Part shown: positions 1 through 64,000 of the stretch, piece by piece | Layout of the letters: every line of letters begins with the position of its first letter | Numbering within the stretch: the stretch's first letter is position 1 | Assembly (NCBI GenBank): GCA_012932295.1 | Contig: JAAONU010000019.1 | Span: 17,741,908 to 17,805,907, forward strand | From: Cyclina sinensis | Lineage: Eukaryota; Mollusca; Bivalvia; Venerida; Veneridae | DNA: 64,000 bases | Direction of reading: 5' to 3' | Translations under genes and position numbers: made by a program | The notes under the pieces: model-generated | What the model was told of the DNA's origin: nothing | Databases searched by the model: none | Seen by the model: the letters and a program-made list of their open reading frames with translations, nothing else

Positions 1-240
1 TGAAACCAGAAACTAGTCAGCGAACGGGATAATTGGTGACCCAATTGATGTAAAATAAATAGTTAATAGTAATTGTTTAGGGGAGAGTTTTATTGTGTGC
101 ATTTCTAGTACCTGTACGATGAGGTTGCTTTTTCATGGCTGTTTTTGACCAAAATTTTTCCTTGGTCTTGTGAAACAACTGTGACTGATAATATAGAACA
201 TTCTAATGGTGTTTAAACATCATTTTCACTACTTTTACAG

Positions 241-381
241 CCTGTGGCAGATCAGCCATTTACATTTGAGATGGAGCTTGATGACTTACCAAAGGAACGT
301 CTGAAGGAAATGATCTATGAGGAAATAGAAGCATTAATGGAGAGAAATAAACAAGGTACGACAAAAACACGTGTTACTTAA
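241..381 (+). CDS. MAPK1: Terminal coding exon of an ERK-type MAP kinase (partial gene, 5' part outside window)
   Basis: After a 3' splice site (acttttacag, ending at 240) the open frame begins [15 protein letters not shown] and continues [17 protein letters not shown]. This closely matches the conserved C-terminal extension of ERK1/ERK2 (vertebrate form [25 protein letters not shown]). ERK is the cytosolic and nuclear Ser/Thr kinase at the end of the Ras-Raf-MEK cascade. This segment lies after kinase subdomain XI, in the L16 extension that packs on the N-lobe and adjoins the common-docking site. Read without splicing, the frame reaches TAA at 379-381 (tail ..[11 protein letters not shown]), giving a normal ERK length. 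A possible donor (aag|gtacga, after 355) would instead join a further exon outside what I can identify. The paralogue (MAPK1 or MAPK3) cannot be separated; invertebrates usually have one ERK1/2 gene. Confidence 0.85.
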
Positions 382-921
382 CTTAAAAATGGACACGTGA
401 AAATTTATTGATGATACACTGCAAAAATATAATATTGGTTTATTCCCTATAAAAGATATTGAAGACATTAAATAATATATGTTCAAAAATCAATTCTTGA
501 GAGCTTATAGCCAATTTAATAAATTGTTATCCCCTACAAAATAGTGTAGGACAACTTTTATATAGACTGATATATATATGAAATAAATCAATCAGTCTTT
601 TGTTGTATTTTTGAATATTTCACTGGCAACTTTATATGGGGTAATGAATCTTTCAGTATTGTTCATATTTATTTCATGAAACTTTCTAAAAGTTGGTAAA
701 TGGAATGAAACCAAATCTGATATTAGTATTTCAATTACTGTTATCACTTACAGTGCCCTGAAAGAATGTAGGAATGTTATCTATAACAGAGAATAATGAG
801 AAGCTTTGAATTTTGTTAGATATGTTATTTACAAGAAATCAAGACCCTGTGAACATGCTTTCAGTCTTCAGATAAGGTATCATCGGCCATCTCAAGTACT
901 TTAATTTTGCTATGTGATTTT
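382..921. other. Non-coding; probable 3' UTR or downstream flank of the MAPK gene
   Basis: AT-rich sequence after the MAPK stop codon with no further exon I can support. The 3' UTR length cannot be fixed because several AATAAA-like signals occur over the next kilobases. Confidence 0.4.
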
Positions 922-2676
922 TAGCTCACCTGTCACGTAGTGACAGAGTGAGCTTTTCTGATCACCTTTTGTCCGTCGTCCGTCGTCCGTCCGTCCGTCC
1001 GTCCGTCAGTCCGTCCGTCCGTCCACAATTAGTTCGTTAACACTCTAGTGGTCACATTTTTGCCTCAATTGTCATGAAACTTGCACGGGATGTTTGTCTC
1101 ATTGATATCTCGGACGAGTTCGAACATGGGTTATCAGGGTTGGAAAACTAGGTCACAGAGCCCAAATATAGAAAAACCTTGTTAACACTCTAGAGGCTAC
1201 TTTTTCAGTCCAAATATCCTGGAAATTTGTCAGAAAGGTTCTATTGATGATTTCTAGCTCAAGTTCAAATATGGGTAATCTGGGTTCAAAAACTAGGTCA
1301 CGGAGCCCAAAAATAGAAAAATCTTGTTAACACTCTAGAGGTTACATTTTCAGCCCAAATAATCTGGAATTTTGTCAAAAAGGTTGTTTTGACAATTTCT
1401 AGGTCAGGTTCAAATATGGGTCATCTGGGGTCAAAAACTAGGTCACAGAGCCCAAATATGGAAAAACCTTGTTAACACTCTAGAGGTTACATTTTCAGCC
1501 CAAATAATCTGGAAATTTGTCAGAAAGGTTGCTTTGACAATTTCTAGGTCAAGTTTAAATATGGGTCATCTGGGGTCAAAAACTAGGTCACGGAGCCCAA
1601 ATATGGAAAAACCTTGTTAACACTCTAGAGGTTACATTTTCAGCCCAAATAATCTGGAAATTTGTCAGAAAAGTTGCCTTGAGGATTTCTAGATCAAGTT
1701 CGAATATGGGTCATCTGGAGTCACAAACTAGGTCACAGAGTCCAAATATGGAAAAACCTTGTTAACATTCTAAAGGTAGCAATTTCAGTCCAAATAACGT
1801 GGAAATTTGTCAGAAAGGTTCTATCGATGATTTCTAGCTTAGTTTTGAATATAGGTTTTCTGGGGTCAAAAACTAGGTCACAGAGCCCAAAAGTAGAAAA
1901 ACCTTGTTAATCCTCTAGAGGTTACATTTTTAGTCTAAATGTCCTTGAAATTTGTCAGAAAGATTGTTTCAAAGATTTCTAGCTCAGATTTGGATATGGG
2001 TTATCTGGGATCAAAAACTAGGTCACATGGTTCAAATATGTAAAAAACTTTTTAACACTCCTGAGGTTACATTTTCAGTCCAAATATCCTGGAAATTTGT
2101 CAGACAGGTTTTCTTGATGATTTCTAGCTCAAGTTGGAGTATGGGTCATCTTGGGTCAAAAACTAGGTCACAGAGCCCAAATATGGAAAAAAACTTGTTA
2201 ACACTCTAGAGGTAACATTTTAATTCCAAATAACCTGGAAATTTGTCAGAAAGCATAATTCTATGGTTTCTAGGTCAAATTTGAATATGGGTCATCTGAA
2301 GTCAAAACATTTAGGTCACAGAGCCCAAATATTGAAAAACTTTGTACACACTCTAGAGGCTACATTTTCAGTCCAAATGTCCTGGAAATTTGTCAGAAAG
2401 GTTGTTTTGATGATTTGTAGCTCAGATTTGGATATGGGTAATCTGGGGTCAAAAACTAGGTCATAGAGCCCAAATATGGAAAAAATCTTGTTAACACTCT
2501 AGAGATAACATTTTCAGTACAAATAACCTTGAAATTTGTCAAAGAGATTGTTTCAATAATTTCTAGGTCAAGTTTGAATATGGGCCATCTGGGGTCAAAT
2601 AACCAGGTCCATAGCAACTTTGTTTAAAGCAGTCATACTCAGGTGAGCGATACAGGGCCATCATGGCCCTCTTGTT
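922..2676 (+). mobile_element. Hairpin-headed element with 11 tandem ~145-bp units (pearl/Helitron-like)
   Basis: The head is an inverted repeat (agctcacctgtcac..gtgacagagtgagct, 923-954), followed by a (GTCC)n-rich stretch at 970-1023. Then come eleven units marked by gttaacactctagagg at 1036, 1181, 1326, 1471, 1616, 1761, 1906, 2051, 2197, 2344 and 2490, so the period is 145-147 bp. The tail ends in the hairpin agggccatcatggccct before cttgtta. A head, a tandem core of ~150 bp and a hairpin tail is the plan of the non-autonomous pearl-type elements of bivalves. Short open frames inside are by-products of the repeat. No transposase is present. Confidence 0.8.
970..1023 (+). repeat. (GTCC)n microsatellite
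   Basis: Mostly gtccgtcc units with a few gtcgtcc and gtcagtcc variants, inside the head of the tandem-core element. Confidence 0.9.
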
Positions 2677-4406
2677 ATATTTCAGCTGGCATATCTTAGA
2701 CAGGACTCTTGGTTATGCCATAGCAGCATGTGTATTGCAGTGTTCATCAGTGTCGACTAAAATCTCCATTGTATACATATCTCTCTGTGAATTATTTCTA
2801 GCCAGTGAAGTCTGACATTAGTCACAGCCAGTGAAGATTACCAATCTCTGCCTTCTAGATAAAACTGAACCCCTATGGTTCCTCCCAAAAAAACATCAAA
2901 AAAAGCATACTCAACATTTTGTTTATTTTATTTATGACAGGACATCAGACTTTCTAGTATAAATAGAGTGTTGGAAAAGAAAATGTCTAGATGTGCTTTG
3001 ATCATAGAGCCAAGGCATGTACAGGCATATACGCTGTACATATGTCTAACAATGCATTTTTTGAAATACTTCAATTTTGTTTTTTATATTCAGTTTGGGT
3101 ACGATAAAATCTATTGGTGTGGCAGGTTATAACAACCATCTTTGCTTAAAGTATTCATACAGTAATACAGGTGACTAAACTGTCCAGTCAAAATTTTAAG
3201 ATTTTTTTTTTTTATTCAAATGGTTGTACAGAATATTTGCTGTGAATACGTGGTATGTTTTAGGCAGATTGATTAAAGCTAATTCACAATTGTATTTAAA
3301 GGACTTAACCTACAGATTGAAATTTCTGTATATTTTCTAAGCTTCTATAAAACAATAATAAAAGGTTTTTTCTTTAAGTAGGGCTGCCTTTAAGATTTGT
3401 TACAGTTTGCATGAAAGAATTTTCAATATATTACAGGGTTGTTGTTCTTTTTTGTTCATTTGAAAAAAGAAAAAAAAATATTTTGGCAAAAATTCACAAT
3501 TGGGCATTATGAAAAATTCACTCTTGAAGACTGGCTCAAAATTAATAAGGTGTCACACTGTAAGTTATTTAAGATTATATGCTCAAAGCATTTATAAAAA
3601 GAGATTTAAAGTATGAACTTGTAATATTTCACATACATATGGCTGTTTGACAGTAATTAATTTCCTCATACTTCCTGTTCTATCTGAATGAAGCATTGGC
3701 TACCATGAGAACGTTTTCACAGGCTAAATTAAAAGTCCATTGCTATAATGTTATATGACAGAATCTGCTCATACGCTGTTGTTGATTTTTGTTTATTGAT
3801 GCTTTCATTTTTTTGATAGTACAATATATTTGTTTTTTCTTTGTAAAGTTTTCCATGTTGGATATACACGTCATGGAAAAACTTGAAATATATAATTCTA
3901 TATCAGTTGTTATTTAATGTATAGATGCTTTTTTTTATAACATTAACAATATTGCATTATTTACTATAGGAGGTGATCATATAGGGGAACTTGAAGAAAA
4001 AAAACTAAAAACTGTTTTATGGATATATGATACTCCTTATCATATGTGTATTGTTACAGTGTCCCTGTTGTTGTTGTGGTCTTTCTATTAGTATTGTTAA
4101 CCCCCGGTATGTCCACATTGTTCAACACATTGAGAATAAAGGAATAAGATGTTGTTACCTCCCTTTGAACATTAATTATTGAATGAGATATTTTTATTTT
4201 GTTTTAGATACTTATTCACTTGTAGTAAATAGTTAAATCATGTTAAGTAAAGTCTGAATGATTAAGAAGGGGCCAAGTGAGTGAGACCCCTTTTAAGCAT
4301 TAAGATTTTACTAAATACATGTATGATGAAACCTAATGGAATACAGTCCAGTTATTTCCTTTTTCAGATATGGTTATGTTTATTACAGATTTCCTGTAGA
4401 TGAAGC
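2677..4406. other. Non-coding interval, nothing recognised
   Basis: AT-rich sequence with homopolymer T runs and no convincing exon, RNA gene or repeat family. Confidence 0.4.
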
Positions 4407-4650
4407 TTAACCCTTTCATCCATATATACACCTTTATGGCTTGGTCGAAACAGTGTAGATCCAGATCAGCCAGCACATCCGTGCCATCTGATCAGGATCT
4501 ACACTGTTTGCCTTTTGATACATTAGGTTATTTCTGACCAAAAAGCGACCAGTGCAGATCCTGATCAGACAGCACGGATGTGCCGGCTGATCTGGATCTA
4601 CACTGGTCGCACATGCGTAAAAATGTGTATATATGGAGTAAAATGGTTAA
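4407..4650. mobile_element. TTAA-flanked MITE with two internal hairpins
   Basis: Bounded by ttaa at 4407-4410 and 4647-4650. The ends are inverted repeats: ttaaccctttcatccatata on the left, and the reverse complement of the right end reads ttaaccattttactccatat. Inside are two long palindromes, cagtgtagatccagatcagc (4452-4509 with its partner) and gcgaccagtgcagatcctga (4546-4610 with its partner), which share the same core. The TTAA target suggests mobilisation by a piggyBac-type transposase. It has no coding capacity. Confidence 0.8.
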
Positions 4651-5058
4651 ATAGACAATGCATAAATACCACATGATTGTGAAGTACAAAATGATTCACC
4701 ACTGTTCCTATATTCTAAGAATAAATTTAAAAATGCTGTCTCTTCCTCTGGATTAAGCGACATTTTTATGGGGTATCTGACACAGATATGTTCTTGTGTT
4801 AGAAAAGTTTTAATCAGTGAATTAACCTCTAAGTGCTTACCAATTGACTCAAATTTTGACCTTCTAGAGTTGTGCAATAAATTTAGAATGTTCCAAATCA
4901 AATAATTGAGTCTTGTTTAAAAACAATTGTATCTTCGTATTATCTCATGCTTGACTTAACTCAAAATACACTCTGCTTTAGTTTTGAGAAGATGGAATTT
5001 TCTGTGTAATATGAACTAATTTCTTTGAAGATACTATGTGATGGATTCTGTGTTTCTC

Positions 5059-5269
5059 TTAACCCTTATCCTGCTGGAGGCAACTGACTGCCTTTGTGAC
5101 CAGTGCAGACCAAGATCTGCCTGCAAATCTGTGCAGTCTTATCATGGTCTGCACTTTTCACTATTCAGTCATTAAATTTTCAGCAAGCACCTCCATAAAC
5201 AGTTAATGATTCTGTCTATATTGCAGGATGGACAAATCCATTTTAGATATTTAGTGTGGTAAGGGTTAA
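5059..5269. mobile_element. TTAA-flanked MITE, second family, copy 1
   Basis: Bounded by ttaa at 5059-5062 and 5266-5269. The termini ttaacccttatcctgctgga and (reverse complement of the right end) ttaacccttaccacactaaa are imperfect inverted repeats. The right half closely matches a second copy at 32814-33015, including ttttca.caagca and gatggacaaatccattt. Confidence 0.8.
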
Positions 5270-8200
5270 GTGAGTGTTCTGTTAGATCTCTGATACAAGC
5301 ATGTGTTTACTGTCTTGTTTATTGTATAGCTTCAGACTGGACTAAGAGATTGATATCTTTATATATTGATGTCTGTCATTAAACAAATATTGTACATACT
5401 CTTATACAAATGTTATAGTTGTATGCTCACACACAGGCAAAAGGTGAAGGTCATCCAGTATGTGCTTAAAAGATAAAAGGTCAAGGGTCTTCTGAATGTA
5501 CCCATTAGACAAAACATTTACAGAAATTGTAGGTTAAGGATAAAGAACGGGCATCTTAGACCTCAAAAAAATATCATAGTAGAATCATGTCCCATATAAA
5601 AGTGAAAGTCTCAAAGATAGGCTGGTATTGTTAACAAGGGTCAAAATTCTGAGACAAAAGGGGTCACGAGATAGCTTGGTTAGAATGAAGTAGCATTTAT
5701 TTAGACACTGAAGCCTTTTACTCTTGCCTGTCTGTAAGTATGTTGTGTATCTCATATATGTAGGGCTTTACATGTCTTTTTTGCCTTACTTCATGATCTC
5801 CAGTGTATCATGTTTAACCTCTCCTTCGTACGACCTCATTTTTTTACTGCGGTCTTATTATAATGGTAGCTTATGATAGTTACTAGTCATTTGGACATTT
5901 AGGTAATTCATACTACTGAAAGTAATTTAGAAACTATTACACTTACCATGATTTGAATGAGTTATTTGAACACTTCTGGATGGTTCACTATCTGAGTGTT
6001 AACATTTCGACTAGCAGTGCATACAGGATTTGAAGAACATGTCAACCTTTTGTACTGGTATTGTCACAAACGTTTTTGGATCATTTTATGACACAAGTGA
6101 TATAATGGATGTAAATCATTCATAAAACGTATACGTATTCAGACGTATTGTGGTAGAGAAAGTGTATACACTGAGGGATTGCCAAGTTTGGCTTATCAGC
6201 TATTAACTTCCTGGGGTTTTTTATAGCATTTTCCAACTTGCCGTTCATAATTGAAAGAAAATTAAACAAATTGAACGTATTTTACTTTCTATTAGGGAAA
6301 AGAAAGAACTGTGATAAAAGAAAACAGATTTCGGGGTTCAAGTCATTATTGCGGTTTATATGCTTGTATTTGTAATCTTCACCAGCATCATACACGGGTG
6401 TTTCTTTATTCTCTTTGATCTGTTAATACATCATTAATTGAATTTGTTAACCACATAGCAGTAACCAGAAGTAAAACTACAACACTATAGTTTTATCATT
6501 AGTGAGTTAATATGTGCTAATATTACTTTAAAAGTGCTGACTCTTTATAATATTGTTTAGTGTTTATTAATTACTACCCCTATTTAAGGTATGTTTGTTC
6601 TTATTATGTTACAAATTGAAGGAAGTCTTTTTATTTTTCTATTGTTTTATAGAGTTGTTTTTTCCTATACTTGCCGTAAAATTGACACACAAAATTTTAC
6701 AGTTTAAATGACTTTCAAGACTTTCAAGGAGATACGAATTTGTATTTTATTATTTGAATAATGCTAGAAGATTCTTTTGGGTACTTTAACAGAAAGTAAC
6801 TTTAAGTTACAAGTTTTGATGTATTGACTTTTGTCCTACAGCAAGGGACAGTTTCAGATGTATGGTACCTGTCCTCTTAGACAAGCTGGTGTTGATTTCA
6901 GCAGTTCTGTGACGCCAGTTAGTGACTGAAGGGTTGCATTTATATCTGTTTTTTTTTTTGTATGTCCTGTACTTGTGTCTGTTAATGGCCAATTTTCAGT
7001 ATTTGATATCATTGAAAATATGGAAATTTATATATGAAAAAAAGTAATTTCATCACATTATAGGATATGGTCAGAAGGGTGTTTTATTTTTCAAGAAAAT
7101 ACCTTATATACTCTGTCTTATATATACATGCTAGAAAATAGCTCTGCTATTACCTGTGTAACATTATCTGGTTTCTTGACCGAAAGGCGATTTTGGTAAA
7201 CAAACTAACTGTGAGAAATAGAAAAATGTTGGGGTTTTTTGGTTTTACCTGTATTGTTAACAGATGAAGTCTTTGATAAAAAATATGCTGGACTGAAGGC
7301 AGCATTGTTAAGATGATCTACAGTTAGCTGAAATATTAAGGCGAACGCTTCATGTTGAAATTTACAGAAAGTTCTGAACATGGCTAAGATGTTCAGAAAC
7401 TTTGTGAAGTTATGGTGATACAGATAATGCAATGTGAAGAAATCTATTCAGGTGATTACTTCTGTGTTTGTTTCCATATTGAGGTCAAATTTTGGAAACT
7501 TGCCATTGACAGAGTTGTTGGCCCTTTATTAAAATAGTGTTCAGTCTTGTTAATTCAGTGAAGTTTTCTTTGATAGACATACTTTAAGACATTTGTTGAA
7601 TATTTATGTACATAAGTATAGTATTTAGCATTATACATGTTAAACTGCTTTTTTCGTAAGTGTATTCTATAATTTAGATAAATATCAGCTATATGAAGGT
7701 GAAACGTGTCTTAGTATTTAAGCTTTCGTAAAAGTGTTTTATAAACATATCTTGTTTTGGAGATATTTATTTGCTATCATTTTTTATGTGAAACCAGTCA
7801 AACAAAGTTAACATCAACATATAAGGCTTACTTCGAAGGTAAATGGCTTTCTGCTACACTGTCCTCTTACTTGCCAGTGTCAAGGTCATGTTTTCTTGAA
7901 AGCAAAGGTATCATTTATTCAGCAGTTAATTGATATATACCAGGTAGTTTCATTAAGTGGTTTCCTCTTAGTAACAAAATTTAGTTATACATATCCTTGG
8001 TCAATATTTTGTTATTATAGAAAATTCTTTGGATAATAGAAAATTCTTGGACTTTGTGATGAAAATTTATAGAATCCCTTTAAGTTAGATTTTATGAAAG
8101 TTTAGAAAGTTGCTTTTCCATCTATGTTTATAGAGTAGTTAGATTTCCTGATGTTAATGTGTGGCTGTATTTTTTTCTACTGTAATAGTATATATTGTGA

Positions 8201-11200
8201 GTATAACAAGAGCATTCCAGAGTTACACAAAAAAAATGTCTAAATGATTCGGTTTCAACTTTCCTTCTGTTTGTTCGTAGCAACTGGAAGTGTCAGATGA
8301 TACATTTTTGTGGTGGTTTAATTTTTGTGTGTTTCATACCAAGAACAAAGCATCTGTTCAAGAACCTCAGTGATAAAGTAGTTAAATCTTTCTGATATAG
8401 AATACAATATGTGGGTAGTAATGATCCTCAAAAATACTGCTACTTTTATCAAGTATAAATCATTAGAATTTTGATCAATATTTTTGCATTCTGCACTTAT
8501 ACAGATGGATGAAACAGATGTAGATTTACTGTTAATCCACTGATCTTTAGTTTGGTTGTTATTGGGTGTTTCATGGGGATTTTTTGTCACCTAGAGGGGG
8601 ATGTTAGTCTATAATAGCTTTCATAATAAATCAAAAAAAGTCACTGTAACAAATAATAGAATCTAGAAGAACCCAGGTAAGATTGTCAACAACGAAAAAA
8701 AAATTTCTGTGAATTAATGTTTGTTTATTGTCTTCCAGTAAGGGTTCTTGGTCTTAAAGTTCGTGAACTGAACTATTTGAAATATGAATCAAATATTGCG
8801 GAGAGATTTTAGCCATTCAGACGGCAGAGAAATTTCTGCAAACTTTCACTGACTCACTTTGTTTTGAAAATTATCTAAAGTTGTGTTTTTCCATGTTAAT
8901 TTGATATAAAGTTTTTCGCTACTTAAGTCATTCCTTTACTTATTTAACCCAGTGATTTCATTCTGTCTGTCTGTCTGTCTTTGCTCACTACAAATTTGTC
9001 TTGGTTACCTCCCTTTGTGTGGAGATAGTCAGCAGTTCTGACATTGTTACTTCCCTTGAGGTGTTAATCGGTATAGCAATGACTTTTGTTCTCAGTAACT
9101 AATTCTTTAGTCATCTTAGCTGGTAAGGTTTTTTCAGTTACCAGTTTGTTATCTCCTACGTTATTTGCCAGATTTAGTGAAATGTGTAGCTCTTAATAAG
9201 TACTGAATACTGCATACAAGGAAAAAAAAATCATTAAATATGAATTTTGAAGTGTCGAAATGCTTGAAAAGAAAAAAAACAACAATTCAAGTCATTTCCT
9301 ACTTACATAAAAGTATGACACATTAGACTTTAGTATTCCATTCAGCTAGACAGGCTGTGATGTTAGTATGGGCAGTATAGAGTTCTGTTTTTCGCTCTTT
9401 AAAAAGTAAGGTACCCTCTGACTTATACAACACATCTAGTTGAAAAGCCTTTTTTTTTTTCATTTGCACAGTGGCTGATTACTTTTGTCACCATAAATAA
9501 GGTAAACTGCATGTGTATTGTCACATTAACTGTTTTTGTAAATCAAGGGATCAGTTTATGACGATTGGTATCTCCTTATATGAGCTGCAGTTACAATAGT
9601 TTTGCACATGAATGATTGAGCTAATCTATTCAAGCAGCAGGAAGTGCTATTCACTATGTTGTAATACAAGTATACCATTATTTATGTATTATAGTAAACT
9701 GTGCTGAGCACAGGTTTCTTTTTTCTATCATTTATCACTGCTCTTTCATTTCTTCTGTAAGGTTACACACTGTTGCCTCTGCGTTTAATGGATTTATTAA
9801 ACGCTACATTCAATTCAGTACTCACTTACACTTTTTTTATAATTGTTTGAAACAAGTCAGGTGGTGAAGCACTATTGATACAAGAACCAAACAGTTATTA
9901 TGGAACTAACTGAAAACTAGCATTTCTTAATGTTTTTTTTAAAATAGTTCATTATTTGTATCATCTAAATTTGCTTTATACTTGCATTATCTCTAATTTC
10001 TTATCTGATAGGATATACATGTAGTAATTAAATGATCCTAGGCAACTGGAATGGAACCATTGGTGCATGTGAGCCTATACAGTCTCAAAACAGCCTGGCT
10101 GGCTAATGCAAGTGTCCAACAGAACGATATTATACAATATTATCTCACTATCCTGCAAGACCTTTTAGTGGAAAGCCAAAAACTCACAGCTGTGTAAAGG
10201 TCTGAGCACCTAGAGGTTATTTAGTCGTAGCAAACAAGTCTGGTTCCTTGTATCTTTCAGTCATTACAAATTAGAAATTAAGTCATATTTTATTAATGAA
10301 ATTAGATTTTTCAGTTAACTTTACTTACTGTGTGAAAGACTTGTTTTACCTTTTTTTGGTGTCAGAATTAATAACATAATTAGGCAACCTATATAATGTA
10401 GAGATTAATGTGTATATTGTAATATGATATATGAATAAGAAGGTCATTTTAGAAATGGTAATTATGAATAAATGTCTTGATAAGTTATCCAGGACACGTG
10501 GTTTATTCAGTTAGGATACGGTTTTAGAACAAAGTATTTAGCATTTGAAACATCTAGTTTGAATAAAAATACTTTCGGTCTCTATTCAGAAAAAAATACA
10601 GTTACATAATTTATGAAGCAGAGAGTTTTATTGTTTTGGCTGCAGTGTTGTATGTGAAGTAACTTATATCTTTAAAGAAAGTGTTCTGTATTGCCATGCC
10701 TTCTCATTTCTTGACATTATTGTATAAATGTTTTATAACACAGTCGGCTTTGTTCTTTATTCTTTCCTGTGATCCATCTGTTAGCAGAAAAGCCTATCCA
10801 ATTAATTTTGAGACTTAATGTGTGCTTATTCACGGCAGTGACCTGTGTTTAGTCTATGACTGAAACAAGGTACAAAACCTCAGAATAGAAATAACATGTC
10901 TGAAACCAGTTATCCCTGGTAGTTACTAAGTTTTAAGTCTAAGTCAAGGTTATTAGATTACAGGTATTGTGTAATCTGATGCCATTTCTTTTATTGCTTC
11001 CTATAAAAATCATAGCAGTGAGGTTTTACAATCGGATGTGCACGAATGAAGCGCAGGATCACAAGGTCAAGGAGACTGTTACTTAATATAGAAATGATGA
11101 AACTTACTGAAAGTCATGCTGACATGGGTTAAATGATAGAGATGCTATTAAAGCTTAGGTTATTTAGAGGTATAGGGCACGGAAAAACTTGAGAGTTTAG

Positions 11201-11884
11201 TTACAGCATGTAGACAAAAGTTTTCCTTTCGAGCGTCACGCCAGCTTTATCTCATGTAAAGTACAGCAGATGACTTCACAACTCATCAAAATTTTAGACG
11301 TCTCAAGGGAGAGGTCAATCCCACAACCCACAGCTCAAGCCCACAACCCACATGTCAATTCTGTGTTCATCCAATAGAAACTCTTCGCTGCCAAAAATTA
11401 GAGTGGATCGAAAATGGGCGTGCAACAACTTTTTAGGTAGAAAAAACTATGTGCTGGTCTAGAAAATTATTAGATTGTTAGCATGTACCTTTTCTGAAAC
11501 CTAAATGAAATCGTTGCGTGATTAGTATTTAAATGCGATATGTAAACATTATTCGTGAAAAACATGGGGCTCGTGAAGAGACTTCGTGTAGTTCTATCAT
11601 TTGATTCACAGTTTGTTTTGGAAAAAAATACTACATGCATACCATATTAAACACTGTTTTTAATGGCTTCAATGTGTATAATCTTCATATGCTGTACGGG
11701 CAAGGTGACTCACCTGTCTGATCACTTGTGAAGGTACTTGTTTTGGCAAAGTGAGTCTTATCAGAGAATCCAGCTGATTACTTATCTCACAACAACAGAA
11801 ACAGAGTTAAAGTGACACAGATAATTGTCAAGTATTAAACATACTGTGTGGTAGTATGGTAATGTATTTCATTATCTCATAGCC

Positions 11885-11995
11885 AAGGTGGCGTTTTTCT
11901 GCCGTAAGATAACCAGTTTAAAGTTCGCAAACACTTCCGTGCTAGTTACATTAAAATTCGCGGATAACTAACTTGCTAGCCGACAAATGTTGTAA
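11885..11995. mobile_element. Terminal part of a MITE related to the one at 59.2-59.5 kb
   Basis: Contains tttctgccgtaagataacc followed by gtttaaagttcgcaaacac, as in the element at 59196-59520. The opposite end was not located with confidence. Confidence 0.5.
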
Positions 11996-12149
11996 TAAAT
12001 AGAAAACTTCCAACTGATTCATCTCGTAAATAAGAGATAATTATTTGGAAGTAACGAGATACTAAGTCGTAATCACGAGACAAAATTAATTAGACAGTTT
12101 TATTTATATACGCATTTTTTTACAGATGCGATTTGTTATATTTATTACC

Positions 12150-12173
12150 TTATTTTTTTTTTTTTTTTTTTTT
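12150..12173 (+). repeat. Poly-T tract
   Basis: Homopolymer run of more than 20 T after cttattt; no other feature is attached. Confidence 0.8.
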
Positions 12174-13781
12174 GAGTAAGACTTGTTATCTATTAATTTT
12201 GTTTGATAATATAAATCTAGTTATCAAGTTTCTATATTCTTGTATTACGAACATAATTTTTGTACTCCATGACCTGGAAACTTAGTGTATCTGAAATTCA
12301 GAGAATGCATAGAATATTTATAAACGGTTGTGAAAAAGAGGGAAAACACTTTCTGACAATGAAAAATCCTGTATCAGGCTCTATGATACCGTTTCCAGTA
12401 GAGGCAGCAAGATGTTTACATTTGTCTCGGAGAACATAAGTTGAGACATCATTGAGATATATAATTGATTGATTGATCGATGCATTCATTCATTCATTTG
12501 AACTGACATTTTTTTCTACATACTGCAGTAGTCAAGTCAGAGACAAATGCCCATTCGAACTAAATGTTCACGGAGAAATTTGCCTCGCCGGGGTTCGGAC
12601 AAGTACCTCTTGCCTCCGCCAAATATTGTGATCCGATGTTGGCGGATTATGAATTTAAAGAATGTGTGCACTCGAGCAAAAAAAATAATTATATAAATAT
12701 ACTCGTCTTCTGTACAATTTTTCAGATAAGTAAGAACTCAATATGTATAAAGATGAACCTTTAAGATGTTAGAAAGCTATTAAGAACTTTAGTTTAAGGG
12801 CCAGTGTTCTTATAATATCTTTTATATTTTAAAACTTAAAATATGGAAGGTAACGAGTACCAATTTCAATACTCAAATACGCGGTCTTTCTTCCAATCGA
12901 GTACTCGGTTACTCGAACTATTTCATAAGAATTCTTCTAGCAAATTTGCCACACTTGTATACATGGCTCATGGTTTCTAATTTGAAAGGGACCGAGATGA
13001 ATATTTCATATATAAATATCTTCATTATAAAATGTTGAATACAGTCTGTATATATAGTAATCTCGAATAATTGTGCCATTTATTATGAGACATTTACCTC
13101 GTTATTTCGAAGTTAATATCCGTTATTCCTAGAAATTCAGATCGTTCTTAGAGTTACTAACGTAATTACGAGACAAATCACTTCAAGAGTCATGTTTTCA
13201 TGTTACACTATTCAGCTTTTGCACCAATTAGTAATGTTCGCGAAAATATTTACCGTGAGTTAAGCATCTTAAAGGTATATACCTTAAAATTTAACGAAGT
13301 AACACACTGAAAACGGACATAGTGTGCCGGACTTCTTTTGCCTAATTTGTTGTCTTAACAGGAAATTGCCATATTGAAATAAACCGAAATCCATGGGGTG
13401 ATACCTCGTTCGAGAAGGCGTTACAGGGAAGTTAAGTGGTCATGCTGAGAAAAAATGAACGAATTTGTTTCTCGTGTTGTTTTTTTAAATTTTCCAGAAA
13501 TCGGCGAGGGCGACGTCTTCAGAAGCTAACAGAAAAAAGAGTTCAGCTTGTAACTACACTGAAATACTGTATCATTTTATGTAGCTGTGTTTAACCAATC
13601 AGCTATCTACTGTGTAATAAAAACGAAAGTGTTTACGAAACTGAATTCGTTATCTTACGGAAAACATATGCCAGCACAGATATGTAACTGCTTGTGTATA
13701 AAACATCTTTCAGTCAAAGTGTAGAATGAATCGAATTTGTATGTACCAGTTACGGATATAGAATGAAACACGGTATGGATT

Positions 13782-13835
13782 ATGTCGATGGAAGTGTGGA
13801 GTATCGCTGTGGCTTTTGCATCCTTTATGGCACAG
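13782..13835 (+). CDS. Transporter exon 1 (start, TM1)
   Basis: Encodes MSMEVWSIAVAFASFMAQ and ends in phase 0 at cacag|gtaca. An in-frame TGA at 13764-13766 limits the frame upstream. Confidence 0.65.
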
Positions 13836-14261
13836 GTACAGAACTTCCTTGCTCTGACACATTCTTTTAAGTTCATAATTTTTTAGATTTTCTAAATATT
13901 TTCTAACAATTATTTGAACTGTCATTTCTGTGTTAGTGCTGTCATTTCTGTGTTAGGGCTACGTCTAAACTAAAGTCTAGTATGTACAAGAAATTACGAC
14001 ACAATTACGACATGTTTTCAAAATTTTACATAACGCATATTCATGATTAAACTGATTCGGATATGTCAGTGACAGCACACTGTTATCTTATGACACACTG
14101 ACTAAATTTACATTTCCTAAAGGTTTATTCATGATCAATTTGAAAGTTAAAAAAAATCACCTTTATTATTATTATTATTACTTTTTGTTCGCCACGAATG
14201 AAACAACGATATCGATTCTAGCGCCGGAGTTAGGTTTATTACAGTTAAACATACATTTCAG

Positions 14262-14391
14262 AGTATACTGGGCGGTCATGTATATACCACAGGTATTTTC
14301 TACAATGTCTTTAAGTCTCAGTTTCCGGAAACGTCCGAGGTAGCAGTATCCTGGGCCTGTACTCTGCCGCTCACACTCTGGTTCATAGTGG
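14262..14391 (+). CDS. Transporter exon 2
   Basis: Acceptor catttcag|agtata; phase 0 in, phase 1 out (g|gtatgc). Encodes SILGGHVYTTGIFYNVFK and PETSEVAVSWACTLPL, matching the TM1-TM2 region of SLC16 proteins. Confidence 0.8.
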
Positions 14392-14885
14392 GTATGCACG
14401 TTTAAAGTATGGTTTTCTTTTCAACGGTAGTAGAATATTCATGAGTTATTTGTAAAAGGGGGCTGGGAAATATAATCAGACTTTAAAGAAAAAAAAATAT
14501 TTTCTTAACTGTTAACGTTGACTGTATGTTTTATTGTAAAGTGATGTCTTGGAAACTCACTCTAAACATATGTACGCATTGTTTTATAATAATTGATGAT
14601 TTTATCATGTATTTCGTTCTGCACACACCAATGTCTAATCTTTACTTAGCGTTCTATTTTCAACCTTGACTACGAAATACACTCAGATAAAAGAAATTAA
14701 TAGTTGTACTGACATGAAAATATAAACTCGGAACGAATGTTCTGTTTTATGTAAATTAACCAAAATTCAAGATGAAAATATAGAGGATTTTCGCATATTT
14801 GTAAAATAACGGACACCGATAAATAAGAAAAAAAATAAAAACCGAATTTGAAATAATATACAGTTGTTATTCATTTTCTACACAG

Positions 14886-15029
14886 GTCCACTCGGGAGCA
14901 TATTAACCAACCGTTTTGGGTGTCGATTTTGTGCTTTTTTTGGCGGTCTGCTCGCGTCACTAGGACTGACATTTTGTTATTTTGCAACAGACTTTTACAT
15001 GGTTTTCTCCTTCTATGGACTGCTAGCAG
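14886..15029 (+). CDS. Transporter exon 3
   Basis: Acceptor tctacacag|gtccac; phase 1 in and out. Encodes PLGSILTNRFGCRFCAFF and GGLLASLGLTFCYFATDF, which corresponds to TM2-TM4 with the conserved NRFGCR loop. Confidence 0.85.
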
Positions 15030-15874
15030 GTAGACCTTTTCATTTTTCTTAACTGAAAATATAATACATTCATGCTTAAAACTGTATCCTGAAACTTTAA
15101 ACACGTTTTTTTTCTTCTACAGAGCACGTACCTGGCGATAATTTGTACGTATCTGCGATACAGGAACACGCCAAGTAGAATACCATTTTTAACTGACAGC
15201 GAATAGGTAGATAAACATTTGATAATGTTGATACAGAGAAAGACCTGACAACGTAAGGTTGTTGTGTTTCATATCTGTCTGCGAACAACAACAACAACAG
15301 TTAAAGAAGTAAGCACGGTTGTTTTCACAAGTAAGGTTCCTTAAAAAGAAGTATAAGAGAGGTGCATCAGCGCGCTCTGAAAAATCATGTCTATCCTTTT
15401 CAGTATATCAGCTATTTTTAAACCGACAATTTGTTCCTCTTACGAATCAAAACACGGTAATAATTCAAGTAGTTCAATATTTGGAATGGGTTGCTCCAAT
15501 TGCAGCTACTTTGATATGCAGATTGCAACAGGTGAAAGGTCATTTAAACGAAAATTATAATAACATGTAAAGATAATGTTTCGAGTTTCTGAATTTATAC
15601 TTTCAAGCAAAGCATGCGCACACAGATTTTTAGAGACTGGTTCTACAGTTCGATACGCAAAAATGGATGTCGCCTGTAACTATCCCCAAAACTGTAGAGA
15701 GGTCTATTGACCTCTCCAATAACCCCCACCGAGTTGCGATGTTACCATGCGGAACTAGACTAATATCATCGGTAGGTTTGAACAATGATAACCTTTTCAT
15801 GTTCAACAATAACTTGTATAGATCATGTAAATCAGCATGGTGTTTTTTGTATGGGTCGTGCTTATTTTTTACAG

Positions 15875-16602
15875 GGTTTGGCAACGGAATACATTACGTA
15901 GGGTTTGTCACAGCTGTGAACAGATATTTTAAAAAGTATCGTTTAATTGCGAACATTATTTCAACTATTGGGCCTGACACTTGGAATGGCGGTTTACGCT
16001 GCGATAGGTACCACCTATGATTGCAAACTTTGGATGGAAAGGGACATTACTCGTTCTTGGTGGACTATCTTTTAATTTATGTGCTCTCGGATGTATTTTA
16101 TTCCCGACATTGTCAGAACGTTCTACAAGGAAAGTGTTAGATATAAGTTTGTTACAAGATAAGTACTTTCTCCTGTTTGGTGTTCAGTGCCTGTTTTGCA
16201 ATTTATCAAGTTCTATGATATTTCTGCATCTACCAGCTTTGTTACTTTCGTTTGAAACCAGTATCTCCATATCATCGTTGTCACTGACAGTGTACGGTAT
16301 TTCAACTGCTTCATGAAAGTATTGCACAGTATTATCGGCTACTTCCGGAAACCGGACTGCAAGTATTGTATATACTGGTTCATTGACAATAAGTGGTATA
16401 GTCATGATACTGATACCGACCATACAAAGTCAGGTATGGGTTTTATTCCTGGTCGCACTATTAGGATTCACATACAGTGTCACAGGCGGCCACAATGTTG
16501 AGGTAATACTGTATCTAGTCGGACAGGAAAATGTTTCGGATGGCCTCGGTTTCGGCCAAGTTGCAAAAGCTTCAGGAAGTTTACTTGCTGGCCCGCTTGC
16601 TG
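15875..16602 (+). pseudogene. Transporter exon 4 with four frame changes
   Basis: Acceptor tttttacag|ggtttg, donor gctg|gtaagt. Three frames are used in turn: GFGNGIHYVGF..NIISTIG, then LTLGMAVYAAIG, then IANFGWKGTLLVLGGLSF onward, then KVLHSIIGYF, then SGNRTASIVYTGSLTISG to the end. The 728-bp length is also incompatible with the flanking phases, as expected from net indels. Confidence 0.75.
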
Positions 16603-17030
16603 GTAAGTTACTAGTAATCAATAAGCAATGGTAATTTCCGAAAGTGAAACTTATTTCCTTTTGTTTTTATTTTTTTTTATTTTCAAGCTTCATCTTTGCC
16701 TCCTGATACATTCAGTCGATAACACTCATTTAACTTTGACTACATCTGGGAAAAAAACCAACTCGTGATAGACTCCATAGCCGGCAATATGGGAATGGCA
16801 ACATAGCTCTAAGTGCTAAGAATCACATTAGTTATATGTTAAGACTGGGTAGTTAACCTGCTTTGATTAATACTTTGGAATCTATTCATATTGGCTGCGT
16901 AACATATGTCACGTGGTAAACTAATAATGTTTCAAAAAGAACATCCCTTTTTTTATTGTGTCTCATCTTATATTTTTATCATAGATAGTACTATGTACAC
17001 AGTACTCTTATGATACATTACATTTTACAG

Positions 17031-17236
17031 GGTTACTGTTCGAGACAACCAAACGTTACGAGGCGTCATTTTACGTCGGTGGATGCGTAATGGTTGTTGG
17101 CTGTGTAATGATGTTACCCGTGTTAGTGATGCTGAGGCGACAAAGACAAAAATCTCAGGAAACAGAAATTGTTGTATTTGATGACAGCCATAAAGAAGCT
17201 CAGACAGAAATTGTGATACCAATGCTTAAAGTCTAG
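17031..17236 (+). CDS. Transporter exon 5 (last TM and C-terminal tail)
   Basis: Acceptor attttacag|ggttac; phase 1 in. Encodes LLFETTKRYEASFYVGG, a hydrophobic helix, the basic RRQRQKSQE and an acidic tail, ending at TAG 17234-17236. Confidence 0.85.
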
Positions 17237-17980
17237 TCTCTAAGTAAATATCTAACAAATATTTTGTTTAAGGCGAAACGTTAATCGGAACTTGCGGCTT
17301 GAAGTCAGCTAAACTGATATGTATATTGTTCGAATGTTCCGATCTGATAAACTTTTCAGTGGTTATTTCCCTTTGACTGTAAAGTTGAGCAGATTCGTTT
17401 CTAGGTTATTTCTCGGTTTCGGTAACCAGTGGCTTTAATTCATTCAAACTGTGTGTAAAGCTTCTCCTTCTAGAGGTGATATGCTTATTGTCCGTAGACA
17501 AAGCGCATTCGTGGTGTGTCCATCGGTGCTACCGGAAGTCTGGTTTTATTCATGATTGTCAACTATGTACCAGCTCGAACGACGTTCATTTTCTATTGTT
17601 ACACAATATATTATTTACATAAGTTTGCAAATGACGAATGAAAAAAGTTTTTTGTCACAGTTTATCGTCGTGTGTACCTAAGACGACCCACGATTCTTAA
17701 AGAATTATGGACTAAAGATTTGTAGTATAGGATAAAACATAGCCAATCTTTGCTTAGTGTATAACAACGAAGCAACATGCACCAATTTAAGGAATTTTCC
17801 CTACGGCCATATGTGATGCTATATTTAGAGGGGCAGTATTGCGACCCTTGCGTAATAAGTGTAACACTTCAAAACACTTAACAACAAGAATTAGAACAAC
17901 ACATACAAAAATGACTTACTTTGATTTTAAATTTCAAAAAGCAAAGGCAGCTTTACAAAACGACACACTGTATACTTTAC
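17237..17980. other. Non-coding interval downstream of the transporter
   Basis: Probable 3' UTR and flank of the transporter. No repeat or exon recognised. Confidence 0.4.
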
Positions 17981-18094
17981 CGATCTAGCAATTGGCCCCA
18001 GTCCATCCAGCAGATCAGTTACACATGTTTGAGCCCAATCTATAAGCCCAAGTGGAACCATGATGGCACGGGTTTTCCAAACATTCGTCGATAT
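17981..18094 (-). pseudogene. Decayed calcium-binding EGF exon
   Basis: On the - strand, ctacag|atatcgac starts an exon-like segment ending at g|gtaaag, phase 1 in and out like the EGF exons of the upstream gene. It reads DIDECLENPCHHGSTW, then SAGWTGANC, a calcium-binding EGF pattern. The third Cys is Trp, a stop (TGA) occupies the fifth Cys, and a second stop (TAG) follows the sixth Cys. This is a relic exon, not a working one. Confidence 0.7.
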
Positions 18095-18249
18095 CTGTAG
18101 GAACAAAAGAACATTTACTAAGTCTCTTCAGCGTTATCCCCTTTCATTGTCGAAACATACTGAACTGGAAATCGTAATGGTATTTTAAAAGATTCCAACG
18201 AGCAATACAAAAGGTAGGAAACAAAGAATTGTAAAATGTATTTTTTTAC

Positions 18250-18365
18250 CTTGATGACACTGTGTTCCAGTCCAACCATCTGGTAACAGTCACACTATAT
18301 TCCAATCCAACCTTCTACACACATACAGCAGAAAAAGCCTTGGTCGTCCATGCAGCTGGAATTTC
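18250..18365 (-). pseudogene. Second decayed EGF-like exon
   Basis: Acceptor gcctag|gaaatt and donor caag|gtaaaa on the - strand. It reads NSSCMDDQGFFCCMCVEGW, then IGI, a TAG stop and CD. This fits the second half of an EGF domain with a stop just before the sixth Cys. With 17981-18094 it forms a relic EGF gene or lost 3' part of the EGF gene upstream. Confidence 0.6.
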
Positions 18366-19139
18366 CTAGGCAAAAATGGAACGTATTTCACATATCTATG
18401 TCTAAAAGATTTGCTTTGTACTGAGAACTTGTGGTTGCAGTCGGGTTCGAATATGCAATATATTAATATGATTTTAAGATTTTTACAATCAATTAATCAA
18501 ATTCCCCCCTTCCCCCCACCCCACCCTGAATATGCAAATATGTCTTGTCACATGCTGCTTACTTTAAGTACTCTGTTTAATCATGTGATCTGCTTTTTCA
18601 GTCACTTTCCAACCGTGTCCACTCATTTGTTTACAATTGTACTGTTACACTGTTGTTGGTAAATTGGTCTTAACACCGTGATATTGTATACCATATCTGC
18701 ATGTATCGCTCTTTTCTTTCGTAACAAATCCTGGTCATAAGCGAACATTGTGAGTCGGCTTCAACAGATGATGAGTTCTAAATGGAGATCTTCTATAAAT
18801 AAAAGCGCATACTTTATCAAATAGTTTTGTAATATGGAACTTTTTTATGAGTGCATGTAGATATTTTGGCGGTAAACGATTTTGGGCGTATGGCTGGTAA
18901 CACTGGATCGATTGAGGAAATCGGTCCAAAACAGTAATCTGGAAAAAGCTGGTGGTATATTCATTAATTTCTCATGAAGCCTCTTCTTGGTCTTGAAAAA
19001 ATATATTTATTAAGTTAAGAAAGAAGATATTCATATTTTTAATCAAGTATACAGGAATTATATACTTCTTGAATTCGTATTCATGAAATACAAATCTCAT
19101 CTGTGTATCAAAGGTTCTGGTGCCCGTATAACCAATGTC
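18366..19139. other. Non-coding interval
   Basis: No supported gene; includes a C-rich patch (ttcccccccttcccccc-like) near 18510. Confidence 0.4.
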
Positions 19140-19932
19140 CCTCGATTCTGTCAGAGATTATTAACATATAGGCACTGTTGACCAAAATGACATGTGTTCA
19201 ACATATCCTTAAGGTTGACTTGCATTGTATCGTTGACCCTATAAAAATGTGCAAATAATGTTCTTAGGTCAAACTTGACCCCGCATGGGGTCATCTGTTT
19301 TACATTGGGTTGTGCAGAAACTTGAAAACTGAAACTGTATGCTTTAGAGCTTAGATATTTTATCTGTTGCATTGTGTAGTGGATGTTTACAAAGGGTGTT
19401 AAAATTGTATTCTTGGAGTAAACATGGGCATAGAATGTTCAAATTATTTCCCTAATGTCATTTATGGCCCTGTCCGAGGGTCACTTGTTTTACATTGGGT
19501 TGTGTAGGAGAATTTTTAAGAAACTGTCTGAACTATATGCCTTAGAGATTAGATTTTTTGTGTTGCATTGTCTAGTGGACCTCTACAAAGATTGTTCAAT
19601 TATCTCCCCAGGACCAAAATTGATCCCGCCCGTGGGTCACTGGTTTTACATTGGTTTATATAGGAAAAACTTTGAAAATTTTCAAGTCTGAAAGTGTTTT
19701 CCCAAAAGCTTTCTTCGTATGTTGCATTGTCCATAAGATATGTACTGTTTGTTCAAACTATGTCCCTTTCGTCAAAATTGGCTAGCCATGTCGGTTCTAT
19801 TTGTATAAAACATAAGATCTTGGAAAATTTTCAATTCAGAATCTGTAAATTTGCTTCTGATGTTTGCTTAACAGCAGACCCAGAGCCAAATACTCCACTG
19901 AGCAATCCAGGGCCATCATGACCCTGTTGTAT
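19140..19932 (+). mobile_element. Tandem-core element, degenerate, with GGCCATCATG-type tail hairpin
   Basis: Repeated blocks of gtcacttgttttacattggg..gtgtagga at roughly 19300, 19485 and 19640, ending in gagcaatccagggccatcat then gaccctgttgt. This tail is the same as that of the element at 922-2676. The open frames inside are repeat by-products. Confidence 0.65.
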
Positions 19933-20161
19933 AACAAGTAGCATATGAACCCAAGTGACGTCAGACAGGTATGACAATATCAGTTTCTGTATAAACATAA
20001 GCCCCTTCTTATGGTCACCATTTGTTTTACCTCTTGCTTTCCGATGAACTTGAATAGTATAACAAACTAAAATTCAAATATTTTTACACTAACTTCCACA
20101 CATCAACTGACTCATCGTGAGAAGTCAACAATTTTATTAACACAAATACTGCAACAACATT

Positions 20162-20245
20162 CTAGTAAATGACAAAATAATTCCCAGCGTTTGCCCCATT
20201 CACAGGGATAAGTTTTGGCGTGGAGTTGCATTGCTGTATGATAAT
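20162..20245 (-). CDS. EGF gene exon 7: C-terminus and stop
   Basis: Poly-T tract then cag|attatc, phase 0 in. Reads IIIQQCNSTPKLIPVNGANA, GNYFVIY, then TAG. CNSTPKLIPVNG resembles CQDSKIPP..VNG of exon 6, so this may be a degenerate duplicate. Confidence 0.55.
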   Translation of the reverse strand: MIIQQCNSTPKLIPVNGANAGNYFVIY

Positions 20246-23200
20246 CTGAAAAAAAAAAACATTTTCGTATGATATAAGGTTTACACTCAAATTTCCGGAC
20301 GCATTCCACTCAAATTTCCGGACGCATTTTCTACAATATAAAACACTAAAAGATGTATACTATAAGGTTTACACTCAAATTTCCGGACACGTTTTTTTAC
20401 AAAATAAGGTTTACACTCAAATTTTCGGACTCATTACAATCAAATTTCCGGATGCATTTTATACAATATAAGGTTTACACTAAAAGATGTATACTATAAG
20501 GTTTACACCCAAATTTCCGGACGCGTTTTTTACAAAATAAGGTTTACACTCAAATTTCCGAAAGCATTTTTTACAATATAAGGTTTACACTAAAAGATGT
20601 ATACCATAAGGTTTACACTCAAATTTCCGGAAGCGTTTTTTACAAAATAAGGTTTACACTCAAATTTCTGGACGCATTTTTTACCATAAAAGGTTTACAC
20701 TCAAATTTCCGGACGCATGTTTTACAATATAAGGTTTACACTCAAATTTCCAGACGCAAAAAACATCATAATTATATTTCAGCTGAAACACACCCATCTT
20801 CAAACACGAATTTGAGCATGGGTATATTTCACACTAATTTTGATATCGATATTTAGTTGTTTTTTTTTTTAATCGATCCACTGTAAATATCGAGTAAAGG
20901 ATGTTTTTTAAATTTTTATTCATTATATATGAAATCGAAATGTTCCTGTGCATAGTTATACTTTATTTAAAAGGGAAACATTTGTATCTGCACATTCTGA
21001 ATTCTAACCAGTTTAAAGGGGGTTTTGATGAAAACATTCGATCGTTCTTTTATGAAGGTCAAAAATTTACTGCAACTCTTACCTTAAACCCGTCAGCAAG
21101 ACAAGTTGTAAAGATACCAGCTTTGTTCGCCACTATTTGTCCATTAACGAACTCACTAACAGGCGTGTATGGCGGTATTTTGCTATCTTGACAGAGTTGT
21201 AACACCTTAAACAAGTTGTCATTAAACTTAATCCATATTATGAATAATTAGGCAATTTTTATAATAGCATACCGGCCTTTCCCCCTTTCCCTATGTTTCT
21301 TCTAACTTTTAGCAAAACGAGTTTTTTATGAACTTGTCGTTAAAGCTAACACTTTTGCAAAATACTTGCTTAAATGTTAGAATTTCTGCAAAACATAACA
21401 AGTGGTCTTCCTCTGATTTCTCTAATGATTACAATAAGTATATGGCGTTACTGACATTACACATTGACTGAGTTTAAATGACGAATTACAGTCTCAGATT
21501 ATTCAGATTATTTTCACAGGTTGGAGTTACCTGTAGTCCTTTTCGCCAAGTGGCCGACCTCCCTATTTGGCAGCACTGCAATGGCAAGGCCTCGTTGGAC
21601 GCTCGACTCGATGTTCCGGGACATAACCCAGCTAGTGTGTTCTCGACTGCCTGTGATTTGACTACTGTCTCTAGAGAACATATGTCGTTGCAGGCAGGCA
21701 GTGAATCTGAAATTAATAGAAAATATCTCTCAAATATTTATACAATGTATTTACATCCATTTTATTTAATTTTTTATAGGCTGCAACGATAATTATAGAA
21801 GGAACACACATACAATTGAAACAATATTTTCTGTTTATTCTTGGGAACCATTCGTGTTTCTTGCGGGTGCTAAAACCCCTGGTTTTTTTATGTCAAACCA
21901 GTCGCAGGCTGAAACTAAGAACAAACGCCACATGAAATTGAGTTATTTTTTATTGCAGTCTCGATTCTTTTACGCCCTATAGCTACCTCTGGTGTCAAAA
22001 ATAAATTCAGTGAGTAAAGCCTTGCGTTGATAAAAACTATGACAGACTGTGGTTTTAGTAATCCTTAAGCTACGAGTCCCGATTTTCGTTCTATATACTG
22101 TTCTTTTATTCAGACATTTTGTTTTTAATTATCATTTTAATACGTGAAAAACGTGACGTGAAAAACTACAGGAGTCATTAAATGGACATGATCAACCTAC
22201 ACACTAAGTATGAAGAACCTGGGACCAAGCCTTCTATAGTTATTGATCAAAAACTGTTTTGCTTTTCAAGCTCACTGTGACCTTGACCTTTGATCTGTTG
22301 ACCTGAATAACTATAGGCATCATCAACTAGTCATGATCTACAAACAAAGTTTGAACAACCAGAAACCAAGGGTTCTATAGTTATTGATCGAAAACTGATT
22401 TTCTCTTCAAGATCACTGTGATCTTGACCTTTGACGTGGTGATCTGAAAAACTATAGGGGTCATGACAAACCTACACACTAAGTTTATACAACCCAGGAC
22501 CAAAGGTTCTTTAGTTATTGATACGATTGATACAATACTGTTTTGCCATTCAAGGTCACTCTGACCTTGACCTTTGACCTGATGATGTAAAAAACCACTG
22601 AGGTCATCTGCTAGTCATGACCAACCTACATACTAAGTTTAAACAACCTGGGACCAAGGGTTCCATAGTTATTGATCGGAAACTGTTTTGCCCTTCAAGG
22701 TCACTGTGACCTAGACCTTTGACCTGATGATGTAAAGACACTCGGTTCATCTACTGGTCATCACCAACCTACATACTAAGTTTAAACAACCGACTGACCA
22801 ACCAACATTTGCAAAACTATATACCCCCTATTTCTTCAATGGGGGGCATAAAAATTGCTTGATCATACCCAAAACAAAACTTGACCTAGATATTCTTATG
22901 ATAAATCTGTATACTAAATTTCATTTTGGTATGTGCTATCTCTGCGAAGAAAATGAACGGAAACTGCAAATAATTGGAATTTTTCTAAGTCTAAGGGGCA
23001 TAACACTGTCAAAAATTGCTCGATCAAACCCAAAACAGAATTTGACCTAGATATTCTTATGATAAATCTGTATACCAAATTTTATTTCAGTATGTGCAAC
23101 CTCTGCAAAGAAAATGAACGGAAACTGCAAATAATTGGAATTTTTCTAAGTCGAAGGGGCATAACTCTGTCAAAAATTGCTCGATCGTACCCAAAACAGA

Positions 23201-26200
23201 ACTTGACCTAGATATTCTTATGATTAATCTGTATACTAAATTTCATTTCGGTATGTGCAATTCCTGCGAAGAAAATGAACGGAAACTGCAAATGATTGGA
23301 CATTTTTCTAAGTCTAAGGGGTATAACTCTATAAAAAATGCTGGATCCAACCGAAAACACAACTTGACCTAGATATTCTTATGATAAATCTGTTTACCAA
23401 ATTTTATTTCAGTATGTGCAACCTCTGCGAAGAAAATGAACGAAAACTTGGTGGACATACAGACCGACCGACCGACAGACAGACAGCAGCAAAGCAATAT
23501 GCCCCTTTTGCTGCGTATGTTTTCCCACCAATTATAAGAACATCTAGTTCATCACAAGTAATGCAAATATTCATTTGTCATTGTCTTACGTCATCATCCT
23601 TGAATAGGTCAAAAGTAAGATTTGTCAACGAATACATCAATATTGAGACGCCTACTCACTGACTTGTACTCACTCTGACTCGTACTCATTCTTAAGAGGA
23701 TAATAATTTATGATGACGAATTGACATCAATCAGTTATTCCAGACGAGTGTTAGTTCAAGCACTCTTGTCCGTAGCAGAAAGATGCATTAGTAGGGAAAC
23801 GTCTTTAAATACGTGGGAGTCGAACTCAGACAAGTCTGTTTGAACATTACAGGCTCTAGACCACTCAGCCGAATACAGTGCAACCAGGTTAATTTTTACT
23901 CTCTCTCAAAATGAATAAATGATGCCCTTCACACAGCAAATGGTAAGAAAGTATGTACGAGCTCTTTTATAGCAGTTAGATAAAAACAGAGTCAACAATT
24001 GGCTTTATGAAAGTTCTATCCAGATTGTGAAATGTTTAGACTAATTTCTTACACACCTTGTCTATTTTAACATCAAATCGTTCAAGGCTACTTTTTCGAA
24101 ACAAAGTTGCAAAGCTATCAAAATGTAAGTGCAGTCAAAGATAAGGAGAGATCCTTGTTTATACCGAATAAGGTCAGAGTGTATACATTTCCCATAGTGC
24201 TTTTAGTTGAGAACCACCTTTTCTCTCTTTTTTTCTAGCAAATCCTTTAATGTTGTAACCTTTACTTGTCATTATTTGTTGTGTTTATAAAGACCCGACG
24301 TAACCTCTAGACAATGTAAACCAGGGTTACTCGTTTTATGTGCGCTAAGCAGAGGAAATGGGAGTGATTCGCGTTATGTCGCTCTGAGAATTCATTAAAC
24401 TGAAATTACGTAATCTAACAAATATAAATTTAAGAAGAGAACAGAACTGTTCTGTTCTGTTTTGTTATAATTTTAAGACACAATTAAAATCGATCATTTC
24501 CACATCTCTGTGGATAATATCTTTGCTGTACAGTATCTGTGGGGATTGTTTTAAAGTAATAACAATCATTTATATTATGATTTTAATAGCTATTTTGTAT
24601 TCATTAGCTCAAATAATTGGCAAAGATGTGATTTCTTCTGCTCTATTTTCTGGATTTACCATAGCAAACTGGCCGGGTAGTGCTAAACGATTTATCATAA
24701 AAACTATTACTTACTTTACCTTAAAATGTTTCTTATTTAATTATCGGTTCACAAAGAAACATTTTTATAATCTACATGTATTTACATTTTAAATGGAGTT
24801 TAAATCACTTACACAGAAAAAATGGCTTGAAAAATATAGAAAAATGCACCTTAGATTTTCTTTTGACGGAAACTTAATCCACGAAAACTCACCTATGTCA
24901 CATCTCTGTCCTGTCCATCCATGTGCACAATTACAGACAAAACTATTTTGTCTGTTACTACAACTTGCTCCGTTCAAACACGGTGTACTTGCACAGTAAT
25001 TAGTTTGTTGTTGCTGCGTCTGTGTTCCTATATAGGCAAAACAAAGGCACGTAAATGTATACTCTAGTTCACTTTAGTTGGCAACAAGAGATTCAAACGC
25101 ACATTTCAGTCTATAAGACATCAATTTGGGACTTGGCAAATTGACTTTGATTCGACAACAAAGTTGCGACTAACGCTATGTGCTGTGGTAAATGAAATGA
25201 CAAAACGTCGCATTTCACTCGACGCCCAGCATTTTCAGTCACTATTGTAACGGTTTACAACTCTAGTCATGAAAAATTCTCTTTTGAATTGCTATACTTT
25301 TGCAACCACGACTGTTAATTGTCGAATATTCCTTTCACGTATACATGAAAATGCTATGTAGATGCGCATGCGCCAACAGATAATATTATGTGTGTATGCG
25401 TGTATACACTTAATGCTGAAAAGTCAGAAGAATGGTAAGAGAAATTGTTTTGGCTAACACTTACCCGAATGTTCACACCTATGGCCGTAGAACCCTGAAG
25501 GACAATCGCACGTGAACTGACCATTGCCCAAGTTACGACACGTTCCACCATGCTGGCATGATTTATAAATTACTAAGTCATTGCAACACGTGCAGCGATC
25601 TATTTCTAAAAGGAGAAACATAAATGTCAATCAAGGTTTCTTATCTACAAGCATGGCTAAGTTTGTGAAAGCGATTTGTTTGTATATTTGCTGACTGCTT
25701 TGAGTTGATGAAATATCTTTAAATAATTCCCACAGGTAACTTGGAGTATTCCTGTGAAATCGCAACATTTGTTGTTTGTAAGGTAAGGTATCCATATAAC
25801 TGTTTTTTTTTCATTTCGTATGTAGTTTAACATTAGCGATATTGTTGTAATATCAAAACCTTTCCTTTCAAACTTCTCAAACATATCATACTGCATAAAG
25901 GTAATGATAACACAACCTAAACTGGGCTGAAGAAATAGCATAGAGTGATTCCATCGATAAATCAGCTCATAGTGCAAACTGATTAGTGTCTGATAATCTT
26001 TGATTATTTCAATATGAACACCATGACATAATATCTAGATTTACTGTTGCCTTCTTTTGTTGAAGAATTTTAAATATAGATAATATAAAACGGAAAATAG
26101 CATATTTTTCTTTCTAATTTGTCGAACATTTGAGAACTTTCAGCACTTTTATGACAAATCACAACCTGTTGTTACAAAAGGAAATATGATGTAAAATATT

Positions 26201-29200
26201 TTTATATGTGTACTAGTTTTTCTAAGAAGCTACTTCGGTGACTAAAGAAACTGCTTCTTTATTGATTGCATTGTAATAAAAAAAATACAAAACTGTCAAA
26301 AGATGATAATATGAGTAAGTCAACATTAGAGCCAGCATTTAGTCTTATAATATTTTATTTTATGCCTACCAATGAAATATAGAGAAATATCAGTGAGATA
26401 AAAGTGATAATCCACTGTTTTGAATCAGTGAAATTACCATTTTGATAATCCACTGTTTGTGCCGGAACTACCGCTTGATGAAACTTCAGGAATTTCCCCA
26501 CCACGTAAATACAAGAGAATCCGCTGTATTTCAGACTGTGACAGCGAGTGAAATTTATTTACCTTGTTAAATCCAATTATAATATTGAATTCCTGAGCCT
26601 AACTAGTTGTGAACAATGATGAAATTCGCCATAAATTATTTAAAATGTCTGATTTGTTTACATAACTCACATGGACAATATCCAATATGGCCGACTTTCA
26701 ATTCAATTTATTGAATATTACTCGGTATTAATCCGCTTTTATAATTAAAGTATGTATGGCTAAAATTCAATAAATATTGATAAACTGTGTAGAGAAAAAT
26801 ATATGTTATTTAATGAAAGTGTATTCAGTTTATTTCAGCAGAAGTAAAGTTATCATATGTATTGGAGATTGTCTGCACTTTTTTTGTGCGGAGTAACCAA
26901 AGTACGCATTAACTGATTTGGGGCTCACCATGGGGAATTTATTGAAGGCCTTGATTAAAAATGTCATAAAATACCCATTTTTGACGTGTTGGCATAAAAT
27001 AAAAAGAAAATTTGTTTGTTTTTTAGTGGAAGATGGGAATTTATTTCATCTCGTGAACACCATATGTTGATATTTTCACTCGTGGCTGCGCCACTCGTGA
27101 AAATATCACATATGGTGTTCACTCGATGAAATAAATTCTCATCCTCTACAAAAACAAACAAATATCCTCTATATAATCAAGTGATAAATGCAGAAAATAA
27201 CTTCGAATTCAGTGAGGCAGAAATGTAAAAAAAGAAGAAAATGCAACGTTTGAAGAAATGATAAAAAAGTGAAAACCCACAGTCAAAAAGTCCAGCTTCC
27301 CCACACAGTCAAAAGGTAGAGATGAAAAGAGAGCGTAAATTTATATTTTGATAAATTTAAAAAAATAAAACCATAAACAATTAACGAAATCGAGAACCCG
27401 CGGGGTTAAAGCACTAGCAAAACAAAGACACTAGACCGAATAGTGATTTCATAAAATGTTAGAAACAATACCTGAACACGTAATGGTGTCTTTGTAATCC
27501 TTGCATAGAGTTTCCTCTAAAAAAAGATGTGAAATTCGTGAAAATTCGAACATAATGTTTCATTTTTAATGTACCTCATGTGACAAGAAATTCATTCATA
27601 AAAATGATATAAGTTGTATTTCCTAAGATAAAGTTTGTAAATAAAAGTATTCGATTTGAATAAGCTTAACATATCACATGTTTAATTATTCTATGTAGGT
27701 TGAAACATATATCTCTGGTGTTGACATTTCTAGAAAAGCGCTGTGGTAAAAGGCCAGAGTATTTATTGATTCCTTAAACGAAATCCTCGTTTCTAATCCA
27801 TTAGCCTGACTCTGATCTTCGATCCCAAAATCTCTTTAATTTCTGGCCGAAAATTACATCATACATATTTCTAGCATAACTAGAACTGTGTCCATAGGAC
27901 ACGGATGCCCCCACTATGCATAAGTGCTCATAAACAAGTGCATGTATATTCTGTATGTAAGATTTAGGTGGGGAACATTTTTTTTCTGTAGTTGCAAATG
28001 AATTGAGGTGTTTTGTATATTATTAATGCTGTCCTTTTATTTCAAAATTAGATATTTTATACTGAAACAAGGGCTGTCGGATGGACAGCACGCTTGACTA
28101 TTCTTAGTGCTTGAAGGTATAATAAAAGCCTGAAATTAAAGATTTTTCAGTCTTAAAAGGGGAATAACTAATAAAAATGCTTATCAGAGTTATGGGCCTT
28201 GATGGAATGACTTAGTCTACGGCAAAGTTTGAACCAAATATCTGCAGTAGAAAGGGAAGAAATAGTGAAAATGAGAAGCTTGCCCTAAAACTTTAACCCG
28301 ATAGCCACGCCGCAAGTACAATAGACCTCCTTATTCTTTGAATAGTCGACATAAAAATGTTGTAAATATTTATGTACTATGAGGAATCACATTAGCGAAG
28401 ACGAAGAAAGAGACACACAAGTAATTACATGTTGCTGATATTAAAGTAAGCAGGTAAAATTTAAAAAATGTTACACATGAAAGTTAACTACAGATTAAAG
28501 TATAGAAACCCCATGTGTGTCAGGTCCCGTAAAAAAACATTACCCTTCCTTTACTATCATCTACACATTAAGTTTGTTCATTCCTGAAAGTTTAAGCAAA
28601 ATCTGCTATCCGGTTTATGAGGTGTTGCGTTCACAAATTTATTTCACTTTATGGTATATAGTGAAAAAATCAACAAAGGGCCATAATTCCGTTAAATTTG
28701 GTCGAAGCAAAAATTCCTTCCTTTACTATCATCTACACATTAAGGTTGTTCATCCCTGAAAGTTGAAGCAAATTCTGCTATCCGGTTTATGAGAAGTTGC
28801 GTTCACAAATTTATTTCACTTTATGGTATATAGTAAAAAAATCAACAAAGGGTCATAATTCCGTTAAATTTGGTCGCAGCAAATATTCCTTCCTTTACTA
28901 TCATCTACACATTAAGTTTGTTCATTCCTGAAAGTTTAAGCAAAATCTGCTATCCGGTTTATGAGGAGTTGCGTTCACAAATTTATTTCACTTTATGGTA
29001 TATAGTGAAAAAATCAACAAAGGGCCATAATTCCGTTAAATTTGGTCGAAGCAAAAATTCCTTCCTTTACTATCATCTACACATTAAGGTTGTTCATCCC
29101 TGAAAGTTTAAGCAAAATCTGCCATCCGGTTTAAGAGGAGTTGCGTTCACAAAGTTTCGGGACGTACGTACAGACGTACAATCAACAAAGGGCCATAATT

Positions 29201-30175
29201 CCTTTAAATTTGGTCGAAGCAAAAATTCCTTCCTTTACTATCATCTACACATTAAGGTTGTTCATCCCTAAAAGTTTAAGCAAAATCTGCCATCCGGTTT
29301 AAGAGGAGTTGCGTTCACAAAATTTCGGGACGTACGTACAGACGTACGGTCGTATTATCGTACGGTCGTACGGACTGACGGACAAGTGCAACGCTATATG
29401 CTTCCACTTTGTGGGGGCATAAAAATGGAAGTACTGTCCTTTACCATTGATGTAAGATTAAATTGAAAAGATTTTCCTACTAAACAACAATGGACTGTTC
29501 CGGTTAAATTACCGTCGACCTGAAAGTTTCCACTATGGCATTCCTGGAAGCATTTACAAAGTATGCATTCCTCTTGCTTGTATTTTGTCGGAACCAACTG
29601 GTGTAAGAGTAAATCAGGTATTATAAACCTTTTTGATAGTCCTGTAAAAACAAGCATAACTCGTAAATGTCTCTTTCCGTCAACGAAAGTGATTTAAATT
29701 TCTGGAATATGTTTTAAAATAAAAAAGGTAAGGTTTAAGTGTTTAGATGATTTTTTTCTCAAATAAAACCCAAACGTTAGTAGGATGATAAAAGAAGCAT
29801 AAGTATTATTCTATTATTTTATTTTTTTGAAACTCCTAACAATGAAATATAACGCACTAGAAAATTAGAACAGACTTATGCAGGATAAATTCCATATGTG
29901 TTTTAGATTTGATTCAATAAACCCATTTAGCTATAGCACTGCCATTTATATTATCACAAGCAACAGAAAAAGGCGAAGACACTCTGTTTTTCTAAATTAA
30001 TCATGGCCAAAACAAAAGCAACAACAAAAGAATAAATACTTAAAAAAAATAAAAACAAAAAGGATGGCTTAACTGAAAAGCTAAATACTTGTCTCTCACC
30101 ACTTTCTTGTGTGTGTTGGACTTTTGCTAAAACTACGATGCCCAAAAGAAGCATGGAAAACACTGCTTGGCCCAT
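20162..30175 (-). CDS. Secreted EGF-domain protein with an eight-cysteine C-terminal module (seven exons, 259 aa)
   Basis: Exons in order: 30100-30175, 27472-27516, 25465-25605, 24893-25027, 21531-21706, 21083-21205, 20162-20245; total 780 nt, all phases compatible. Residues 1-20 are a signal peptide (MGQAVFSMLLLGIVVLAKV). A short linker exon encodes LCKDYKDTITC. EGF 1 (about 55-85) has CQHGGTC, FTCDCPSGFYGHRC. EGF 2 (about 98-131) has YCASTPCLNGASC and FVCNCAHGWTGQRC. Residues 133-259 carry eight Cys (PACNDICS, GLCPG, QCCQ, LCQDS, TTCL, QQCNS) and match no domain I know. There is no TM helix or GPI signal, so it is probably extracellular. EGF domain exons are phase 1-1, as in shuffled metazoan genes. 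Exons 1, 3 and 4 are secure; 5-7 rest on open frames, splice sites and phase. Confidence 0.75.
20262..20765 (+). repeat. Tandem repeat, ~41-bp unit
   Basis: Repeated aaggtttacactcaaatttc then cggacgcattttttacaat, with a longer compound unit that includes actaaaagatgtatactat. It sits in the last intron of the EGF gene next to the acceptor of exon 7. Confidence 0.85.
21083..21205 (-). CDS. EGF gene exon 6: cysteine-rich module, part 2
   Basis: gtttaag|gtgtta to taag|gtaaga, phase 0-0. Reads VLQLCQDSKIPPYTPVSEF and AGIFTTCLADGFK. Confidence 0.6.
21531..21706 (-). CDS. EGF gene exon 5: cysteine-rich module, part 1
   Basis: tttcag|attcac to acag|gtaact, phase 1 in, phase 0 out. Reads SLPACNDICSLETVV, NTLAGLCPGTSSRASNEA, LPLQCCQIGRSATW. 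Phase fits exon 4. A second frame is also open here, so frame choice rests on phase. Confidence 0.65.
22150..22851 (+). mobile_element. Tandem-core element, ~145-150 bp units
   Basis: About four to five units, each with ctatagttattgatc, then tcaaggtcactgtgaccttg, then acctttgacctg. It ends in a hairpin (accccctatttcttcaatgg then gggg) before cataaaaa. This is the same plan as the other tandem-core elements here. It lies in an intron of the EGF gene. Confidence 0.75.
22852..23530 (+). mobile_element. Tandem-core element, 161-bp units
   Basis: Four units marked by ttgacctagatattcttatg at about 22881, 23042, 23203 and 23364, exactly 161 bp apart. It ends in an accgaccgacagacagacag stretch, like other members. 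It abuts the previous element head to tail. Confidence 0.8.
23757..23882 (-). repeat. tRNA-like sequence, probably a tRNA-derived SINE
   Basis: On the - strand, ggctgagtggtctagagc resembles a tRNA D-arm (box A) and gagttcgactcccac a T-arm (box B), about 40 bases apart. No full cloverleaf with paired acceptor ends is visible, so a SINE head or tRNA pseudogene is likelier than a working tRNA. Confidence 0.5.
24893..25027 (-). CDS. EGF gene exon 4: EGF domain 2
   Basis: tatatag|gaacac to atag|gtgagt, phase 1-1. A Gln/Thr-rich lead-in (TQTQQQQT) precedes a complete six-Cys EGF domain with GWTGQRC. Confidence 0.9.
25465..25605 (-). CDS. EGF gene exon 3: EGF domain 1
   Basis: cttttag|aaatag to tcgg|gtaagt, phase 1-1. 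EGF pattern CQHGGTCRNLGNGQFTCDC and GFYGHRC, with extra Cys in CTCC at the start. Confidence 0.9.
27015..27163. repeat. Foldback (palindromic) MITE
   Basis: Near-perfect palindrome: left arm contains gtgaacaccatatgttgata then ttttcactcgtgg, and the right arm mirrors it as ccactcgtgaaaatatcaca then tatggtgttcact. The loop is about 6 bp (ctgcg). It lies in intron 2 of the EGF gene. Confidence 0.85.
27472..27516 (-). CDS. EGF gene exon 2: short linker
   Basis: 45-bp exon, tttttttag|aggaaa to tcag|gtattg, phase 1-1. Encodes ETLCKDYKDTITCS with two Cys. Confidence 0.65.
27883..29421 (+). mobile_element. Tandem-core element, ~170-bp units, copy 1
   Basis: Begins actagaactgtgtccatagg then acacggatgcccccac. 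It contains about five units carrying caacaaagggccataattcc and cttcctttactatcatctac, then an acgtacg-rich palindromic stretch. It ends gtgcaacgctatatgcttcc then actttgtgggggcataaaaa. A second copy is at 41035-41816. It lies between exons 1 and 2 of the EGF gene. Confidence 0.8.
30100..30175 (-). CDS. EGF gene exon 1: start codon and signal peptide
   Basis: ATG at 30175 on the - strand. Encodes MGQAVFSMLLLGIVVLAKV then QHTQES; donor agtg|gtgaga, phase 1. Confidence 0.85.
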
Positions 30176-32160
30176 TTGTTGAACAGCTGCAATCCCAGAC
30201 GGCTCTACATTAGCAACTAAACTAATTCTTTATTGAAGCAAAGTTGTTTACTACAAATAAAGCCATTTGTATATTAGTATTTTGAATTGAAAACTGAATA
30301 AGAATGATACACGTACATAATATTTATATTTAATAAAATCAGTTTGAGGGTATCATCAAAGAAACCATTAAACAAAAAAAAAGAACTGTTCATAAAATAT
30401 TCCAAACTAAAAAAAAACATGAGCTAAAAGTTCTTACATGACAGTCCTCCAATTAACAGTAGACCTTATCAAAGATTAGAGTTCATATTTGTGCATTCCT
30501 AAATTTAAATTTAGAAAAAGGACTCCCGTCGAGGCCATTCCTTTGATCAGAGTGCAAGTTTCTTTTGCACAAACGTGACGTTTTATAAATGGTATAAAGG
30601 AAAACGGAAATGTCACTTTGTTATGATTAGGCTTCAACATATAGCATATCGCACTAACGTATCGTGTTGTGGTCACTTCGCATCGTATTTTCGCTTGTTC
30701 ACATCGTCTTCTCGTTGTTTCACCCTCGGGTTTGAGTGGACAAAATAACGAAACACAATACAAAGTCGCGAAACACCAAGCTATAGCGCGACATTAATAG
30801 CGCGTTATCTTATCATATTTTCGTGTCTTCGCGTCGCGTTTTCGCTCAGTCGCCGTTTTTCATTGTTTTTGTCTATTACTCAAATTTTGCAATGTTTTGA
30901 TGTAAAAACAGCTGTCTGTATAGTATAAATGGTTTTGTTGATGAGAGTTTGTAATTATTAATATGGTTTGTATGGCAAAATTATGTTTGCTGTCGTAAGA
31001 AGGGTTTGGAAAAAAAAAAGGATCGAGAGAATATGTTAGTTGTTATGTATAAGTGGACAGAAGGTTTGTCAGTACTTACTGTTAGGATTTTTATGTTGTA
31101 CCTTGGAGGCTGTAAGAACATACCTATTTATTTTATTGAACAATTGTAACATAGAAAATGAAATGACAAGTCAGCTATGTTTCTGAGGGATTTTTGAACG
31201 ACAGAGTTTGGATAACCTTGATGAGTATTTGAATGTAAAAAAATGGCATACAAGTCATGTATTTTTTTTGAAGGTGTTGTTGTTGTCTGAAAGGTCGTGC
31301 ATTACAGAGGCATGTACATTGTTTACAAATTGTTGTCCCGCCGTAATTGCTCACAGAAGACGTGGGGGAACTGGGTGGTTTTCCATTGTTACTAGAGATT
31401 GGATAAAATCCATAGAAATACCAGATCTTTAATTCATGTCTAATCTTTTGATAAGGAATATGTTTTGCAGTTATAAATCTTTCGAAAGCGGAGTTTGTAA
31501 CAAACCAATTGGCTTGATAGGAGTATCTTTCTCTGGAAATTGCTAAATCTCAAGAGAAGAGCAACAAAGATTTCCAAAAAATCAGTTTAAGTGATAACTT
31601 GAATTTCACTGAAGTAGCGTGGGAAATAACCACTCCATCCCTTGATTTCAATCCCCCTTCCTTCTACATACGAGACACGCGTCCATGACATAACTATTCA
31701 GAGTGCATATATACATGTTTGATAATACTAATGAAGAAAAGGTAAACATTGTTTCTTTGTGTTGATAAAGCCTCGGAAATACATTTGTGTATTATCAACC
31801 CTCAGTATAATTTCATGGAGAAAATTTTAACAACAACTTGCGAAGCATTCCTCTATGCCTATGTATATTTCTTGTAAGTTTTATAAAATTTCATTTAAAA
31901 ATTGCAAAAAAGTAACATACAGAAGACAACATATGAAAAATTTTAAATCTGTTCTTTAATTTAAGAACACTAATTAAATTGCCTCTGGCCAATTCATTCC
32001 AAAATTAATTATGCAACACAGCATACATTACAAGTGTGATGTAAAAATATATGCAAGCAAGAGTACGCTATGACTGCACATCAATTATATAAGATTCAAA
32101 CAATTTCATATTATGTGGCACACAGTTCCATTCTTATACAAACATGACAACAAGCTCCTG
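30176..32160. other. Intergenic, 5' flank of the EGF gene
   Basis: No supported gene. 30650-30870 is unusually rich in cg and ttttcgc motifs (for example tcgcgtcgcgttttcgc) and resembles the foldback element at 57.8-58.7 kb. Confidence 0.4.
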
Positions 32161-32400
32161 AATGGTTCATTGCTGGACTTCCCGAGCTAATATTGCTAGC
32201 TGTAGGTCAAAGGTGCTAGATCGGGTTCAAGTCCGTAGGGCGAGGTGGCCACTCCATATGCTCATTCCCCATTGAATCCAAGTACTCCGAGCAGGTGTTA
32301 TCGTCTATGAAAATGAAGCTGTCTCTGACTGTACCAGCTAAGGTCCGAACATGGACATCCACAGGCGCAGTTTTGTAAAATTCATCATGTTGTCAAGGTA
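32161..32400 (+). repeat. Possible SINE with tRNA-like box B
   Basis: Contains gatcgggttcaagtccgta, a good box B. The rest lacks a clear cloverleaf. Assignment is tentative. Confidence 0.3.
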
Positions 32401-32813
32401 ATTTTGCATGAAGTTAATATAAAGATGTATATGTGATATATGATGGAGTATACATGTATAATGGACTGTCACGTTAATATTTGCATAACACATTAATGAA
32501 TACCATCCCCATATCGTGACGTACCGAACTACGCCTTTGTTGTCAAAATCGATGCGAATAGAAAGACAAATCCTTTAAACTCACTTGACCCTTTTTTCCG
32601 TTTTTTCTTAAATCTGTTTTAACTGCAATTATTCATTCATTACTTTCATGACTTCTTACATCTATATAAGACAACAACTCCTGGGGAAAGCATGATGCTA
32701 AAATAAAGACCTGATCATTTGTGACTTTCCTCATTCCTTACTTTCGACAGGTCACATTTTACACTTTTTCAACACCTTCTCAGAAATTTAATACAAAGCC
32801 GATTCAAGCCACG

Positions 32814-33015
32814 TTAAATACCCATGGTGCATGGAAACAAAGCTTGTATAAATGGTCCTGCCCATATGACCAAGATACATTCCAACTGATCATAGTCTAC
32901 ATTATAATCCATTCAGTCAGTAAATTTTCAAGAAGCATCCTATAAACAATTAATTGATCTATTCATATTGATTGATGGACATATCCATTTCAGATATTTG
33001 GTATGGTAAGTGTTA
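32814..33015. mobile_element. TTAA-flanked MITE, second family, copy 2
   Basis: Bounded by ttaa at 32814 and 33012. Its right half matches the element at 5059-5269 (attttcaagaagcatcctat, gatatttggtatggtaag). More diverged at the left end. Confidence 0.65.
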
Positions 33016-33090
33016 AATTGTTACTGAACAACTTATCATAGATTACAGTTCATAGTTCTGAATTCCTCAATTCTAATTTAGTAGACTCTA

Positions 33091-33165
33091 ACATCTGGTG
33101 GGATTCGAACCAACGAACTCCGGATTGGGAGTCCGGCGCTTTAACCCCTTGACCATTGCTCCTCA
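33091..33165 (-). tRNA. tRNA-Gly(CCC)-like sequence, probably a pseudogene
   Basis: On the - strand the anticodon arm is perfect: stem ccgga/tccgg around the loop ctcccaa, anticodon CCC. Box B ggttcgaatcc is perfect and the T stem has one mismatch. The D arm is weak, and the 5' end (aggagca) does not pair with the 3' end (cagatgt), so the acceptor stem fails. A decayed tRNA or SINE head is likelier than a functional gene. Confidence 0.5.
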
Positions 33166-34108
33166 AAATATTTTATTTCATTCTTTGCACATACTTTAAT
33201 GCTATTATAAGAAATGAACAATGCATATATTTGTATACACGTATTTATTTAAAAGAAAATTATACAAAAGCACAATATTTGAATAACAAAAAGTGTAGAA
33301 TGCTCTGACATATTCATAGTTAATTTGTACACAAGGAGAAATTGATATAAGAATGACTGGGTTATGCTCTGAATATTAATATACATAGGAATATAGTGAG
33401 AACATAAAAACTTTAAAACTTTAAACTCCAAGCTCTTTATATTACCCTCAGTGAAAGTCAAACTTTTCTGTAAAATCCATGTCAGAATCACTGCCTTTTG
33501 GACTTGAAAATGTTTTGTTTGAATATTGTAAAACAAACCAGGGTGAATTTATCCGGTTTCTTATGTTAGGTAAATGTATTGTGAAGTCGAATATATCGTC
33601 TGAACTAAGATGCTATGAATAGATGCAGCATGATTCTGTATTTACTACGAGTTTATGACTATCTCACAGATTTAACAATAAAAGGAACTGGCTGGTGGAT
33701 TTGACACAATTTAGGTAAATATCTTACTACCCAGGAATAATTTGCTCAGTCTTATGTGAACATGTGTTTAAACATTAGAAGTTAGATTGATCAATACATC
33801 AGATAAAAGAAACATCTTGTTTCTATGACCAATCAAAAACTTGCGATGCCTCATAATGAATCTAAGCTTTCTTCGTCAGCTATTGCGCCTTTATCATAAT
33901 GTTTACACGTCGTCAATAACTGGGTTTGCTGTGGTTGTTAGCTAATACAGACTTGACCTGTCAACTGGGAACATTTTTGGAGTAGCAAGAAGCTCCGTTG
34001 TAAGTTCCGTCTAGTCTTTATCTGCTGTTCATGACTTTAGAAATTGATATAAAAGGTAATTGGGTTTGTTAAATAATTAATCTTGTTTGCCGTAATTGAT
34101 AGAACGTT
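33166..34108. other. Non-coding; 3' flank and probable 3' UTR of the receptor gene
   Basis: AT-rich, no exon recognised. On the - strand this follows the receptor stop codon. Confidence 0.4.
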
Positions 34109-34667
34109 TTAGTCAGTATGCGAGTTGTCCTTGAGACCAGGCAATATAGTCAGCAGGATTCTGTCCATGGAAGATTCACTAGTGACTTCGTTTGCACTAG
34201 GTCCTTTAAAGCCCTTCTCAAGTTGCTCCTTTGTGGCACCGTCTTCTTGAAGATTATATTTCATTTTTTGGTTTTGTAAATCCGGCAAGAGAAAACTTAA
34301 TTTTCTATCCAAAAAACTATCATTTATGATTGTGTCTGAACTTGATATATCTTTATCTCGCTCAGAGGAATCTATATTTTCTTTTGTAGCATTTTCATCA
34401 TCAGAACTTTCACGACTGAATAAGTTGCCTGTCATTGACCCACTTTCTGTATCTGTAACAGTTTGATTATCTAACTCTCCCTGACTCAGTGCTTCTCCTC
34501 TTGTCTCTGAACCAGATGAAGGTGTCAACAAACCACCCCCGTTGTCAACTTTTATATATGAAACTTTATCTACTTTCTTACTGTTGCCAGGAGTAGAAAT
34601 GGGTGTACTTTCATCGTCACTATAAAACCTTGGTACGCTCTGTGGATATCCACTATCACCAGAAAGA
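34109..34667 (-). CDS. Receptor exon 15: cytoplasmic tail and stop
   Basis: To stay in frame the acceptor must be ccactaag|tctttc. The stronger cttgcag 11 bp upstream would give a stop after three residues. The tail is Ser/Asp/Glu-rich with Tyr motifs YPQS, YSDD, YIKV and YNLQ, and a repeated DRxLxxxLPxL motif at 818-830 and 866-878. Confidence 0.85.
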
Positions 34668-37600
34668 CTTAGTGGAATCTGCAAGATAATTAAACCTTTA
34701 GTTTGTGTAATAACCTTTGGTTTGTTTAATAATGAAATGGTTTTATTATGACTCCTGCCAATCGGTTTATCGACAGCTGTCGTATAACACATAAAGAAAA
34801 CAACGCTTAAACTATTTTAGTACATATTGTATGGATTACTTTCTTATCCTGAGCTCGTTCAATTAGATGCCGTCAACAGATATATGACTTTATCTTATTT
34901 ACAAACCTATTTTCCTTTAAAAATATACGACCAACTGCTTTTTTTAAATGTATGCTATCTATTTTAATGAAAAGTGTCCATAACAGATCATGTTAATCGA
35001 TAACGAAACAAATTCATTTGTAAAACATTTAAATGCAAACAGATAAATACTCTCCAGTATAACAAACAGCACTTCCATTTTACACATGGGGTAAAATATA
35101 TCTAAACATAGTTTCTACTTGTTCAAGTGAAGAAAATATATTTAATAATAGTTGCTAGTTATTTTTACATCTAAACACATTAATCGTAACAACTCGGCCT
35201 TTTCCGACAACTTCGTAATACGCCAAATGGTAATTCGCCCCGGCTTTAATAAAAATATAAACAATCATGGCAGAATTCAGGCAGTGTTTGTCTTATGCGT
35301 TCGAAAAAAATGAAAATAAATTTTGATTTAAAGCATGAACAGGTATAGGCTTTAAGAAATGTTTTTAATTTAGAGGACACTATTTGTATTATAAAATAGT
35401 CCAATATGGCGCCTACCACACTATTTCCGAGGTGTCTTATTGAAGTCGCCCGAGGTGTTCCGATTGCTAAACACATATACATTTGTATGGAGGATATACG
35501 TGTGCATGACGTATGGACGCCACTTGTTTTAGTGAATAGTGTTTATTGTATTTATCAAATCTATTTTTTGCTACAGCTGTTAAAACCCTTTTTGTATTAA
35601 GCTTAATTTTAAAGAAAATCAAACTCATCTAACTTACAAAATCTTGTGACACGTCCGACCCGGTCGGAATTTTGATGCTAGCATTTTCCTTATATTGTTT
35701 TAACTTGTTTCTGGTGTTTCTGAAATATAAACATTTATACGAATCAGATTGTGTTTCGATTCTCCAAACAGATTTGTAAATATAGAGCTACATAAATTAT
35801 TTCAGAAGATGAAAATATCTAGACATTTTTAGGCGCTTTCTTTGATAACTATTTCACCAATGCACCTATGGCACAATATTCAACTCTGCCATTTGTCATT
35901 TATTATAATAAATTTAATGTAAATTCTCTTACAATGATACCACGCTTGCTGGAAGTTACAACTTGATTGCTGTTTAGACCCTGTCGTCTATATCATGATT
36001 TCATTTTGCTGAATGACAGTGCAATGTAGCGTAATGATATATTTCAACATGCTTGGACTGTACATCAGCACTGATATTTCAACATTCCTCTGTTTACACG
36101 TTGTGACCAGACAATATGAAAGATATAATCAACCACTAGGCAAGTTGAAAGTATTTTAAAGCATAATGTCAGTTGCAAAATTGCACGTCACAATATGATA
36201 CCAGGGGGCGCACGTTCGTAGTTTTCACGAAAAATAACGGAAATCTCCGTCCTATGACAGAACTTCGTTAGCTATTGCCTAAACCACTTCCCATCAGTTA
36301 GATCTCTATACATATTCGGGTATCCTCGATATCCTTCCGACAAATAATTATCAAATAACGGAAAAACACGACTACTTGAACTTAGTTTCCACTGTTGTCA
36401 AAATGTGACTTACAAGTTTGAATTGACATAATGCTTACGTCTATTTTGCCTAGGGCCTAATAACATTTTCTATACTGATTGATCACTTCGTGTATTTTGT
36501 TCTTGGATGCATTACAAAGATAGCCACGGCATAATGAAATACACCATTACGCTACATTGAACTGTCTGAGTGACATTGAACTGTCATTCGTCAAATGAAA
36601 ATATGATATAGGTCGAGCATGGCCTAAACAGCATACAAATTGTAACTTCCAGCAAGCATTGTATCATTGTCAACAAGCGTGATGGAACTGCCATAATGTA
36701 TAATATATAATGTCTGTACCCGTAAGGACTATAGGAGATTCAGCGAATAACTTGTAACAGTCAACAGTCATTGTGTACTTTTTACCTAAATAACATTCCA
36801 TAGATAATAACAATAGACTGAAATAAAGTAAAAAGAGAACTTATAGTAATAGATAATAGATAATGTCATTTCTGCACTGTTTTTTTCTATTATATATCTT
36901 TTTTCTTGACAAATAAGGTCATTTGATGAATTTGATAAATGTGTAATTAAAATGATGTATACTTTGATAATACCTGCAACATATCAGGACTGTTATTAAA
37001 ATGCCAATAAAGGACATAACCACAATAATTATAACTGCCACGGGAATACCTGCAATACATAACCAGAATGTCCTAATTAAATAAACAAAAATATATATAT
37101 AAGATTTAAAGGTAGCAATGGGCCATTTTTGAAGAAATGTTTAAATAGTTTAATGTGACTATTGAAATGCTTAGAAATCGTTACTATATCATCTTAAAAT
37201 ATAGGTTTTAATCAAAATGTTTTTCTCAGCTGGATGTATATACCACCCAGAAAAACATATTGTAACACTGCAGTACAATAGTAAGACTAGTTAACCCAGT
37301 CGATGCACAACTAGCTCTATAAGCTGGTGTGACATAAAATATACATATGTTTGTCTCCTTTCTTGTCAAGTTGAGAAGAGACACCACTACGTGTTCGCTT
37401 TAAACTCAGATGTTTATTTCGAATTAAAATATTTGATATTGTAAGTTCATATGTACTGTTGTCTATAGGTGTTGCGATCTTCGGTTTGGTTTTGGGACCA
37501 ATTTGCTGGTTGTCAGCAATGCCCCTGACGGTTACAGCATAAGTACTGTCCTTCTTTAAGTCCCTCAACACGATCCTCGACTTTCCAGTGGCGGGCACAG

Positions 37601-40600
37601 TTTCATCTGCCATTACACACACAAAAAATCCATTAAAGAGGCAAACTTTAAGCATAGAACTTGTACACACCAAACATCCATTAAAGAGGCAAACTCTAAA
37701 CATAGAACTTGTACACACTAAAATCCATTAAAGAGGCAAACTCTAAACATAGAACTTGTACACACCAAAAATCCATTAAAGAGGCAAACTCTAACCATAG
37801 AACTTGAACACACCAAAAATCCATTAAAGAGGCAAACTCTAAGCATAGAACATGTCATTTCGTTCAAAATCATAAGTGATGTTGTCAAAGTTTTTAAGTA
37901 CAACCGTGTAACTTAACGCATTGAGAGATGTTTATTACAAAATAAGTTTTTCTTATTTCCATTTGCCCTAAGGAAAAAAATCTGAATATATGTTATCTTT
38001 ACTTCAAGAGTTTATTTAATTTGATAAAGTATCGGTCAATAAATATCCATACAGTATATCATCCGCTTATTATACAATATCCTCCTTTAAAATGTGTCAA
38101 CGTGTTTGAAATATTTTCAAGGAGTATTATTATGTGATATTAACTTATATGTGTACTTGCAGTTTACCATTCTTGAAATTGGAAAACATTCAACATACAT
38201 GTACGAACTGGGACCAAAAAGACCTAGCGCTTGAAATCAAGTAAATCAAATCAAACTGCATTTTTTTGAAAATGAAACCCTGTCACCTAAAACCTAAGAA
38301 GTGAAATGCAACTATGACATGGACTTGGACAAAAGGAAGAGATATTTATTCAGCGTAGGAGCTTAAGAAGTAAAAGGAAAAGAAGCATAAATCATATTTC
38401 ACCGATTCTGGTTTTTTTTGTAAATCGAGATCGCATACCATACAAAACAGATTCATCTTCAAGATACGAGCACAGAAAAGTGATAAAATTTTTTGAATAA
38501 TTTGTAACAGCCTTGAAACTGTGACTAAAACGAAATGTAAATGAAGAAATGATAAGAAAACATATTGTTTCCAGTGTCCATTGTTCAAAAATAAGAAAAA
38601 AGGGCCAAGGAGGCACAATTTTAACACTCCGGTGGAATATCGTTTGAACTAAGTAAATTGCAAAATCAAGAATTGGAACGAAAAGGACTTTATCAGTGAT
38701 GTGTCAAGGAAGCAAAATATCGCCAACCACAAGTCAGACATTCTTAACATCACCTTTGACATAAGAGAAAGATGTGCTAACTGTGGAAATCAAAAAAAGC
38801 TTGAAGGTGATAAGGAAATGGGGAAATGTGCTTAGACTGTTAAAAGATGAATCATTTTAGAGCTGTGTGCCGTTTAAAGAAAAGGAATGTTCATCAGTTA
38901 CAGCTAGAAGTTCCAGACTTCGGTCCTTAAAATGACAGTAGTAGTAGTCTGAGTTCTTAGTGCACACAAACATTGCCTAGACAGAAGACCGAGCAATCAT
39001 AAAATAAAAGCATTTTCAGGTCTTTGGAAACTTCTGAGTGAATGTGACATTCACATCGAGGCAGACGCAAACCCAAACAAAAAGCTACCAAGACGTGTAC
39101 CATTCACATTCAATGACAATGTAGAAGCTTAACAGAACTTTGGAGAAAAATGGTATTGTCATGATAACCTTTTCGTCTCAGTGGGTATCAAGTTTGGTCA
39201 CTGTATAAAAGTCCATTGGTTCATGAAATCATTATAAGACCTCCAGTATGCATCAAGATCAGAGTCAAAATCTTATCACACTTAGCAGGGGTCAACGTCT
39301 TCTCAAAACTTGATGAACGGACAGGATAATAGGATGCACAAAGGCATCTTATCTAACTGTTCTCAAAACCCTTTTCAGACAGTACTGTTTAACATTTACC
39401 ATGTGGACAAATGTATCTGTCTGGATAAATGTTTTAAAGGTTTAACTAGGGTCAAGGTAAATGGAGATGATTTTGTTTGCTATGGCAAAGACAAAACAAA
39501 AGAGCAGATATAACCTAGACGGTCTAATAAAGCAGTGTCGAAAAAAAGCATAACGTGCAATGCTGACATGATCAAAACTGGAAACAGTGTAAATAATCCT
39601 TCTTTGGACAACACCTTTCACAAGGTCTGAAGGACTGCAAATTGACCAAAGCACGGTCAAGGCCATTCATAAAATGTCCTCAGAAAAGTAAAGACTGTGT
39701 TAGGCATGATAACATAACGACTTGTACCCAACCTCTCGAACTGAGTGATTTCCCTAAAAATTATTCTGAAGAAAGATGTGTTATTCAGATGGGATCCTGA
39801 ACATAAAGAAGCTTTGCCAAAAATTAGCATGCTATCATTCAAGAACCTGTCCAATACTTTCATCATTTTATCCAAAACCGGAAGTTGTACTTTAAAGTTT
39901 ACTTAAGCCAACATGGACTTAGGTGCGTACCTCTGCAAAACGACAAACTAATTTACTTTGTATCAAAGTCACTGACAATGCTAGGCGAAACTATGCACTA
40001 GAACGCAAATAACTATATAAAGTTTTTTTAAAATTTCACCAAATGATTTTGTCATTTGAGAAGGATTAGAAGTTCTTGTTCACAAGCACGCCAGTCAGTG
40101 ATAAAAACAATAATGTAGAAATGATGACAAAATGCAAACCAGTCTAACACAAAAATGGTATCCAGTCTGCCACAAAAAATGGAAATCAGTCTGATACAAA
40201 AATGGAAACAGTGAAACGCAGTGATTGTTGTATGGTAGGTCTGAACATCGCGGTCAATGTCTCTAAAATATTCTTCAATACTGGCATTTCAAAATTGAGA
40301 TATGAGTTAATCATGACATCCTGTTGAAATCAAACAGAACCACAATTCCAAAGTCATATAGGAAAACATTCATTGATAAAATACATGTGTCACACATTGG
40401 TGTTGACATTTCAAATATCGTGCTAGATGTAGATTCTTTTGGCCAGATATGACCAAAGACATCAAAAAAATCTAAGTTTTCCAGTTAAGCTTGGAAACAG
40501 ATCAGCAGATCTTATAAAACCTCTCATTTCGTATCAAATACCAAATAGGCCATGGGATGCTGTAGCAACTGACAACTGTCTTCTGGAATGATACAAGCTA

Positions 40601-43600
40601 TATACCTACAGAAGATTTGTATTTAGAATAATTTGAAGTGGGAAGATTGACTAATCTCGGGTCACAGTCTGTCATCCACGCATGGTATCCTAAGTAAGTC
40701 AATAAGAAATAGTAAAACTCAGTACAACATTCAGGATTTCCGGATTTTGCAAAGTCAAATCTGTCAAATCATCTCTACTCTATTCAAATGTGTCAAATCA
40801 TCTCTACTCTATTCCCAAGGAAATGCAGTAGCAGAGAGATGTGGACAAACCGTCAAGACAAAAATAACAAAAGTAAAGCAAGACAATCAACAACTGTATT
40901 TCTCTATTCATAAATATAGAAACTGCCCAACACCTGTATTTCTCTATTCATAAATATAGAAACAATCAACACCTGTATTTCGCTATTAATAAATATAGAA
41001 ACTGCCCAACACCTGTATTTTTCTATTCATAAATACAACTAGAACTGTGTCCAAAGGACACGGATGCCCCCACTGTGATGTGCTCGTAAACAAGAGCAGC
41101 TTCATTTCATTTATACTTTTTCCATCTTCATTCCACTGTTTCATTTCTGTACATATACCTAAAATGATCTACAGGTAACCTTATGTACATGTTAAATTAA
41201 ATTACAAATGTAAAATTTATATGTTCAATTATTTATATGGTATATAGTGAAAAAATCAACAAAGGGCCATAATTCTGTTAAATATGGTCACAGCAAAAAT
41301 TCCTTCCTTTACTACCATCTACACATTAAAGCTGTTCATCCCTGGAAGTTAAGCAAAATCTGCCATCCGGTTTAAGAGGAGTTGCGTTCACAAAATTTCT
41401 ATATGGTATATAGTGAAAAAATCAACAAAGGGCCATAATTCTGTTAAATTTGGTCGCAGCAAAAATTCCTTCCTTTACTACCATCTACACATTAAGGTTG
41501 TTCATCCCTGGAAGTTTTAGCAAAATCTGCCATCCGGTTTAAGAGGAGTTGCGTTCACAAAATTTCTACATAGTATATAGTGAAAAAATCAACAAAGGGC
41601 CATAATTCTGTTAAATTTGGTCGCAGCGAAAATTTCTTCCTTTACTACCATCTACACATAAAGGTTGTTCATCCCTGGAAGTTTAAGCAAAATCTGCCAT
41701 CCGGTTTAGGAGGAGTTGCGTTCACAAGATTTCGGGACGTACGGACAGACGTACGTACGGACGGACGGACGGACAAGTGCAACGCTATATGCTCCCCACT
41801 TTGTGGGGGCATAAAAACTGCCCAACACCTGTATTTCTCTATTCATAAATATAGAAACTGCCCAACACCTGTATTTCTCTATTCATAAATATACACTCAA
41901 CAAAAAAAGAAACCTGACACTTTAAATATTTAAATATTCTGCACATCTACGAATTTATCCAAATTGTGTATATTGCACAAACATATACTATCGACACACT
42001 TTACACGTGCATCGTTTCATCATCGTGTTATCAGTCAAATGCAGCTAGGCGTTAAATTTCCGTTTTTGCACGTGGAGCTCGTGCATGCGGAAAGGTAACC
42101 GGTAGACAGTTTTTCAAAGCACTATACATGTCACCAGTGATCACACAGTGAAATTCACATCTAAAGTTGACAAGTTTTACAATTCCACGGTTGTCAGAAG
42201 CCGAGAGAAATAAGTCTATTGGAATGCTCCAGGGCGGTGCTTCCGTTGTCAACGTTAGCAGAACCTTTAACTGCAGTCGCAACACAATTCATGAGCTTGT
42301 TAGACATTTTAAGCAAACAAGTGGTGTGTCCGATCATCCCAGGTCAGGTAGACCCAGGGTAAGTGCCCGAAGGGATGATCGTGCCATTATCTTAATGCAC
42401 TTACGTAACCGCTTCAGACCCGTGACGTTGACCGCATTTTTGTTTAACGTATGTTAAAACTCAAATTATTCGCAATAGGTTACGCACACAAAGATGCCCA
42501 ATTAGAGCCCAACGCCCATATATCGGTGGAATACTGACATTACGCCATCGTCAGGCCCGTATGGCATGCGCACGTGCTCACCGTCACTGGCGTTGAAGTG
42601 ACTGGAACACTGTCCTGTTTTCGGACGAATCGCGATTCAATCTGAGTAATGCCGACGGCCGCACATGAGTCTATCGCCGGCAAGGTGAATGGTTCGTGCC
42701 TGCCTGTGTTAGAGAGCATGATCGTTTTGGTGGTAGTGGCGTAATGGTATGGGGTGGGATAATGGGGGGGGGGGGGCAGAAAACCCGACTCATCGTTCTG
42801 CGAGGCAACTTAAATGCCCAAGGGTACATTAAGAATATTTTAAATGCAGATGCTATTCCGTTTTTGAAAAGAAATGCTCCAGCTGTTTTCAAGCAGGATA
42901 ATGCCCGTCCCCACACAGCAAGAATTACACGCGCTTACTTAGCAGCAGCAAACGTTAACGTCATGCAATAGCCAGCAATGACTCCAGATATGAATTCAAT
43001 AGAGCATAAATTTATCTGGGATGAGCTTGGCAGAAACGTTCGCCAAAGACATGCTCCACAAAATATCCAAGAGCTGACAAATGCATTGATTCATGAATGG
43101 TACAATCTTCCCAACGGACTTGTACAACGTTACGTCAATTCGATGCTACGACACATGGATACACTCATTAGAGCTAGAGGTGCTCACATCCGATATTGAT
43201 TTCAATACCAGAACACTTGAACATTATTAAATTGTGATTTAAAGGGTTAAAATTCACCAGTAAAAATGTCAATGCCATTACATCCAAACTGATAAATTCA
43301 ATTTTGACCCCGATCATTGAAAAAACGTAATTTAACCAACTTAAATCATGACCAATAAAACCAAAATGCATATCTGGGTTGGGAATGGATCATTTTAACA
43401 TGCCCAAAAGTTGTTAACATGCTGTGTGTCTGAAAACATGAATAAAACATACACTGTCAGGTTTCTTTTTTGTTGAGTATAGAAACTGCCCAACACCTGT
43501 ATTTCTCTATTCATAAATACAGAAACTACTCAACACCTGTATTTCTCTATTCATAGATAAAGAAACTGCCCAACACCCTTATTTCTCTATTCATAAATAT

Positions 43601-46600
43601 AGAAACTGCCCAACATCTGTATTTCTCTATTCATAAATATAGAAACTGCCCAACACCTGTATTTCCCTATTCATAAATATAGAAACTGCCCAACACCTGT
43701 ATTTCTCTATTCATAAATATAGAAACTGCCAAACACCCTTATTTCTCTATTCATAAATATAGAAACTGCTCAACACCTGTATTTTTCTATTCATAAATAT
43801 AGAAACTGCTCAACATCTGTATTTCTCTATTCATACATATAGAAACTGCCCAACACCTGTATTTCTCTATTCATAAATACAGAAACTGCCCAACACCTGT
43901 ATTTCTCTATTCATAAATATAGAAACTGCCCAACACCCTTATTTCTCTATTCATAAATATAGAAACTGCTCAACACCTGTATTTTTCTATTCATACATAT
44001 AGAAACTGCCCAACACCTGTATTTCTCTATTCATAAATACAGAAACTGCCCAACACCTGTATTTCTCTATTCATAAATATAGAAACTGTCCATTTGGGAA
44101 AACGCCAGCAGAATTATATATGTCAAGCTAGACAAGATCAATATTGCTAATAACACCAAAACATATAAAAGTAATCTGAGATTAAAGATAGAATGTCAAA
44201 AAGATTATACACAGTTGAAACAGAGGAAGAATATTCAACATTAAACACATTTACTAAAAACAAATGAAACTTCACCAAAAAGCACAAACATATGGCTATT
44301 TTCTGAACAACAAATGTAGTTTGTCAAGTGGCATGCAATTTATGACATATCATCATCAAAATGTCAGTCAAAAGATTTGTTGTTCTCAAAATTAATCAAG
44401 AGTATACAAAACCAACAACAAAACAGAAAAAACCAGCTGCAGTACCTGCAACAAAACCAGAAGCAAACCAGTACCACATTTTGCACAACCAGAAACAAAT
44501 GAAGCAAAACCAGCAGCAAAACCAGAAGCAATTGCAGTAGAATCAGAAACAAATCTAGCAAATCCCAGGAATAAATCACAAACGCAGCGTTAAATATAGA
44601 TAAAACTCACAGTAATTGAAGAAAACCCAGCAGCAAATGTAGGAAAATCAGCAACAAATACAGCATAACCAGCAGCAAATGAGGCAAACCCAAGCAGCAA
44701 TTTCAAAATAACAGCAGCAAATGTAGCAAAACCAGCGGCAAATGTACCAAAATAGAAACAAATATAACAAAACAGGAACAAATGTACAAAAACGAGCGGC
44801 AAATGTAGCAAAATCAATAGCAAATGCAAAACAACAGCAGCAAATGTAGCAAAATCAATAGCAAATGCAAAACAACAGCAGCAAATGTAGCAAAATCAAT
44901 AGCAAATGCAAAACAACAGCAGCAAATGTATCACTTATGTCACAAAATCAGATAGACAAGTGAAAAACTTGACCGTCCATAAATGTGAAATAAATGATGT
45001 TGTTGTGAATATTTAGTTCACATTCCTTCACCATTACATATTTAAAGACTGTTTACACATGAGTGTGGATTTCCTGGAAAAGTTGATATTATGTTGATTT
45101 CAACTAGGACGATAAAAACTGGGTTTGAGATTAACAGTTTTCGAAGAGAACAAAACTTTTATCAATCCATTTGTATCATTTATTTTACAGCGTATAACCA
45201 AATCCAGACCAGTGTACTTATCAAGCAAACGATATTTAATCTCTAGCTTTTTTCCATTTTACACCACTTCGCACAGGCTATTATTAATTATTATTTAGAG
45301 TAAAAGAATTTAGAAAGAGAAATTTTATTCATAGAAATTATAGCCTCTTGTTAAAGGTCAAGACTATTTTCATATTTGCTAAATACACTTGGTATTGAAT
45401 TCATCTATTTCAAAAAGGGGATGTTGCAGACACCGAAACCCTTAATTACCACATATGTTATCACCATAACATTTGGGGATTTCTTTACAGCAGAGTGATT
45501 TTATTTCGTTCAACCTTCACAACTTTATTATATGATACGAATTCTGGTATCTTAGTACAAACATATTTTCATATTTAATCTCTCTATAAAAACATGTACA
45601 ACGTTTGATTGGACGAACCTTATATAGGACTAAATTTTCATATCGAGGGAAGAATGCGAAAAAAATCTACAGTGCTATAAATTACAGATTGTAGATAGCA
45701 TTTTTCACATTCGCCCCTTAATATCCTTTATCTGTCAAATCTAAGGAAAGACGCTATAACCAATGCTGGAAAACATTTAATGTCCAATTCAGATTTTATA
45801 AAGCCATTAATAAACAAAAGTACTACAAAAACACTTACTTTGGCAGGAAAGGTCATCATCCTTAATGCAGTACTCTACCAAGTAGGAGACGATATATGGC
45901 TTCCCTGGCTCACATGTCAGTTTATCCCAAGTTACAAGTAATGAGTTCTTATCAGTACTAGGCTCAACATGAACATTTTTAGGTACTCTTGTTGGAGCTT
46001 GAATATAAATTGACATGGTACACGTAAGAAATGAATTAAAAAGAAGGTTGTTATATGTACTTGCAGACCCAGACAATATTTTATTTAATCAACGTAATAA
46101 CATTTTGACGATGCGCAATTTTTACAAAGCATTCAGGATTCTTTGTCCGCTAAGTACCAAAGATATTTAACCACCAACTTAACTTTTGTGTTTTTTTAAG
46201 AAAACGCAAAGAATCATTTTTTTAACAAGAGCTCCGCAAGGCGGAGCAAAATACGCCGTCAATTGAGCAATTTGTTTCAATAACATGTATCCACCTATGA
46301 AGTGTCAAGTCAATAGCTTTTATAATGTAGGAGTATGGTCCAGACAAGCATCAAGTACGAAAATTTAACTAAAGGGGGTAACTCCAAAATCATGAAGCGT
46401 ACAGTAATGGTTCTTGAGCAATGCGCTCCCTCTAAATGAGATCTATCCACCTGTACAGTTTCAAGTCAATAGCTTTGATAACGTAGGAGTTATGCCCCGG
46501 ACAAGGAAATTAAACAAATGGGCTCCAAAATCATGAAGTGCAGAGTTACTGTTCCTGTGCACTGCACTTCGCCTCAATAAAACCTATCTGCGTATCAAGT

Positions 46601-49600
46601 TTCAAGTCAATAGCTTTGATAATGTAGGAGTTATGCTCCGGAAAAGAAAATTAAACAAAAGGGAATAACTCCAAAATCATGAAGTGCAGAGTGATGATTC
46701 TTGTACATTGCACTCCGTCTCAATGAGATCTATCCAGCTAGGAAGCTTCAAGTCAACAGCTTTGATAGCGTTGGAGTAATGCTCCGGACAAGAAAATTAA
46801 ACAAAGGGGCTTAATTTCAAAATCATGACGTGCAGAGTGACGTTTCTTATGCACTGCACTCAATCTCAATGAGATCTATCCATCTAAGAAGTTTCAAGTC
46901 AATAGCTTTGATAGTGTTGGTGTAATGCTCCGGATAAGAAAATTAAACAAAGGGAAATAACTCCAAAATCATAAAGTTCAGAGTGATGTTTCTTGGGCAT
47001 TGCATTCCGTCTCAATGAGGTCTATCAACCTATGAAGTTTCAAGTCAGTAGCTTTAACAGTGTAGGACTTATGCTCCGGACAAACATCAGGACGCCGCCC
47101 GTCCGCCCGCCATGGGTGATCCCATAATACATGTACGTCCCGTCTTCGACGGGCGTATAAAAATTAAGGAACTAAAACATGATTTTGCTCCGGACAAGAA
47201 AATTAAACAAAAGATAATTACTCCAAAATCATGAAGTGCAGAGTAATGTTTCTTGTGCATTGCACTCCGTCTCAATGAGGTATATCAACCTATGAAGTTT
47301 CAAGTCAGTAGCTTCAACAGTGTAGGACTTATGCTCCGCACAAACATCAGGACGCCGCCCGTCCGCCCGCCATGGGTGATCCCATAATACGTCCCGTCTT
47401 CGACGGGCGTATAAAAATTAAGGAACGAAAACATGATTTTGTTTGAGTTTGACTGTATTTTTTGTAGCTGCTGAATATAGTATAATTAATAACGGACATT
47501 AGATACTATTGCTATTGTTTAAAAAATAAAACTTTAAATTTGCCAAAATTTGATAAATTGGTATGGGTTCAATATTATGTATGTAGCACATTTCTGTTAA
47601 CTGCTTCTTTTATGGTCCTATATAGGACAAAAACTATGAATGATGGGGTACACAATTCCGTGCCATTCATTCCAACTCTCCGAAAATGAAAGGTTAAAGC
47701 AGAGTTCAGGACGGATGTAGACACTGGGAACCATCTATTACAGTCCCTATTCATATTCTAAATAGCTATGATGAAAGAATATCATAAGTCAAATATTTGG
47801 TGCATAGCAAATTTTGAATAGTATTTTGATACAGCTGATAGCACATTTCATTGCAGAATTGGTATTCATCTCGCAAATAACCTACAGTAAGATTCGCAAA
47901 ATTAAGGCATCGTGAAAGAAATGAATTTCAGTATATTGACAATAACAGTTAATCCCACAGACATTTTCACAAATCAAATTATATGACTTCTACAAAACAG
48001 CTTTGTGTGAAGACGGATGTTACAGCGATTTAAGCTTATTTTACAAATTTGAAAGTTGTTTTTTTCTGAAAACATTTCTAAATCCTTACAGAAAAGAACA
48101 ACTGATTACACATTGCAATACTGTTCTTAATTATAAGAATGAGGGATTAACTGTGAAACTTTTAAATCAAAACAAAAAAGAAACAAACAGATTTACATTC
48201 CAAAGCTTAAGAAATAAATATTGGGGACAAGAAGCTAATTTTAAAGATTTACAAACCCTCAAGTTTAACTGAATTATATGAATTAGCAAAGTAAGATGTT
48301 AAAATAAAGTAATGAAATAATGTCTTTATTAAAACGTTTTATGTAGTTGACCTTACTGCTGTCTTTTGTGTAAACACAAGTCTGCCATTGTACTCCATTG
48401 CTGCCATGCTGTGATCCGTACATAAAGTCGTCCGGTGCATTCAATTTCAGAATTACCTCCGTCTTGTTCGAGAGTTTCCATTCAATAGGGCTGTTTTTCT
48501 AAAGTATAATATAAGATATTTAATTAAAATATTTGTTAAGTCTTACGTAGAAGATCACGCAAAATTCGAACAGGGTCAGTCAGATTTCTATACAAAAAGA
48601 TAGAAAAAATGTAAAAAGATGAATCTGTTATAACTGCACCGTAAAATAGATTCATGCTACACACTTAGGTTCAAATCCCATATAATTGCAGTATTGTCAA
48701 TGCACTGCATCGTTTTGTTACAAATGTCACAGTTCGTTAAACAAGCAAAAGAAGCTAAGACTTACATCACAGTTGTTAATATCCTTGCGACACCAGAAAA
48801 CTCTAGAGCCATGCTGCTGTATGCCGGAGGTCTCTAGGAAACGGATGTGTACTAGCGCAGTACCGTTCCTTGTACTGGACATCTCAACAATAAACTTCGG
48901 TTTATCTACTCCTTTTGAGATGTTAAAATAGATCAATTCTTTTTCAAACTTGTCTGTTGTTTCCGTACGTGTAATGAAAAGGGACTCGTAAGGGATAATG
49001 ACAGTTAACAATCAAATCTTTAAATGACAAGATTAGTAATAATAAATAGATAAAAAGTAACTTTTTTTTTTCATTTCTGATTATTACAATAAGTTGTTTC
49101 TTTGACTATATAAATAGCCTACACAATGTAAATGCGGTTTAAGTTGATCTGTAAAAAATAAAATATGAATAGTAATTAAAGTTGACTGTATTGATTTAAG
49201 ATGTTCAAATCTAACCTGACAGCCCTTTTTTTCTAAAAAAAAATGTTATTGTTGAGTTTTGTATCAATTTAATCTTCCTCTGGTTATTACAAAACAAAAT
49301 TGAACAACAGTCATGTGAAATTATATTGAAAAATATGTTTGATCTAAAGCCTAAATACAATTGTATTAAATGTGGGATTTACCCGAAGAAGCTCTTTGTA
49401 TGTTCATTATCGACGTGTCATCTGATGTGCCAATTTCATTTCTTGCTTTGATGTAAGCTGTATAGTTCGTGTCACATGACAACAGAAAACAACCGTAAGA
49501 GCTGGTTCCTGCCCATTCTGTTGTTGCATTCATCACTTCCGGTTCAAATGAAACGTGCACAATTACTGTTTCACTGTTTCTGTCTGATTCAGGAATAGGC

Positions 49601-52600
49601 TGTTAAGATATTAGTAAGTGGAATCTTAATATCGCTTGACTCTTGCCTCAGAATTTGACAAAAGCAGAAGTTTTGTTCCTCTTAAAATATCAAAACCAGA
49701 AATGTGTTGATAAAATCATCCTAACAGTAAGAAACTAGGAGACTACATATATTGTACACTACGCCATAAAAGAGACGACAATAATTGGTTGCGATAAAAG
49801 AAACTACCGCCATAAAAGAGATTACGTATATTGTAAGCCATAAAGAAGACTACAGATATTGTATGCCATGCAAGAGGAATTTGTATGCTATAAAAGTGGT
49901 TACATATATTGAATGCCAAAAAAGAGACTAAAGATACTTTATGCCAAGCAAGAGGAACTTGTATACAAAACAGATAACAAATATTGTGTGCAATAAAGAG
50001 CCTACATATATTGTAAGCCATAAAGAAGACTGCAGATATTGTATGCCATGCAAGAGTATTTTGTTTGCTATAAAACTGGTTACATATATTGAATGCCAAA
50101 AAAGAGACTAAAGATACTGTATGCCAGGCAAGAGGAACTTGTATACCACAAAACAGACAACAGATATTGTGTGCAATAAAGAGACTACAGTTACTGTATG
50201 CAATAAAAAAATGACTACAGATATTGTATGCAATAGAGAGACTTCAGATATTACATGTCAAAAAGGAGACAACAGATATAGTTTGCAATAAAAGAGGCTA
50301 CATAAACAGCATGCCATAAAAAAGTCTACATATACTTTATATTATAAAAGAGGTAGCAGATATCGTATGCAAATCGTACAGGGTTTCATTCGGCTGTCAT
50401 TCGTTCAGCATCTCGTACAGAAAAGCATTAAATTTCAAAGCTCTAAGCGACATATTTAAAGTCAAAAGCAGAGAAATACAGCGTACTTAGTAAAATTAAG
50501 TCACCTTCCACATTAGGCAAACATTACGAACGGTTCTGCCTTCCGTACAATCCATGGCGTCCCAAAAATACCCTCCGGGTGTAACAAGTGGACTAGCGCT
50601 TGGTTCTGAAAATGTTATATCTGAACTTATTTAACTGTTCTAAGTGACCCTCAATTCATTTATACAATTTTCTACAAGGTATAGACTGAAACTTTGTAAT
50701 TAAGGAAAAGATTACTATTTACATATTATATCTCAGTTGAATCTCTTTCTATATCTTTCATATAATGTCATATGATTGCTAACTTCCCTTCCGAGTACTT
50801 CCTAGCCATTGTTATTCTAAGCATTTGAACAGTCAGATTATAATTTGCACTATTAAAACTAGAAATAGTCTTGCTCGTCTGTTCACGGTACCGCCCCAAT
50901 AAGAAAGATCAGGGTCAATATCTTCCTAAATAAGACGTTTCTGAAATATATTGAAATACTTACTTGCAGAAAAAGTCCTAGCACTGGCTGAACTGTTATC
51001 ACTGCAAAACCCACCTTCAACTGGTTTCCTACATACATTGAATACGTACTGTGTGTTGGGGTGCAGGTGACATAGCATGAATGTAGCAAATTTTTCATCA
51101 GTTTGTGGGAAACTCTTAATCTAGCACAGAGAGGAAATGAAAGCCGATTTGTTATTTCTGTTGAAATAAAAACATTTACCGGTTGTGGTAGAAATTTCGG
51201 CAACTTTTTAAACATGTCTTTATATGCCGTTTCGTTCTGCTTTAACTTATCGTTTTTTTTTTGTTTGGTCCCTCCCCAATCTTCTTCCAATAATGTATGG
51301 TTATTTAATTACACGACGATATTAGAAACTTTTGCTAAAACACTTTTACTTACAAAAAGATACTTCTCGTTTTTAGGGTTCATAAATATTCAGCCACTTT
51401 TTAAATAATTTGTTCTTTAAGGTAATAAATTGCAACTAAACAGAAAAAAATAAGAACATAGTCTTCTCGAATCGAAAACTCTTTTAGGTGATCCCTATCG
51501 TCTTTATGTCCAAGATCTAAAAAAATTCTAATCAATGAGTTTGCTCGTAGGACTGAGAACCACTTATTAAAAATGTGTCAAATTAGTGGATACCATATGT
51601 ATATGAGACGCTCTATCCGACATAAACCATTTTTCCTAGTTGAATATAATTTAAAAGCTCACCTGGCTTTTCTGTACACTTAATATGTGAATTATGTACT
51701 GCTGCAGAATCTCATGTCTTGTCCCAGAGTTTGAAAATCTTAGTCTTATACAGGTGCTGTTAACTGCAAGAGCTTGCAAGTTTGAAACGGGTGCCGGTTT
51801 TACTGCAGAAAACGTAGATATATGTCTTTTTTTCTCTTTGTCAAAATTTTACGATGATCGACATCGTTATTAAAAGTATATCATTCATCTGATGATAATT
51901 TAGGTATTTACGGAATAGATACTGTATGATACCAAATTAAAAGAAGATTTTTTATCAACATGGGCGCGATCGTCGTTTGCTATTAAGGTCGTCAATCAGC
52001 TAAGCAGGTCCTGTGAAAGATTATGTTTGTGACCCTACTACACTATCTTGTTGTAACATTATTTATTTATTTATCTATTTATTTATTTATCGTACTACAT
52101 TATCTAAACAGACGGTAAGTAAAAGCTTTAAAGATCTGAAATGTTTTAGCGACGTGTTCAAAAAGTTCCTCTTACATGATAAAAGGTTTTATTATATGAC
52201 CTATAAATAGACGCGATCCTATTGGTTCAAAGCGCAGTCGGCGACCAACAATATATCGTTATATTCCTGCATTCTGGGTTTTCCCATGCTATATTTTAGG
52301 TCTAAATATAGATCGCTGTTGATACTCGTAGTAGTGCTGTCTGGTGCCCGGCACTCAGTTAACAAAATTACTCTAATGCCGGAAATAAACAAAATACATC
52401 CGGGCACTTAGACTTTTTCTAAGAAATGGCGTCTGGTGTGTGTCTTTTTTTTTTTTTTTGATGTTATATTGGATTTCAAAATCACCTGTCAGAATTCTGA
52501 GTATTATTGTAATGTGAGAATGAGTATAAAAAGTCCTACAAAAACATTAACACATTGTAATGAATGTAAAATCAGTCTGGAAGAAAACTTAGTAGAAACA

Positions 52601-53222
52601 ATTGTATGTTGTCATATAATAAAACAGTTATTGACTAGTGTGCCATAGAATATGATGTGAATATCACATCATATTCAATGGCAAACTAATCAATAATTGT
52701 ATAATATTACAAACCTATTTTAGACGTGTCAATATCGAAGAAAGACGTGACGCTTTTTCCACACAGACTTTTTAAGGTAAGCATAAAAGTAAGTTTTTTC
52801 ATCGAGAAGTCACCATCAGTTTGAATACTTTTCCAGACACAGCCTCCTGCCTGAGCATCTAGGTTAGTGCAATTCTGCCAATCTGTCCATCTCTTGTCTC
52901 TCCTGAAATATTGAAATATGTGATATCATCTGTTTTTTCCAAAACGAATATCAAATTAAGGGATTTTATTATTATAATTATTTTTATCATTATGATTATT
53001 ATTACCGTATATGTAAAGCTTAGCTCATTATAATTCAGCACCGTTTGTAAGCCTTATAAAGGTTAAAGGTAATCAACACTGCAATGACATTTTGTTGGTT
53101 TATTCTCTAAAAACTGAAAAATTAGCGTTTATGTAAAGAACGTTGTTACATTGTTTGTTCAAAACGCTTTCCAAAGGGGAACACTAGGTAGGTGTTTTGG
53201 ATTTTTAATTCACACAGCAGCG

Positions 53223-53271
<49 letters not shown>

Positions 53272-56200
53272 GACTAATGAGAAATGAGACATTGACATCA
53301 GGATATATTGTTTCAATATCATTCATGAAGGGGAAATATTGTTTCAGTATCATTCATGAAGGGGTAATATTGTTTCAGTATCATTCATGAAGGGGTAATA
53401 TTGTTTCAGTATCATTCATGAAGGGGTAATATTGATTCGGTATCATTCATGAAGGAAATGGGAAATGCCTCTGTATACAAGTCTAGTATTAGATCTTAAA
53501 ATCTACCACGTTAATTGAATAGTGTTTGTTTTGTTTAGACAAATTTCAACATCTACATAATTCTTATAATTGTAGTAAATTAATGTTATTTGATAAGTTC
53601 ATTCTTATACATCGGTTTACACGTTACAAGTCTGAATATGTTCACTATAAGCTAGAAATTATATTTTGCTGTTCAATGAACAGCACTTTAAAGAACCTTG
53701 ACCATACTGGTTCTAACTGATGTTGGCTTGGCATCCAGCGAAGAGCGCGATCACCTGTACTCATGTAAATGGCAGATGTGTCAGTAACGACTTATTTATT
53801 TTAGCATTTAAGTGGTTTAACTGCTGATTACCATTGTAAAACAACATCAGATAGAAACTTGTAGTCTTGTCCATAAGTCCAGTTGCATCTCATTGTCTCC
53901 ATATTGAACACAATGCAGTAAAAGTCTTTAACTTTCTCCGGCATGGCTGAAATATTTCAAAACATATATTTGTATCATTTATATATTTTTAGTTCGTTGT
54001 ATATGCTGTCAGATGATATTATGGACGGGAGGGGAGATGGGGTGGCGGAATGGGGAGAAGCAGATACGGAACAGGACAGAGAAAAAATTAGTGAGGGTAG
54101 GACGGGGAAGGAACAAGAGGGACAGGCGCAGGCGAACAGAACTGGGGAAGGAAGCAGGGCCGGGGCTTCAGCAACAACTAAATCGCCATTTCTAAGTTTA
54201 TATTACTAACTGCGACAACAATATAAAGACATGTCTTAATCATCTAATCTACTCCAGCTCTCTGCCTCTTCTGCAAGAAATCTCTGGGGAGTTACTGAAT
54301 ATCGATAAAATTATAGCAGAAATCAAGCAACCAATCACTAGTAAGGAGGCGTTCCAATACTGCTAAAATTTATCAATGTATCTGCTAGAGTATGAAAACA
54401 CTAATAATATAATAATAATAACTTTAATTGTAATGTTAGAGCCATATTGCTACAGATTCGCCCCACACTTAAGACATTATTTTAGTAAAAGAATATCATG
54501 CTGTTAAAAGTTCGCTAATACTAAACGTCTTTACACTAGATAACATTGTATTGTCACTTTCATTCGTTCCCTCGAAGATCTGTCTATCTAAATATAAACA
54601 CGCAATTAATCAAGATAGTTTTCTTTACACAAGTCAGCTAAAGAATAATGAGCCATAAGATTAATCATAGAAACGCATGATATCAGGAAAATTCTGCCAC
54701 CATATTTCCAAAGTCGAGTTGAGGAACCAATAAGTAAATACTTCATTGTTCGTTACGGTGTTTGTTGCCGACGGAATTAAGTTTGTCACAAATTGGTTTT
54801 CTTCCGCAATTGTTCAGGGGAATTGGATTTTATGATTAAAGTTGTTCTACAAGAGGCAGGATATGAAATAATGTGTCACAAGAATCCAGATAATTTATCA
54901 TATAAAGTACGCTATTCCCCCTTCACAGAACATTGATAATAGCGTATAAAATGTCAAGAGTTTCCTGATAACTAATCACATAAAGTAGGCTATTTTTTTT
55001 CCAAAGAACATTGACAACAGCGTTACATCCACTTTATAATTAGCCTCTAAATTCCACGTAATTTATACGTTATAGTTTCAATGACATTATATACACACAA
55101 CACAGTTACTTATTCTTGAAAACTCGTAACTTCGGTGACATTGTCTTCAGCTTAACTTGGGAAGGTCATTTTCAGCAAAGTACCTAAGGTATCTTTTGAC
55201 GGCATAGGGGGATCTGGACTCCTGGACGAACGTGGTGTAGCCTATGGTGGCGATAGCAAAAGCTTGTCAAAGGTTTTTGGGTCGGTGCGCATAACTCGCA
55301 TTTTTAAATAGTCAAAAGCCAAACCGTCAATAAAATAACCGATTAACTGTTTTTGTACAATATCCTGAGGCTGCACTTCGAAACAGTCCTCACTCTGATC
55401 TATGAGTCTTTCGAGATAGACTTGAATAAATTCCCAAGGTTTTTTCTTTACCCAGCGCAATAGTAGTATTGCATGTTGCGGGTCAATTATTTCTGCAAAC
55501 CTAACCTTTAGTTCTTTCTTTATTTCTTCCCATGATTGATCTGGATGTGCCTCAAGGTGACGCTTAAGGAAATTACTAACGGGGCCCTTTGCTGATTGAT
55601 AAGCAATTTATTTAATACTGCCTCGGTCTAAACCAATAAGCATGGCGTTTTTCTCCACGCTCTTTATCCAGTCTTTGAAGGTTTTATTATCACCTTCAAA
55701 GTAGGGGACAACCCTAGCAACCCCCTGAGCTCCTACAGTGGTGGATAAGCCAGAGATCTGCTGCCCCATCTGCCTAAATTAATCTGCCGTTTCTTCCCGT
55801 TCAGCCATAGCTATTTGGAAAAGTACTAAAAGTTACTCATCACATGTAAAAAGCTTCCTGGAAGTTTTCGAGGTCTTGGATGGCTTTTTCCCGGAACAAA
55901 ACTTTTTCTAATGTAACGTCAGTGTGGAACCACAATGTTTTATCATTGTCACTTATATCCAATATTTGATATACATTTAAAAACGAATTTATTCTCCACA
56001 ATATTTTCGAAATCCTGGTCACGGCACCATGTAGCAGCCTGGGTTGCAGCAACAACTAAATCGCCATTTCTAAGTTTATTTTACTAACTGCGACAACAAT
56101 ATTAAGACATGTTTTTTATCATCTAATCTACTCCAGCTCTCTGCCTCTTCTGCAAGAAATCTCTGGGGAGATACTGAATATCGATCAAATTATAGCAGAA

Positions 56201-57414
56201 ATCAAGTGACCAATCACTAGTAAGGAGGCGTTCCAATACTGCTGAAATTTATCAATGTATCTGCTAGAGTATGAAACACTAATATAATAATAATAATAAT
56301 TTTAAATGTAATGTTAGAGCCATATTTTTACTGGAAGTGGAAATGGCGGAGCAGAACGGGACGGGGAAGAAAGACTAGGGGAGGCCAGAGTGAAACGGAG
56401 AGAAACGGCGAAAGGTTGAGGGGACAATAAAGAGGTACGAGAGGGCAGGGCATAGCAGGTACGTGAAGGGGTTCGAAGGGGCAATGATACGTTTTATTGA
56501 AAATCGATAGGAAGGTAACATACAATTAATTAAGCACTTTAAATAGTATTTGGTAACGTTATTGCTAAAATACAAGGTAAAAATTAAAATTATCAAGCAA
56601 CCGATAAATTCTAATTGTCGAAACACGTAAGCTACTAGCAGTATATACTCATAATACGTATTATCATTTAAATGGAAGATTTTCTTTTTCAACAAAAATA
56701 AGTAAATCCACCTACGATATACCAGTAGGAGAAATTTCTTAGTCTGCATCAATGACGTAGAGTATCGTTTCCCATAGAAACATTTTAGATAATGGTAACC
56801 AATACGCTGGCCCACGTGGTATTCAAACTGAGACACGGTATCATTGACAACATCAACTTCTCTTTCATCAATTTGTATCACATGTCGATTATTAAGAACT
56901 ACAAAACCAATTGTGGCATTCGGAATTAACTGCTCCGGTGGGTTAAGCACAGAACAGGTAAATTTGACTGTCTGGCCAGGGCAGGCCTTAACATCTCCGG
57001 AAGTTAAAGAAAGTTGATATTTAACGTCCGACTCTGTGACTGAAAATGAAGGAAACTATAATGAAAATAATGTAATATTATGGACAAAGATGACCCGGGA
57101 GTTAGTTTCGAGTTCGGTCTCCTGCCCCTGTACAAATACTAGTAGAAGATGTTTAAGGTCCTGTGTATCCATGATTAATACTGCTCATGAAAAAATACTA
57201 GGAATGTCTCTTGAATTGGGATAAGTTCTGATTCTATAACTATTCCCCACGACTTAAAAATTACTCAACTGTTCAGGGGGCGTCAGGATACCAACGTTAA
57301 GTAAATTCAAATGATAACAGAGAAGAAAAGGCTAAGAAAATTAACCTGCTAACCTGATAAACTGGTGACGCCAACCAACAGTGATAATATTACGATGCTC
57401 GCGTGTGACGTCAT
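34109..57414 (-). CDS. gp130/Domeless-like class I cytokine receptor (fifteen exons, 885 aa)
   Basis: Exons in order: 57354-57414, 56716-57039, 53832-53946, 52715-52902, 51663-51802, 50964-51120, 50505-50605, 49383-49599, 48766-48953, 48357-48498, 45839-45997, 37457-37606, 36974-37049, 35639-35719, 34109-34667. They total 2658 nt and every junction is phase-compatible. Residues 1-20 are a signal peptide; 21-128 Ig-like D1; 129-229 D2 with the class I pattern CIVFNMETMRCNW and C..CVW; 230-329 D3, joined by IVKPAPVSNL as in gp130; 330-434, 435-544 and 545-647 three FN3 domains; 648-672 one TM helix; then a ~210-residue tail. Each FN3 domain spans two exons, as in vertebrate receptor genes. Size and order match gp130 (IL6ST). 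It should bind a cytokine and signal by JAK/STAT. WSXWS is degenerate (CSDNS) and the tail has YNLQ (YxxQ type) and YIKV. Confidence 0.88.
35639..35719 (-). CDS. Receptor exon 14: juxtamembrane segment (JAK-binding box 1 region)
   Basis: atttcag|aaacac to attt|gtaagt, phase 2-2. Reads NTRNKLKQYKENASIKIP then TGSDVSQD. The basic stretch and IKIP lie where box 1 is expected, but there is no full PxP motif. Confidence 0.8.
35880..36700. mobile_element. Large foldback element in receptor intron 13
   Basis: The left arm (about 35925-36035, with cttgctggaagttacaa and caatgtagcgtaatg) is repeated inverted at 36535-36670 (ttgtaacttccagcaag, cattacgctacattg). The middle is unique, and no coding region is seen. 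Confidence 0.75.
36974..37049 (-). CDS. Receptor exon 13: transmembrane helix
   Basis: attgcag|gtattc to gcag|gtatta, phase 1 in, phase 2 out. Encodes IPVAVIIIVVMSFIGILI then TVLICCR, a single-pass helix with a stop-transfer Arg. Confidence 0.92.
37457..37606 (-). CDS. Receptor exon 12: FN3 domain D6, second half
   Basis: atggcag|atgaaa to aaca|gtacat, phase 1-1. Reads IVLRDLKKDSTYAVTVRG and ADNQQIGPKTKP, FN3 E-G strands, just before the membrane. Confidence 0.92.
37623..37860. repeat. 48-bp minisatellite (5 units) abutting receptor exon 12
   Basis: ccattaaagaggcaaactct recurs at 37630, 37678, 37725, 37773 and 37821, spacing 47-48 bp. 48 bp is 16 codons, and on the - strand the last units read in the same frame as exon 12 (..VCLFNGF..). 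Confidence 0.9.
40884..41034 (+). repeat. 40-bp minisatellite, first block
   Basis: Units of tagaaactgcccaacacctg plus tatttctctattcataaata. About four copies before the tandem-core element insertion. Confidence 0.9.
41035..41816 (+). mobile_element. Tandem-core element, ~168-bp units, copy 2, inserted in the 40-bp array
   Basis: Begins actagaactgtgtccaaagg and ends actttgtgggggcataaaaa, the same ends as 27883-29421. About three core units separated by 166-169 bp, then (ggac)n-like sequence. The 40-bp array continues on both sides. Confidence 0.8.
41817..41892 (+). repeat. 40-bp minisatellite, second block
   Basis: Two units of the same 40-bp repeat, caught between the two nested insertions. 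Confidence 0.85.
41893..43480 (+). mobile_element. Tc1/mariner transposon, inactive, inserted at a TA in the 40-bp array
   Basis: Terminal inverted repeats: left cactcaacaaaaaaagaaacc, right (reverse complement) tactcaacaaaaaagaaacc. The TA target is present at both borders. The transposase is encoded on the + strand but broken: helix-turn-helix DNA-binding part at 42167-42453 (SEAERNKSIGMLQGG, HPRSGRPRVS), first catalytic Asp near 42625 (FSDESRFNLS), then GVMVWGG, the second at DNARPHTARIT near 42900, and SIEHKFIWDELGR near 43000. Frame changes after 42450, a stop at 42969 and a run of ten G near 42766 disable it. Confidence 0.9.
42167..43199 (+). pseudogene. Tc1-type transposase pseudogene
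   Basis: DDE/D-family transposase in pieces: 42167-42457 (paired-type HTH), ~42590-42660 in another frame, 42696-42971, and 42978-43199 ending RARGAHIRY. The usual ..SPDLNPIEH..WDELGR appears as TPDMNSIEH..WDELGR. Confidence 0.85.
43481..44095 (+). repeat. 40-bp minisatellite, main block (about 15 units)
   Basis: agaaactgcccaacacctgt then atttctctattcataaata repeats with few changes, mostly cacccttatt and tcatacatat variants. The last unit runs into retroelement sequence (ctgtccatttgggaaaacgc). Confidence 0.95.
44400..44940 (+). repeat. Low-complexity AGC/AAA-rich repeat
   Basis: Variations of aaaaccagcagcaaatgtagc, ending with three units of aatcaatagcaaatgcaaaa plus caacagcagcaaatgtagca. 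Open frames on the - strand (rich in Phe, Ala, Leu) are by-products. Confidence 0.8.
45839..45997 (-). CDS. Receptor exon 11: FN3 domain D6, first half
   Basis: attcaag|ctccaa to caaa|gtaagt, phase 1-1. Reads PTRVPKNVHVEPSTD, SLLVTWDKL and YIVSYLVEYC, classic FN3 A-C strands. Confidence 0.92.
46226..47420 (+). mobile_element. Tandem-core element, 146-bp units, with duplicated tail
   Basis: Head hairpin gagctccgcaaggcggagc (46230-46248). Units with tcaagtcaatagctttgata start at about 46306, 46461, 46602, 46748, 46894 and 47040, mostly 146 bp apart. The tail (gacgccgcccgtccgcccgc, then cgtcttcgacgggcgtataa) occurs twice, at 47090-47163 and 47350-47416, so the 3' part was duplicated. It lies in receptor intron 10. 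Confidence 0.8.
48357..48498 (-). CDS. Receptor exon 10: FN3 domain D5, second half
   Basis: ctttag|aaaaac to agca|gtaagg, phase 0 in, phase 1 out. Reads SPIEWKLSNKTEVILKL and GVQWQTCVYTKDS. Confidence 0.8.
48766..48953 (-). CDS. Receptor exon 9: FN3 domain D5, first half
   Basis: aacaacag|acaagt to tgat|gtaagt, phase 1 in, phase 0 out. Reads KPKFIVEMSSTRNGTALVHI and ends in VFWCRKDINNCD. The acceptor was chosen by phase. Confidence 0.8.
49383..49599 (-). CDS. Receptor exon 8: FN3 domain D4, second half
   Basis: taacag|cctatt to tcgg|gtaaat, phase 0 in, phase 1 out. Begins PIPESDRNSETVIVHV and contains DTNYTAYIKARNEIG, an FN3 F-strand motif. Confidence 0.9.
49740..50375. repeat. Degenerate ~30-bp tandem repeat in receptor intron 7
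   Basis: Many variants of gagactacagatattgtatg plus ccataaaa. The long - strand open frame (49743-50099) is produced by this repeat. Confidence 0.75.
50505..50605 (-). CDS. Receptor exon 7: FN3 domain D4, first half
   Basis: ttttcag|aaccaa to gaag|gtgact, phase 1 in, phase 0 out. Reads PSASPLVTPGGYFWD and VCLMWK. Confidence 0.85.
50964..51120 (-). CDS. Receptor exon 6: D3, second half, WSXWS position
   Basis: gtgctag|attaag to gcaa|gtaagt, phase 0 in, phase 1 out. LHPNTQYVFNVCRKP is the F strand, and GGFCSDNSSAS sits where WSXWS is expected. Confidence 0.9.
51663..51802 (-). CDS. Receptor exon 5: D3, first half
   Basis: ctgcag|taaaac to ccag|gtgagc, phase 1 in, phase 0 out. KPAPVSNLQALAVNSTCIRL is the proline-rich hinge and first strands of the D3 FN3 domain. 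Confidence 0.9.
52065..52092 (+). repeat. (TTTA)n microsatellite
   Basis: atttatttatttatctattt then atttatttatc, in receptor intron 4. Confidence 0.85.
52715..52902 (-). CDS. Receptor exon 4: D2, second half
   Basis: tttcag|gagaga to atag|gtttgt, phase 2 in, phase 1 out. RWTDWQNC and GGCVW supply the second conserved Cys pair; ends FFDIDTSKI leading into the D2-D3 hinge. Confidence 0.9.
53225..53269 (+). repeat. (TC)n microsatellite
   Basis: Uninterrupted tc repeats, over 20 units, in receptor intron 3. Confidence 0.95.
53300..53460 (+). repeat. 30-bp minisatellite, five units
   Basis: tattgtttcagtatcattca then tgaaggggtaa, spacing 30 bp (attcatgaag at 53321, 53351, 53381, 53411, 53442). 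Confidence 0.9.
53832..53946 (-). CDS. Receptor exon 3: D2, first half
   Basis: atttcag|ccatgc to aatg|gtaatc, phase 1 in, phase 2 out. CIVFNMETMRCNW is the C-x9-C-x-W hallmark of class I cytokine receptors. Confidence 0.92.
54025..54165 (+). repeat. G-rich purine tract
   Basis: gggaggggagatggggtggc then ggaatgggg and similar blocks. A similar G-rich tract continues beyond the LTR element (56333-56490), so the element seems to have inserted into one purine-rich region. Several GGG runs could form G-quadruplexes. Confidence 0.6.
54167..54454 (-). repeat. 3' LTR
   Basis: Shares with the other LTR aatctactccagctctctgc and gagagtatgaaa-like sequence. Begins tgtagcaatatggc on the - strand. Confidence 0.8.
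55206..55812 (-). pseudogene. Retroelement gag-like pseudogene
   Basis: Starts MAEREETAD and reads to LLLSPP with two stops (after TAD and after RGSIK). It resembles the capsid part of Ty3/gypsy-type gag proteins (FEGDNKTFKDWI; FLKRHLEAHPDQSWEEIKKE). No zinc knuckle is seen. Confidence 0.65.
56045..56332 (-). repeat. 5' LTR
   Basis: Ends gttgttgctgca on the - strand, followed by the primer-binding-like tggtgccgtgaccagga. Confidence 0.8.
56716..57039 (-). CDS. Receptor exon 2: Ig-like domain D1
   Basis: attttcag|tcacag to tatc|gtaggt, phase 1-1. Cys-containing strands VKACPGQTVKFTC and HYLKCFYG give an Ig-like fold as at the N-terminus of gp130. Joining to exon 3 gives FLLLVYPMPEKVKDFYC, like gp130's ..PPEKPKNLSC. 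Confidence 0.85.
57354..57414 (-). CDS. Receptor exon 1: start codon and signal peptide
   Basis: ATG at 57414 on the - strand: MTSHASIVILSLLVGVTSLS, donor tcag|gttagc, phase 1. A 30-bp tandem duplication supplies a second in-frame ATG at 57444 that would add ten residues. The shorter form has the better signal peptide. Confidence 0.8.
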
Positions 57415-57464
57415 GTCAAATATTCGTAAAACGTGTGACGTCATGTCAAATATTCGTAAACAAT
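57405..57464. promoter_or_regulatory. Two perfect CRE palindromes in a 30-bp tandem duplication over the receptor start codon
   Basis: tgacgtca occurs at 57406-57413 and 57436-57443, each overlapping an ATG on the - strand, inside two copies of gtgtgacgtcatgtcaaata then ttcgtaaa. CREB/ATF or AP-1-type factors bind this octamer. Whether it acts as a promoter is inference; a possible splice acceptor (ttttttttcag) just upstream could make this region an internal exon. Confidence 0.5.
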
Positions 57465-57767
57465 AGCTCGACCCACTCTGAAAAAAAATAAGGCCATCAT
57501 GGCAATGGATCGTTCACCTGTGTAGTTTTGCTGTGGGTCTGCTGTTGAGCAAACATAGGTTCAAAAAGGATTTTTGTAATTTCGCCAAAGAGAAACAATT
57601 TGAACAAATTTGGTAGAGATCCACAATACGACATTAATACATCTAAGGTTTAAGGGATAAAATTTCAGAGAAGAAGAGTTTCAAAGTTTTTCCTGTACAA
57701 TTTTAAGTAAAAGAAGTGACCACCCTCCCCAGGCGAGATCAATTTTGAACAATCGTTATAGTATGGT
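57415..57767. other. 5' flank of the receptor gene
   Basis: Includes the CRE duplication. No TATA box is obvious. The - strand ttttttttcag|agtggg near 57477 could be a 3' splice site for a 5' UTR exon. Confidence 0.4.
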
Positions 57768-58038
57768 GACTGATTTACGCCATGTCGTATTTTCGCTTTT
57801 TCGCCACGAAAATGCGAAAAAACACAAAGATACGACAAAATTAAACTCTGTGGTATTTTCGTGTTTTAGCATTGCCGCATTTTCAAGGCGAAAATGCGAA
57901 AGTACGACAAAAGAAGGGCAACAATACAACACATTAAATGTGTCGTGTTTTCGCATTTCATCTGTCATGTCTTTGCTTATTCGTTGCGAAAATGCGAAAA
58001 CACGAAGATACGACAAAGTCAAACTTTATCATCCTTTC

Positions 58039-58086
<48 letters not shown>

Positions 58087-58715
58087 ATTGTTGCATTTTC
58101 GCTTTTTTGCATTGTTACATTTTGGCTTTTTTTGCATTGTTGCATTGTCGCATTTTTGCTTTTTCGCATTTTTGCTTTTCGCATTGTTGCCTTGTCGCAA
58201 TTCAGGTTGTTTAAGCGCATGCGCACATCAATTACACATATGCTTAAACAACAATATTTGGATATGGTGATCGCGGTATCTTTTTTGATTAATACTTTTG
58301 TTATTGTTTTCCTACTGGTTTTTATTTCATAAACAACACGACTGCCCAGTACATTTAAAAGCTAAAATTTCAACACATTCATCATACGTGTAATAATTCT
58401 GCGCATACGTATCCGGAACGCGAAGAAGCGATAAAAGCGAAAACACAACAATGCGAAAAACAAAAATGCGACAATACAACAATGCGAAAAAGCAAATATG
58501 CAAGAATTTAAAGACACGACAAACAAGAGGCGAAAACAAGAAACATTTTATGTGTGGTATTTTGGCCTATTTTTGTCGTCCTTTTGCTTTTTCGCATCGG
58601 GAATGCGAAAACACAAAGAAACGACAAAATTTGACTTTGTCGTATCTTCGTGTTTTCACATTTTCGCTTTTCCGTGGCGAAAAAGCGAAAATACGACATG
58701 GCGTAAATCAGCCGC
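57768..58715. mobile_element. Foldback element with CG-rich arms and a long poly-T
   Basis: Terminal inverted repeats: ctgatttacgccatgtcgta then ttttcgctttttcgcc at the left, mirrored as ggcgaaaaagcgaaaatacg then acatggcgtaaatcag at the right. The interior is made of ttttcgc/gcgaaaa words and a ~44-base T run at 58041-58084. All open frames here are low-complexity by-products. Confidence 0.8.
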
Positions 58716-58828
58716 CGTATTATAGAGGTCAACTAAACAATGCAACAAACCAAATATGTAAGGTCTAATTTACGGTTTCTGACAGATTAAACACTGACGC
58801 AAAATGTTGACTAATATCTATTTTAACT

Positions 58829-59158
58829 CCGGCTGTCATATTGTGCAACAGAGTGGATCCTTTTGAGCAATTAATAGAGGGCTAAATAAGGAAAATTTCT
58901 GTGAAACTTGGTGAAAGAAGACATTGCGGTTTAGGAGATGTCTTTTGAATTTATTTCTTAGCGTTTGCAGCCATTATGTGCATCGGAGCAGAACCGTTTT
59001 AGAAACTTTTGAAAATGGGCAATATAAGGAACAATAAAGTAAAGTTTGTTGAAAAATGGCCTGAGATGTCGTTTGAAATAAAATGTTCACGACGCACGAC
59101 GGACACAGGATGATCCCGATAACTCACCTTGAACACGTTGTGCTCAGGTGAGCTAAAA
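58829..59158 (-). mobile_element. Truncated tandem-core element (head end)
   Basis: On the - strand it begins ttagctcacctgagcacaac then gtgttcaaggtgagtt, the head hairpin of the family at 922-2676. The body matches the usual gtgtccgtcgtgcgtcgtga lead-in. Confidence 0.7.
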
Positions 59159-59195
59159 ACAAAAATATATAATGGACTGGTGGTGGCAGTTAGTA

Positions 59196-59520
59196 TTGTG
59201 GCATATTTCTGACGCAAGATAACCTTTTAAAGTTCGCAAACACGTTTGCGTTAGTTAGATAATATTCGTTATAATTAACTAGTTAACCAGTTAACGTTCG
59301 CGAAAGGTTTTACAGTAAGAAAACATATTTACACAAATAATCTCCCCATAGTGTCCAGAACTGCCACCAATAGACTTCTATCAGATTACAACAAGTTATC
59401 ATACTAACTTGATAAGATCCGTGTTGTCTGTAAATTAATTAACTATCGCGGATATTATGTAACTTGCAAAGTAATGTATTTGTGAACCTGAAGTGGTTAT
59501 CTTACGGCAGAAATATGACA
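59196..59520. mobile_element. MITE with ~40-bp terminal inverted repeats
   Basis: Left end tatttctgacgcaagataacc then ttaaagttcgcaaacac. The reverse complement of the right end reads tatttctgccgtaagataac. Related sequence at 11885-11995. Confidence 0.7.
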
Positions 59521-60182
59521 AAATGAAATTGTGATAAGAGGTAAACCTTTTATACTGGAAAAAAAACAATTGTTTGTTTCAATATGTACCACGTCCTATT
59601 TCCTGCAAATAGTAGTTAGCTGACACACTATTTAAAATGGCTATGATCACTTTATAAATTGTAATCAACTGTTAATTGGTTCTAATGCTATACATTTTAA
59701 TTGTGAGAGTGCGGATTAAAAAATGCAGAGAACTTTAAACAGTATTTCTCTGTGTATTTTCTATGTTTGGTTGTTCGGTTCAATAAAACAAATACCAAAA
59801 CCCACTGAGGGTGATAGTACATAATTCTAAACCTAGAAAGTTAATAAAGTTTGTATATAAGCAAATTGCAATAGTTTATACCTGTTTAGTTTGTAAAATG
59901 AATTAAATATTATCCTCTTTGGCACAAATAGAAATAATAGTTTCGTCTCAATTTAAACTGAAACATTCGTGATATAAACTTGAACATAAAAGACTTACCC
60001 TTTAAAAATTCATTTTTTATGCCTTCCTTTTTGTAAAATAAAATGCATCATTATGCCAGTACATATATATGTGTATGCCCTTGACAGCTACAAGTCACAA
60101 AGTGACTGACAGAAGTGTCTTAAGATGATAAAAATACCATCGATACTTAACAGATACTTATAGCTTCTTCTTCCCATATAAT

Positions 60183-60794
60183 ACAAGAGGGCCAGAATGC
60201 CCTTATATCGCCTATCTGAATACCAATAATCACAGCAAGTATCATAGTATTTTTAAGAAACTTGATTCGCTTTCGGACTTGGTCTAGAAATCTTATAAAA
60301 CAAATATTTGGAAAAGGTTTCACGAATGTTGGGGCGAGAAGTGACCTCTAATGCGTACACAATGTTTCCGAAGTCCTGAGCTAATGGCGTATGTTTTGAC
60401 CAAACATGACCATGTTTTCAATGAATCCAAAACTCATCAATGAAGGTTAAACCCAAATCGTGAACGTAAGAGTCAACACAACGTTTTCCTGCGATTTGAA
60501 CTATTCGAGATACCATCATCATGAGAATCATTACGATTAAGTTTCATGAAGAAGGTTTTAAAATGTGACCTCAACAGTGTTCACAAGATTCGCTTTGTTT
60601 TGGACTGGCTACCTTGTTAATGAACCGCCATTGCCTTGTTTTGAGCTCCTCCGAAATATGAAGAACACAAACATTATGAGTAAATTTCATTAAAATAGGG
60701 CCATATATGTGGCCTGTAGCGTGATAACAAGCTAACATTTTAACAACAAGCGACAGACAAAGGTCACAAAAGCTCAGCCTGAGCTTAGCATAGA
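60183..60794 (-). mobile_element. Tandem-core family member lacking the tandem core
   Basis: On the - strand the head is agctcatctatgctaagctc then aggctgagct, and the tail is gcgatataagggcattctgg then ccctcttgt. Both ends of the family are present around a unique ~540-bp body. Confidence 0.65.
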
Positions 60795-61298
60795 TGAGCT
60801 GATAAAATGAAAATTCAAACGGATCTATTTCAAGATATTTTGTTTAACTTAGCGCTGTAGTTGTAGTCAGCTAATTTGTATTAAACTAGTCCTTTGTGTA
60901 AACATAATATCGCAATATAACATGGTTATGGAAAGAGAAAAAAGCAAACGCCTTTTTTAATTTCCATTTTTTTAAATTCCATTTTGATTTCTTCTGAAGC
61001 ATACAACAAGTATACCTAATTCACGGACAGGTTTTTCTAAGGAAATGTGCTGTGTATATAACCACAATTATCTTTTTTTTCTTTTCTTTTTTTCTTTCGT
61101 GATTGCAGTAACTATGTTTAGTGACCTTTTTTCCTCTTGTAAACTACTACGATAATATATGTTTTTTTATACTGATACATTCATTTGAAGAATACTTCGC
61201 ACGATGCACTTTGGTGAGCATCTATTGTTTTCAATTATATCTAGATGAATGGGTGAGGGTGGGGAGGGACTGGGGGAATTGATTTTGAAATGATTTAT

Positions 61299-61757
61299 AT
61301 AATTGTCTTTAAGTATTTTTTAATTTTATTTCTTACTCCCTTTTAACAGATTTCAACATAACTAAGATACTTATATAATTTTCAAATTTATTCTAGCTAA
61401 ACGCCAGTTTTGGACTGTTTTTCCTTGATTAAAAGGAAAGACATGTAGACATGTACTTGATAAGAGCACTGTTTCAAAACTTCCGGTATACTGTCACACT
61501 GATGTAATATAACTACTGAAAACAAAGTGGACAAAGAACATTGGCAATCATTCAGAGATCACTTGACACGAACCCTCTGTAGTAGTCACTCAAGTACTCA
61601 ATAAATATATTCCTTACGTCTATAATTGTCTTTAAGTATTTTTTCAATTTTATTTCTTACTCCCTTTTAACAGATTTCAACATAACTAAGATATTTATAT
61701 AATTTTCAAATTTATTCTAGCGAAACCCCAGTTTTGGACTGTTTTTCCTTGATTAAA
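61299..61757 (+). repeat. Direct duplication of ~135 bp
   Basis: ttgtctttaagtattttt..aattttatttc to ggactgtttttccttgatta occurs at 61299-61432 and again at 61620-61757 with very few changes; about 190 bp lie between them. Confidence 0.85.
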
Positions 61758-62449
61758 TGCACGATCAAGATCTTCCTCAAGACTGTCTTAGACATCTTTC
61801 GTCCGTACTAATCAACTCCTTTTGACGATATATGGTAAAATCTTATGGAAATGACGAAAATGTTCGTCGATGTACAAACAAGACCAAAAGAGATGCAGTC
61901 TTCCTTTGAATGTTATATTTTAGCAAGGAAAGTTCATGCATTTCAGTAGCGGTAAAATTTAAAATGAATTTAATCTTTGAACATCGAAAAGCATTCAGTT
62001 TTGTTACTTGACATATTCCTCGTCTTAAGTACCACACCGAGGGTAAGGTCAATAGGTGTGTTAATTTTACTGATCACTGATTAGCTAATATAAAATTAAT
62101 CGGGTTTCGCGACTATCATTGCTATGGCTTCACACAACTTAATCAAATCATACAGCATTTAATCGTAATCTCATTTTAGGATGTTACCTTTGCCGATTTT
62201 TGGAAAAAGGCAATCGTGAGAAACAATTTCATTTAAATTCTTTTGTAATTTGTCTTGATTTCCTGTTAATTCTAAAACTATAGAAATTAGCAAAAAATAT
62301 TAGACACATTTACACCTAATTTCAATTTGTTCTAATTCACTATATGTATTGTTTTCATGTAAAATTGATTTTCAGAACAACCTTTCCATTTTAACCAATC
62401 AGACAGCTTTGTCATCTTAATTTTAGTTCCTCATAAACCCTAGACAAAA

Positions 62450-62705
62450 ATGACTGGTTCCCAACAACACTGATTTGGTGGTGTATATCAAAACTGACTG
62501 GTTCCCAACAACACTGATTTGGTGGTGTATACCAAATCTGACTGGTTCCCAACAACACTGATTTGGTGGTGTATATCAAAATTAACTGGTCCCCAACAAC
62601 ACCGATTTGGTGGTGTATATCAAAATTGATTTGTTCCCAGCAACACTGATTTGGTGGTGTATTTGAAAATTGACTGGTTCCAAACAACACTGATTTGGTG
62701 GTGTT
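62450..62705 (+). repeat. 44-bp minisatellite, six units
   Basis: tgactggttcccaacaacac then tgatttggtggtgtatatca, spacing 44 bp. The - strand open frame 62412-62729 comes from this repeat. Confidence 0.9.
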
Positions 62706-63700
62706 TAATCCTTTCATGATTATTTCCAAAACATGAAATATTGTTTTCCATACGTATAATTAATTGTGTCTGTCATAAATAACATTGATTCATGTAACAG
62801 GCATATAAGTCAAGTACTTGAATATGAATCGATCACATTAAAGGTACTCACTTCCAAAATATAACAGAAAATAATCAAGATCAAAGCGAAAGGTCAAGAC
62901 GTAACTTAAAAAAATCATATATTATTTGTCACTAGTTTTAATCAAAGACTTAGGGTGCTTGACATTAAATTTTAATGTGTTAGGAGAGTATTGTGTATGT
63001 AGTTATTTTCTTTAGAAAATCTGTCTTTCATTGAATGATACACCGATGCATATCTAACACAAATTTAGGATATTTATATAAGCAACGTCCTGTCTTTTTT
63101 TAGAAATTATGGTGACATGTGATGATGTAAGATAGATTTGGCCTAGGCCAAAAATTATCTTTGAGTTCCAAGCATAATTATAGATACTTTGACTACTGTT
63201 TCGAAATTGTTGTTATTTTCTTATCTACATGTAGTAAAATGCTACTGAAGCCCGAAGCTTTCTTTTCATTTAGAAGTTTTCGAATGAAATTTACAGATTA
63301 AAGGCATTAATATTTGAAGTTATAACATTACACACGGGCTACATTGCAAAAATCTTTGCGTTAATGCAAAAACATTAAGAATTATTTTTCCATTCGTAGA
63401 ATGTTTTATGCAACATATCTTGGTGTTGTTTGTTTATTTTTGTTAATTTGCAGAACTTTAATTTTGATATACCAAAACATATAATAAACATGATAAAGTG
63501 AATAACATTTGTTATCATGTGTGAAGTTTGAAAGTTTCAAAAAAATAATACAACATGAATTTATAAAAAAACAAAAAACAAAAAAAAAACAAAAAAAAAA
63601 CCTAGTACGATCCTTTCTTACAGTTACATAATGTATCTCCTTATTGATCATACAATTTCTTTATAACGTTTCATACTCTGTATTTACTAACTGAATTTAA
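62706..63700. other. Non-coding interval
   Basis: AT-rich, no exon recognised; A-rich tract near 63565-63600. Confidence 0.4.
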
Positions 63701-63719
63701 AAGGCAGTAATAAGTTTGA

Positions 63720-63955
63720 AAATGTAAATAATACTAGTACTTTCAAAAGTATGGTTATTCAATTATTGTCAAAAGTATGATTATTCAATTATTGTCAAAA
63801 GTATGATTAATACTATTACTTTCAAAAGTATGATTATTCAATTATTGTCAAAACTATGATTATTCAATTATTGTCAAAAGTATGATTATTCAATTATTGT
63901 CAAAAGTATGATTATTCAATTATTGTCAAAAGTATGATTATTCAATTATTGTCAA
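63720..63955 (+). repeat. 26-bp minisatellite, about nine units
   Basis: caaaagtatgattattcaat then tattgt repeats, with one variant carrying aatactattactttc. Confidence 0.9.
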
Positions 63956-64000
63956 TAATAATTTATTACACATAACAAGAAACTGCTGACGGAAGGACAA

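Follow-up and report, generated by a model that had tools for sequence, protein, structure and literature searches.

The 64,000-nt stretch of DNA analysed here (the window) carries on its minus strand a receptor gene of 15 exons, running from position 57414 to position 34109 (Table 1). We rebuilt the gene from the raw sequence, joining exons by minus-strand translation, GT–AG borders and reading frame. All 14 introns are GT–AG, and the joined exons come to 2,670 nt, that is, 889 codons and a single, terminal stop; stops number 55 and 84 in the two other forward frames of the same join, and 46, 25 and 58 in its three reverse frames. A sequence-only reading of this DNA had already proposed 15 exons that join in frame without a stop, and our reconstruction recovers that join with exactly the same limits. 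The stop-free join stands, and the earlier count of 885 codons comes within four of ours, the gap reflecting the choice of some exon border.

Table 1. Exons of the receptor gene, with the protein regions that they encode and the evidence for each
Exon and content	Position	Strand	Basis
Exon 1: start codon and signal peptide (aa 1–21)	57354..57414	-	join, hydropathy
Exon 2: putative Ig-like D1 (aa 21–129), single exon, phases 1-1	56716..57039	-	join, structure model
Exon 3: CHD D2 first half, C139-x9-C149-x-W151, phases 1-2	53832..53946	-	join, gp130 alignment
Exon 4: CHD D2 second half, C178-x9-C188, phases 2-1	52715..52902	-	join, gp130 alignment
Exon 5: hinge IVKPAP and CHD D3 first half, phases 1-0	51663..51802	-	join, gp130 alignment
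Exon 6: CHD D3 second half, CSDNS at the WSXWS place, phases 0-1	50964..51120	-	join, gp130 alignment
Exon 7: FN3 D4 first half, phases 1-0	50505..50605	-	join, gp130 alignment
Exon 8: FN3 D4 second half, phases 0-1	49383..49599	-	join, gp130 alignment
Exon 9: D5 first half (FN3 by position only), weak acceptor, phases 1-0	48766..48953	-	join
Exon 10: D5 second half, phases 0-1	48357..48498	-	join
Exon 11: FN3 D6 first half, phases 1-1	45839..45997	-	join, Pfam fn3
Exon 12: FN3 D6 second half, phases 1-1	37457..37606	-	join, Pfam fn3
Exon 13: transmembrane helix (about aa 649–672), phases 1-2	36974..37049	-	join, hydropathy
Exon 14: juxtamembrane, putative degenerate Box 1-like SIKIPTGSD (by position), phases 2-0	35638..35719	-	join
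Exon 15: cytoplasmic tail, YIKV (Y741), YNLQ (Y841), stop codon	34109..34678	-	join

Splice signals, gene start and surroundings

Most splice signals of the gene are ordinary. Among the acceptors, exon 9 has the weakest, with a poor pyrimidine tract (0.35), and 5 of the 14 donors (those of exons 1, 3, 4, 12 and 13) fit GTRAGT at only 3–4 of 6 positions. An fn3 match at aa 550–630 spans the 8.2-kb intron between exons 11 and 12. No second copy of any exon was found within the window by blastn at E ≤ 0.01.

The gene start offers two in-frame ATGs, because a 30-bp stretch containing the start codon is duplicated in perfect tandem at 57402–57460; the upstream ATG, at 57444, lies 10 codons before 57414, and the protein counted from there has 899 aa. 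The duplicated stretch also holds the palindrome TGACGTCA, which we take to be of CREB/ATF type. Its copies by the gene start lie at 57443 and 57413, and the sole other copy on the strand is at 19963.

Two introns contain repeats. In intron 2, direct repeats of about 295 bp at 54159–54453 and 56037–56331, 90–96% identical and 1,878–1,879 apart, enclose two minus-strand ORFs at 55245–55778; the one that was scanned (55245–55607) weakly resembles Retrotrans_gag and the Ty3 capsid (E 0.0032 and 0.0055, below the cut-off), and the repeats and ORFs look like a short gag-only LTR element. Intron 11 carries, at about 41890–43480, a Tc1/mariner-like element with near-identical inverted ends (ACTCAACAAAAAA(A)GAAACCTGACA), whose helix-turn-helix ORF matches HTH_23 at 6.4e-5, just below the cut-off, and HTH_Tnp_Tc3_1 at 0.012. 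This element lies inside a 40-bp minisatellite (40883–41035, 41811–41893 and 43478–44092). In the same intron, a 48-bp tandem array of five copies at 37617–37855 has its start some 10 bp ahead of the acceptor of exon 12; it might influence splicing or differ in length among individuals.

Elsewhere in the window, a neighbouring plus-strand gene at about 15634–17233 matches MFS_1 (E 4.9e-10, from joined stretches of 16008–16631) and appears by eye to be monocarboxylate-transporter-like; its frame is broken by one stop near 16314, which marks either an exon border or a pseudogene. An EGF-like ORF on the minus strand at 24792–25073 (PF00008, E 2.2e-8) is probably an exon of another multi-exon gene. 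Finally, a minus-strand tRNA-like sequence at about 33092–33165, with anticodon CCC by eye, is probably a degenerate tRNA or a tRNA-derived repeat; ARAGORN with bacterial settings returned no tRNA in the window, and Rfam returned nothing at its gathering cut-off.

Relationship to gp130

The gene encodes a new long-chain class I receptor of the gp130 group, an assignment that we make because gp130 chains top the search of PDB sequences and because the CHD signature and the hinge are both present.

First, the whole protein searched against 177,635 PDB sequences gave 38 matches at E ≤ 1, the top 13 of which are all gp130 (4.4e-17 to 6.3e-8); as this library holds only receptors with solved structures, gp130 is the closest relative within that set. 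The best match consists of one aligned stretch, aa 130–427, that spans 5 of the 14 exon junctions (3/4, 4/5, 5/6, 6/7 and 7/8). The next-best receptor matches, LEPR (3.3e-6) and LIFR (1.9e-4), are weaker than gp130, and the first adhesion protein, contactin-4 (9.3e-5), aligns to D6 only. When D3–D5 were searched alone, gp130 again came first (5.9e-9) and the first adhesion protein, contactin-3, reached 0.041; D4–D6 alone matched contactin-4 at 9.3e-5, on D6, and gp130 at 1.2e-4, on D4. The CHD and D4 are homologous to gp130 and, among PDB sequences, are closer to it than to other receptors. In D4, the exon 7 segments FWDAMD and CLMWK align to FWYKID and QLVWK of gp130.

Second, the protein contains a single CHD signature, C-x9-C-x-W-x26-C-x9-C, at aa 139–188; when the extracellular region was shuffled 20,000 times, 19 of the shuffled sequences held the pattern with its last spacing widened to 9–15. 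The first FN3 fold of the class I CHD is described as CX(9-10)CXWX(26-32)CX(10-15)C (PMC1963337), so that the last cysteine spacing here, 9, is one below the range; it is also 9 in the second pair of the gp130 chain 8d82_A (C-KAKRDTPTS-C). In the HMMER alignment, the tryptophan and the first pair of cysteines fall on their gp130 counterparts; the second pair, though spaced as in gp130, is out of register.

Third, the hinge, KIVKPAP, aligns with YKVKPNP of gp130. At the place of the WSXWS hallmark, which the receptor lacks, CSDNS aligns with gp130 WSDWS.

Pfam profiles place the individual domains less evenly. The whole protein matches fn3 at 2.2e-17 and reaches about 0.003 with both LIFR_D4 and IL6Ra-bind. 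Searched singly, D3 (4.1e-6) and D6 (2.5e-9) match fn3 above the cut-off, and D2 falls slightly below it for both LIFR_D4 (8.5e-5, 23.1 of 25 bits) and IL6Ra-bind (1.4e-4, 22.7 of 24.3 bits). D4 alone reaches fn3 at only 0.095 and is placed through the gp130 alignment; D5, the putative middle FN3 domain, has no fn3 match in Pfam when searched alone. For D1, encoded by exon 2, there is no Pfam match and no significant PDB sequence match. A single-sequence AlphaFold model of this exon is all-beta with low confidence (mean pLDDT 61.9), and its top structural match is an Ig domain, that of PECAM-1, with unrelated sandwiches scoring close behind; among the 50 best matches listed by each structure search there is no gp130 or leptin-receptor chain. 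NCBIfam, a prokaryote library and so of little meaning here, assigned no family to the first 647 aa.

The N-terminus is hydrophobic and fit for a signal peptide, and a single transmembrane helix (peak hydropathy 3.22) precedes the tail. These results agree with most of what the sequence-only reading had claimed, namely a class I receptor of the gp130 group with C-x9-C-x-W and a second cysteine pair, an IVKPAP hinge (aligned with gp130 KVKPNP), a transmembrane helix and a long tail. Its domain order held for the CHD, D4, D6, the helix and the tail; the putative Ig D1 and FN3 D5 have no significant sequence match. The degenerate state of WSXWS and Box 1 had gone unmentioned in that reading. The HMMER comparison that it had suggested likewise yielded fn3, with IL6Ra-bind just under the cut-off and D1 unmatched, and the profile and sequence searches, with gp130 far above the adhesion proteins, did not move the protein out of class I.

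Cytoplasmic side and proposed signalling

At the Box 1 place, the juxtamembrane exon reads by eye SIKIPTGSD, with one proline and no PxP; Box 1 normally has PxP. No Box 2 was recognised by eye. The tail has 217 residues, in which the short motifs YNLQ (Y841) and YIKV (Y741) are a candidate STAT-type YxxQ and a candidate YxxV, one of each; in gp130, YxxQ is described as the STAT3 site and YxxV as the SHP-2/SOCS3 site (PMC1963337). Searched alone, the tail matches nothing in Pfam, nor anything in the PDB, where the best E is 1.1 (embigin). An internal repeat, aa 817–836 (SFLDRKLSFLLPDLQN) and aa 865–884 (SSMDRILLTILPGLKD), flanks YNLQ with a local BLOSUM62 score of 35; it has no known match and is a possible docking or trafficking motif.

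We consider it very likely that the gene is intact and codes for a single-pass class I receptor in the gp130 group, one that would take up a ligand at its CHD and signal to JAK/STAT through its tail. A helical-cytokine-like or other ligand would bind the two-domain CHD (D2–D3) and possibly D1 as well; no IL-6 has been found in invertebrates according to PMC13203501, which describes a C-type lectin as the activator of shrimp Domeless. The three membrane-proximal domains would space and orient two receptor chains, presumably in a homodimer, and the juxtamembrane exon, with its degenerate Box 1, would carry JAK. Phosphorylated YNLQ may then recruit STAT and lead to its activation, and YIKV may recruit an SHP2/SOCS3-type brake that damps the response.

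It is unlikely, if conceivable, that the protein is instead a decoy or non-JAK receptor of the gp130 family, its CHD binding ligand and its presence damping the signal from a second receptor chain, in the way that Latran acts on Domeless. The degenerate Box 1 and WSXWS would suit such a role, for which Latran provides a precedent in the fly (PMC2914635). In the same source, however, Latran is described as having neither an FN3 motif nor YxxQ, whereas the receptor here has FN3 domains and a 217-aa tail with both YxxQ and YxxV.

Far less probable is a pseudogene or a mis-joining of two genes. Several splice sites are weak, the 8.2-kb intron between exons 11 and 12 is rich in repeats and intron 2 holds retroelement pieces, but 889 codons run without frameshift or internal stop, which rejects a pseudogene, phase 1 falls at 7 of 7 domain borders and the fn3 match crosses the very junction between exons 11 and 12. 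We give almost no weight to a chance resemblance to gp130 in an FN3/Ig receptor that serves adhesion or guidance (contactin-, DSCAM- or RPTP-like). D6 is indeed closer to contactin-4 (9.3e-5) and RPTP-F (3.2e-4) than to any cytokine receptor, but the PDB rankings of the whole protein (gp130 at 4.4e-17) and of D3–D5 (gp130 at 5.9e-9, contactin-3 only at 0.041) strongly disfavour this reading, which we reject, and the CHD cysteine signature and hinge also stand against it.

Exon layout and known receptors

With domain limits as set in this analysis, the introns at all seven domain borders are in phase 1. Those inside domains are in phase 2 (D2), 0 (D3, D4 and D5) and 1 (D6), and of the two introns 3′ of the domains, the one that follows the transmembrane exon is in phase 2 and the one that follows the juxtamembrane exon in phase 0. 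Four exons encode the CHD, whose five introns read 1-2-1-0-1. Most vertebrate IFN-upsilon receptor 1 genes are reported to read 1-2-1-0-1-0, a pattern conserved with respect to other IFN receptors (PMC8863823), and the CHD agrees with it in a comparison of phases rather than of intron positions. Dealing the gene's 14 phases (phase 1 eight times, phase 0 four times and phase 2 twice) at random gives 1-2-1-0-1 at these five introns a chance of 2,688/240,240, or about 0.011, by hand arithmetic that ignores the bias of domain borders towards phase 1. In the passages of published papers that the analysis covered, no intron-phase argument is made for an invertebrate gp130-like gene, which is weak evidence that none is published; PMC13203501 uses none of the words exon, intron and splice in its main text.

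A full-length gp130-like receptor with every exon placed, apparently from an invertebrate, may help to date the age of this design. Its exon phases bear on whether the two-domain cytokine-binding module arose once for class I and class II alike, before the protostome–deuterostome split, a question that the fly gene, with its single-exon CHD, could not settle. If the gene is from a protostome, a bolder reading, to which we give somewhat less than even odds, is that the split-exon module (1-2-1-0-1), which vertebrate genes for interferon (class II) receptors also have, predates the protostome–deuterostome split, with class I and class II sharing one inherited layout. On this reading a gp130-like chain could function although neither its WSXWS nor its Box 1 is canonical. 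The split layout would then be older than the divergence of the lineages, and the single-exon CHD of Domeless would therefore be derived, by intron loss. The degenerate WSXWS and Box 1 also make the receptor a test case for which textbook hallmarks are ancestral.

With vertebrate gp130 (IL6ST) the receptor shares C-x9-C-x-W, the second C-x9-C, a VKPxP hinge, D4, the transmembrane helix and a tail with YxxQ and YxxV. By contrast, it has CSDNS for WSXWS, a Box 1 without PxP and a single YxxQ, and neither its D1 nor its tail matches gp130 significantly. gp130 itself has several YxxQ motifs and a longer tail.

Drosophila Domeless, likened here by description, is also an invertebrate receptor related to gp130; it combines three FN3 domains with a module for cytokine binding, and it has an LDHR of about 200 aa that is absent from vertebrate receptors (PMC2914635). 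Its CHD is described as a single exon (PMC1963337), compared with four exons here, and one account gives the fly protein no IL6R domain (PMC13203501).

The sequence-only reading had presented a full-length molluscan form as new, which overstates the case, as gp130/IL6R-like receptors of molluscs have already been published (PMC8226699, PMC13203501). One report has IL6Rb (gp130) first appearing in mollusks, although one of its figure legends places IL6RB (GP130) in lampreys (PMC8226699, 2021); the other traces 'IL6R' to Mollusca, with gp130 itself detected in vertebrates only, and describes IL6R/gp130 as a signal peptide, an Ig domain, an IL6R domain, three to four FN3 domains, a transmembrane helix and a tail (PMC13203501, 2026). 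Scallop edge mantle is among the subjects of earlier reports on this receptor type (PMC6281612), and one earlier annotation, tagged 'prtgb' in its source, may be loose. The molluscan 'IL6Rb (gp130)' and 'IL6R' are like the receptor here by description. The receptor is thus a good but expected example of a published kind, and its missing hallmarks and its exon layout are the parts of interest.
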